Part shown: one piece after another, positions 1-64,000 of the stretch | Numbering within the stretch: the first letter of the stretch is position 1 | Layout of the letters: each line of letters starts with the position of its first letter | NCBI GenBank assembly: GCA_963995525.1 | Contig: OZ023207.1 | Span: 4,294,491-4,358,490 of the forward strand | Length of the DNA stretch: 64,000 bases | Source: Escarpia spicata | Lineage: Eukaryota > Annelida > Polychaeta > Sabellida > Siboglinidae | Direction: 5' to 3' | Translations under genes and position numbers: made by a program | Notes under the pieces: generated by a model | Databases searched by the model: none | The model's input: only the letters and a program-made list of their open reading frames with translations | What the model was told of the DNA's origin: nothing

Positions 1-1190
1 AGTCCAGTGTCCCCCATTGTTGTGAACCTGTACATGGAGGACCTGGAGCAGAAAATCATAGCCACAGCACCAGTCGATTGCCAACCGAGAAACTGGAAGC
101 GATATGTGGACGATATAATTTGCCTGGTACACACAGGAAAGGCAAAGAAATTACAACAACACATGAACACTGTAAACCCCACAGGTAGCATCATTTTCAC
201 ACGGGAAGACGAAGAGAACAACAGCATGCCCTTCTTGGATGCAAAGTTCACCAGAAAGGAAGATGGCAGTGTGAAGTCCACAGTGTACAGGAAGAAGACG
301 CACACTGACCAATACCTGAATTTTGCATCCCACCACCCCAAACATCAGAAGTTGGGAGTTGTCAAAACCCTTATGAACAGGTGTGAGACAATAACTTCGG
401 AGGAGGGGGACAAGAAAGAAGAGGTGGAACACCTGAGAGGAGCTCTAAGAGTATGTGGCTATCCGTCGTGGGCCTTGAAAAAGTCGACAGATAGCAGTAA
501 GAAGAAAAAGACCAACAAAAAGACTAAGGACAAAAACTATCGGAGCCAAGTAGTCATCCCATACATAGAGGGGGTATCGGAGAGAGTACATCGAGTACTG
601 AAAAAATATGGAGTAGCAACGGCCATGCGTCCCCACACCACCCTCAGACACCTGTTGGTACATCCCAAGGACAAAGTACAGCTAGAAGAACAGGGCGAGC
701 TGGTGTACCAAATACCGTGCAAGAATTGTGATGGGGAATACATTGGGGAGACAGGAAGACTACTCAAAACAAGACTGGAGGAACACAGAAAGGACGTAGA
801 CAACACGAAAAATGAGAAATACAAAAGGAGCGGAAAAAAAGATTGATGGCTACCATCAATAAATCCGCCCTTACAGACCATGCGACAACTGAAAACCATA
901 TCATAGACTGGGAGGGAGTGAAAATTGTTGACAAAGAACCCAACAGAAGAATTCGGCAAATCAAGGAAGCCATCTGGATCAGAAAAACCCAAACACCCAT
1001 CAACAGAGACGAGGGCAATTACGAACTGCCTCACGTGTACGATGACGTCATTCAGCGTCATAGGTACTGATGAAGTCGACGTGACACGTCAACGAAAGCC
1101 TCTACCAGGTAATTTAACATGATTCTTGGATATGAAAAATGAAAGTTTCGAATTTGAAAACGAACTATCCTGAAGAATGTTCAATAATCT
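1..1190 (+). mobile_element. Penelope-like element, 3' portion
   Basis: The left edge of the window cuts into a Penelope-like retroelement. Coding sequence for the end of the reverse transcriptase and a GIY-YIG endonuclease is followed by a non-coding 3' end to about 1,190. The 3' boundary is supported by a second copy at 62,045-62,310, whose left arm matches 1,000-1,185 in reverse complement and then stops at a target-site duplication. The 5' part lies outside the window, so whether the element is full length cannot be seen. Confidence 0.85.
7..1070 (+). pseudogene. Penelope-like RT and GIY-YIG endonuclease, frameshifted
   Basis: The first frame (7-846) carries the RT palm motif YVDD within KRYVDDIICLV at about residue 33, then a basic linker (KKKKTNKKTK). 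The GIY-YIG module follows near residues 228-262, seen as YQIPCKNCDGEYIGETGR with the downstream R..EH, and with the CxxC just before YIG that is usual for Penelope endonucleases. The protein continues in another frame at 843-1070 (SALTDHATTENHIIDWEG, then INRDEG), which is the conserved Penelope C-terminus. The two frames are joined by a one-base shift in the A7 run at about 834-840. Penelope elements copy RNA into DNA at chromosome nicks or ends and use GIY-YIG for nicking. The shift makes this copy inactive unless it is a sequencing error. The true start lies left of the window. Confidence 0.85.
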
Positions 1191-1569
1191 TGGGAGACTA
1201 TATATTTGGTAAACATAATAATAACATATATACATATAATGTTTATAAACACATATATTATTAATATTTTGTCTCCCAGTTGCACATTTGATTATTGTAT
1301 ATTATCTGTGAGTTTTAGATTTCGCTTTTGAACACTCACTGATGATGTATATATTTATGCGTCAAAATAAAGTATGTATGTAAATCTGGATCTGGATGAA
1401 CGAGGTTTATGTCTGTTATGTAAAGAATGTCAGTCTTTCAAGGATACGGGTCTACATATTATCGGTGCATGTATTATCTACACACGTATTAACTTAATAT
1501 TAATTTATGATTGTTTTAAATAAACTTATAGCTTCGGATAACCTAATCCCGTCAAACATTCCTTCGTGT
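1191..1569. other. AT-rich stretch, no gene seen
   Basis: Low-complexity AT-rich DNA follows the Penelope 3' end. I see no open frame with coding character, no splice pair and no RNA gene. Confidence 0.5.
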
Positions 1570-1624
1570 TCACCTCCGTGACACAGCCACCTCGCTATTA
1601 TGCTCACCCTACGGGAGAAGGCAT

Positions 1625-1670
<46 letters not shown>

Positions 1671-1775
1671 TTCGCCTATAGGAAATTAGTCTAGCTAACA
1701 CAGTCACCTCGCTATTCCGGTCACTTTGACTCAACCCCGGAGGTGACGTTAATAGAGAGGTGACATTGTGTGTTA
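1570..1775. repeat. Inverted and direct repeat around a TA tract
   Basis: A box reading cacagccacctcgctatt near 1,580 recurs as cacagtcacctcgctatt near 1,699 in direct orientation. An inverted partner (aatagagaggtgacattgtg) lies at about 1,750-1,770. A (TA)n tract sits between the direct copies. Such an arrangement can be the remains of a small inverted-repeat transposon (MITE), but no target-site duplication was established. Confidence 0.4.
1625..1668. repeat. (TA)n microsatellite
   Basis: About 44 bases of almost pure TA alternation, broken once near 1,634. Confidence 0.9.
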
Positions 1776-1839
1776 TGTTATGTTTGTCCTGCTCGCGCAC
1801 TTTACTAAACCAAACACGACAAAATACATTTACGTTCTT

Positions 1840-2178
1840 ACACAGCGCGGTATCTAGTCCTTCGGACTGCTCACAGCGTTTTACACTGTTCTCCCTGGCA
1901 AACATGATCAATCGAACACCATCTCGACTTCCGTTGGAAGCATTCAGCCTCGCTGCAATTAATGCGCGAAGACTATTCGTATACAACATTTACCCCCTGT
2001 GCATGATTTTAACTTCCCCTGACATAGACTCCAGATAGAAGGGACCAGCGGCTTTTAGTGTCTCTTTCGAAAGACAAAGGCAACGTGAGGTGATCGAAAT
2101 GGCTTACGTTTCGAAACAGCGTCAGGTGGAATCGAACCACCGTCCCCTCGATTGAATGTCCGGCGACCACCGCTCCCC
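1840..2178 (-). mobile_element. tRNA-headed SINE copy a
   Basis: Read on the minus strand, the head at 2,115-2,178 has a perfect RNA polymerase III box B (ggttcgattcc, 2,130-2,140) and a degenerate box A-like stretch near 2,165. The body continues towards lower coordinates. Its far end (1,843-1,905: pairs such as 'tctagtcc..cggactgctca' and 'ccctggca') matches 12,775-12,830 of the SINE beside the satellite. SINEs of this kind are moved by LINE machinery. The exact 3' end was not resolved. Confidence 0.6.
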
Positions 2179-2355
2179 ACACGTATACAAATATCCACCA
2201 ATGTGTATAGCCAGGTACTCATTCATACAGCTGAGTGAACTGGAGCAACGTAGAGTGAACAAACGTGCCCAAGGGTTGACACGGCAACGACAGCTATGGA
2301 ACCCGGGTTCTCTCGATTGATTGTTCAATACTCTTTGCACCGCGCTGTCGCGCTA
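2179..2355 (-). mobile_element. SINE copy b, body with diverged tRNA head
   Basis: The stretch at 2,205-2,260 (agccaggtactcattcat, then gagtgaactggagcaacg) matches 12,846-12,893 closely. The minus-strand head at about 2,295-2,350 keeps a box B-like 'cccgggttc'. It lies head-to-tail with copy a, so this is either a tandem insertion or a composite element. The conserved 'actggagcaacgt' core resembles the central domain shared by several animal SINE families. Confidence 0.6.
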
Positions 2356-2791
2356 AACAGCATTTATCATCAACGAACATCCTTACTAAATTAATGTTCG
2401 TATCCGCTCAACCCCGGGACTGGATTAAGACTCAACACAACAGATTGGTGTGAAATACTAAACTGACATTTATGCGGATGAAACTTACCATGATATACAT
2501 AAACTGTACTTACAACTGCTTTGGTACGAAACAAAAGGCGCCTATACATCCGTATCTATGACGTGAACAAATGGCGTCATCATGGTGCTGGGCGACTGGT
2601 AGCTGCAAAGAACGGCATAACGCAGGTAAGCTGCTATAAACACCTGGGATACTGAGTTGATATAACTGGAGATTTCAGTGCGAATATTGTGGTAATTTCT
2701 AACAAAGTGTGTATTTTCAGCGTGCTTCATAAACGGTGTCAGGAAATTGTTGTTTTATGTGCTGCACGAATATGTTTTAAAGAATATTTTA
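2356..2791. other. No gene seen
   Basis: Unique-looking sequence between the SINEs and the 84-bp array. Only short open frames are present, with no motif or splice context that I recognise. Confidence 0.5.
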
Positions 2792-3298
2792 GAAAACAAG
2801 TGTAATGGCACGTAAGACGTTTTATTGACTACCCGTTATTATAGGGTAGCTGCCGTTTTATCTATGTTGCCTAGAGAAAACAAGTGTAATGGCACGTGAG
2901 ACGTCTTATTGACTACCCGTTATTATAGGGTAGCTGCCGTTTCATCTCTGTTGCCTAGAGAAAACAAGTGTAATGGCACGTGAGACGTCTTATTGACTAC
3001 CCGTTATTATAGGGTAGCTGCCGTTTCATCTATGTTGCCAAGAGAAAACAAGTGTAATGGCACGTGAGACGTCTTATTGACTACCAGTTATTATAGGGTA
3101 GCTGCCGTTTAATCTCTGTTGCCAAGAGAAAACAAGTGTAATGGCACGTGAGACGTCTTATTGACTACCCGTTATTATAGGGTAGCTGCCGTTTCATCTC
3201 TGTTGCCTAGAGAAAACAAGTGTAAAGGCACGTGAGACGTCTTATTGACTACCCGTTATTATAGGGTAGCTGCCGTTTCGTTACTGTTGCCAAGAGAA
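2792..3298. repeat. 84-bp tandem array, 6 copies
   Basis: Units begin at 2,792, 2,876, 2,960, 3,044, 3,128 and 3,212 with 'gaaaacaagtgtaatggcac'. They differ by a few substitutions (for example cccgtt/cagtt and tctctg/tctatg). Each unit holds a small stem, ctaccc...gggtag, and an AatII-like gacgtc in most copies. Confidence 0.93.
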
Positions 3299-3719
3299 AC
3301 CTTTCGCATCCAGATAGTAACATTGATCGTTTTAACGGAAACCATCAAGTATACAGGGGCAGATCCAGAGAAGATAGTCGGGGGGGGGGGGGTCAAAACC
3401 TCGTTGAAGCTCGCCAAAAAACCCTGGTGGTGGAACCAAGTTCATACTGGACGGACTGAGCCAGACCAGCACGACTCCGCTGTCGGATCTTGACATCGAG
3501 GAGAGGGGTGCTGTTGAAGATTCTACACCACTGTCATCGTTGTCGAAGCATGACATCCGAAGACATGGAGAGGGAGGTTGGTGGTCAGGGTCTTGCAGAA
3601 AATTGTTCGTCGGAGATTCAGCACCATTCCCCTGTCGCCACTCCGCGGGGGAGGGATGGTGTGTTATTCATTGATTTTCTCGGCGACGTTCACAGGTTCC
3701 GAAGATCTGGGGGGGGGGG
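3299..3719. other. G-tracts and a stop-free stretch of unknown nature
   Basis: Two long G runs (about 3,380-3,392 and 3,710-3,719) bracket a segment whose third forward frame is open from about 3,402 to 3,670 (residues include GGGTKFILDGLSQTSTTPLSDLD). No start, splice pair or known motif supports a gene. It could be a decayed exon or part of a transposon. A different frame (3,490-3,726) is also open. Confidence 0.3.
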
Positions 3720-3805
3720 CACGTAACGGGAGATTGGGGGGCACGTAACGGGAGATCGGGGGAGGGGGGGCACGTGACGGGAGCAAACTCAACAGGTCTC
3801 TGAGG
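3720..3805. repeat. Short cluster of a 35-bp G-rich repeat family
   Basis: 'cacgtaacggg' or 'cacgtgacggg' occurs at 3,720, 3,742 and 3,771. The last copy continues 'agcaaactcaacaggtctc' and reaches the next 'cacg' after about 35 bp. It therefore matches the unit of the array at 12,049-12,435. Confidence 0.65.
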
Positions 3806-4365
3806 CACGCCACTCTAGCACAGACACAGCCCGGCCAAATTCCAGAGGTGTAAGGGACACGTGTACACCGGCCCGCCACGATCCTAAAACGCTATGTATG
3901 TGTTTTTCCTTTCGTAAACAAAAATAGGTTCTGGCTTACCCCCTAAACAGTTGTATCTAGTGACAACAGGCTAGAATACTGTACCGTAAAGCATATTTCA
4001 TTGAACAAACTGGAAGTAATGTCAAAACGACACCTTTATGTAGGTAACGTAACCTTATTTCAGTACGCCGAGAGTGTTTGAAAAAAGGAGTAATAATGGA
4101 ACCAGAATGAATACCACATGTAATATTTACTTATTTCATGGCAAGATATGTCGTTCTACCCCAGGTGATTAAAGATGCCGTCTTAAATTAATTATGCCCC
4201 ACGCCCGCCATGATATGAAATATGTTAGCTATGGCTTTAAAGCTTTTTTTTAGACAGAAACCGCAACATTTAAATATAGATTACACATTTTTCGATCACA
4301 AAGGTTTGTTAAATTCACCTGTTGTGTGATACTGCCAGACGAACCGTGCATGTATGCGGTATATA
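3806..4365. other. No gene seen
   Basis: AT-rich sequence without a supported open frame, RNA gene or repeat. Confidence 0.5.
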
Positions 4366-5770
4366 TATTGTATTGTATTGTATTGTATTGTATTGTATGT
4401 ATTCAGTTTCCAACAGGTCCAGTGGACCCAGTAACAGGACTGATAACTGAAACAATACATATAAATAATAAAACAATAATAGAATAATAAAAACAATAAG
4501 AACAATAGGGAAATATAAACCACACAATATCAACATCAAATATACCAGGCAAACTTCTGTTAAACATATAAATGTTTTTGAATTGAGGATCTAAATGGTT
4601 CAGCTCCTGAATATATATCACAAGTTGGATCATTTAAATACAATGTGTTGAAAGTAGTCATACATCTATTCAAAACACACTGTTTTCTAATGTTGATTCT
4701 GCTACTGGAAACTCTAAAAGGGATGTAGTTTCGTAGAGATCGTGAAGGACAGTGAAATGGGATAGCCCCTACCAGATACGACGAGTCTAGTTGGAAGTGC
4801 ACACACTTGCGTAAAAACATAAGATCTGCAACTTGCCTACGATGTTGAAGGGAAGGTAGCCTAGCATTATAGCAAAGCTCAGGATAACTGTCAGAGGAGT
4901 ACTGTATTTTGGATTTGTAGCATATACATTAAATGAATTTCTTTTGAACTCGTTCGATTTTGTTAATAAACGTACTTTGCCAGGGATTCCAGATAACACT
5001 GCAATACTCCAACTGGCTACTGACTAGATATATACAAGGATCGCAAAGCCTGTACATCGGTAAATGTTGTGCAAACGCGCTAAATAAAACCACTCATCTT
5101 TACACAACGATTAATATGATCTTTAAGAGTCAAACTGTCGGTCATGTGATACCGAGATTTTTGACAGCGGTGACCTTGGACAGAAACTGGCTTAAAATCG
5201 TGTAGTCACCGGATATACGTTTTGTTAGTGTACGACATTATGCAGCATTTCTCAACGTTAGGTTTAAGGTGCCATGTCTCACACCAAAGACATACATTGT
5301 CCAGATCCTTCTGCACCAACTGACAATCGGTCACCGACGTAATTTCCTTAAACAATTTGGAATCATCAGCATACAATGACATTTCACATGAATCAACATG
5401 ATTAGTGAGATCGTTAATATACAAGATAAACAGAAGTGGTCCAATTTGCTAACCTTGTGGTACACCAGACAACACTGGCTTCCAGTCAGATGTTTTGCCT
5501 TCCATGACAACGCGTTGTTTTCGGTTGACAAGGTAAGACTGCAACCACTCTATGCATTGCCCGGAATAGCCATATGATCTAGGCTTGTGAATTAACAATG
5601 TGTGGCATACTGAATCAAAGGCTTTACTGAAATCCAAATAAACAGAATCAACCTGTTTCTTGTTGTCAATAGATTCAGAAATGGCGTTCAAGTAACAAGC
5701 TAAATTAGATGATAGCACGAACAAAACGTACGCCACAACATCATCCCCAAAGGAATTATACAATGAGGGT
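4366..5770 (-). mobile_element. 5'-truncated LINE fragment
   Basis: The minus strand carries the second half of a non-LTR retrotransposon. It ends at low coordinates in a (TACAA)n-type 3' tail (4,366-4,400, seen on the plus strand as repeated attgt). Pentanucleotide 3' tails are usual for CR1/L2/RTE-like LINEs. The 5' end near 5,770 is probably a truncation from incomplete reverse transcription. Confidence 0.8.
4560..5763 (-). pseudogene. LINE reverse transcriptase, broken
   Basis: In order on the minus strand: the palm motif YLDFSKAFDSV (about 5,640-5,610), LSGVPQG (about 5,470-5,449), a stop codon, then QIGPLLFILYINDL. The catalytic YADD is intact in SLYADDSKLF at about 5,362-5,373. Thumb and C-terminal sequence continues through LKDHINRC near 5,110 to FLRKCVHFQLDS and NYIPFRVSSSRINIRKQ at 4,820-4,700. 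The stop right after GVPQG and further frame changes near 5,200 show that it is dead. The arrangement fits the CR1/L2/Jockey-like group; the exact clade needs a tree. Confidence 0.8.
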
Positions 5771-6251
5771 AAACAGGGAAGATCAGGGTCGATGTTGGTT
5801 CATAATATCAACGAGTGAACAGAGTTCTCTTCAAGGCGATACGAGGTTGAGCTTGGAGGCGGCAGGTATTCTAAGAAGCATTCAGACGTACATGCAATTA
5901 TCATCTCGTTCAAAGGGTGACTAAAAAGAGCATTAGTTGTTTCAAATGGTAGGTGGCTTGCCACTTATTTTATCCCAAATTGTTATATAACGTTTTCATT
6001 TCTAACACACAGGGCCACTCTCCAATAATTAATCCACTACAATTAACTTAGGGAAACGCTTGTGCGTAAGAGTTTGGCTTCTAAAGTGATTACATCAAAG
6101 GCCGTCACCTTATCTTTGTAAATGGACATGGCGGTTAACGAGTTTAAACCTCTCGACCTTTCTGTGTAACCTTTTAGTCGTGTGAGATTGTTGACGTCAA
6201 TTGAGCCGTGACGCGGTGCGAAGAGTGCCTGACTGCAATTCGCCGGTCCCG
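5771..6251. other. No gene seen
   Basis: No supported coding, RNA or repeat feature. Confidence 0.45.
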
Positions 6252-6330
6252 TTGTGGGGCGTGGCATAGGGTTTAGAGCGTCGGACTTTCAATCGAGAGA
6301 TTTGGATTCAATCCTAAGGACTGAATATTG
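6252..6330 (+). mobile_element. tRNA-like SINE head
   Basis: A box A-like 'tggcatagggtt' (about 6,263) is followed about 40 bases later by a box B-like 'ggattcaatcc' (about 6,305). The tRNA-like text between them reads 'agagcgtcggac'. Spacing and content match a tRNA-derived SINE head rather than a functional tRNA, because arms are missing or mispaired. No body or tail was delimited. Confidence 0.5.
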
Positions 6331-7259
6331 TGATATATCTTAACTTAGTTTTGGCTGTATACAGAGTTGCCGTATCTCCATCTGTCAATTTGCCGGCCCG
6401 TTATTATCCACAAGGAAATTATGACGATTATGCTGTGTAATTTACCGAGAGTTAGCAACGTTTAACACGAATGCCATCCAGAGAATAACTCCGAGATGAA
6501 CAAGGAAGCCTTTGGCTTATCGGAAGTCCAATTCTACTATTTACATATAGGCCACCCTTCTGAGGTCTGACTTGATATTGTTTTAATAATAATATTTTAT
6601 TTATTCACAGTCAACTCTTGAGCTCATGGGTGTTTACAAAATGCAGTAAAAGTGAGCATAATTAAACCTTACGTAAGTCATGTGTAATACAATTATATAT
6701 AGTAAAAGTACAGGTAAATGAAATAGAAAAGCTGTGATTAACAAAAGTGCCGAAAAGGTAATCAGACTGGATAAAAAGCTTGAAACACAGACAGAATAAT
6801 AATACATTTTCATTTACCAAACATAGGAGTTGAAGAGGACAGGCAACAAAAGGATTGCGTTCAAGACTCTCCTGAAACAAGTCGCTTATAAACACCCTGA
6901 TTTCCACCGAGGAGCTGTGAATTAGTACACTTGTGGAAACATGTATTTTATTAATTAAATAATTATGTTATATCTATATTATTATAAAGTGTTATATATT
7001 ACGCGTACGCGCCTGTGAACGGAGCAGTCCCGGTTACATTTCGCCTTTAACAGGTAAGTAATGATAATAATTGTCATAAATTATATTTATGGGGTTAGTT
7101 TCTAACTAAACATCACTTTGTATATTCGTCTCCCAGATTGCCCTGATCAACCGGAGTGGCTAATGGATTAATAAGATTATGTGATAATCATAACAGACGG
7201 TGATATATACAACGATGGACCAACGAATTTATAAATTAAATATATAAAACACCATCAGC
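6331..7259. other. No gene; possible LINE 3' tail
   Basis: At 6,575-6,660 the sequence, read on the minus strand, ends in '..gactgtgaataaataaaat' plus ATT units. That is the style of a LINE 3' untranslated end, but no coding motif follows. The rest is AT-rich with no supported feature. Confidence 0.35.
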
Positions 7260-7388
7260 GAAAACATCACTGAGATGACCCAACCAATAGCGACAAAGCA
7301 ATCAACGGGCATGTAATAACGAGAATATCGTCACCGATATGAGCACTGATGAAGAAACGACGAGAAATGCTGGATAACGGCGACCTTT

Positions 7389-8524
7389 AAAACAAATAGA
7401 GTATGCAGAAATATGCAAGACCATCAAAAAGTAAACGAAGGAGGACATCAGGAAGTACAAACAAGAGATCATACGAGAAACAATTATGGCATCAAAGAGC
7501 CTGAAGAATACCAGATGGACACAGGCCCTAGGCCGAGACAGACTGATTACACTTCTAGACAAGCAGGGTAGAGAAACACAAAACTAAGATATGATCATGG
7601 AACGAATAGAGGAATTTTACACGGAACTATACGACAGTGAACAGAGAACCATAACTCACACGGACCCGAAATAGGTACCAGAGATAACACCACGAGAGGT
7701 GGAAGCAGAGGCTTGAGCATAGACAGATAATATCTCAGCCATCTTCGCTTCGCCGGCGACATACTCATAAGCGCTACTACACCGCAAGCACTGCAAAAAT
7801 GCTGCATGAGCTAGCTGATGAAAGTGAAAAACAAGGTCTGAAGATGAACGTTTCGAAAACAAAAGTGATGCTAGAAAATGACACACCAATATATATATAT
7901 ATATATATCAACACCACGCAGATAGAGAAAGTTGGAAGCTACATATGTATGGGACAGCGATACTGTATCTGAGACAAAAACCAAGACAAGGAGATTCAAA
8001 GAAGAATCACCGCCGGCTAAACAGCAAACGCCAAACACCGCGACATATTCAAGGGTAACTTTCGTACCTGCTTGAAGAGTCAAGTCTACAACTCATGCGT
8101 ACTACCAGCGATGACATTCGGCGCGGAAACAAGGGCACTCTCTATCCAGACAAAGAAGAAGCTAACAACCCCATAGACAAAGATGGAAAGAATTATGTTA
8201 AACATCGCATATCAGTAGAGACAAACAAACATCTGGGTAAGAGAGAAGACAAAGGTCATAGACGTGATAGAACATCTCAGAAGACAAAAGTGGACCGGGG
8301 CAGGGCACATCAGCAGACTACGAGATAACCGATGGACATCGCGTATCACAACCTGGAGACAAGGGAAACGATCCAGAGGAAGACCGGCGAGACGGTGGAG
8401 AGACGAACTAGACGAGTACTGGAAGGGCACCATCTGGCAGAGGATAGCTCAAGACAGGCAGATTTTGAAACGACATGTTGTGGCCTTCACCCAACCACGG
8501 GACACTACGGCTGCGCAACGGTGA
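7389..8524 (+). pseudogene. RTE-type reverse transcriptase, internally deleted
   Basis: Fragments in several frames, in order: IEYAEICKTIKK (about 7,391), SLKNTRWTQALGRDRLITLL (about 7,498-7,557), ERIEEFYTELYDSEQ (about 7,597-7,640) and EITPREVEAEA (about 7,680-7,710). The sequence then jumps directly to the palm remnant RFAGDILISATTPQALQ (about 7,745-7,795). The fingers and most of the palm, about 150 residues, are missing. The catalytic YADD/FADD is FAGD here, so an aspartate is lost. Thumb text LADESEKQGLKMNVSKTK follows. The C-terminal part at 8,264-8,524 (RRQKWTGAGHISRLRDNRW, then RSRGRPARRWRDELDEYW) is the conserved RTE end. The stop codon is the first TGA of the tail. Inactive. Confidence 0.8.
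7887..7910. repeat. (AT)n microsatellite
   Basis: About 24 bases of AT alternation inside the RTE relic. Confidence 0.85.
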
Positions 8525-8548
8525 TGATGATGATGATGATGATGATGT
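8521..8548. repeat. (TGA)n tail of the RTE element
   Basis: Nine uninterrupted TGA/GAT units directly follow the last codon of the RTE-like ORF, as expected for an RTE 3' terminus. Confidence 0.9.
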
Positions 8549-9377
8549 ATAGAAACCATTGGCTTATCGGAATTCCGCATGTGTTCGTCTACATAATACC
8601 GTCCCTCGCCGGATATCTGTCAATTCTGTTTTAGACACATTGATTACCGTTGTCGCCGTCCCCACAACCATCCGATGGTTGATTCAATTCGGCTTGTCGA
8701 ATTACCGCAGCTTTCGCGGCATCACCTCAATATGTGCACTCGTGTGACTCTCGTCGTCTTGCCTTTATTAATAATAGTAGCTGCACGTGACAATACACTT
8801 GTCACTTATAAAGATGTGTTTGATTTTTCTTTTTTCTATAAGACGACTGAATATCTTCTCGAAATAAATACGTCATTAATCTTTACCAATGATGTAATAG
8901 TATTTCACGCACAAGATTCTCGTATAATGCAGAGTCAACGTTTCCCCTTATTATAAATGTTCTGCTTCTCAATAAACCGGTTTAGATGCTGGGTAACAAT
9001 GATACACTTTCATTTCACCAACAACGCCGATGCTTGCTGCACTTTTGTCGCGGGTGCATCTCATTTGAAAATCGCAGAGCGAAATATCGATTTGAGTTTA
9101 TGTTCTGGTAGACAAATTGTAATGATAAAATGCATCGTCAGTTGGATGGATGTTCGTTGACTGTTCATTGAATCGTATATTAATAGAAGAATTCACGTCC
9201 CTGGCGGAAATAAATAAATATACTTATAATTTGTTTCTCGCGCAGCTGTTATTGTGATGTGCGCTCGCAACAGTTCAATCACGTCACACAAAGGTAAACG
9301 TCGGAGCACTGTTTGTCGTGTGATCTAGGGGAGGTATGTGTTCTTTTGTGGTTATATCTAACGAGAGTCGAACTAGT
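8549..9377. other. No gene seen
   Basis: Several short open frames overlap here, but none has a recognisable motif or splice context. Confidence 0.45.
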
Positions 9378-9610
9378 ATGTGTCTGTGTGTGAATGCGTG
9401 CGAGCGTGCGTGTGTGTGAGTGTGTGCGTGTGTGCGTGTGTGCGCGTGTGCGCGTGTGCGCGTGTGCGCGTGTGCGCGTGTGCGTGTGTGCGCGTGTGCG
9501 CGTGTGCGCGTGTGCGCGTGTGCGCGTGTGCGCGTGTGTGCGTGTGTGCGTGTGTGTGTGCGTGTGTGCGTGCGTGCGTGCGTGCGTGCGCGCGCGCGTG
9601 CGTGTGTGTT
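9378..9610. repeat. Long (TG/CG)n alternating tract
   Basis: About 230 bases of nearly unbroken purine-pyrimidine alternation built from tgtgcgcg-type units, ending in (gtgc)n and gcgcgcgc. The open frames across it (Cys/Val/Arg or Thr/His/Ala) are artefacts of the dinucleotide pattern. Such tracts are classical Z-DNA formers. Confidence 0.95.
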
Positions 9611-9612
9611 TG

Positions 9613-10547
9613 GGTATTTTGAGTTTTTCCTTCTTAATCACTTTGCATCTCGGGCGCCGTATGTTCATCTACCACCCGACGGAGCACACGTAACCAATTA
9701 TAAATTTCCCCATTGGTGAATGGTTTCTACCGAGTACCGAGTAATGTTGAATGGAATCGACATTTAAAAAAGGAGTATATTCATGATAGTGAAATTAACT
9801 CAGATAATATTTATTAAGTGTTTATATATGTTTTACAATAAACAATTATATTGAAATATATATATAAATATAAAAGGCCAGTTAGTGAGATTATGCGTGT
9901 TTCTCTATGTTGTGCCCAAGTCCAGCCAATTTCTCTTACCACCTTGTAGCGCGTAGACTGCAGCGCAGTCTTTAATGCACTAAAAACAAGTTTTTAATAA
10001 TAATGTTGACATTAATTTTAAAAATCGTAGTAAATAAACAATATTATGTAATATACGTCAAACGCCCAGTACGTATATTAATTCAACCCTAACAACTAGT
10101 GCGAATTCTTGTTTGTGCGCATGTACGTACGCGTAATTGCATACACGCAGGTGTGTGCGTTTGCAAACGTATACATGTACGCACGCACACAAGTATGCGT
10201 ACGTCACACGCGTGCGTAAATACTAAATACACATGACATACGGGTGCACCCCGGTACGTGACATTCCGCATACATCTCAAACAATTATAGGTGCGTAACG
10301 CTGACCTTTGTAGCGCCGTTCCTTTGTCTTCTGTCGTCACGCCAGTATTTCCCTGGCGGCCAACCACCTGGCTGTTTACGTCGAACGCCGCCAGGTGTAT
10401 CTATTATTGATGTGTGACTAGAGGGAGTCCTGGCCAGGCGCCCGCCGTAGCTCGTCACCTTGCCCACCTAGATTAACACCCCGAGGTGCTGCTGTCAGAC
10501 CTGCACTGTTGCACAGACCCCCCGGGGCTCACGGAAGACGAACAGTG
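9613..10547. other. No gene; degenerate alternating patch
   Basis: AT-rich DNA, then at about 10,090-10,230 a degraded purine-pyrimidine alternating patch rich in tacg/tgcg. No coding feature is supported. Confidence 0.45.
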
Positions 10548-11120
10548 GCTGTAGAGATGTATTACTGTGCTCCATTGGAAACCAATGATAACGGTTAGTG
10601 GGACAATTCCAACTTGTGCGCAAACATACGGTTCGGTTTTAGAGGCTGTATAGTTGTGTTATTGTGCGCCATTGAAAGCTATGGCAACAGTCAGTCGGAC
10701 ATTTTCAACTCCAACTTGTGCGCAAAGATACGATTCGGAATTAATGGCTACAAAGCTGTATTTACCCTGCTTTATTGATACCTGATAACATTCATTTAGA
10801 CAATTTCAATTTGCGTAAGGTTATGATTCTGTTTTATTGGCTTTAGAAATGTATTACTGTGCTCCGTTGAAACCAGTGACGAAAGTCAATCAGACAATAT
10901 TATTCCAACGTGTACATAAAGTTACGATTCGGTCTTAGGTGCTATAGTGCTGTATTACTGTGGTCCATTGAAACCTATGATAACATTCAATCGGGCAATT
11001 ATAATGTGCGTTGAACGTTACGATTATGTATTAGTGGCTATGGAGTTGTGTCACTGTTCCATCGAAAGTCAGTCACACAATTTCAACTTTTGTGTAATGT
11101 TACGATTAGATTTTAGTAAA
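10548..11120. repeat. Diverged ~97-bp tandem repeat, about 6 copies
   Basis: A box like 'ttactgtgctcc' recurs near 10,562, 10,658, 10,762, 10,853, 10,954 and 11,051. Each is followed by 'gaaacc.atgataac.. tca.tc.gacaatt.caac.tgtgcg.aa..tacgattcgg' with many differences. This is an old array that has largely decayed. Confidence 0.75.
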
Positions 11121-11221
11121 ATTATACGTTTTGTTGTACTTCTTTCCAAGCGACCTGCAGTTGCATTTTGGTCAAATCCTAACATTGTTTGAAGACAAAA
11201 ATCAACGCGGAAGACGCTACC

Positions 11222-11292
11222 CGCCATTTGAACCCAATCAAGCCGCCATTTGTAACCCAATCAAGCCGCCATTTGTAACCCAATCAAGCCGG
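11222..11292. repeat. 23-bp tandem repeat, 3 copies
   Basis: 'aacccaatcaagccgcc' recurs at 11,231, 11,254 and 11,277 with period 23. Confidence 0.9.
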
Positions 11293-11395
11293 ATTCCGTC
11301 TCCGTTCACGGGATCCTTCAATCTTCGACACACACATATGCGGGAACTAGCAACTAGAAATTTAAGCCAATGCGCAACAGAAGTATTGCCGTCTA
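11280..11395 (+). repeat. Dispersed repeat, copy 1
   Basis: The region around 'catatgcgggaactagcaac' and 'aagccaatgcgcaac' matches 12,478-12,580 ('catatgcgacacactagcaac', 'aagtcaatacaatatg') in the same order and orientation, diverged by roughly a quarter. Confidence 0.55.
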
Positions 11396-12048
11396 CAAAT
11401 ATACCCTATCCTTTTTTTTATAAATATTAATTTCAGAGGCCAACAAATGCCACCAGATGGATACAGTGTCACAGTCACTTGCACTTGACGCGTGTATCCT
11501 GAATGCGGAAGTGAACAACTGATCTCCCGCCGTATCGAGTCTGCCTGCCGTGAGTAGCCAGGAGCGTAAACAGACACGTCCAGCCTTCGGTACGGAGAAG
11601 TAGCGTGTGGGCGCCTATGATGAGGTTGAACGTATGTTATTCTGCGATTTTCTAGGCCACTGTACGGCCATGGTGCTGGGTTACTTCCTGGAAGATGCCG
11701 TCAACTGTTCCCTGCCACAAGGCAGCAGGCACTACTATGTGTTCATTTCGTAGAATGCAATGCAATAAGTGCAGTGTTGTTCTTCTGTTGTTTACCCGTC
11801 TGTTAGGGGTGAGGCTGGCCACGATTCTGGTTCTCGATTTCAGTTAACATGTTTCTTTTCCATCACTGACCTTGCATTGCTCAGCAACTGTCTCCATTCC
11901 CCTTAATCTTTCGCTCTCGTTCTCCAGTCCTCTCCCAGTTCTTCCAAGTCTCTCTTACAAAGTCCTCCCATCGCAGTCTAGGTCGTCCTCCCCTCCTTTT
12001 CTCTTCCGCGTTCCCCTTCCACGTTTCCCTCCCGACGATCACAAGAGA
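11396..12048. other. No gene seen
   Basis: No supported coding or RNA feature. A pyrimidine-rich run lies at 11,890-12,030. Confidence 0.45.
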
Positions 12049-12435
12049 CACGTAACGGGGCACATTCTAAAGGTCTAGGGGTCACGTAGTGGGAGCACAT
12101 TCGAAAGGTCCACGGGGCACGTAACGGGGGTACATTCAAAAGGTATATGGGGGCACATAACGGTGATACATACAAAAGGTCTAGGGGGCACGTAACGGGG
12201 GCACATTCAAAAGGTCTAGAGGACACATAACGGGGGCACATTCAAAAGGTCTAGGGGGCACATAACGGTGATACATACAAAAGGTCTAAGGGGCAGGTAA
12301 CAGGGGCACATTCAAAAGGTCTAGAGGACACATAACGGGAGTACATTCAAAAGGTTTAGGGGGCACATAACGGGGGCACATTCAAAATGTCCAGGGGACA
12401 CGTAACGGGGACACATTTAAAAGGTCAAATTTCAA
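12049..12435. repeat. 35-bp G-rich tandem array, about 11 copies
   Basis: Units start with cacgtaac or cacataac at 12,049, 12,083, 12,118, 12,154, 12,189, 12,224, 12,259, 12,294, 12,329, 12,364 and 12,399. Each continues 'ggggcacattcaaaaggtc'. The text is unrelated to the main satellite although the period is also 35. Related units occur at 3,720-3,805. Confidence 0.9.
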
Positions 12436-12438
12436 AAA

Positions 12439-12466
12439 GGTCTGGGGGGAACGTTCCCCCTAGACC
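12439..12466. repeat. 28-bp near-perfect palindrome
   Basis: 'ggtctggggggaac' is followed immediately by 'gttccccctagacc'; the two halves are reverse complements with one mismatch. It sits at the end of the 35-bp G-rich array and reuses that unit's 'ggtctaggggg' text. Confidence 0.85.
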
Positions 12467-12477
12467 CCACCCTGTAC

Positions 12478-12580
12478 CCGCATACACTGTGAACACAGGG
12501 GATCATTCCATCCCTGACACAGGCATATGCGACACACTAGCAACAAGACATGTAAGTCAATACAATATGTGCCTTTCCCT
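12478..12580 (+). repeat. Dispersed repeat, copy 2
   Basis: Partner of 11,280-11,395: same order of blocks and same orientation. Confidence 0.55.
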
Positions 12581-12769
12581 TTTCATTGATAGTTCTATCA
12601 AAGGACAACGCATCAAAAAGTGTCAACATCGCCCGCATTTTATACATGTTCTCTGAATGCTAGGGTGAAACACTAGTCTATTCCCTCGTGTAAGGTCGGC
12701 TTGACATGAGAGTCCAGAAGAGTTGTCTCCGAAACGTCACAAAGTAAAAGGTGATAGGTGCTTTCTTAT

Positions 12770-12994
12770 GTAGCACAGTATCCAGTCATTAGAATTGCTC
12801 AAAGCGCTTTACTCTTTATTCCCTGGCATTTTCCACCACTGTCTATAGCCAGGTACTCATTCATGCAGATGAGTAAACTGGAGCAACGTAAAGTGACCGA
12901 ACTTTTCCAAGGTTCGACACCCCAGCACATGATTAGAACCCGGGTTGTCGCGATTGAGAGTCTGATGCTCTAGACACTGCGCCACAGCGCCACA
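12770..12994 (-). mobile_element. tRNA-headed SINE abutting the satellite
   Basis: On the minus strand the element starts at about 12,994 with a tRNA-like head. A box A-like 'tggcgcagtg' lies near 12,985 and a box B-like 'gggttctaatca' near 12,930. The body contains the complement of 'aactggagcaacgtaaagtg' and of 'agccaggtactcattcatgc', shared with copy b at 2,205-2,260. The 3' part (12,775-12,830) is shared with copy a. The first base of the main satellite follows directly upstream of the head. Confidence 0.7.
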
Positions 12995-12995
12995 T

Positions 12996-14250
12996 GACGT
13001 CGGACATGGATGTACAAAACACTGTAGTACGACGTCGGACATGGATGTACAAGACACAGTTATACGATGTCGGACATGGATGTACAAGACACAGTTGTAC
13101 GACGTCGGACATGGATGGATGTACAAGACACAGTTGTACGATGTCGGAGATGGATGTACAAGACACAGTTGTACGGCGTCGGACATGGATGCACACGACA
13201 CAGTTGTACGACGTGGGACATGGATGCACAAGACACAGTTGTACGATGTCGGACATGGATGTACAAGACACAGTTGTGCGATGTCGGACATGGATGCACA
13301 AGACACAGTTGTACGATGTCGGACATGGATGTAGAAGACACAGTTGTACGACGTCGGACATGGATGTAGAAGACACAGTTGTACGATGTCGGACATGGAT
13401 GTAGAAGACACAGTTGTACGATGTCGGACATGGATGTAGAAGACACAGTTGTACGATGTCGGACATGGATGTACAAGACACAGTTGTACGACGTCGGACA
13501 TGGATGGATGTACAAGACACAGTTGTACGATGTCGGAGATGGATGTACAAGACACAGTTGTACGTTGTCGGACATTGATGTACAAGACACAGCTGTACGG
13601 CGTCGGACATGGATGTACAAGACACAGTTGTACGACGTCGGACATGGATGTACAAGACACAGTTGTACGACGTCCGACATGGATGCACAAGACACAGTTG
13701 TACGGCGTCGGACATGGATGCACACGACACAGTTGTACGATGTCGGACATGGATGTACAAGACACAGTTGTGCGATGTCGGACATGGATGCACAAGACAC
13801 AGTTGTACGATGTCGGACATGGATGCGCACGACACAGTTGTACGATGTCGGACATGGATGGTCAAGACACAGTTGTACGGCGTCGGACATGGATGCACAA
13901 GACACAGTTGTACGACGTGGGACATGGATGCACAAGACACAGTTGTACGATGTCGGACATGGATGTACAAGACACAGCTGTACGATGTCGGACATGGATG
14001 CACAAGACACAGTTGTACGATGTCGGACATGGATGCGCACGACACATTTGTACGGCGTCGGACATGGATGCACACGACACAGTTGTACGGTGTCGGACAT
14101 GGATGCACAAGACACAGTTGTACGGCGTCGGACATGGATGCACAAGACAGTTGTACGGCGTCGGATATGGATGCACACGACACAGTTGTACGACGTCGGA
14201 CATGGATGCACAAGACACAGTTGTACGACGTCAAACATGGATGGTCAAGA
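12996..14250. repeat. Divergent left edge of the satellite
   Basis: Units here are more mixed than in the centre: ggcgtc, gtgggac, gcacac and gcgcac variants are common. Two units with a 4-base ggat duplication sit 389 bp apart (about 13,111 and 13,500; 11 units plus 4 bases). A unit near 14,149 lacks 2 bases. Edge divergence with a homogeneous core is the usual sign of unequal exchange acting mainly inside an array. Confidence 0.85.
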
Positions 14251-15420
14251 CACAGTTGTACGACTTCAGACATGGATGTACAAGACACAGTTGTACGATG
14301 TCGGACATGGATGCTCAAGACACAGTTGTACGATGTCGGACATGGATGTACAAGACACAGTAGTACGATGTCGGACATGGATGTACAAGGCACAGTTGTA
14401 CGATGTCGGACATGGATGTACACGACACAGTTGTACGACGTCGGACATGGATGGTCAAGACACAGTTGTACGACGTCAGACATGAATGCACAAGACACAG
14501 TTGTACGATGTCGGACATGGATGTAGAAGACACAGTTGTACGATGTCGGACATGGATGTAGAAGACACAGTTGTACGACGTCAGACATGGATGTACAAGA
14601 CACAGTTGTACGACGTCGGACATGGATGAAGAAGACACAGTTGTACGACGTCAGACATGGATGTACAAGACACAGTTGTACGATGTCGGACATGGATATA
14701 GAAGACACAGTTGTACGATGTCGGACATGGATTTAGAAGACATAGTTGTACGATGTCGGACCTGGATGTTCAAGACACAGTTGTAAGATGTCGGACATGG
14801 ATGTTCAAGACACAGTTGTACGATGTCGGACATGGATGTACAAGACACCGTTGTACGACGTCAAACATGGATGGTCAAGACACAGTTGTACGACGTCAGA
14901 CATGGATGCACAAGACACAGTTGTACGATGTCGGACATGGATGTACAAGACACAGTTGTACGATGTCAGACATGGATGTACAAGACACAGTTGTACGATG
15001 TCGGACATGGATGTAGAAGACACAGTTGTACGACGTCGGACATGGATGTACAAGACACAGTTGTACGACGTCGGACATGGATGAAGAAGACACAGTTGTA
15101 CGACGTCGGACATGGATGAAGAAGACACAGTTGTACGACGTCGGACATGGATGTACAAGACACAGTTGTACGACGTCGGACATGGATGTACAAGACACAG
15201 TTGTACGACGTCGGACATGGATGTAGAAGACACAGTTGTACGATTTCGGACATGGATGTAGAAGACACAATTGTACAGCGTCAGACATGGATGTACAAGA
15301 CACAGTTATACGATGTCGGACATGGATGTACAAGACACAGTTGTACGATTTCGGACATGGATGTAGAAGACACAATTGTACGACGTCAGACATGGATGTA
15401 CAAGACACAGTTGTACGATG

Positions 15421-18400
15421 TCGGACTTGGATTTAGAAGACATAGTTGTACGATGTCGGACCTGGATTTTCAAGACACAGTTGTAAGATGTCGAACATGG
15501 ATGTTCAAGTCACAGTTGTACGATGTCGGACATGGATGTACAAGACACCGTTGTACGACGTCAAACATGGATGGTCAAGACACAGTTGTACGACGTCAGA
15601 CATGGATGCACAAGTCACAGTTGTACGATGTCGGACATGGATGTAGAAGACACAGTTGTACGATGTCGGACATGGATGTACAAGACACAGTTGTACGATG
15701 TCGGACATGGATGTACAAGACACAGTTGTACGACGTCGGACATGGATGTACAAGACACAGTTGTACGACGTCGGACATGGATGTACAAGACACAGTTGTA
15801 CGACGTTGGACATGGATGTAGAAGACACAGTTGTACGACGTCGGACATGGATGTAGAAGACACAGTTGTACGATGTCGGACATGGATGTACAAGACACAG
15901 TTGTACGATGTCGGACATGGATATAGAAGACACAGTTGTACGACGTCGGACATGGATGTAGAAGACACAGTTGTACGATGTCGGACATGGATGTAGAAGA
16001 CACAGTTGTACGACGTCGGACATGGATGTAGAAGACACAGTTGTACGATGTCGGACATGGATGTACAAGACACAGTTGTACGATGTCGGACATGGATGTA
16101 GAAGACACAGTTGTACGATGTCGGACATGGATGTAGAAGACACAGTTGTACGATGTCGGACATGGATGTAGAAGACACAGTTGTACGACGTCGGACATGG
16201 ATGTAGAAGACACAGTTGTACGATGTCGGACATGGATGTAGAAGACACAGTTGTACGATGTCGGACATGGATGTACAAGACACAGTTGTACGATGTCGGA
16301 CATGGATGTACAAGACACAATTGTACGACGTCGGACATGGATGTACAAGACACAGTTGTACGACGTTGGACATGGATGTAGAAGACACAGTTGTACGACC
16401 TCGGACATGGATGTAGAAGACACAGTTGTATGATGTCGGATATGGATGTACAAGACACAGTTGTACGATGTCGGACATGGATGAACAAGACACAGTTGTA
16501 CGATGTCGGACATGGATATAGAAGACACAGTTGTACGACGTCGGACATGGATGTAGAAGACACAGTTGTACGATGTCGGACATGGATGTAGAAGACACAG
16601 TTGTACGATGTCGGACATGGATGTAGAAGACACGGTTGTACGATGTCGGATATGGATGTACAAGACACAGTTGTACGATGTCGGACATGGATGTAGAAGA
16701 CACAGTTGTACGATGTCGGACATGGATGTAGAAGACACAGTTGTACGATGTCGGACATGGATGTAGAAGACACAGTTGTACGACGTCGGACATGGATGTA
16801 GAAGACACAGTTGTACGATGTCGGACATGGATGTACAAGACACAGTTGTACGACGTCGGACATGGATGTAGAAGACACAGTTGTACGATGTCAGACATGG
16901 ATGCACAAGACACAGTTGTACGATGTCGCACATGGATGTACAAGACACAGTTGTACGATGTCGGACATGGATGTAGAAGACACAGTTGTACGATGTCGGA
17001 CATGGATGTAGAAGACACAGTTGTACGACGTCAGACATGGATGCACAAGACACAGTTGTACGATGTCGGACATGGATGTACAAGACACAGTTGTACGATG
17101 TCGGACATTGATGTAGAAGACACAGTTGTACGACGTCAGACATGGATGTAGAAGACACAGTTGTACGATGTCGGACATGGATGTACAAGACACAGTTGTA
17201 TGATGTCAGACATGGATGTAGAAGACACAGTTGTACGACGTCAGACATTGGTGTACAATACACAGTTGTTCGATATCGGACATGGATGTACAAGGCACAG
17301 TTGTACGACGTCAAACATGGATTGTCAAGACACAGTTGTACGATGTCGGACATGGATGCTCAAGACACAGTTGTACGATGTCGGACATGGATGTACAAGG
17401 CACAGTTGTACGATGTCGGACATGGATGTACACGACACAGTTGTACGACGTCGGACATGGATGGTCAAGACACAGTTGTACGACGTCAGACATGGATGCA
17501 CAAGACACAGTTGTACGATGTCGGACATGGATGTAGAAGACACAGTTGTACGATGTCGGACATGGATGTAGAAGACACAGTTGTACGACGTCAGACATGG
17601 ATGTACAAGACACAGTTGTACGACGTCGGACATGGATGAAGAAGACACAGTTGTACGACGTCAGACATGGATGTACAAGACACAGTTGTACGATGTCGGA
17701 CATGGATATAGAAGACACAGTTGTACGATGTCGGACATGGATTTAGAAGACATAGTTGTACGATGTCGGACCTGGATGTTCAAGACACAGTTGTAAGATG
17801 TCGGACATGGATGTTCAAGACACAGTTGTACGATGTCAGACATGGATGTACAAGACACAGTTGTACGACGTCAAACATGGATGGTCAAGACACCGTTGTA
17901 CGACGTCAGACATGGATGCACAAGACACAGTTGTACGATGTCGGACATGGATGTACAAGACACAGTTGTACGATGTCAGACATGGATGTACAAGACACAG
18001 TTGTACGATGTCGGACATGGATGTAGAAGACACAGTTGTACGACGTCGGACATGGATGTACAAGACACAGTTGTACGACGTCGGACATGGATGAAGAAGA
18101 CACAGTTGTACGACGTCGGACATGGATGAAGAAGACACAGTTGTACGACGTCGGACATGGATGTACAAGACACAGTTGTACGACGTCGGACATGGATGTA
18201 CAAGACACAGTTGTACGACGTCGGACATGGATGTAGAAGACACAGTTGTACGATTTCGGACATGGATGTAGAAGACACAATTGTACAGCGTCAGACATGG
18301 ATGTACAAGACACAGTTGTACGATGTCGGACATGGATGTACAAGACACAGTTGTACGATTTCGGACATGGATGTAGAAGACACAATTGTACGACGTCAGA

Positions 18401-21400
18401 CATGGATGTACAAGACACAGTTGTATGATGTCGGACTTGGATTTAGAATACATAGTTGTACGATGTCGGACCTGGATGTTCAAGACACAGTTGTAAGATG
18501 TCGAACATGGATGTTCAAGACACAGTTGTACGATGTCGGACATGGATGTACAAGACACCGTTGTACGACGTCAAACATGGATGGTCAAGACACAGTTGTA
18601 CGACGTCAGACATGGATGCACAAGTCACAGTTGTACGATGTCGGACATGGATGTAGAAGACACAGTTGTACGATGTCGGAAATGGATGTAGAAGACACAG
18701 TTGTACGATGTCGGACATGGATGTACAAGACACAGTTGTACGATGTCGGACATGGATGTACAAGACACAGTTGTACGACGTCGGACATGGATGTACAAGA
18801 CACAGTTGTACGACGTTGGACATGGATGTAGAAGACACAGTTGTACGACGTCGGACATGGATGTAGAAGACACAGTTGTACGATGTCGGACATGGATGTA
18901 CAAGACACAGTTGTACGATGTCGGACATGGATATAGAAGACACAGTTGTACGACGTCGGACATGGATGTAGAAGACACAGTTGTACGACGTCGGACATGG
19001 ATGTAGAAGACACAGTTGTACGACGTCGGACATGGATGTAGAAGACACAGTTGTACGATGTCGGACATGGATGTAGAAGACACAGTTGTACGATGTCGGA
19101 CATGGATGTACAAGACACAGTTGTACGATGTCGGACATGGATGTACAAGACACAGTTGTACGACGTCGGACATGGATGTACAAGACACAGTTGTACGACG
19201 TCGGACATGGATGTACAAGACACAGTTGTACGACGTTGGACATGGATGTAGAAGACACAGTTGTACGACGTCGGACATGGATGTAGAAGACACAGTTGTA
19301 TGATGTCGGACATGGATGTACAAGACACAGTTGTACGATGTCGGACATGGATGTACAAGACACAGTTGTACGATGTCGGACATGGATATAGAAGACACAG
19401 TTGTACGACGTCGGACATGGATGTAGAAGACACAGTTGTACGATGTCGGACATGGATGTAGAAGACACAGTTGTACGACGTCGGACATGGATGTAGAAGA
19501 CACGGTTGTACGATGTCGGACATGGATGTACAAGACACAGTTGTACGATGTCGGACATGGATGTAGAAGACACAGTTGTACGATGTCGGACATGGATGTA
19601 GAAGACACAGTTGTACGATGTCGGATATGGATGTAGAAGACACAGTTGTACGACGTCGGACATGGATGTAGAAGACACAGTTGTACGATGTCGGACATGG
19701 ATGTACAAGACACAGTTGTACGACGTCGGACATGGATGTAGAAGACACAGTTGTACGATGTCAGACATGGATGCACAAGACACAGTTGTACGATGTCGCA
19801 CATGGATGTACAAGACACAGTTGTACGATGTCGGACATGGATGTAGAAGACACAGTTGTACGATGTCGGACATGGATGTAGAAGACACAGTTGTACGACG
19901 TCAGACATGGATGCACAAGACACAGTTGTACGATGTCGGACATGGATGTACAAGACACAGTTGTACGATGTCGGACATTGATGTAGAAGACACAGTTGTA
20001 CGACGTCAGACATGGATGTAGAAGACACAGTTGTACGATGTCGGACATGGATGTACAAGACACAGTTGTATGATGTCAGACATGGATGTAGAAGACACAG
20101 TTGTACGACGTCAGACATTGGTGTACAAGACACAGTTGTTCGATATCGGACATGGATGTACAAGGCACAGTTGTACGACGTCAAACATGGATTGTCAAGA
20201 CACAGTTGTACGATGTCGGACATGGATGCTCAAGACACAGTTGTACGATGTCGGACATGGATGTACAAGGCACAGTTGTACGATGTCGGACATGGATGTA
20301 CACGACACAGTTGTACGACGTCGGACATGGATGGTCAAGACACAGTTGTACGACGTCAGACATGGATGCACAAGACACAGTTGTACGATGTCGGACATGG
20401 ATGTAGAAGACACAGTTGTACGATGTCGGACATGGATGTAGAAGACACAGTTGTACGACGTCAGACATGGATGTACAAGACACAGTTGTACGACGTCGGA
20501 CATGGATGAAGAAGACACAGTTGTACGACGTCAGACATGGATGTACAAGACACAGTAGTAAGATGTCGGACATGGATGTACAAGGCACAGTTGTACGATG
20601 TCGGACATGGATGTACACGACACAGTTGTACGACGTCGGACATGGATGTAGAAGACACAGTTGTACGACGTCAGACATGGATGTACAAGACACAGTTGTA
20701 CGACGTCGGACATGGATGAAGAAGACACAGTTGTACGACGTCAGACATGGATGTACAAGACACAGTTGTACGATGTCGGACATGGATATAGAAGACACAG
20801 TTGTACGATGTCGGACATGGATTTAGAAGACATAGTTGTACGATGTCGGACCTGGATGTTCAAGACACAGTTGTAAGATGTCGGACATGGATGTTCAAGA
20901 CACAGTTGTACGATGTCAGACATGGATGTACAAGACACAGTTGTACGACGTCAAACATGGATGGTCAAGACACCGTTGTACGACGTCAGACATGGATGCA
21001 CAAGACACAGTTGTACGATGTCGGACATGGATGTACAAGACACAGTTGTACGATGTCAGACATGGATGTACAAGACACAGTTGTACGATGTCGGACATGG
21101 ATGTAGAAGACACAGTTGTACGACGTCGGACATGGATGTACAAGACACAGTTGTACGACGTCGGACATGGATGAAGAAGACACAGTTGTACGACGTCGGA
21201 CATGGATGAAGAAGACACAGTTGTACGACGTCGGACATGGATGTACAAGACACAGTTGTACGACGTCGGACATGGATGTACAAGACACAGTTGTACGACG
21301 TCGGACATGGATGTAGAAGACACAGTTGTACGATTTCGGACATGGATGTAGAAGACACAATTGTACAGCGTCAGACATGGATGTACAAGACACAGTTGTA

Positions 21401-24400
21401 CGATGTCGGACATGGATGTACAAGACACAGTTGTACGATTTCGGACATGGATGTAGAAGACACAATTGTACGACGTCAGACATGGATGTACAAGACACAG
21501 TTGTATGATGTCGGACTTGGATTTAGAATACATAGTTGTACGATGTCGGACCTGGATGTTCAAGACACAGTTGTAAGATGTCGAACATGGATGTTCAAGA
21601 CACAGTTGTACGATGTCGGACATGGATGTACAAGACACCGTTGTACGACGTCAAACATGGATGGTCAAGACACAGTTGTACGACGTCAGACATGGATGCA
21701 CAAGTCACAGTTGTACGATGTCGGACATGGATGTAGAAGACACAGTTGTACGATGTCGGAAATGGATGTAGAAGACACAGTTGTACGATGTCGGACATGG
21801 ATGTACAAGACACAGTTGTACGATGTCGGACATGGATGTACAAGACACAGTTGTACGACGTCGGACATGGATGTACAAGACACAGTTGTACGACGTCGGA
21901 CATGGATGTACAAGACACAGTTGTACGACGTTGGACATGGATGTAGAAGACACAGTTGTACGACGTCGGACATGGATGTAGAAGACACAGTTGTACGATG
22001 TCGGACATGGATGTACAAGACACAGTTGTACGATGTCGGACATGGATATAGAAGACACAGTTGTACGACGTCGGACATGGATGTAGAAGACACAGTTGTA
22101 CGACGTCGGACATGGATGTAGAAGACACAGTTGTACGACGTCGGACATGGATGTAGAAGACACAGTTGTACGATGTCGGACATGGATGTAGAAGACACAG
22201 TTGTACGATGTCGGACATGGATGTACAAGACACAGTTGTACGATGTCGGACATGGATGTACAAGACACAGTTGTACGACGTCGGACATGGATGTACAAGA
22301 CACAGTTGTACGACGTCGGACATGGATGTACAAGACACAGTTGTACGACGTTGGACATGGATGTAGAAGACACAGTTGTACGACGTCGGACATGGATGTA
22401 GAAGACACAGTTGTATGATGTCGGACATGGATGTACAAGACACAGTTGTACGATGTCGGACATGGATGTACAAGACACAGTTGTACGATGTCGGACATGG
22501 ATATAGAAGACACAGTTGTACGACGTCGGACATGGATGTAGAAGACACAGTTGTACGATGTCGGACATGGATGTAGAAGACACAGTTGTACGACGTCGGA
22601 CATGGATGTAGAAGACACGGTTGTACGATGTCGGACATGGATGTACAAGACACAGTTGTACGATGTCGGACATGGATGTAGAAGACACAGTTGTACGATG
22701 TCGGACATGGATGTAGAAGACACAGTTGTACGATGTCGGATATGGATGTAGAAGACACAGTTGTACGACGTCGGACATGGATGTAGAAGACACAGTTGTA
22801 CGATGTCGGACATGGATGTACAAGACACAGTTGTACGACGTCGGACATGGATGTAGAAGACACAGTTGTACGATGTCAGACATGGATGCACAAGACACAG
22901 TTGTACGATGTCGCACATGGATGTACAAGACACAGTTGTACGATGTCGGACATGGATGTAGAAGACACAGTTGTACGATGTCGGACATGGATGTAGAAGA
23001 CACAGTTGTACGACGTCAGACATGGATGCACAAGACACAGTTGTACGATGTCGGACATGGATGTACAAGACACAGTTGTACGATGTCGGACATTGATGTA
23101 GAAGACACAGTTGTACGACGTCAGACATGGATGTAGAAGACACAGTTGTACGATGTCGGACATGGATGTACAAGACACAGTTGTATGATGTCAGACATGG
23201 ATGTAGAAGACACAGTTGTACGACGTCAGACATTGGTGTACAAGACACAGTTGTTCGATATCGGACATGGATGTACAAGGCACAGTTGTACGACGTCAAA
23301 CATGGATTGTCAAGACACAGTTGTACGATGTCGGACATGGATGCTCAAGACACAGTTGTACGATGTCGGACATGGATGTACAAGGCACAGTTGTACGATG
23401 TCGGACATGGATGTACACGACACAGTTGTACGACGTCGGACATGGATGGTCAAGACACAGTTGTACGACGTCAGACATGGATGCACAAGACACAGTTGTA
23501 CGATGTCGGACATGGATGTAGAAGACACAGTTGTACGATGTCGGACATGGATGTAGAAGACACAGTTGTACGACGTCAGACATGGATGTACAAGACACAG
23601 TTGTACGACGTCGGACATGGATGAAGAAGACACAGTTGTACGACGTCAGACATGGATGTACAAGACACAGTAGTAAGATGTCGGACATGGATGTACAAGG
23701 CACAGTTGTACGATGTCGGACATGGATGTACACGACACAGTTGTACGACGTCGGACATGGATGGTCAAGACACAGTTGTACGACGTCAGACATGGATGCA
23801 CAAGACACAGTTGTACGATGTCGGACATGGATGTAGAAGACACAGTTGTACGATGTCGGACATGGATGTAGAAAACACAGTTGTACGACGTCAGACATGG
23901 ATGTACAAGACACAGTTGTACGACGTCGGACATGGATGAAGAAGACACAGTTGTACGACGTCAGACATGGATGTACAAGACACAGTTGTACGATGTCGGA
24001 CATGGATATAGAAGACACAGTTGTACGATGTCGGACATGGATTTAGAAGACATAGTTGTACGATGTCGGACCTGGATGTTCAAGACACAGTTGTACGATG
24101 TCGGACATGGATGTTCAAGACACAGTTGTACGATGTCGGACATGGATGTTCAAGACACAGTTGTACGATGTCAGACATGGATGTACAAGACACAGTTGTA
24201 CGACGTCAAACATGGATGGTCAAGACACCGTTGTACGACGTCAGACATGGATGCACAAGACACAGTTGTACGATGTCGGACATGGATGTACAAGACACAG
24301 TTGTACGATGTCAGACATGGATGTACAAGACACAGTTGTACGATGTCGGACATGGATGTAGAAGACACAGTTGTACGACGTCGGACATGGATGTACAAGA

Positions 24401-27400
24401 CACAGTTGTACGACGTCGGACATGGATGAAGAAGACACAGTTGTACGACGTCGGACATGGATGAAGAAGACACAGTTGTACGACGTCGGACATGGATGTA
24501 CAAGACACAGTTGTACGACGTCGGACATGGATGTACAAGACACAGTTGTACGACGTCGGACATGGATGTAGAAGACACAGTTGTACGATTTCGGACATGG
24601 ATGTAGAAGACACAATTGTACAGCGTCAGACATGGATGTACAAGACACAGTTGTACGATGTCGGACATGGATGTACAAGACACAGTTGTACGATTTCGGA
24701 CATGGATGTAGAAGACACAATTGTACGACGTCAGACATGGATGTACAAGACACAGTTGTATGATGTCGGACTTGGATTTAGAATACATAGTTGTACGATG
24801 TCGGACCTGGATGTTCAAGACACAGTTGTAAGATGTCGAACATGGATGTTCAAGACACAGTTGTACGATGTCGGACATGGATGTACAAGACACCGTTGTA
24901 CGACGTCAAACATGGATGGTCAAGACACAGTTGTACGACGTCAGACATGGATGCACAAGTCACAGTTGTACGATGTCGGACATGGATGTAGAAGACACAG
25001 TTGTACGATGTCGGAAATGGATGTAGAAGACACAGTTGTACGATGTCGGACATGGATGTACAAGACACAGTTGTACGATGTCGGACATGGATGTACAAGA
25101 CACAGTTGTACGACGTCGGACATGGATGTACAAGACACAGTTGTACGACGTCGGACATGGATGTACAAGACACAGTTGTACGACGTTGGACATGGATGTA
25201 GAAGACACAGTTGTACGACGTCGGACATGGATGTAGAAGACACAGTTGTACGATGTCGGACATGGATGTACAAGACACAGTTGTACGATGTCGGACATGG
25301 ATATAGAAGACACAGTTGTACGACGTCGGACATGGATGTAGAAGACACAGTTGTACGACGTCGGACATGGATGTAGAAGACACAGTTTTTACGACGTCGG
25401 ACATGGATGTAGAAGACACAGTTGTACGATGTCGGACATGGATGTAGAAGACACAGTTGTACGATGTCGGACATGGATGTACAAGACACAGTTGTACGAT
25501 GTCGGACATGGATGTACAAGACACAATTGTACGACGTCGGACATGGATGTACAAGACACAGTTGTACGACGTCGGACATGGATGTACAAGACACAGTTGT
25601 ACGACGTTGGACATGGATGTAGAAGACACAGTTGTACGACCTCGGACATGGATGTAGAAGACACAGTTGTATGATGTCGGATATGGATGTACAAGACACA
25701 GTTGTACGATGTCGGACATGGATGAACAAGACACAGTTGTACGATGTCGGACATGGATATAGAAGACACAGTTGTACGACGTCGGACATGGATGTAGAAG
25801 ACACAGTTGTACGATGTCGGACATGGATGTAGAAGACACAGTTGTACGATGTCGGACATGGATGTAGAAGACACGGTTGTACGATGTCGGATATGGATGT
25901 ACAAGACACAGTTGTACGATGTCGGACATGGATGTAGAAGACACAGTTGTACGATGTCGGACATGGATGTAGAAGACACAGTTGTACGATGTCGGACATG
26001 GATGTAGAAGACACAGTTGTACGACGTCGGACATGGATGTAGAAGACACAGTTGTACGATGTCGGACATGGATGTACAAGACACAGTTGTACGACGTCGG
26101 ACATGGATGTAGAAGACACAGTTGTACGATGTCAGACATGGATGCACAAGACACAGTTGTACGATGTCGCACATGGATGTACAAGACACAGTTGTACGAT
26201 GTCGGACATGGATGTAGAAGACACAGTTGTACGATGTCGGACATGGATGTAGAAGACACAGTTGTACGACGTCAGACATGGATGCACAAGACACAGTTGT
26301 ACGATGTCGGACATGGATGTACAAGACACAGTTGTACGATGTCGGACATTGATGTAGAAGACACAGTTGTACGACGTCAGACATGGATGTAGAAGACACA
26401 GTTGTACGATGTCGGACATGGATGTACAAGACACAGTTGTATGATGTCAGACATGGATGTAGAAGACACAGTTGTACGACGTCAGACATTGGTGTACAAT
26501 ACACAGTTGTTCGATATCGGACATGGATGTACAAGGCACAGTTGTACGACGTCAAACATGGATTGTCAAGACACAGTTGTACGATGTCGGACATGGATGC
26601 TCAAGACACAGTTGTACGATGTCGGACATGGATGTAGAAGACACAGTTGTACGATGTCGGACATGGATGTAGAAGACACAGTTGTACGACGTCAGACATG
26701 GATGTACAAGACACAGTTGTACGACGTCGGACATGGATGAAGAAGACACAGTTGTACGACGTCAGACATGGATGTACAAGACACAGTTGTACGATGTCGG
26801 ACATGGATATAGAAGACACAGTTGTACGATGTCGGACATGGATTTAGAAGACATAGTTGTACGATGTCGGACCTGGATGTTCAAGACACAGTTGTAAGAT
26901 GTCGGACATGGATGTTCAAGACACAGTTGTACGATGTCAGACATGGATGTACAAGACACAGTTGTACGACGTCAAACATGGATGGTCAAGACACCGTTGT
27001 ACGACGTCAGACATGGATGCACAAGACACAGTTGTACGATGTCGGACATGGATGTACAAGACACAGTTGTACGATGTCAGACATGGATGTACAAGACACA
27101 GTTGTACGTTGTCGGACATGGATGTAGAAGACACAGTTGTACGACGTCGGACATGGATGTACAAGACACAGTTGTACGACGTCGGACATGGATGAAGAAG
27201 ACACAGTTGTACGACGTCGGACATGGATGAAGAAGACACAGTTGTACGACGTCGGACATGGATGTACAAGACACAGTTGTACGACGTCGGACATGGATGT
27301 ACAAGACACAGTTGTACGACGTCGGACATGGATGTAGAAGACACAGTTGTACGATTTCGGACATGGATGTAGAAGACACAATTGTACAGCGTCAGACATG

Positions 27401-30400
27401 GATGTACAAGACACAGTTGTACGATGTCGGACATGGATGTACAAGACACAGTTGTACGATTTCGGACATGGATGTAGAAGACACAATTGTACGACGTCAG
27501 ACATGGATGTACAAGACACAGTTGTATGATGTCGGACTTGGATTTAGAATACATAGTTGTACGATGTCGGACCTGGATGTTCAAGACACAGTTGTAAGAT
27601 GTCGAACATGGATGTTCAAGACACAGTTGTACGATGTCGGACATGGATGTACAAGACACCGTTGTACGACGTCAAACATGGATGGTCAAGACACAGTTGT
27701 ACGACGTCAGACATGGATGCACAAGTCACAGTTGTACGATGTCGGACATGGATGTAGAAGACACAGTTGTACGATGTCGGAAATGGATGTAGAAGACACA
27801 GTTGTACGATGTCGGACATGGATGTACAAGACACAGTTGTACGATGTCGGACATGGATGTACAAGACACAGTTGTACGACGTCGGACATGGATGTACAAG
27901 ACACAGTTGTACGACGTCGGACATGGATGTACAAGACACAGTTGTACGACGTTGGACATGGATGTAGAAGACACAGTTGTACGACGTCGGACATGGATGT
28001 AGAAGACACAGTTGTACGATGTCGGACATGGATGTACAAGACACAGTTGTACGATGTCGGACATGGATATAGAAGACACAGTTGTACGACGTCGGACATG
28101 GATGTAGAAGACACAGTTGTACGACATCGGACATGGATGTAGAAGACACAGTTGTACGACGTCGGACATGGATGTAGAAGACACAGTTGTACGATGTCGG
28201 ACATGGATGTAGAAGACACAGTTGTACGATGTCGGACATGGATGTACAAGACACAGTTGTACGATGTCGGACATGGATGTACAAGACACAGTTGTACGAC
28301 GTCGGACATGGATGTACAAGACACAGTTGTACGACGTCGGACATGGATGTACAAGACACAGTTGTACGACGTTGGACATGGATGTAGAAGACACAGTTGT
28401 ACGACGTCGGACATGGATGTAGAAGACACAGTTGTATGATGTCGGACATGGATGTACAAGACACAGTTGTACGATGTCGGACATGGATGTACAAGACACA
28501 GTTGTACGATGTCGGACATGGATATAGAAGACACAGTTGTACGACGTCGGACATGGATGTAGAAGACACAGTTGTACGATGTCGGACATGGATGTAGAAG
28601 ACACAGTTGTACGACGTCGGACATGGATGTAGAAGACACGGTTGTACGATGTCGGACATGGATGTACAAGACACAGTTGTACGATGTCGGACATGGATGT
28701 AGAAGACACAGTTGTACGATGTCGGACATGGATGTAGAAGACACAGTTGTACGATGTCGGATATGGATGTAGAAGACACAGTTGTACGACGTCGGACATG
28801 GATGTAGAAGACACAGTTGTACGATGTCGGACATGGATGTACAAGACACAGTTGTACGACGTCGGACATGGATGTAGAAGACACAGTTGTACGATGTCAG
28901 ACATGGATGCACAAGACACAGTTGTACGATGTCGCACATGGATGTACAAGACACAGTTGTACGATGTCGGACATGGATGTAGAAGACACAGTTGTACGAT
29001 GTCGGACATGGATGTAGAAGACACAGTTGTACGACGTCAGACATGGATGCACAAGACACAGTTGTACGATGTCGGACATGGATGTACAAGACACAGTTGT
29101 ACGATGTCGGACATTGATGTAGAAGACACAGTTGTACGACGTCAGACATGGATGTAGAAGACACAGTTGTACGATGTCGGACATGGATGTACAAGACACA
29201 GTTGTATGATGTCAGACATGGATGTAGAAGACACAGTTGTACGACGTCAGACATTGGTGTACAAGACACAGTTGTTCGATATCGGACATGGATGTACAAG
29301 GCACAGTTGTACGACGTCAAACATGGATTGTCAAGACACAGTTGTACGATGTCGGACATGGATGCTCAAGACACAATTGTACGATGTCGGACATGGATGT
29401 ACAAGGCACAGTTGTACGATGTCGGACATGGATGTACACGACACAGTTGTACGACGTCGGACATGGATGGTCAAGACACAGTTGTACGACGTCAGACATG
29501 GATGCACAAGACACAGTTGTACGATGTCGGACATGGATGTAGAAGACACAGTTGTACGATGTCGGACATGGATGTAGAAGACACAGTTGTACGACGTCAG
29601 ACATGGATGTACAAGACACAGTTGTACGACGTCGGACATGGATGAAGAAGACACAGTTGTACGACGTCAGACATGGATGTACAAGACACAGTAGTAAGAT
29701 GTCGGACATGGATGTACAAGGCACAGTTGTACGATGTCGGACATGGATGTACACGACACAGTTGTACGACGTCGGACATGGATGGTCAAGACACAGTTGT
29801 ACGACGTCAGACATGGATGCACAAGACACAGTTGTACGATGTCGGACATGGATGTAGAAGACACAGTTGTACGATGTCGGACATGGATGTAGAAAACACA
29901 GTTGTACGACGTCAGACATGGATGTACAAGACACAGTTGTACGACGTCGGACATGGATGAAGAAGACACAGTTGTACGACGTCAGACATGGATGTACAAG
30001 ACACAGTTGTACGATGTCGGACATGGATATAGAAGACACAGTTGTACGATGTCGGACATGGATTTAGAAGACATAGTTGTACGATGTCGGACCTGGATGT
30101 TCAAGACACAGTTGTACGATGTCGGACATGGATGTTCAAGACACAGTTGTACGATGTCGGACATGGATGTTCAAGACACAGTTGTACGATGTCAGACATG
30201 GATGTACAAGACACAGTTGTACGACGTCAAACATGGATGGTCAAGACACCGTTGTACGACGTCAGACATGGATGCACAAGACACAGTTGTACGATGTCGG
30301 ACATGGATGTACAAGACACAGTTGTACGATGTCAGACATGGATGTACAAGACACAGTTGTACGATGTCGGACATGGATGTAGAAGACACAGTTGTACGAC

Positions 30401-33400
30401 GTCGGACATGGATGTACAAGACACAGTTGTACGACGTCGGACATGGATGAAGAAGACACAGTTGTACGACGTCGGACATGGATGAAGAAGACACAGTTGT
30501 ACGACGTCGGACATGGATGTACAAGACACAGTTGTACGACGTCGGACATGGATGTACAAGACACAGTTGTACGACGTCGGACATGGATGTAGAAGACACA
30601 GTTGTACGATTTCGGACATGGATGTAGAAGACACAATTGTACAGCGTCAGACATGGATGTACAAGACACAGTTGTACGATGTCGGACATGGATGTACAAG
30701 ACACAGTTGTACGATTTCGGACATGGATGTAGAAGACACAATTGTACGACGTCAGACATGGATGTACAAGACACAGTTGTATGATGTCGGACTTGGATTT
30801 AGAATACATAGTTGTACGATGTCGGACCTGGATGTTCAAGACACAGTTGTAAGATGTCGAACATGGATGTTCAAGACACAGTTGTACGATGTCGGACATG
30901 GATGTACAAGACACCGTTGTACGACGTCAAACATGGATGGTCAAGACACAGTTGTACGACGTCAGACATGGATGCACAAGTCACAGTTGTACGATGTCGG
31001 ACATGGATGTAGAAGACACAGTTGTACGATGTCGGAAATGGATGTAGAAGACACAGTTGTACGATGTCGGACATGGATGTACAAGACACAGTTGTACGAT
31101 GTCGGACATGGATGTACAAGACACAGTTGTACGACGTCGGACATGGATGTACAAGACACAGTTGTACGACGTCGGACATGGATGTACAAGACACAGTTGT
31201 ACGACGTTGGACATGGATGTAGAAGACACAGTTGTACGACGTCGGACATGGATGTAGAAGACACAGTTGTACGATGTCGGACATGGATGTACAAGACACA
31301 GTTGTACGATGTCGGACATGGATATAGAAGACACAGTTGTACGACGTCGGACATGGATGTAGAAGACACAGTTGTACGACGTCGGACATGGATGTAGAAG
31401 ACACAGTTGTACGACGTCGGACATGGATGTAGAAGACACAGTTGTACGATGTCGGACATGGATGTAGAAGACACAGTTGTACGATGTCGGACATGGATGT
31501 ACAAGACACAGTTGTACGATGTCGGACATGGATGTACAAGACACAATTGTACGACGTCGGACATGGATGTACAAGACACAGTTGTACGACGTCGGACATG
31601 GATGTACAAGACACAGTTGTACGACGTTGGACATGGATGTAGAAGACACAGTTGTACGACGTCGGACATGGATGTAGAAGACACAGTTGTATGATGTCGG
31701 ACATGGATGTACAAGACACAGTTGTACGATGTCGGACATGGATGTACAAGACACAGTTGTACGATGTCGGACATGGATATAGAAGACACAGTTGTACGAC
31801 GTCGGACATGGATGTAGAAGACACAGTTGTACGATGTCGGACATGGATGTAGAAGACACAGTTGTACGACGTCGGACATGGATGTAGAAGACACGGTTGT
31901 ACGATGTCGGACATGGATGTACAAGACACAGTTGTACGATGTCGGACATGGATGTAGAAGACACAGTTGTACGATGTCGGACATGGATGTAGAAGACACA
32001 GTTGTACGATGTCGGATATGGATGTAGAAGACACAGTTGTACGACGTCGGACATGGATGTAGAAGACACAGTTGTACGATGTCGGACATGGATGTACAAG
32101 ACACAGTTGTACGACGTCGGACATGGATGTAGAAGACACAGTTGTACGATGTCAGACATGGATGCACAAGACACAGTTGTACGATGTCGGACATGGATGT
32201 ACAAGACACAGTTGTACGACGTCGGACATGGATGTAGAAGACACAGTTGTACGATGTCAGACATGGATGCACAAGACACAGTTGTACGATGTCGGACATG
32301 GATGTACAAGACACAGTTGTACGACGTCGGACATGGATGTAGAAGACACAGTTGTACGATTTCGGACATGGATGTAGAAGACACAATTGTACAGCGTCAG
32401 ACATGGATGTACAAGACACAGTTGTACGATGTCGGACATGGATGTACAAGACACAGTTGTACGATTTCGGACATGGATGTAGAAGACACAATTGTACGAC
32501 GTCAGACATGGATGTACAAGACACAGTTGTATGATGTCGGACTTGGATTTAGAATACATAGTTGTACGATGTCGGACCTGGATGTTCAAGACACAGTTGT
32601 AAGATGTCGAACATGGATGTTCAAGACACAGTTGTACGATGTCGGACATGGATGTACAAGACACCGTTGTACGACGTCAAACATGGATGGTCAAGACACA
32701 GTTGTACGACGTCAGACATGGATGCACAAGTCACAGTTGTACGATGTCGGACATGGATGTAGAAGACACAGTTGTACGATGTCGGAAATGGATGTAGAAG
32801 ACACAGTTGTACGATGTCGGACATGGATGTACAAGACACAGTTGTACGATGTCGGACATGGATGTACAAGACACAGTTGTACGACGTCGGACATGGATGT
32901 ACAAGACACAGTTGTACGACGTCGGACATGGATGTACAAGACACAGTTGTACGACGTTGGACATGGATGTAGAAGACACAGTTGTACGACGTCGGACATG
33001 GATGTAGAAGACACAGTTGTACGATGTCGGACATGGATGTACAAGACACAGTTGTACGATGTCGGACATGGATATAGAAGACACAGTTGTACGACGTCGG
33101 ACATGGATGTAGAAGACACAGTTGTACGACGTCGGACATGGATGTAGAAGACACAGTTGTACGACGTCGGACATGGATGTAGAAGACACAGTTGTACGAT
33201 GTCGGACATGGATGTAGAAGACACAGTTGTACGATGTCGGACATGGATGTACAAGACACAGTTGTACGATGTCGGACATGGATGTACAAGACACAGTTGT
33301 ACGACGTCGGACATGGATGTACAAGACACAGTTGTACGACGTCGGACATGGATGTACAAGACACAGTTGTACGACGTTGGACATGGATGTAGAAGACACA

Positions 33401-36400
33401 GTTGTACGACGTCGGACATGGATGTAGAAGACACAGTTGTATGATGTCGGACATGGATGTACAAGACACAGTTGTACGATGTCGGACATGGATGTACAAG
33501 ACACAGTTGTACGATGTCGGACATGGATATAGAAGACACAGTTGTACGACGTCGGACATGGATGTAGAAGACACAGTTGTACGATGTCGGACATGGATGT
33601 AGAAGACACAGTTGTACGACGTCGGACATGGATGTAGAAGACACGGTTGTACGATGTCGGACATGGATGTACAAGACACAGTTGTACGATGTCGGACATG
33701 GATGTAGAAGACACAGTTGTACGATGTCGGACATGGATGTAGAAGACACAGTTGTACGATGTCGGATATGGATGTAGAAGACACAGTTGTACGACGTCGG
33801 ACATGGATGTAGAAGACACAGTTGTACGATGTCGGACATGGATGTACAAGACACAGTTGTACGACGTCGGACATGGATGTAGAAGACACAGTTGTACGAT
33901 GTCAGACATGGATGCACAAGACACAGTTGTACGATGTCGCACATGGATGTACAAGACACAGTTGTACGATGTCGGACATGGATGTAGAAGACACAGTTGT
34001 ACGATGTCGGACATGGATGTAGAAGACACAGTTGTACGACGTCAGACATGGATGCACAAGACACAGTTGTACGATGTCGGACATGGATGTACAAGACACA
34101 GTTGTACGATGTCGGACATTGATGTAGAAGACACAGTTGTACGACGTCAGACATGGATGTAGAAGACACAGTTGTACGATGTCGGACATGGATGTACAAG
34201 ACACAGTTGTATGATGTCAGACATGGATGTAGAAGACACAGTTGTACGACGTCAGACATTGGTGTACAAGACACAGTTGTTCGATATCGGACATGGATGT
34301 ACAAGGCACAGTTGTACGACGTCAAACATGGATTGTCAAGACACAGTTGTACGATGTCGGACATGGATGCTCAAGACACAATTGTACGATGTCGGACATG
34401 GATGTACAAGGCACAGTTGTACGATGTCGGACATGGATGTACACGACACAGTTGTACGACGTCGGACATGGATGGTCAAGACACAGTTGTACGACGTCAG
34501 ACATGGATGCACAAGACACAGTTGTACGATGTCGGACATGGATGTAGAAGACACAGTTGTACGATGTCGGACATGGATGTAGAAGACACAGTTGTACGAC
34601 GTCAGACATGGATGTACAAGACACAGTTGTACGACGTCGGACATGGATGAAGAAGACACAGTTGTACGACGTCAGACATGGATGTACAAGACACAGTAGT
34701 AAGATGTCGGACATGGATGTACAAGGCACAGTTGTACGATGTCGGACATGGATGTACACGACACAGTTGTACGACGTCGGACATGGATGGTCAAGACACA
34801 GTTGTACGACGTCAGACATGGATGCACAAGACACAGTTGTACGATGTCGGACATGGATGTAGAAGACACAGTTGTACGATGTCGGACATGGATGTAGAAA
34901 ACACAGTTGTACGACGTCAGACATGGATGTACAAGACACAGTTGTACGACGTCGGACATGGATGAAGAAGACACAGTTGTACGACGTCAGACATGGATGT
35001 ACAAGACACAGTTGTACGATGTCGGACATGGATATAGAAGACACAGTTGTACGATGTCGGACATGGATTTAGAAGACATAGTTGTACGATGTCGGACCTG
35101 GATGTTCAAGACACAGTTGTACGATGTCGGACATGGATGTTCAAGACACAGTTGTACGATGTCGGACATGGATGTTCAAGACACAGTTGTACGATGTCAG
35201 ACATGGATGTACAAGACACAGTTGTACGACGTCAAACATGGATGGTCAAGACACCGTTGTACGACGTCAGACATGGATGCACAAGACACAGTTGTACGAT
35301 GTCGGACATGGATGTACAAGACACAGTTGTACGATGTCAGACATGGATGTACAAGACACAGTTGTACGATGTCGGACATGGATGTAGAAGACACAGTTGT
35401 ACGACGTCGGACATGGATGTACAAGACACAGTTGTACGACGTCGGACATGGATGAAGAAGACACAGTTGTACGACGTCGGACATGGATGAAGAAGACACA
35501 GTTGTACGACGTCGGACATGGATGTACAAGACACAGTTGTACGACGTCGGACATGGATGTACAAGACACAGTTGTACGACGTCGGACATGGATGTAGAAG
35601 ACACAGTTGTACGATTTCGGACATGGATGTAGAAGACACAATTGTACAGCGTCAGACATGGATGTACAAGACACAGTTGTACGATGTCGGACATGGATGT
35701 ACAAGACACAGTTGTACGATTTCGGACATGGATGTAGAAGACACAATTGTACGACGTCAGACATGGATGTACAAGACACAGTTGTATGATGTCGGACTTG
35801 GATTTAGAATACATAGTTGTACGATGTCGGACCTGGATGTTCAAGACACAGTTGTAAGATGTCGAACATGGATGTTCAAGACACAGTTGTACGATGTCGG
35901 ACATGGATGTACAAGACACCGTTGTACGACGTCAAACATGGATGGTCAAGACACAGTTGTACGACGTCAGACATGGATGCACAAGTCACAGTTGTACGAT
36001 GTCGGACATGGATGTAGAAGACACAGTTGTACGATGTCGGAAATGGATGTAGAAGACACAGTTGTACGATGTCGGACATGGATGTACAAGACACAGTTGT
36101 ACGATGTCGGACATGGATGTACAAGACACAGTTGTACGACGTCGGACATGGATGTACAAGACACAGTTGTACGACGTCGGACATGGATGTACAAGACACA
36201 GTTGTACGACGTTGGACATGGATGTAGAAGACACAGTTGTACGACGTCGGACATGGATGTAGAAGACACAGTTGTACGATGTCGGACATGGATGTACAAG
36301 ACACAGTTGTACGATGTCGGACATGGATATAGAAGACACAGTTGTACGACGTCGGACATGGATGTAGAAGACACAGTTGTACGACGTCGGACATGGATGT

Positions 36401-39400
36401 AGAAGACACAGTTGTACGACGTCGGACATGGATGTAGAAGACACAGTTGTACGATGTCGGACATGGATGTAGAAGACACAGTTGTACGATGTCGGACATG
36501 GATGTACAAGACACAGTTGTACGATGTCGGACATGGATGTACAAGACACAATTGTACGACGTCGGACATGGATGTACAAGACACAGTTGTACGACGTCGG
36601 ACATGGATGTACAAGACACAGTTGTACGACGTTGGACATGGATGTAGAAGACACAGTTGTACGACGTCGGACATGGATGTAGAAGACACAGTTGTATGAT
36701 GTCGGACATGGATGTACAAGACACAGTTGTACGATGTCGGACATGGATGTACAAGACACAGTTGTACGATGTCGGACATGGATATAGAAGACACAGTTGT
36801 ACGACGTCGGACATGGATGTAGAAGACACAGTTGTACGATGTCGGACATGGATGTAGAAGACACAGTTGTACGACGTCGGACATGGATGTAGAAGACACG
36901 GTTGTACGATGTCGGACATGGATGTACAAGACACAGTTGTACGATGTCGGACATGGATGTAGAAGACACAGTTGTACGATGTCGGACATGGATGTAGAAG
37001 ACACAGTTGTACGATGTCGGATATGGATGTAGAAGACACAGTTGTACGACGTCGGACATGGATGTAGAAGACACAGTTGTACGATGTCGGACATGGATGT
37101 ACAAGACACAGTTGTACGACGTCGGACATGGATGTAGAAGACACAGTTGTACGATGTCAGACATGGATGCACAAGACACAGTTGTACGATGTCGGACATG
37201 GATGTACAAGACACAGTTGTACGATGTCGGACATGGATGTAGAAGACACAGTTGTACGATGTCGGACATGGATGTAGAAGACACAGTTGTACGACGTCAG
37301 ACATGGATGCACAAGACACAGTTGTACGATGTCGGACATGGATGTACAAGACACAGTTGTACGATGTCGGACATTGATGTAGAAGACACAGTTGTACGAC
37401 GTCAGACATGGATGTAGAAGACACAGTTGTACGATGTCGGACATTGATGTAGAAGACACAGTTGTACGACGTCAGACATGGATGTACAAGACACAGTTGT
37501 ATAATGTCAGACATGGATGTAGAAGACACAGTTGTACGACGTCAGACATTGGTGTACAAGACACAGTTGTTCGATATCGGACATGAATGTAGAAGACACA
37601 GTTGTACGACGTCGGACATGGATGTAGAAGACACAGTTGTACGATTTCGGACATGGATGTAGAAGACACAATTGTACGACGTCAGACATGGATGTACAAG
37701 ACACAGTTGTACGATGTCGGACATGGATGTACAAGACACAGTTGTACGATGTCGGACATGGATTTAGAAGACATAGTTGTACGATGTCGGACATGGATGT
37801 TCAAGACACAGTTGTAAGATGTCGGACATGGATGTTCAAGACACAGTTGTACGATGTCGGACATGGATGTTCAAGACACAGTTGTAAGATGTTGGACATG
37901 GATGTTCAAGACACAGTTGTAAGATGTTGGACATGTATGTAGAAGACACAGTTGTACGATGTCGGACATGGATGTAGAAGACACAGTTGTACGATGTCGG
38001 ACATGGATGTAGAAGACACAGTTGTACGATGTCGGACATGGATGTAGAAGACACAGTTGTACGACGTCGGACATGGATGTAGAAGACACAGTTGTACGAT
38101 GTCGGACATGGATGTACAAGACACAGTTGTACGACGTCGGACATGGATGTAGAAGACACAGTTGTACGATGTCAGACATGGATGCACAAGACACAGTTGT
38201 ACGATGTCGCACATGGATGTACAAGACACAGTTGTACGATGTCGTACATGGATGTAGAAGACACAGTTGTACGATGTCGGACATGGATGTAGAAGACACA
38301 GTTGTACGACGTCAGACATGGATGCACAAGACACAGTTGTACGATGTCGGACATGGATGTACAAGACACAGTTGTACGATGTCGGACATTGATGTAGAAG
38401 ACACAGTTGTACGACGTCAGACATGGATGTAGAAGACACAGTTGTACGATGTCGGACATGGATGTACAAGACACAGTTGTATGATGTCAGACATGGATGT
38501 AGAAGACACAGTTGTACGACGTCAGACATTGGTGTACAATACACAGTTGTTCGATATCGGACATGGATGTACAAGGCACAGTTGTACGACGTCAAACATG
38601 GATTGTCAAGACACAGTTGTACGATGTCGGACATGGATGCTCAAGACACAGTTGTACGATGTCGGACATGGATGTACAAGGCACAGTTGTACGATGTCGG
38701 ACATGGATGTACACGACACAGTTGTACGACGTCGGACATGGATGGTCAAGACACAGTTGTACGACGTCAGACATGGATGCACAAGACACAGTTGTACGAT
38801 GTCGGACATGGATGTAGAAGACACAGTTGTACGATGTCGGACATGGATGTAGAAGACACAGTTGTACGACGTCAGACATGGATGTACAAGACACAGTTGT
38901 ACGACGTCGGACATGGATGAAGAAGACACAGTTGTACGACGTCAGACATGGATGTACAAGACACAGTTGTACGATGTCGGACATGGATATAGAAGACACA
39001 GTTGTACGATGTCGGACATGGATTTAGAAGACATAGTTGTACGATGTCGGACCTGGATGTTCAAGACACAGTTGTAAGATGTCGGACATGGATGTTCAAG
39101 ACACAGTTGTACGATGTCAGACATGGATGTACAAGACACAGTTGTACGACGTCAAACATGGATGGTCAAGACACCGTTGTACGACGTCAGACATGGATGC
39201 ACAAGACACAGTTGTACGATGTCGGACATGGATGTACAAGACACAGTTGTACGATGTCAGACATGGATGTACAAGACACAGTTGTACGTTGTCGGACATG
39301 GATGTAGAAGACACAGTTGTACGACGTCGGACATGGATGTACAAGACACAGTTGTACGACGTCGGACATGGATGAAGAAGACACAGTTGTACGACGTCGG

Positions 39401-42400
39401 ACATGGATGAAGAAGACACAGTTGTACGACGTCGGACATGGATGTACAAGACACAGTTGTACGACGTCGGACATGGATGTACAAGACACAGTTGTACGAC
39501 GTCGGACATGGATGTAGAAGACACAGTTGTACGATTTCGGACATGGATGTAGAAGACACAATTGTACAGCGTCAGACATGGATGTACAAGACACAGTTGT
39601 ACGATGTCGGACATGGATGTACAAGACACAGTTGTACGATTTCGGACATGGATGTAGAAGACACAATTGTACGACGTCAGACATGGATGTACAAGACACA
39701 GTTGTATGATGTCGGACTTGGATTTAGAATACATAGTTGTACGATGTCGGACCTGGATGTTCAAGACACAGTTGTAAGATGTCGAACATGGATGTTCAAG
39801 ACACAGTTGTACGATGTCGGACATGGATGTACAAGACACCGTTGTACGACGTCAAACATGGATGGTCAAGACACAGTTGTACGACGTCAGACATGGATGC
39901 ACAAGTCACAGTTGTACGATGTCGGACATGGATGTAGAAGACACAGTTGTACGATGTCGGAAATGGATGTAGAAGACACAGTTGTACGATGTCGGACATG
40001 GATGTACAAGACACAGTTGTACGATGTCGGACATGGATGTACAAGACACAGTTGTACGACGTCGGACATGGATGTACAAGACACAGTTGTACGACGTCGG
40101 ACATGGATGTACAAGACACAGTTGTACGACGTTGGACATGGATGTAGAAGACACAGTTGTACGACGTCGGACATGGATGTAGAAGACACAGTTGTACGAT
40201 GTCGGACATGGATGTACAAGACACAGTTGTACGATGTCGGACATGGATATAGAAGACACAGTTGTACGACGTCGGACATGGATGTAGAAGACACAGTTGT
40301 ACGACGTCGGACATGGATGTAGAAGACACAGTTGTACGACGTCGGACATGGATGTAGAAGACACAGTTGTACGATGTCGGACATGGATGTAGAAGACACA
40401 GTTGTACGATGTCGGACATGGATGTACAAGACACAGTTGTACGATGTCGGACATGGATGTACAAGACACAGTTGTACGACGTCGGACATGGATGTACAAG
40501 ACACAGTTGTACGACGTCGGACATGGATGTACAAGACACAGTTGTACGACGTTGGACATGGATGTAGAAGACACAGTTGTACGACGTCGGACATGGATGT
40601 AGAAGACACAGTTGTATGATGTCGGACATGGATGTACAAGACACAGTTGTACGATGTCGGACATGGATGTACAAGACACAGTTGTACGATGTCGGACATG
40701 GATATAGAAGACACAGTTGTACGACGTCGGACATGGATGTAGAAGACACAGTTGTACGATGTCGGACATGGATGTAGAAGACACAGTTGTACGACGTCGG
40801 ACATGGATGTAGAAGACACGGTTGTACGATGTCGGACATGGATGTACAAGACACAGTTGTACGATGTCGGACATGGATGTAGAAGACACAGTTGTACGAT
40901 GTCGGACATGGATGTAGAAGACACAGTTGTACGATGTCGGATATGGATGTAGAAGACACAGTTGTACGACGTCGGACATGGATGTAGAAGACACAGTTGT
41001 ACGATGTCGGACATGGATGTACAAGACACAGTTGTACGACGTCGGACATGGATGTAGAAGACACAGTTGTACGATGTCAGACATGGATGCACAAGACACA
41101 GTTGTACGATGTCGCACATGGATGTACAAGACACAGTTGTACGATGTCGGACATGGATGTAGAAGACACAGTTGTACGATGTCGGACATGGATGTAGAAG
41201 ACACAGTTGTACGACGTCAGACATGGATGCACAAGACACAGTTGTACGATGTCGGACATGGATGTACAAGACACAGTTGTACGATGTCGGACATTGATGT
41301 AGAAGACACAGTTGTACGACGTCAGACATGGATGTAGAAGACACAGTTGTACGATGTCGGACATGGATGTACAAGACACAGTTGTATGATGTCAGACATG
41401 GATGTAGAAGACACAGTTGTACGACGTCAGACATTGGTGTACAAGACACAGTTGTTCGATATCGGACATGGATGTACAAGGCACAGTTGTACGACGTCAA
41501 ACATGGATTGTCAAGACACAGTTGTACGATGTCGGACATGGATGCTCAAGACACAGTTGTACGATGTCGGACATGGATGTACAAGGCACAGTTGTACGAT
41601 GTCGGACATGGATGTACACGACACAGTTGTACGACGTCGGACATGGATGGTCAAGACACAGTTGTACGACGTCAGACATGGATGCACAAGACACAGTTGT
41701 ACGATGTCGGACATGGATGTAGAAGACACAGTTGTACGATGTCGGACATGGATGTAGAAGACACAGTTGTACGACGTCAGACATGGATGTACAAGACACA
41801 GTTGTACGACGTCGGACATGGATGAAGAAGACACAGTTGTACGACGTCAGACATGGATGTACAAGACACAGTAGTAAGATGTCGGACATGGATGTACAAG
41901 GCACAGTTGTACGATGTCGGACATGGATGTACACGACACAGTTGTACGACGTCGGACATGGATGGTCAAGACACAGTTGTACGACGTCAGACATGGATGC
42001 ACAAGACACAGTTGTACGATGTCGGACATGGATGTAGAAGACACAGTTGTACGATGTCGGACATGGATGTAGAAAACACAGTTGTACGACGTCAGACATG
42101 GATGTACAAGACACAGTTGTACGACGTCGGACATGGATGAAGAAGACACAGTTGTACGACGTCAGACATGGATGTACAAGACACAGTTGTACGATGTCGG
42201 ACATGGATATAGAAGACACAGTTGTACGATGTCGGACATGGATTTAGAAGACATAGTTGTACGATGTCGGACCTGGATGTTCAAGACACAGTTGTACGAT
42301 GTCGGACATGGATGTTCAAGACACAGTTGTACGATGTCGGACATGGATGTTCAAGACACAGTTGTACGATGTCAGACATGGATGTACAAGACACAGTTGT

Positions 42401-42967
42401 ACGACGTCAAACATGGATGGTCAAGACACCGTTGTACGACGTCAGACATGGATGCACAAGACACAGTTGTACGATGTCGGACATGGATGTACAAGACACA
42501 GTTGTACGATGTCAGACATGGATGTACAAGACACAGTTGTACGATGTCGGACATGGATGTAGAAGACACAGTTGTACGACGTCGGACATGGATGTACAAG
42601 ACACAGTTGTACGACGTCGGACATGGATGAAGAAGACACAGTTGTACGACGTCGGACATGGATGAAGAAGACACAGTTGTACGACGTCGGACATGGATGT
42701 ACAAGACACAGTTGTACGACGTCGGACATGGATGTACAAGACACAGTTGTACGACGTCGGACATGGATGTAGAAGACACAGTTGTACGATTTCGGACATG
42801 GATGTAGAAGACACAATTGTACAGCGTCAGACATGGATGTACAAGACACAGTTGTACGATGTCGGACATGGATGTACAAGACACAGTTGTACGATTTCGG
42901 ACATGGATGTAGAAGACACAATTGTACGACGTCAGACATGGATGTACAAGACACAGTTGTATGATGT
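15421..42967. repeat. Higher-order repeat blocks of the satellite
   Basis: A rare unit, 'tcggacttggattta', marks equivalent positions at 15,421, 18,431, 21,511, 24,766, 27,532, 30,787, 32,537, 35,792, 39,712 and 42,967. The spacings are 3,010, 3,080, 3,255, 2,766, 3,255, 1,750, 3,255, 3,920 and 3,255 bp, or 86, 88, 93, 79 (plus 1 base), 93, 50, 93, 112 and 93 units. The unit order between marks is the same apart from block losses or gains, so a 93-unit, 3,255-bp higher-order repeat is the dominant form. Confidence 0.92.
25352..25420. repeat. Satellite unit with a one-base insertion
   Basis: At about 25,385-25,391 the usual 'cacagttgtacgac' reads 'cacagtttttacgac', one base longer. It shifts the register of all later units relative to earlier ones and is absent from the other higher-order copies. 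Confidence 0.9.
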
Positions 42968-45174
42968 CGGACTTGGATTTAGAATACATAGTTGTACGAT
43001 GTCGGACCTGGATGTTCAAGACACAGTTGTAAGATGTCGAACATGGATGTTCAAGACACAGTTGTACGATGTCGGACATGGATGTACAAGACACCGTTGT
43101 ACGACGTCAAACATGGATGGTCAAGACACAGTTGTACGACGTCAGACATGGATGCACAAGTCACAGTTGTACGATGTCGGACATGGATGTAGAAGACACA
43201 GTTGTACGATGTCGGAAATGGATGTAGAAGACACAGTTGTACGATGTCGGACATGGATGTACAAGACACAGTTGTACGATGTCGGACATGGATGTACAAG
43301 ACACAGTTGTACGACGTCGGACATGGATGTACAAGACACAGTTGTACGACGTCGGACATGGATGTACAAGACACAGTTGTACGACGTTGGACATGGATGT
43401 AGAAGACACAGTTGTACGACGTCGGACATGGATGTAGAAGACACAGTTGTACGATGTCGGACATGGATGTACAAGACACAGTTGTACGATGTCGGACATG
43501 GATATAGAAGACACAGTTGTACGACGTCGGACATGGATGTAGAAGACACAGTTGTACGACGTCGGACATGGATGTAGAAGACACAGTTGTACGACGTCGG
43601 ACATGGATGTAGAAGACACAGTTGTACGATGTCGGACATGGATGTAGAAGACACAGTTGTACGATGTCGGACATGGATGTACAAGACACAGTTGTACGAT
43701 GTCGGACATGGATGTACAAGACACAATTGTACGACGTCGGACATGGATGTACAAGACACAGTTGTACGACGTCGGACATGGATGTACAAGACACAGTTGT
43801 ACGACGTTGGACATGGATGTAGAAGACACAGTTGTACGACGTCGGACATGGATGTAGAAGACACAGTTGTATGATGTCGGACATGGATGTACAAGACACA
43901 GTTGTACGATGTCGGACATGGATGTACAAGACACAGTTGTACGATGTCGGACATGGATATAGAAGACACAGTTGTACGACGTCGGACATGGATGTAGAAG
44001 ACACAGTTGTACGATGTCGGACATGGATGTAGAAGACACAGTTGTACGACGTCGGACATGGATGTAGAAGACACGGTTGTACGATGTCGGACATGGATGT
44101 ACAAGACACAGTTGTACGATGTCGGACATGGATGTAGAAGACACAGTTGTACGATGTCGGACATGGATGTAGAAGACACAGTTGTACGATGTCGGATATG
44201 GATGTAGAAGACACAGTTGTACGACGTCGGACATGGATGTAGAAGACACAGTTGTACGATGTCGGACATGGATGTACAAGACACAGTTGTACGACGTCGG
44301 ACATGGATGTAGAAGACACAGTTGTACGATGTCAGACATGGATGCACAAGACACAGTTGTACGATGTCGGACATGGATGTACAAGACACAGTTGTACGAT
44401 GTCGGACATGGATGTAGAAGACACAGTTGTACGATGTCGGACATGGATGTAGAAGACACAGTTGTACGACGTCAGACATGGATGCACAAGACACAGTTGT
44501 ACGATGTCGGACATGGATGTACAAGACACAGTTGTACGATGTCGGACATTGATGTAGAAGACACAGTTGTACGACGTCAGACATGGATGTAGAAGACACA
44601 GTTGTACGATGTCGGACATTGATGTAGAAGACACAGTTGTACGACGTCAGACATGGATGTACAAGACACAGTTGTATAATGTCAGACATGGATGTAGAAG
44701 ACACAGTTGTACGACGTCAGACATTGGTGTACAAGACACAGTTGTTCGATATCGGACATGAATGTAGAAGACACAGTTGTACGACGTCGGACATGGATGT
44801 AGAAGACACAGTTGTACGATTTCGGACATGGATGTAGAAGACACAATTGTACGACGTCAGACATGGATGTACAAGACACAGTTGTACGATGTCGGACATG
44901 GATGTACAAGACACAGTTGTACGATGTCGGACATGGATTTAGAAGACATAGTTGTACGATGTCGGACATGGATGTTCAAGACACAGTTGTAAGATGTCGG
45001 ACATGGATGTTCAAGACACAGTTGTACGATGTCGGACATGGATGTTCAAGACACAGTTGTAAGATGTTGGACATGGATGTTCAAGACACAGTTGTAAGAT
45101 GTTGGACATGTATGTAGAAGACACAGTTGTACGATGTCGGACATGGATGTTCAAGACACAGTTGTAAGATGTTG

Positions 45175-45258
45175 GACATCCGTGTGTCCAACGTCGTACA
45201 ACTGTGTCTTCTACATCCATGTCCGAAATCGTACAACTGTGTCTTCTACATCCATGGC
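45175..45258 (-). repeat. Inverted satellite units near the right edge
   Basis: From about 45,180 to 45,255 the unit runs backwards: 'acgtcgtacaactgtgtctt', then 'ctacatccatgtccgaaatc', then 'ctacatccatg'. At 45,256 it flips back through 'catccatg-g-catggatg', giving a palindrome whose arms stay matched for roughly 25-30 bases with only a one-base spacer, and match more loosely beyond. About two units are inverted. Everywhere else the array is head-to-tail. Confidence 0.9.
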
Positions 45259-45641
45259 ATGGATGTAGAAGACACAATTGTACGACGTCAGACATGGATG
45301 TACAAGACACAGTTGTACGATGTCGGACATGGATGTACAAGACACAGTTGTACGATGTCGGACATGGGTGTACAAGACACAGTTGTACGATGTCGGACAT
45401 GGATGTACAAGACACAGTTGTACGATGTCGGACATGGATGTACAAGACACAGTTGTACGATGTCGGACATGGATGTACAAGACACAGTTGTACGACGTTG
45501 GACATGGATGTAGAAGACACAGTTGTACGACGTCGGACATGGATGTAGAAGACACAGTTGTACGACGTCGGACATGGATGTAGAAGACACAGTTGTACGA
45601 CGTTGGACATGGATGTAGAAGACACAGTTGTACGACGTTGT

Positions 45642-45690
45642 TAGATGTCCTGCGACTTCTCTGTGCCACTGTGCAATTGTGTTTTTCCCG
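45642..45690 (-). mobile_element. Truncated tRNA-like SINE head at the right edge
   Basis: On the minus strand the text 'gcacagtggcacagagaag' followed by 'tcgcaggacatctaac' looks like the start of a tRNA-headed SINE (box A 'tggcacagag'), cut off by the satellite after about 40 bases. Orientation is the same as for the SINE on the left edge. It is short, so identity is tentative. Confidence 0.45.
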
Positions 45691-46000
45691 GAGATCTGTA
45701 TGATCCTCATTTTTAACATAAATATTTTGAAGGTATCATAACCGCACATTTGTTTTTATTAAACCCAAAATGTTGTTCGCAATTCATTACACTACCCCAC
45801 GAAATGTTAAAATTGTAAACAAAACATTCATATTTTTAAGTAACTTGTCTTTATTCGAAATGAAAAGGCAGGCGTGAATAACAGTAATTTGTTTTTTTGA
45901 AGTTCGGGGGGCAAACTTGGTTCACACTCAAACAAGACTTGATTAAGCGATTGTTATTCTAATAACGACGACCAATTGCATGAACGTTGACTGTAACGTG
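45691..46000. other. No gene seen
   Basis: AT-rich spacer between the satellite and the 39-bp array, with no supported feature. Confidence 0.5.
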
Positions 46001-46976
46001 GTAGACTATGGAGCTATAATAAGGTCCCTTTAGAAAGGAAAAGACTATGGCGCTATAATAATGTCCCTTTAGAAAGGAACAGACTATGTCGCTATAATAA
46101 GGTCCCTTTAGAAAGGAACAGACTATGGCGCTATAATAAGGTCCCTTTAGAAAGGAACAGACTATGTCGCTATAATAAGGTCCCTTTAGAAAGGAACATA
46201 CTATGTCGCTATAATAAGGTCCCTTTAGAAAGGAACAGACTATGGCGCTATAATAAGGTCCCTTTAGAAAGGAACAGACTATGTCGCTATAATAAGGTCC
46301 CTTTAGAAAGGAACAGACTATGGCGCTATAATAAGGTCCCTTTAGAAAGGAACAGACTATGTCGCTATAATAAGGTCCCTTTAGAAAGGAACAGACTGTG
46401 TCGTTATAATAAGGTCCCTTTAGAAAGGAACAGACTATGGCGCTATAATAAGGTCCCTTTAGAAAGGAACAGACTATGTCGTTATAATAAGGTCCCTTTA
46501 GAAAGGAACAGACTATGGCGCTATAATAAGGTCCCTTTAGAAAGGAACAGACTATGGCGCTATAATAAGGTCCCTTTAGAAAGGAACAGACTATGTCGTT
46601 ATAATAAGGTCCCTTTAGAAAGGAACAGACTATGGCGCTATAATAAGATCCTTTTTTGAAAAGAACAGACTATGACGCTATAAGAAGGTCGCTTTAGAAA
46701 GGAACAAACTGTGTCGCTATAATTAGGTCCCTTTAGAAAGAAACAGACTATGGCGCTATAATAAGGTCCCTTTAGAAAGGAACAGACTATGGCGCTATAA
46801 TAAGATCCTTTTTTGAAAAGAACAGACTATGACGCTATAAGAAGGTCGCTTTAGAAAGGAACAAACTGTGTCGCTATAATTAGGTCCCTTTAGAAAGAAA
46901 CAGACTATGGCGCTATAATAAGGTCCCTTTAGAAAGGAAAATACTATGTCGATATAATAAGGTCCCTTTAGAAATG
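46001..46976. repeat. 39-bp tandem array, 25 copies
   Basis: The unit contains 'ggtccctttagaaaggaaca' followed by 'gactatggcgctataataa'. ggcgct and gtcgct (or gtcgtt) variants often alternate, hinting at a 78-bp dimer. A 157-bp block with the odd 'aagatccttttttg' unit is duplicated (46,645 and 46,802). The ends are slightly diverged. Confidence 0.95.
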
Positions 46977-47888
46977 ATGACCATACAACATGTGTCGATA
47001 TACGAGAGCGGCTATATACGTATTACAATTACATGGTGAGAACACCACATTTTATTGATGCAGATGCATCGGTGTACCACTGCAATGATACACCGGTTAG
47101 GTGTATCACAGTTTGTTTTAGTACAGTCGCATTGCTTGTCATCTATCAACCTAATTATAGATGACAACAAATTGGTATGGAAAATTAGGCATCATGTACA
47201 GTCTGTCAACACTAGTTTCTGCTTAGTGTTAGTGGCAACATGGTCGTTACATATTTAGTACAAATGGCTACGAATAACTGCTGCTACTTGTTCTTTAAGT
47301 TAAATCGTCGTCTTTTCAGCAACAAGGATATGCGCAGGGGTAGAACCGATTGTTAAATATGAAGTCCTTCACAGCTCCACACCTTCTCTGATATCATATC
47401 ACTCCGTCCTCTGACATCACGTCACCTCCTCCGTGCAACTGCATCTGCAAACGAAACACAAATCTCGTGATCTGCTATGAATTCAAAACGACTTTAATTC
47501 GTCGTTGTTAAATGTCCATTTATTCTATCCTAGTTGCAAATGGAAGCATTCAACACACTAGCGTAGGGTACGACTAACGCCAGGAATATATTGCATTTTT
47601 CGAATGACTCGAACAGACACTACCCGACCCGACCCGACCAGATCAAACCAGACTCACACCGATTGCAGTGCATACACCATAACGACTGAGTCAGACTTGA
47701 CGCCAGCGTGACTTCACAGTCACGTAAACTTAACTATTTTCGACTACATCAGACTGACACCGACTAGCCCCAATTACAACCGGACGCGTTGATACTCTAG
47801 CCGATTGATACCGACCCGACCGGACGAAACCAACACCGACCGGTCTGGTTTGTTTGGGCGATAATAGATCAATGTATCCTGGCCTTAA
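46977..47888. other. No gene; ccgac-rich patch
   Basis: No supported gene. At 47,610-47,840 short 'ccgac', 'accgac' and 'gaccag' words recur irregularly, a degenerate simple repeat. A good minus-strand splice acceptor shape (pyrimidine tract then cag) lies at 47,445-47,448 but leads to a stop within eight codons. Confidence 0.45.
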
Positions 47889-47962
47889 CATATATATATA
47901 TATTGTATATATATATGTATATATATATATATATATATATACAATATATATATATATATATA
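47889..47962. repeat. (AT)n tract with internal symmetry
   Basis: About 74 bases of AT alternation interrupted symmetrically by ttgt, tgt and acaa, so it can fold back on itself. Confidence 0.9.
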
Positions 47963-48009
47963 GTATTCCGTGTTTTGTTCAAACATGTTTCCAACAACAC
48001 CATAAATTT

Positions 48010-48085
48010 CGTCATGTGGTTAGTTGTCTCTGCAGATCGAACGATAACGTGCTGATCGCTGGATCGAACCCCGTAAACGCACGAT
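48010..48085 (+). mobile_element. Possible tRNA-like SINE relic
   Basis: 'tgtggttagttgtctc' (box A-like, about 48,015) and 'ggatcgaacccc' (box B-like, about 48,061) stand about 45 bases apart. They are flanked upstream by the AT tract. Arms do not pair well, so this is not a functional tRNA. Confidence 0.35.
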
Positions 48086-48089
48086 GGCT

Positions 48090-49205
48090 TCATACTCTTT
48101 TATTTATTTATATCAATGTTTCTATTGTATTTAGCTAATCCACATATAGTATTAGTGGAGGGGGCAATATATTAGAGTTGGGCTTATGGCAAACTTTCTA
48201 AATGTTTTCTCCTGGGTCTTAGCAAAAAGAAAACTGTTGTTGCATTGACTCACATATACTTTGAACAAAGGTGATATGTATTGTTTTAACTAAAAACCTC
48301 ATATTAGAATGCGAAGATGATTGTTTCAAACATTCAACCATTGGTGTCATAATAAATATGTTGCTAACAAAATGACACTCGTGACTTGACTGGGTAAGGT
48401 AATGTTTCCTTCTCAGGACATCAACATCAGATTCTGCACAAATAAAGATGAACAAACTGGCTTCAAATTAGCAAGAGGGGTGTCTACTGGTGTCCCAATA
48501 GCAACACGCTGCAATTAAATATTTTCTTTACAGTGGTGCTCTAATATATATTGTTAGGGCAAAAGCCGCTAATACTTTATAGAATAAGAGACTGTTTTGA
48601 TCAATAAATCAATGCCACTGCCCATACAAAGGAACACAATGACTGGCCATGACCAGGAGTAATATCTCGAAAAGTGCCGCAATAGCAAAAGAAACTGTTG
48701 AAACAAATTTGTATAAAGCTTTGTAATGTATATGCAGGACAAAACCGCCAGTAAATCAATATACGAACCCACACGTAAGTGCAAATTGGCTCTAGATGTC
48801 CACAAATGCTCTCGTAAGTTTCACAATAACATTACACAAATTAATGTAATTTGGATAAGGGGCTACACTGTTAACGTAATATATATTAGTGTGTACCAAT
48901 TTAAGAAAATAGGCACCAAGTAACGTTGGACGGTTGGTAATTTGTTGGCCAAGAAATTAACACATGCACCCACAGCATGATGGGTATTGTCGATGAGAAA
49001 TGTCATTGGGTACCACAGTAGCAAACACTATGCAATACGATAACATTGTACCTTAATAATGGTAATAATAATAATAATAATCATAGTAATGTGTATGTGT
49101 TGTCAAAATCGTATAAGCGCCTTTACATGGTGACGGTTTGGGTTGGCAGCTAATAAGAGCAAGGTGTGAGAGAGTGGGCAGAAACATATTAACATCGGCA
49201 TGTAC
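48090..49205. other. No gene seen
   Basis: AT-rich with short open frames only. It lies downstream of the last visible exon of the lectin-like gene and is probably its next intron or flank. Confidence 0.45.
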
Positions 49206-49212
49206 GATCTCA

Positions 49213-49252
<40 letters not shown>

Positions 49253-49283
49253 CTCTCTCTCTCACACACACACACACACACAA
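49206..49283. repeat. Compound microsatellite (ACGC)n (CT)n (AC)n
   Basis: About 12 ACGC units, then CT units, then about 10 AC units. It begins 29 bases downstream (gene sense) of the exon that ends at 49,312. Confidence 0.95.
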
Positions 49284-49311
49284 ACAAGTAAGCCTCCAAT
49301 ATTACGCATAC

Positions 49312-49527
49312 CAAATCTTTTCGGTAACCCGTAAACACCGACTTCACAGAGGGAGAAGACGTCGTCTGGATTGTTAGAGAAGATCAGCACTGTGTTCCCC
49401 ATCACTGGTTGCATACATTCCACGTAGATGGTCTCGCCCGTCTCAATTTCTCTGTAGACAATTCTGCATATCCTCTTAGGGTTTTTATTCGGAAGTACAG
49501 CCACGGTGAAGTTGTGCAACTCCCAGC
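49312..49527 (-). CDS. FTP/F-type-lectin-like domain, second-half exon
   Basis: This 216-nt minus-strand exon has an acceptor of quality ctcgttgccttatttccag (AG at 49,528-49,529) and a donor g|gtatgcg (GT at 49,310-49,311). It starts and ends in phase 1. The 71 whole codons read WELHNFTVAVLP, then KRICRIVYREIETGETIYVECMQPVMG, and close with FSLCEVGVYG. That order (NFTV strand, a Cys, 'G.TI.V.C..P..G', terminal LCEVEVYG-like strand) is the C-terminal half of the fucolectin/tachylectin-4/pentraxin-1 (FTP) beta-jellyroll. It joins 53,147-53,356 with a shared Gly codon (g|gc). FTP domains are extracellular and are often fused to EGF repeats or receptor phosphatases in molluscs, so the rest of the protein is probably larger. 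The full gene is not visible. Confidence 0.85.
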
Positions 49528-50195
49528 CTGGAAATAAGGCAACGAGATCCATAATGCGATGGTTTGGGTCATGCGAACATCATTGTAGTATCCACACACA
49601 TTGTTTTCTTTTCAACAGTTATTTGAATGCACGTACTGGGCTAATGCTTGGGGCGACACAGACCTTAACAAAATAACTCAAGCATAGAACATATGCAATG
49701 TAGATGCCGTCACATACAAAACTAGGAACGAGGGATTCCACAACAGAATCAAGCACGACATCGGAAAATATGAAGGCATCGCTGCCACAATGAGAATACG
49801 CAAGCTAAATGGATATGCCAATTGGCTTTGTGAATGTCGTCCACGAATGTACGATGAGGCAGAATAGAGGAAGACAAGGACATATTAGGGCGAACAATAT
49901 CACTTAATCGACAAGGTTCTGTTTCCATGAAAAGGGGAAGGTGGAAAGTGAGAGAGAGGATGTGAGTTCGTCACCACACGTTAACCAACGACTACATGTG
50001 GTGACGTGATAGAAGTCGTGTGGTGGGACTGGAGTGTTCCATTGGATATGTTCTCCACAAGCTATCTGATTTCATGTACTGGAGTGATTTAATTACATAT
50101 GTTCACGAATTATGGACAGCCAGAATACGAATAAGCTGAAAAGGAATATTTGGTGAGAAGCCGGTTGAGATGGGCAGGCCTCATGGTAAGGATGG

Positions 50196-52538
50196 ATGCA
50201 GGCAAACTTGCAAATCGAGCAGAGGCGGAACAAAACCAAGGAACAGAATGAAGACAGCGAGAGGCTGCTGAGAGGAACTGATGAACAGAACGAAGACAGA
50301 GAGAGGCTGCTGAGAGGAACTGATGAAAAGACCGAAGACAGCGAGAGGCTGCTGAGAGGAACTGATGAACAGAACGAAGATAGCGAGAGGCTGCTGAGAG
50401 GAACTGATGGACAGAACGAAGGTAGCGAGAGGCTGCTGAGAGGAACTGATGAACAGAACGAAGATAGTGAGAGGCTGCTCAGAGGAATTGATGGACAGAA
50501 CGAAGACAGCGAGAGGCTGCTGATAGGAACTGATGAACATAACGAAGACAGCGAGAGGCTGCTGAGAGGAACTGATGAACCGAACGAAGACAGCGAGAGG
50601 CTGCTGAGAGGAACTGATGACCAGAACGAAGACAGCGAGAGGCTGCTGAGAGGAACTGATGAACCGAACGAAGACAGCGAGAGGCTGCTGAGAGCAACTG
50701 ATGAACAGAACGAAGACAGCGAGAGGCTGCTGACAGGAACTGATGAACAGAACGAAGACAGCGAGAGGCTGCTGAGAGGAACTGATGAGCAGATCGAAGA
50801 GAGCGAGAGGCTGCTGAGAGGAACTGATGAACAGAACGAAGAGAGCGAGAGGCTGCTGATAGGAACTGATGAACAGAACGAAGACAGCGAGAGGCTGCTG
50901 AGAGGCACTGATGAGCAGAACGAAGACAGCGAGAGGCTGCTGAGAGGAACTGATGAACAGAACGAAGACAGCGAGAGGCTGCTGAGAGAAACTGATGAAC
51001 AGAACGAAGACAGCGAGAGGCTGCTGGGAGGAACTGATGAACAGAACGAAGACAGCGAGAGGCTGCTGAGAGGAACAGATGAACAGAACGAAGACAGCGA
51101 AAGGCTGCTGAGAGGAACAGATGAACAGAACGAAGACAGCGAGAGGCTGCTGAGAGGAACAGATGAACAGAACGAAGACAGCGAAAGGCTGCTGAGAGGA
51201 ACAGATGAACAGAACGAAGACAGCGAGAGGCTGCTGAGAGAAACAGATGAACAGAACGAAGACAGCGAGAGGCTGCTGAGAGGAACTGATGAACAGAACG
51301 AAGACAGCGAAAGGCTGCTGAGAGGAACAGGTGAACAGAACGAAGACAGCGAGAGGCTGCTGAGAGGAACAGATTAACAGAACGAAGACAGCGAGTGGCT
51401 GCTGAGAGGAACTGATGAGCAGAATGAAGACAGCGAGAGGCTGCTGAGAGGAACTGATGAACAGACCGAAGACAGCGAGAGGCTGCTGAGAGGAACTGAT
51501 GAACAGACCGAAGACAGCGAGAGGCTGCTGAGAGGAACTGATGAACAGAACGAAGACAGCGAGAGGCTGCTGAGAGAAACTGATGAACAGAACGAAGACA
51601 GCGAGAGGCTGCTGAGAGGAACAGATGAACAGAACGAAGACAGCGAGAGGCTGCTGAGAGGAACAGATGAACAGAACGAAGACAGCGAAAGGCTGCTGAG
51701 AGGGACAGATGAACAGAACGAAGACAGCGAGAGGCTGCTGAGAGGAACAGATGAACAGAACGAAGACAGCGAAAGGCTGCTGAGAGGAACAGATGAACAG
51801 AACGAAGACAGCGAGAGGCTGCTGAGAGAAACAGATGAACAGAACGAAGACAGCGAGAGGCTGCTGAGAGGAACTGATGAACAGAACGAAGACAGCGAAA
51901 GGCTGCTGAGAGGAACAGATGAACAGAACGAAGACAGCGAGAGGCTGCTGAGAGGAACAGATGAACAGAACGAAGACAGCGAGTGGCTGCTGAGAGGAAC
52001 TGATGAGCAGAATGAAGACAGCGAGAGGCTGCTGAGAGGAACAGATGAACAGAACGAAGACAGCGAGAGGCTGCTGAGAGGAACTGATGAACAGACCGAA
52101 GACAGCGAGAGGCTGCTGAGAGGAACTGATGAACAGAACGAAGACAGCGAGAGGCTGCTGAGAGGAACAGATGAAAAGAACGAAGACAGCGAGAGGCTGC
52201 TGAGAGGAAAAGATGAACAGAACGAAGACAGCGAGAGGCTGCTGAGAGGAACTGATGAACAGAACGAAGACAGCAAGAGGCTGCTGAGAGGAACTGATGA
52301 ACAGAACGAAGACAGCGAGAGGCTGCTGAGAGGAACTGATGAACAGAACAAAGACAGCGAGAGGCTACTGAGAGGAACTGATGAACAGAACGACGACAGC
52401 GAGAGGCTGCTGAGAGGAACTGATGAACAGAACGAAGACAGCGAGAGGCTGCTGAGAGGAACAGATGAACAGAACGAAGACCGCGAGAGGTTCGACGATC
52501 CTATATCTGATCCATGTTCACAGAATAATAATAAGTAA
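50196..52538 (+). pseudogene. Open frame across the 42-bp minisatellite
   Basis: Because 42 is divisible by three, one plus-strand frame repeats the 14-residue unit ERLLRGTDEQNEDS from 50,196. A TAA at 51,375-51,377 interrupts it: 'gatgaacag' has become 'gattaacag'. The same frame then continues to a natural stop at 52,536-52,538 after a unique end (RFDDPISDPCSQNNNK). The frame is antisense inside the intron of the lectin-like gene, and no promoter, splice site or homology supports translation. The acidic/basic 14-mer could form helix, but I do not recognise a family. It is most likely a chance open frame of a minisatellite. Confidence 0.3.
50242..52491. repeat. 42-bp minisatellite, about 53 copies
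   Basis: The unit is 'gagaggctgctgagaggaac' plus 'tgatgaacagaacgaagacagc'. A larger repeat of 588 bp (14 units) is visible from the 'gcgagtggct' variant at 51,391 and 51,979. No indels occur, so the frame is conserved throughout. On the opposite strand it reads as Ser/Leu-rich SSLSLSSFCSSVPL. Confidence 0.95.
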
Positions 52539-52790
52539 TAATACGTCAGAATAATAACAAGTAATAATAACAATACGTCGGAATAATAACAAGTAATAAT
52601 AATACGTCGGAATAATAGCAAGTAATAATAATAATACGTCGGAAGAATAATATGTAATAATAATAATACGTCGGAATAATAACAAGTAATAATAATAATA
52701 CGTCGGAATAATAATAAGTAATACTAATGCGTCGGAATAATAATGAGTCATAATAATGCGTCGGAATAATAATAAGTCATAATAAGTCAA
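52515..52790. repeat. AATAAT/ACGTCGG degenerate tandem repeat
   Basis: 'taataataat' stretches alternate with 'acgtcggaataataa' at intervals of roughly 25-35 bases, with length variation in the AAT runs. It directly follows the 42-bp minisatellite. Confidence 0.85.
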
Positions 52791-53146
52791 CTTATAGACC
52801 GTCATCAATCTAGACAAAATTAAATTAAGAGGCGTTAAAATACAGACCTGAACCGTAACATGAACACGTGACATCCATACGTTCAAAACGTTGTTTCTTA
52901 TGTGTTTTCAAAAGTATCCACTAGAAGGCGCCAACACACAACACATTTCATGATTATTGTGGGCTAGGTTTGGCTGAATTAAAGTGCCAATTTCGGGCGG
53001 GTTTGGCCGACTTGAGGTCTAATGGGTTAATGTTAAAACTAGTTAGTTAAATAAATAACAATAAATTGTGGCTAGCGATGTAACTGTGTTTAATTCTGAC
53101 GGGAGACTGTTCCACAAGGAAGAAGATTGTGTTCACGGCAACTCAC

Positions 53147-53356
53147 CGCAGCAATCTCCCCTGTTGGTTATGATCACTCCTTCTACGTTGACCGTGCGGT
53201 GCATCTCCACCAACCAGAACTGCTTCGTCCTGGCGCAACTGTTGTGGGAGAAGATGGGGTCTGCATTTCCATCAATAGCCTTTGCTGCGGCGCCATGGTA
53301 ACGTAATTTGGATCTCTGAAAGGCAAACCGTCCAACTGCCCAGTTGCTCCAGATAT
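53147..53356 (-). CDS. FTP/F-type-lectin-like domain, first-half exon
   Basis: This 210-nt minus-strand exon has acceptor ttgtgttgcag (AG at 53,357-53,358) and donor tgcg|gtgagt (GT at 53,145-53,146), in phase 1 at both ends. The 69 whole codons include WAVGRFAFQRS, KAIDGNADPIFSHNSCART, FWLVEM and VEGVIITNRGDCC. This is the N-terminal half of an FTP domain: 'A.DGN.DP.F.H.SC' calcium/sugar loop, 'WW.VDL'-like strand, 'V.ITNRGDCC'. Spliced to 49,312-49,527 it continues G-WELHNFTV and gives one complete domain of about 140 residues. F-type lectins need a His ... RxD, four residues, then Arg or Lys for fucose. Here His and RGD are present but the last position is Glu, so fucose binding is doubtful. 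Upstream exons (signal peptide) were not found in the window. Confidence 0.87.
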
Positions 53357-53358
53357 CT

Positions 53359-54510
53359 GCAACACAATCGTTGTTACGTACGCATTAGCTAAATGTATCT
53401 GAATGTATATACGAGCATTTGTTTCAAAATACTTTTAATAATTTGTGATATTTGTGATTAGGTTACGGTAGCAACACAATGAATTATATTTACTTCATTC
53501 CCGTGATGCCATGCTAATCATGGTGCCTGTAAGAGACTGACTGTGAAAACGTGGTATTTTAAAATTGATATTCATTGTATAACTGTTATCCGTTGATGAG
53601 ATTGTTAACCGAAGTGGAATATGTTCCTTGTCAACTTCGCTCTCATCACTGTTAGAGTGAAGGGAATGAGTGTGAATATAAGGTTATATTACTGTGATTG
53701 CCTATGATTTATACTTTTATGTAATGACATACCACATGACAAAACTTTCTTTTGAGAAATTCAATAATGTATATTATATCTTGTTGAATTATTGAACAAG
53801 TTTCACACGATGACCACAGTTGTTAAGTCATGTTTAATACTAATGAAAATCCCCACATGTTTGAATGGAAGAGGCACAGAAACATATACAGCCCACGTGG
53901 TGTCACACAACAACTACGGATATAAAGGAGGAGACACGCGTCGGACGCATCAACGTAGCGTGTAGCAACACCCTTTGTGTTATAATGAGAGGTCTACGAA
54001 CGTATTCTCTGTTGTGCTACACGCGCTCATTACTGTTTATACTGATGAAAGAGCTCTAATTTTCGTTTTACGTCTTGCGCATTAAAAACAATGTGGTTTC
54101 AACCTTACGTTGATTATACATTACAACTTAGGTGAACAGGTACATGCAGGTTATGCATGTGGTAGAATTGTATCTAGGGGAGGCGGGACACAGCCGCATA
54201 GCGGAGCACGTACACCACCCGTCAGCATGCAACAATTAATATTCGAAAGGACAAACATTCCGTGAACTACCAGGTGACATGCTGTTTCACAAAGAGTGTT
54301 TTTGTCGTATTCAGATGTTATTGTCCTGCTTCGCTGTAATGTACGATATGCCACAACTATCGCAACACTGTGTACGTTTTGTGTAAATGGTGAAGTTTAT
54401 ACTATGTTTTCACCAACAATAAAACAAAAATCGCGCTTGCTGAAAAAGCATGGATCAGTCTTGATGTTTATGTGAACCCCGCCTTGGGGCACACCCTCAT
54501 AGTTAAACAA
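53359..54510. other. No gene seen
   Basis: Upstream side of the lectin-like gene. I searched for a signal-peptide exon on the minus strand and found none that I can support. Only short open frames are present. Confidence 0.4.
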
Positions 54511-57220
54511 GTGTAATTCGCATACTACAGACACCTTCTCAAGCTGGACACGAATTTACTGTATAGTTGATATAGTCATATGTCAGTGTAATTTGCATAC
54601 TACAGATACCTTCTCAAGCTGGATACGTATTTACTGTATAGTTGATATAGTCATATGTCAGTGTAATTTGCATACTACAGACACCTTCTCAAGCTGGACA
54701 CGTATTTACTGTATAGTTGATATAGTCATGTGTCAGTGTAATTTGCATACTACAGATACCTTCTCAAGCTGGACACGTATTTACTGTATAGTTGATATAG
54801 TCATGTGTCAGTGTAATTCGCATACTACATATATCTTCTCAAGCTGGACACGTATTTACTGTATAGTTGATATAGTCATGTGTCAGTGTAATTTGCATAC
54901 TACATATACCTTCTCAAGCTGGACACGTATTTACTGTATAGTTGATATAGTCATGTGTCAGTGTAATTTGCATACTACAGATACCTTCTCAAGCTGGACA
55001 CGTATTTACTGTATAGTTGATATAGTCATATGTCAGTGTAATTTGCATACTACAGACACCTTCTCAAGCTGGACACGTATTTACTGTATAGTTGATATAG
55101 TCATGTGTCAGTGTAATTCGCATACTACAGACACCTTCTCAAGCTGGACACGTATTTACTGTATAGTTGATATAGTCATGTGTCAGTGTAATTCGCAATC
55201 TACAGATACCTTCTCAAGCTGGACACGTATTTACTGTATAGTTGATATAGTCATGTGTCAGTGTAATTCGCATACTACAGACACTTTCTCAAGCTGGATA
55301 CGTATTTACTGTATAGTTGATATAGTCATGTGTCAGTGTAATTCGCATACTACAGACACCTTCTCAAGCTGGACACGTATTTACTGTATAGTTGATATAG
55401 TCATGTGTCAGTGTAATTCGCATACTACAGATACCTTCTCAAGCTGGATACGTATTTACTGTATAGTTGATATAGTCATGTGTCAGTGTAATTCGCATAC
55501 TACAGACACCTTCTCAAGCTGGACACGTATTTACTGTATAGTTGATATAGTCATGTGTCAGTGTAATTCGCATACTACAGATACCTTCTCAAGCTGGACA
55601 CGCATTTACTGTATAGTTGATATAGTCATGTGTCAGTGTAATTTGCATACTACAGATACCTTCTCAAGCTGGACACGTATTTACTGTATAGTTGATATAG
55701 TCGTGTGTCAGTGTAATTCGCATACTACAGACACCTTCTCAAGCTGGACACGTATTTACTGTATAGTTGATATAGTCATGTGTCAGTGTAATTTGCATAC
55801 TACAGATACCTTCTCAAGCTGGACACGTATTTACTGTATAGTTGATATAGTCATGTGTCAGTGTAATTCGCATACTACAGATACCTTCTCAAGCTGGACA
55901 CGCATTTACTGTATAGTTGATATAGTCATGTGTCAGTGTAATTTGCATACTACAGATACCTTCTCAAGCTGGACACGTATTTACTGTATAGTTGATATAG
56001 TCGTGTGTCAGTGTAATTCGCATACTACAGACACCTTCTCAAGCTGGACACGTATTTACTGTATAGTTGATATAGTCATGTGTCAGTGTAATTTGCATAC
56101 TACAGATACCTTCTCAAGCTGGACACGTATTTACTGTATAGTTGATATAGTCATGTGTCAGTGTAATTCGCATACTACAGACACCTTATCAAGCTGGACA
56201 CGTATTTACTGTATAGTTGATATAGTCATGTGTCAGTGTAATTTGCATACTACATATACCTTCTCAAGCTGGACACGTATTTACTGTATAGTTGATATAG
56301 TCATGTGTCAGTGTAATTCGCATACTACAGACACTTTCTCAAGCTGGACACGTATTTACTGTATAGTTGATATAGTCATGTGTCAGTGTAATTTGCATAC
56401 TACATATACCTTCTCAAGCTGGACACGTATTTACTGTATAGTTGATATAGTCGTGTGTCAGTGTAATTTGCATACTACAGACACCTTCTCAAGCTGGACA
56501 CGTATTTACTGTATAGTTGATATAGTCATGTGTCAGTGTAATTTGCATACTACAGATACCTTCTCAAGCTGGACACGTATTTACTGTATAGTTGATATAG
56601 TCGTGTGTCAGTGTAATTTGCATACTACAGACACCTTCTCAAGCTGGACACGTATTTACTGTATAGTTGATATAGTCATGTGTCAGTGTAATTTGCATAC
56701 TACAGATACCTTCTCAAGCTGGCCACGTATTTACTGTATAGTTGATATAGTCATGTGTCAGTGTAATTCGCATACTACAGACACCTTATCAAGCTGGACA
56801 CGTATTTACTGTATAGTTGATATAGTCATGTGTCAGTGTAATTTGCATACTACAGATACCTTCTCAAGCTGGCCACGTATTTACTGTATAGTTGATATAG
56901 TCATGTGTCAGTGTCATTCGCATACTACAGACACCTTATCAAGCTGGACACGTATTTACTGTATAGTTGATATAGTCATGTGTCAGTGTAATTTGCATAC
57001 TACAGATACCTTCTCAAGCTGGACACGTATTTACTGTATAGTTGATATAGTCATGTGTCAGTGTAATTTGCATACTACAGATACCTTCTCAAGCTGGACA
57101 CGTATTTACTGTATAGTTGATATAGTCATGTGTCAGTGTAATTCGCATACTACAGATATCTTCTCAAGCTGGACACGTATTTACTGTATAGTTGATATAG
57201 TCATGTGTCAGTGTAATTTG
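54511..57220. repeat. 75-bp tandem array, 36 copies
   Basis: The unit starts 'gtgtaatttgcatactacag' and ends 'gttgatatagtcatgtgtca'. Units with aatttg...gatacc tend to alternate with units carrying aattcg...gacacc, giving a 150-bp dimer. A 300-bp block is duplicated (cgcatttact at 55,601 and 55,901; tcgtgtg at 55,701 and 56,001). No indels, so one plus frame stays open from the array into 57,322 (25-residue unit HTTDTFSSWTRIYCIVDIVMCQCNS). Its first codon would be TTG, and no gene is called. Confidence 0.95.
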
Positions 57221-57460
57221 GCGAAACAATTATTTGTTCCTGTATTTAAAACCATAATTTTCCTGCGAAATGGCGAAAAAATTATTTCAAGCAAATATAA
57301 TAACTTCATTATAACGACTTAATTAAACAATTATATTGTTAGGCAGTACAATACAATTTCCCCATTAATTAGGAATATAATATAGTAATACAATAATTGT
57401 GATCAGTTGGTGATAGTCGTGTTCGTGTGCCGCTAACAATTAATACTGCCGTGTTTCAAT

Positions 57461-57672
57461 AAGGTGCGTGTATCAGCGAACAAGAAGGCAATTTGCAGCA
57501 CGTAGTAAAGAACAAGAAGACAAGGTGCGCGTATCAGTGACCAAGAAGGCAGTTTGCAGCACGTAGTAGAGAACAAGAAGACAAGGTGCGCGTATCAGTG
57601 ACCAAGAAGGCAGTTTGCAGCAGGTAGTAGAGAACAAGAAGACAAGGTGCATGTAGAAGCGAACAAGAAACC
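57461..57672. repeat. 61-bp tandem repeat, 3.4 copies
   Basis: Units begin with 'aaggtgcgtgtatcag' or a close variant at 57,461, 57,522, 57,583 and 57,644, each continuing 'aagaaggcagtttgcagcac'. It abuts the LINE relic to its right. Confidence 0.93.
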
Positions 57673-57680
57673 ATATATCA

Positions 57681-58070
57681 GTGCGAAATACACAACACAT
57701 TCTACATAAACTAGCACAGAAAGCCGCAGTCCGTATTATGTACTCTCTTGTTATATCGATAATTGAATGTGCGAACTGTCTGCTATATGACATCCCCGAC
57801 TGCCTAATCAACAAGCTGCAAAGAGTGCACAATGCTGCTGCTCGGCTGGTGGTCCGCTGCCACAGATGGGACCATATCACACTGGTACTCAAGAAACTGC
57901 ACTGGCTTCCCGTGAAGCAAAGCATTCATTACGAAATTCTGCTACTGACGTTTCGTGCTCAACACGGACTGGCACCAGCTTACATCACCGACCTACTCCC
58001 TGAAAAAAAGAGCTACTCGAGTGTCGCGTTTAAAGGCCATATCTTGTCCAGACGTTTTTTGTGTAGATAA
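57681..58070 (+). pseudogene. CR1/L2-like LINE, RT C-terminal part
   Basis: The open frame reads SLVISIIECANCLLYDIPDC, then LQRVHNAAARLVVR, then HWLPVKQSIHYEILLLTF and HGLAPAYITDLL. This is the well conserved thumb and C-terminal segment of CR1/L2-like retrotransposon proteins ('SRLDYCNSLLYGLP', 'LQRVQNAAARL', 'LHWLPV..RI..K'). Homology fades after PEKKSYS at about 58,020. The piece that should follow is found about 1.1 kb downstream at 59,090. Confidence 0.85.
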
Positions 58071-59089
58071 TTATGTAGATATACTTGTATATGTGTGTTA
58101 TTCAATGTTATCACAAATCCGAAGCCATATGTTTGCCAAAACATTGATAAAATTGGTCTTAAACAGTGACCGGTCACAGTGCAAACCTGGAAATGTCTGT
58201 TTTCCGAAAACGTCCGAAGGCGCAGATACATGACGTCACTCGTGGAACCGCCTACATGGTCACACGGTCTACGCGGGCCAAATGTTATTTCATTATAATT
58301 ATATTTCAGCTGTTTTATCATTAACATGTATAATTGATGAAGATATGTGTTGTGGGAAACAGTGGCAATTCGGTGTTTGACTGTAAATTCGGTGCACATC
58401 TTCACCCAAAGACCCAATTTGTTGGCAGAAAATGGAACATTTTGTGTGTAAGAGACGGGATCCAAGCTATGCCTACGGCGAATAACATCACTTGTTGTTC
58501 AGATCTGCCGATGGATATGAGGTGGAAGATGGGCTTCAAAATACAGTTAGATGTCAATAAATCAACAGTCCTTAAAATGACCAAAAAAAGCGTCATGGTG
58601 TGGACGAGTACCACAACAACACCGCTGACCATTTCACCACAACAAACTCAACAGCCAGCCGTCAGTGAGTTGCCGGACTCTCTCAACAGGTGCATGCCTC
58701 GGCCTGTAAACGTATCACCGCACCGACATCAGGCAATCTAATATCAGCAGACACAACATTAATATCTCAAATGTCATCATCACTGTCACAAAAATATATT
58801 TAATCATCGTATACATCGGTCTGATAACAAAAGAGTTACCGCTCTCAACCCACCGGCCGCCATTTAATTATTAACATTTTGTTTACACGACGCGGGTAGC
58901 GAGCTGGGCGGCTGTCAATCAGTCAGGGCGGTCCAGGCTGGCGGCTGTGTTGCACAATTGACGTCACACAGTCACACGCCGCTGTTGCTCGGCAGTTTCC
59001 GTAAGACGGCAAATTTAGAGGTTCTTTTATCTTGTACGCTCTAATGCGATTCATATGCATATTTTCAATAGCATCATCTGAAAGTGCAT
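58071..59089. other. About 1 kb separating two LINE pieces
   Basis: Holds the unknown frame at 58,334 and a GC-rich patch near 58,880-58,990. No transposon ends were recognised by eye. It is either an insertion into one LINE or spacer between two independent LINE copies. Confidence 0.4.
58334..58741 (+). CDS. Open frame of unknown function
   Basis: A 135-codon frame with ATG, lying between two parts of a LINE. It is moderately Thr/Gln-rich near its end (TSTTTTPLTISPQQTQQPAV) and has five Cys in its first half. No membrane segment, signal peptide or family was recognised. It may be chance, or part of a sequence inserted into the LINE. Confidence 0.15.
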   Translation: MMKICVVGNSGNSVFDCKFGAHLHPKTQFVGRKWNILCVRDGIQAMPTANNITCCSDLPMDMRWKMGFKIQLDVNKSTVLKMTKKSVMVWTSTTTTPLTISPQQTQQPAVSELPDSLNRCMPRPVNVSPHRHQAI

Positions 59090-59326
59090 AAACCATTTGT
59101 TATTATGGAACACAGCACATTTTATTCCAGGATATGGCCTTTAACTACAAACAATGGCTTGTACGTGCTTCCATCTCGCAGCCGATACGGCAACAGAACT
59201 TTCTCGGAATCTGCTCCACGACTGTGGAATTCATTTCCAAGCGAGATGAAGACAACCTGTTGCCTTGTGACTTTCAAAAGACTTTTGAAAACGTATCTTT
59301 TCCTGGTTGCTTACCCAACATAGGCG
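59090..59326 (+). pseudogene. CR1/L2-like LINE, extreme C-terminus
   Basis: The frame reads LYVLPSRSRYGNRTFSESAP, then RLWNSFPSEMK, then FKRLLKTYLFLVAY and a stop. It is the conserved end of CR1/L2-like ORF2 ('YG.R.FS..AP.LWN.LP', 'FK..LKT.LF'). Orientation and position relative to 57,681-58,070 fit one element with only about 25-30 residues missing at the break. Confidence 0.82.
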
Positions 59327-59525
59327 CCACCAGTCAGTTTATTTTGTTGTATTATCTATTAACTTGTACATGTTTTGATGATAATTTTATACAATGTATT
59401 TATTTATTTATTATCAATATACCTTTAATTTTAATGATCATCTTTAGCTGTAACTTATCTTTTTTAATTCGGTTATATATTGTCATTTATTTTTAAATAA
59501 TTTAATATTATTAATTTTACGTAGT

Positions 59526-59537
59526 TTATTAATGTTC

Positions 59538-59576
<39 letters not shown>

Positions 59577-59585
59577 CATTAATAA
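59526..59585. repeat. AT tract with perfect 14-bp inverted flanks
   Basis: 'ttattaatgttctg' (59,526-59,539) is repeated in reverse complement as 'cagaacattaataa' (59,572-59,585). The 32 bases between are almost pure AT, so the whole can extrude as a cruciform. Confidence 0.92.
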
Positions 59586-60104
59586 GTCGAACAATTGGCA
59601 AACAAATGGTCGCGCCGGCAGACCCTTGCGAAGGCAACCGATCGACGGGTTGATGGGGCCATTCGGCCCCCTTCACCGCTCTGCTTTGTCTCATAGACAG
59701 AAGCCACCTCCGAGAAAACGGCAATTTCAACGGAGTGTACATCAGACCATCCTTGCCAAAATTACACAAATCAAATAGATATACATACATAATAATGTGT
59801 GTATGTACCATTTTTGAAACCAGTGTAGTAATTAATTAACAAAAATCACCTTTTAATGTTATGATAAATGGGGGTCAGTGGCTCCGATTAAGACATGTTG
59901 TCGCTATCATAGGAGCCACATAAGTTATGACAAATATTACAAAAAAATATATATGACGTTCTTTCAAGTTATGTGTCTATCTAAATTATACAATCGTGTG
60001 AATTATATGTGGCAGTAAATGTTCTTTATAGCGATTGATATAATAAAAACTGTGTATGTACTTGATTACTAAGATGTTCGTCCATTTATTAACAATTAAT
60101 ATTA
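59586..60104. other. No gene seen
   Basis: A 170-bp GC-richer segment (59,590-59,760) with no recognisable homology, then AT-rich DNA. Confidence 0.4.
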
Positions 60105-62460
60105 TTGATTTTGGTTACATGAATAACAATTTAGAATTGAACATGTATCTTTGTATTTTTTCAGGAGATAGTTTTTAGTGTAAATTGCAAAGCCTCGCAG
60201 GCTATGGGTATAATCTTTTATTTCACTATTTAAAGAGTGTCATTTATAATCTATGGCAAAGTATATTCAAATTCATGTTTAGGTCTGGCAGTATGTATAT
60301 TTTTGGATTTCCGAGTCATGGTGGTGTATATTAGCATTTAATGTAATCTGCCAGTTTAATAAGTAAACAGGTAGATTTTTTTGAGCGTATTTAAAGTAAA
60401 ATTTTAATTCTTGTAATTTTAATTGGTCTTCTATTTTAAAGAAATTAAGTTGTTTAAAAAATGGCTCTCTCTCGCTCTCTCTAAGAATTGTATCCATTTG
60501 ACATTATTATAAGAAGAGTTTTTTTTCTGAATTTTCATCAATCTGTTTCTTTGTATCCCGATGCCATAATACAATAGTTTATATAGGATAATATTACCGA
60601 TTCATAAAAAATATTTATAAAGGTAATATATGTTTTAGCCTATTTAATATGCCAATAATGTTTGCACACTTACTAGAAATAATGTTTTTTGTATGTCTTT
60701 TCCAATTTAAATTTGAATCCAAGTTTAACCCTAGGAAATAATTTTTTTCAATATACGTATTATCTATTTTAAGTGTAAGACATTGTGTACCTTTATTGGG
60801 GACATGAAAAATCATATATTTAGATTTAGTTTTATTTAGTTATAGTTTATTTATACATAGCCACTCAACAACTTTGGAGAGTTCACTGTTTATTTAAGAT
60901 TCAATTGTGTTATATTGTTTACTATTACTTAAATATGTTATAGTAGTAAATAACGTGGTGTCATATGCATACATTATAAACTTAAATATGCCACTAGCTT
61001 GTGAGAAGTCATTTATATATATGATAAATAACAATGGCCCAATGATTGAACCTTGTGGGACACCAACTGTTAGTGGAAGAATTTCAGGCTATATTTCTTC
61101 AATTTCAACATACTGTTTCCGATTGTTTAAATAATGTCTGAACAGAAGTAGAGCGGCATCGTCAATGCCATAATATCGCAACTTATTTAATAAAATGGTG
61201 TGGTCAACAGTGTCAAAAGCTTTAGAAAGATCGATAAATATTTTAATCCGAACGTAATTTTTATCCATTTGCATTATGAATCTATCTACTAATTCTAATG
61301 CAGTACATTCGGTTGAATGTTTAAATCTAAAACCGTACTGATTGTCAAAAAACAGCTTGTATCATTAAAATATGCTGATAACTGAGTACAAATTATTTTC
61401 TCTATTACTATAGCAATCGTTGGAAGTAGAGAAATGGGCCTATAATTTTGGAATAATGTTGGATCATCTTTCTTAAACATAGGAATTACTTTGGCAATTT
61501 TGAGTTTATTAGGAACAATTCCTGTGTTAAACACTTGATTTATTAATATAGTTAATAATTTAATTATTGTGGGCTCAATTATTTTTTATTAATTTTGAAG
61601 AAATACCATCAAATCCACAACTGTTTTTGAAGGAAGACTTTGTATCGGTTTCTTTACTATTTTGTCATCAATGTTATGAAATATAAATAATTTAACTTGT
61701 TATTGTCATGACATTTAAAATCATTTGCACTAGTGTGAGCTATGTTTGTGATAAAAGTATTACATTTATTAGCAATACTTTTTGATCTGTTAATTTTACA
61801 TCATTTTCTATAAAACAAATGTTGGGACTTTTTGTTGTGTTTTAGTTTTTTAGATAGAAAGTCATTTATAGTTTTCCAAGTATTTCTTATATCGTTTTTG
61901 TACCGATTATAACATGATTCAAAATAAATTTGTTTTGCAGCGAGAATGCTTTTCCTTAATATTCCATTATACATGTTGAGGGTAATGCTAATTGTTTCAT
62001 AGTTTGGTGAATTTGTGTTAGTTTATTTTAATTGCTTATCATAACATTACTGAACATTCTTCAGGATAGTTCGTTTTCAAATTAGAAACTTTAATTTTTC
62101 ATATCCAAGAATCATGTTAAATTACCTGGTAGAGGCTTTCGTTGACGTGTCACGCTGACTTCATCAGTACCTATGACGCTGAATGACGTCATCGTACACG
62201 TGAGGCAGTTCGTAATTGCCCTCGTCTCTGTTGATGGGTCTTTTGGTTTAGAAAGCCTCTACCAGGTAATTTAACATGATTCTTGGATATGAAAAATGAA
62301 AGTTTCTAATTTGCTTATCATAAAAGTTTTTAGACCGTAGAATCTCTTTATATATTATATCATAATTTAAATTTGGATCAGTATTTGGGATTTTATCAAG
62401 TTTATTGTAAATTTCATCTGATTTAATTTCATGTCTAACGTTACGATTACCACGAGTATA
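60105..62460 (-). pseudogene. Decayed LINE, linker, RT and C-terminus
   Basis: Minus-strand fragments appear in correct order from high to low coordinates. Linker: EIKSDEIYNKLDKIPNTDPN near 62,430-62,370 and AAKQIYFESCYNRYKNDIRN near 61,940-61,890. RT fingers: KIAKVIPMFKKDDPTLFQNY and RPISLLP near 61,500-61,420. Palm: FIDLSKAFDTVDHTILLNKL near 61,250-61,190 and [20 protein letters not shown] near 61,060-61,000. The catalytic box reads YAYD instead of YADD (about 60,955-60,968). Then FLGLNLDSNLNWKRHTKNI near 60,730-60,680 and a C-terminal end (KLQELKFYFKY near 60,400; NCYSC near 60,110). Frameshifts, stops and the lost aspartate make it inactive. A Penelope remnant is inserted at 62,045-62,310. 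Confidence 0.82.
62032..62323 (-). mobile_element. Penelope remnant with inverted arms and TSD
   Basis: A 266-bp insertion (62,045-62,310) is bounded by a 13-bp target-site duplication, ttgcttatcataa, at 62,032-62,044 and 62,311-62,323. The left 200 bases match the Penelope 3' end at 1,000-1,185 in reverse complement. The last 60 bases repeat part of that end ('gaaagcctctaccagg' through 'gaaagtttctaattt') in the opposite orientation. A short 3' copy capped by an inverted partial copy of itself is a known Penelope insertion form. It interrupts the linker of the LINE at 60,105-62,460. Confidence 0.9.
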
Positions 62461-62461
62461 T

Positions 62462-62721
62462 GTTGGAGTATGTGTTTACCGCACACCGAATTGCACTAAC
62501 GCTTACAACAAACGCATGTACGACATGATATATTATGTTAGGCACAGCAATCAAATTGTTATAATTAGTGATTTTAACTGACTCCTCGTCAATTGGAGTA
62601 ACAACAGTTTTTCCAGGTCTCAACCATGTAATTCTTTCATTGACTGCGTAAATGAAAATGCTCTAACCCAGCACATAAATGGCCCAACCTGTAGCAACAA
62701 TACCATACATGTCAACCTGTG
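62462..62721 (+). pseudogene. LINE endonuclease C-terminal fragment, inverted
   Basis: The plus frame reads GVCVYRTPN, then YDMIYYVRHSNQIVIISDFN, a stop, LLVNWSNNSF, then FIDCVNENALTQHINGPTC. This matches the end of the AP-type endonuclease of non-LTR elements ('YRPPN', '.IIIGDFN.P.I.W', 'F.DFV..N.LTQHV..PT'). Two stop codons are present. It is head-to-head with the minus-strand RT part just to its left. Confidence 0.78.
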
Positions 62722-62917
62722 AGGATCCCAATGACAATCGCTCTCGCACACTCCAAACGGAACACTCTAGTAACCTATTCTGTCACATCGCGTGACAAAA
62801 AAGAGGCATCTAGTGAACTGATGTATATTTATATAAAGAAAATGTGTGTCAACAGTGATTGGGCAATTCAGGTGTGTTCCTGTGAAGCAGGTAGTAATTC
62901 ATTGTAGCTTTCTTGGA

Positions 62918-63190
62918 CATATTCAGAACGGTGCCGGGTGGCTCGTAGGAGTGAGTGTCTGCCGTACAGTTCATTTTCTCTGCCATATTCAGCACGGTGC
63001 CGGGTGGCTCATAGGAGTGAGGGTCTGCCGTACAGTTCATTTTCTCTGCCATATTCAGCACGGTGCCGGGTGGCTCATAGGAGTGAGTGTCTGCCGTACA
63101 GTTCATTTTCTCTGACATATTCAGCACGGTGCCGGGTGGCTCACAGGAGTGAGTGTCTGCCGTACAGTTCATTTTCTCTGACATAGGGGC
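62918..63190 (-). repeat. 66-bp tandem repeat, 4 copies
   Basis: 'catattcagcacggtgccgg' recurs from 62,918 and 62,984 every 66 bases. On the minus strand one frame is open through all copies (22-residue unit SEKMNCTADTHSYEPPGTVLNM, shown here with common variants), from 63,211 to 62,849. It lies just downstream of the stop codon at 63,303 but in another frame, so it may be 3' untranslated sequence or a separate short coding repeat. Confidence 0.85.
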
Positions 63191-63302
63191 AGCGGTAATG
63201 TCCTGGGCCAACTCAGAGCGGTGCTCCGTGTCAATCTTGTTGAACGTGGAGAATCTGAGTCGGCGTTGCTGTAGGCATGAGTATATGAGCCTTCATGACG
63301 GC

Positions 63303-63478
63303 CTAGTGGGTGGCGAAGGAATGATCTTCTCCTGCAGGCTTCGGCGGCCCGGAACGCATCGAAGTCGGTGGCAGCTCTGCGTCTACAGCCATGACGAACT
63401 CCATGAATTCCGCCCGCATGGTATCGAAGTAGTCTTCCAGGAGCAGGTGTTCTGACAAACGCTTGGCCAGATCGAGCA
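63303..63478 (-). CDS. Terminal coding exon, unknown protein
   Basis: A minus-strand acceptor gctttgttgtatttcag (AG at 63,479-63,480) opens a 176-nt exon in phase 1 ending at TAG (63,303-63,305). It encodes LDLAKRLSEHLLLEDYFDTM, then RAEFMEFVMAVDAELPPTSM and a Pro-rich tail ending HSFATH. The first part looks helical. The preceding donor at 63,819-63,820 is also phase 1, giving a plausible 340-nt intron and a Val at the join (g|tg). 'F-D-T-M-R-A-E-F' weakly recalls the 'D.L..EF..Y' stretch of hAT/DUF4371-type proteins, but I do not assign it. Confidence 0.55.
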
Positions 63479-63820
63479 CTGAAATACAACAAAGCAAAGT
63501 ACTCAACTCAAATAAAACATAACTTTTCATGCAATCTCCTGAACACCAGATCCAACACTGAAACACACCAAAACCTTATAAGAAAGAGCACACACACCTC
63601 ATTACGTAATGGGCTTAGTTTAGTATTGTTAGCTTGTTAACTTGCCTATTTGATATCAATAAATTTAATATAGGTTGTCAGAATTGACGAATCCGGTACA
63701 TTGACAAATAACATTTGTCTCATAACGTCAGGTATGAGACAAAAATCATAGTCGCATCCGTCACTAGTTTTAAAACGTAGATAAAACAAAAAAAATTGCA
63801 AAATGGAATGAAAATCGTAC
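63479..63820 (-). other. Putative intron
   Basis: 342 nt from gtacga (63,820) to tttcag (63,479), AT-rich, phase 1 on both sides. Several plus- or minus-strand open frames here are fragments without support. Confidence 0.5.
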
Positions 63821-64000
63821 CTGAACCAATACCGAAATCGCTTTGGCAAAGCCGACACAGGGCGTAAGCGCTGCCCTTGTGACTCTTCGCTATCTTGCCT
63901 GGCCATTCTTTAACCCAATTGTCCTGGAACTGTGTTATGTATCCCTTTTCTTTGGTGGTGATGCATTTCGCTCGGGTGACAAGTTGTTACGCTTCTTCAT
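63821..64000 (-). CDS. hAT/BED-like N-terminal exon, partial, frameshifted
   Basis: On the minus strand the frame KGYITQFQDNWVKEWPGKIA, then SHKGSAYALCRLCQSDFGIG ends at a clean donor (ttcag|gtacga). 'Y..F...W.KEW' followed by 'S.KG..YA.C.LC..DF.IG.G' is the N-terminal pattern of hAT/BED/DUF4371-type transposases and genes derived from them, with the CxxC pair of a zinc finger. Upstream this frame meets a stop at 63,987-63,989. A different frame begins ATG at 63,998-64,000 with a lysine-rich, nuclear-signal-like start (MKKRNNLSPERNASPPKKR). A one-base change in the A-rich run near 63,947-63,950 would connect them. Either the copy is broken or the base is a sequencing error. The gene may start at 64,000 or extend beyond the window. 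Confidence 0.5.

What the first reader, a model, noticed from the sequence alone, without database searches (positions are those of the whole stretch)
15421..45120. Nested higher-order structure: 35 bp, 3,255 bp, then 5,005/7,175/12,180 bp
Rare marker units recur with spacings that are exact multiples of 35. The 3,255-bp (93-unit) block dominates. On top of it, private variants are shared at fixed larger offsets: acacaattgt at 29,371 and 34,376 (5,005); acacaattgtacgacgtc at 31,541, 36,546 and 43,721 (5,005 and 7,175); gttgtacgttgtc at 27,101 and 39,281 (12,180, which is 5,005 + 7,175); gtgtacaata at 17,251, 26,492 and 38,532 (9,241 and 12,040). This is a readable history of successive multi-kilobase duplications inside a satellite with an unusually long higher-order unit.
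Basis: seen in the sequence. Interest (0 to 1): 0.75.

Follow-up and report, generated by a model that had tools for sequence, protein, structure and literature searches.

The report
Satellite array with readable duplication history
A 33-kb stretch of a 35-base repeat, probably in a marine animal, grew by a few large in-step duplications whose order can still be read; it is a clear example of how satellite DNA is already known to grow.

Summary
The pattern is real, but "nested periods" is the wrong name for it. Window 12,996-45,638 is a 35-bp satellite of 934 units, 926 of them exactly 35 bp, with an irregular 93-unit (3,255-bp) higher-order repeat. Offsets of 143, 205 and 348 units (5,005, 7,175 and 12,180 bp) carry exact runs of 115, 102 and 80 units; the median longest run over 699 offsets is 2, and 200 shuffles of unit order never exceeded 6.

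They are not a third level of periodicity. One segment exists in three copies, so 5,005 + 7,175 = 12,180 is arithmetic. Best reading: an earlier ~7.2-kb tandem duplication, which also copied an edge-proximal block (37,436-37,975), then a ~5-kb tandem duplication inside its left copy. Geometry, replay of both events and the one informative SNP agree.

The likely mechanism is in-register unequal exchange, textbook satellite growth; comparable higher-order repeats of short monomers are described in human arrays. The host is unidentified, no reads were available, and assembly error is not excluded. New member of a known kind; modest interest.

The parts
12996..45638 (+). 35-bp satellite array, 934 units (926 exactly 35 bp)
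12996..14369 (+). left edge: divergent units, mostly not matching the 93-unit repeat; 3 of 39 full units are not 35 bp
14370..20634 (+). older higher-order blocks of about 3.0-3.3 kb with in-register jumps
25360..25395 (+). 36-bp unit with a 1-bp insertion, at the junction (25,388-25,390) of two array lineages
26602..26636 (+). site where the left copy lacks 4 units (140 bp) present in the right copy and at 17,396-17,535; 35-bp overlap of the two diagonals
26602..32219 (+). copy c1 (12,180 to c3; 5,005 to c2 from 27,286 on)
32186..32290 (+). junction zone of the ~5-kb duplication, with a 3-unit (105-bp) local repeat
32291..37975 (+). copy c2 (7,175 to c3)
37436..37975 (+). internal copy of an edge-proximal block: identical to 44,611-45,150 over 540 bp and at most 92.8% identical (ungapped) to other places in the array
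37943..37975 (+). junction of the ~7.2-kb duplication; these 33 bp fit both parents
38782..45150 (+). copy c3, the uninterrupted copy of the segment
45185..45256 (-). short inverted stretch of satellite (72 bp, 3 mismatches to a common unit variant) near the right edge
45151..45638 (+). right edge: irregular units, no long copy elsewhere in the array

Best explanation
The region is a young, probably non-coding 35-bp satellite array of an animal, probably a marine invertebrate. It grew mainly by a handful of large tandem duplications that kept the 35-bp register, as expected of unequal exchange between misaligned repeat units. Shown from sequence: blocks of about 3.0-3.3 kb match each other at 99.2-100% and form an irregular 93-unit higher-order repeat; four near-identical copies of one larger segment exist, and c1/c2 are adjacent tandem copies. 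Best-supported order, an inference from parsimony: a ~7.2-kb (205-unit) tandem duplication that copied an edge-proximal block into the interior; a loss of 4 units in its left copy; a ~5-kb (143-unit, including a 3-unit local repeat at the junction) tandem duplication inside the left copy. Inferred only: the molecular route of exchange, neutrality, and that the assembly is right. Not resolved: the order of the 3-kb block steps and of the step whose junction is at 25,388-25,390.
For: The five longest near-exact diagonals are four or five kilobases or more at 99.94-99.98% identity. c3 is continuous where c1 holds only its left and c2 only its right part. Replaying the events leaves 2 and 6 mismatches. 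The only SNP that splits all four copies two against two pairs c1 with c2. In the core 878 of 879 units are exactly 35 bp. Parents share 33 and 35 bp at two junctions, and the third lies in a local 105-bp repeat. Unique unit types concentrate at the edges: 45%, 9% and 15% in the first, second and last 1.5-kb bins, 0-2% elsewhere. The longest exact repeat is 122 units, against at most 6 in 200 unit shuffles and at most 25 in 200 first-order Markov strings.
Against: No reads and no second individual were available, so a mis-assembled junction is possible. Only one SNP is informative for the c1/c2 grouping. The replay of the 5-kb event is imperfect in its last 71 bp, and in the 7.2-kb replay the 140 bp put back come from the right copy and match by construction. 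The ~9-kb step is ambiguous: the two sides align over 7,126 bp with 14 mismatches and four unit-sized indels, then diverge. Gene conversion could imitate part of the pattern.
Confidence: 0.85

Rival explanations
1. The long identical copies are assembly artefacts (mis-joined or duplicated contig paths, or a switch between haplotypes).
For: Copies of 5-6 kb at 99.9% identity are a known hard case for assemblers; no reads could be checked here.
Against: The copies are not identical: three SNPs, a 4-unit difference, a 1-bp insertion and a local 3-unit repeat separate them, and these fit one order.
Confidence: 0.12
2. The order was the reverse: the ~5-kb duplication came first, then a larger duplication copied both c1 and c2, and the right copy later lost about 5 kb.
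For: It yields the same set of offsets.
Against: It needs one more event, an exact loss, and a reversal or conversion at 41,556, where c3 has G like c0 while c1 and c2 have A.
Confidence: 0.08
3. A truly nested higher-order repeat with fixed periods of 5,005, 7,175 and 12,180 bp.
For: The offsets are among the four strongest by longest run.
Against: Each offset is carried by one pair of copies; they are additive by arithmetic; block spacings run from 1,750 to 3,920 bp and the parse shows jumps, not a longer period.
Confidence: 0.03
4. The array is a repetitive protein gene, since very long open frames run through it.
For: Many open frames of 150-591 aa in the array.
Against: 35 is not a multiple of 3, so every frame meets the same stop-poor unit, and open frames overlap each other on both strands. 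A 422-aa frame had 11 candidates and none at E <= 0.001 (a search tool may discard repetitive queries).
Confidence: 0.02

Closest known systems
Human GAATG (HSat3/DYZ1-type) arrays with 3,360- and 3,600-bp higher-order repeats (PMC2588610, section 6 read; DYZ1 3.6-kb unit, PMC4022460 passages)
   Same: Short monomer, higher-order unit of about 3.3-3.6 kb made of very many monomers
   Different: 5-bp monomer and a more regular period across 60-100 kb there; 35 bp and irregular blocks in 33 kb here; unrelated sequence as far as tested
61-bp VNTR at human Xp22.33 (PMC2588610, section 6 read)
   Same: 18-kb array with irregular, complex higher-order repeats of 1.6 and 2.5 kb
   Different: Other monomer; no event order is given in the section read
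Layered alpha-satellite array of human chromosome 8 (PMC8099727, passages)
   Same: Near-identical young core, divergent older edges
   Different: Megabase centromere there; 33 kb with no evidence of centromere function here
hsat4, a human 35-bp satellite (PMC2588610, passages)
   Same: Monomer length of 35 bp; one array of about 25 kb
   Different: Sequence not compared here; the shared length is taken as coincidence

Membership tests
Satellite / large minisatellite array | Head-to-tail tandem units over kilobases | tested here: met
   934 units over 32,643 bp; one short inverted stretch at 45,185-45,256
Satellite with higher-order repeat | Distant units more alike than neighbours at a multi-unit offset | tested here: met
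   At 93 units 251 of 841 units are identical (z 7.4 among 699 offsets), and longer blocks match at 99.2-100%; but neighbouring units are still alike (92.0% at offset 35) and block spacing is irregular
Satellite with higher-order repeat | Regular period of the higher-order unit | tested here: not met
   4 of 9 block spacings are 3,255 bp, the rest 1,750-3,920 bp (positions)
Nested (three-level) higher-order repeat | A further period above the higher-order unit that recurs | tested here: not met
   5,005 and 7,175 bp are single copy distances and 12,180 is their sum
Array grown by unequal exchange (Smith model, recalled) | In-register breakpoints, young core, divergent edges | tested here: met
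   878 of 879 core units are 35 bp; unique unit types at the edges; shared sequence at junctions
Centromeric or heterochromatic satellite | Chromosomal location and genome-wide abundance | not testable with these tools
   The search of the window's own genome did not complete
Protein-coding repeat gene | Unit length a multiple of 3 and homologous proteins | tested here: not met
   Unit of 35 bp; no homologue at E <= 0.001 among 11 candidates

The most novel reading that the evidence does not exclude
This locus grows by rare leaps of about 140-205 units, perhaps up to about 264, rather than unit by unit, and keeps a copy of its own edge-proximal block inside. It would then be a natural recorder in which size, place and order of single exchange events can be read, possibly at a locus that is still expanding.
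Probability: 0.3. Interest if true: 0.45.

Novelty: new member of a known kind. Interest (0 to 1): 0.28.

Why it matters
The order of single duplications in a satellite is usually blurred by later exchange. Here two large events, one small loss and an internalised edge-proximal block can be read from one sequence with very few mutations since. The locus is therefore a compact test case for models of satellite growth and for tools that infer duplication histories. It does not change what is known about how satellites grow.

Tried and rejected
A three-level nested period was rejected. The coding reading was rejected. A second 35-bp-period array lies at 12,049-12,426; a search with the satellite unit found nothing outside the array, so the equal period is taken as coincidence. 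Four of the other tandem arrays were checked for long internal copies: the longest exact runs are 136 bp (39-bp array), 214 bp (42-bp), 374 bp (75-bp) and 101 bp (84-bp), nothing comparable.

Relatives of the satellite were sought and not found: exact patterns gave 0 matches in viral contigs and prokaryote genome contigs, and six stretches of the unit gave 0 papers in the text search. The DNA collections are not animal genomes, so this says little. A frame of the 42-bp array had no homologue at E <= 0.001 among the 7,999 candidates scored. No claim about print is made beyond. Papers: PMC2588610 passages and its section 6; PMC4022460, PMC8099727 and PMC9859433 passages; the others only as search listings. 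None was read whole.

A random-duplication simulation timed out with no output. Its rates are arbitrary, so it shows only that such patterns arise easily. The observed count of additive triples (4) is above its mean (1.69).

A CpG-decay reading of the commonest unit variants (T or C at unit position 35, A or G at position 4) was considered and not tested further; strong non-CpG variants exist too (position 17 C or G), so nothing is claimed.

Full report
WHAT IS THERE. Window 12,996-45,638 is one satellite array. A cyclic alignment to the 35-bp consensus gives 934 units, 926 of them exactly 35 bp; there are 91 distinct unit strings, partial ones included, 84 among the 926. Identity at offset 35 is 92.0%. 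Around it lies repeat-rich DNA of animal type. At 1-846 is the end of a reverse-transcriptase-like frame with a weak GIY-YIG match, both below Pfam's cut-offs. I read it as a Penelope-like element (family name recalled). Among the 120 of 1,024 homologues listed, the named ones are from Amphiura, Branchiostoma, Ylistrum, Ptychodera and Lineus. The closest ones (up to 94% identity) carry no name. So the host is an animal, probably a marine invertebrate, not identified.

THE OBSERVATION. Three of the four markers are not private: they occur 30, 18 and 3 times. The offsets themselves are real. Among near-exact ungapped diagonals the five highest-scoring are offsets 7,175 (5,685 bp, 1 mismatch), 12,180 (5,618 bp, 2), 5,005 (4,934 bp, 1), 18,201 (4,753 bp, 1) and 6,021 (4,753 bp, 3). 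In unit strings the longest exact repeat is 122 units; 200 shuffles of unit order gave at most 6, and 200 first-order Markov strings at most 25. Over 699 offsets the median longest run is 2 and the 95th percentile 13. 143, 205 and 348 units have 115, 102 and 80; 93 units has 35, but the most identical units in total (251 of 841). The offset of 344 units (12,040 bp) is unremarkable by these numbers (longest run 11).

HIGHER-ORDER STRUCTURE. On a 93-unit reference taken from 39,046-42,300, the stretch 14,370-44,610 parses into a few long in-register runs with jumps. What does not fit is one unit at 25,360, 15 units from 37,436, and most of the array before 14,370 and after 44,610. Block spacing, read from a recurrent marker, is 3,010, 3,080, 3,255, 2,766, 3,255, 1,750, 3,255, 3,920 and 3,255 bp, so 93 units is the commonest block (4 of 9) but no strict period (positions).

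WHY 5,005, 7,175 AND 12,180 ARE NOT A THIRD LEVEL. One segment is present four times, whole or in part: c0 20,635-25,387, c1 26,602-32,219, c2 32,291-37,975 and c3 38,782-45,150. c1 to c2 is 5,005 and c2 to c3 is 7,175, hence c1 to c3 is 12,180. c0 is one base out of phase because of an insertion in the unit at 25,360 (offsets 6,021, 11,026 and 18,201).

THE HISTORY. c3 is continuous; c1 carries only its left and c2 only its right part. The simplest account is a two-copy state at offset 7,175 first, and a ~5-kb tandem duplication inside the left copy second. I tested it by undoing and replaying the events in a script. The 5,005-bp replay gives the 32,643-bp array with six mismatches: one SNP and five within 32,220-32,290, where a 3-unit repeat of 105 bp lies. 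After four units were put back into the left copy (taken from the right copy, hence matching by construction), the 7,175-bp replay gives two mismatches in 27,778 bp. Its junction is at 37,943-37,975, where 33 bp fit both parents.

Three sites vary among the copies. 41,556 has A in c1 and c2 and G in c3 and c0; this is the one site that is informative among all four. 39,289 has T in c1 and c3 and A in c0, and c2 does not reach it. 40,306 is private to c1. They do not conflict, but the grouping of c1 with c2 rests on one SNP besides the geometry.

The 540 bp at 37,436-37,975 are identical to 44,611-45,150 near the right end of the array, and at most 92.8% identical (ungapped) to other places in the array. 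I read the inner copy as an edge-proximal block carried inside by the first event.

Older steps are less clear. Blocks at offsets of 3.0-3.3 kb match at 99.2-100%. A junction at 25,388-25,390 joins two lineages. Aligning its two sides gives 7,126 bp with 14 mismatches and four unit-sized indels before they diverge. I claim no order for these.

MECHANISM. Breakpoints keep the 35-bp phase: 878 of 879 core units are 35 bp. At two breakpoints the parents share 33 and 35 bp; the third lies in a local 105-bp repeat with a 193-bp exact run. The edges hold most unique unit types: 45% of units in the first 1.5-kb bin, 9% in the second, 15% in the last, 0-2% elsewhere. Units of other lengths are commoner at the left edge (3 of 39) than in the core (1 of 879). 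This is what unequal exchange between misaligned repeats predicts (Smith 1976, recalled; seen here only as an entry in reference lists). Whether exchange was meiotic, between sister chromatids or replication-based cannot be told. A simulation of random in-register duplications and deletions, with arbitrary rates, reached the observed longest run in 75 of 100 trials and gave at least one additive triple among the six strongest offsets in 94 of 100. So nothing beyond random large duplications is required.

AGAINST AND UNTESTED. There were no reads, no second individual, and no answer from the search of the window's own genome (eight tries). A mis-assembled junction is therefore possible. Against it stand the SNPs, the four-unit difference and the inner edge-proximal block, which fit one order. 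The unit was not found in viral or prokaryote collections or in paper text, which says little about an animal satellite.

KNOWN KINDS. Multi-kilobase higher-order repeats built from short monomers are described: GAATG arrays with 3,360- and 3,600-bp units, HSATII with ~5.8 kb, and an 18-kb array of a 61-bp VNTR with irregular 1.6- and 2.5-kb units (PMC2588610, section 6 read). A young core with divergent edges is described for alpha satellite (PMC8099727, passages). This locus is a new and unusually legible member of that kind. Its interest is legibility, not a new principle.

Noticed in passing
window 12832-12990: A SINE-like element with tRNA-like boxes (my reading; ARAGORN found no tRNA in the window) abuts the left end of the satellite; a copy 77.6% identical lies at 2194-2345.
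   Followed up: partly
window 46003-46974, 50241-52490, 54510-57220, 2791-3299, 62909-63185: The window is crowded with other tandem arrays: units of 39, 42, 75, 84 and 66 bp. The 42-bp and 75-bp arrays stay open in frame (393 and 909 aa); the Pfam matches of these two frames have no single stretch that passes.
   Followed up: partly
window 1-846 (+): End of a reverse-transcriptase-like frame with a weak GIY-YIG match, probably a Penelope-like element, with relatives in several marine invertebrates and lancelets.
   Followed up: partly
window 5206-5799 (-) and 61089-61585 (-): Broken reverse-transcriptase-like frames, probably non-LTR elements. The part tested of the first (5452-5799) has an RVT_1 match below the cut-off, the part tested of the second (61298-61585) none; the two regions are 62% identical over 292 columns of DNA alignment.
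   Followed up: partly
window 985-1191 and 62043-62249: A 207-bp piece, 96% identical, in opposite orientation near the two ends of the window, probably a dispersed repeat.
   Followed up: no
window 45185-45256: A 72-bp inverted stretch of satellite just right of the end of the duplicated segment, directly followed by a return to the + orientation; it could be a fold-back template switch.
   Followed up: partly
window 13104, 13493, 14127: Units of 39, 39 and 33 bp in the left edge, the first two with the same 4-bp duplication, so the edge collects small indels that the core lacks.
   Followed up: no
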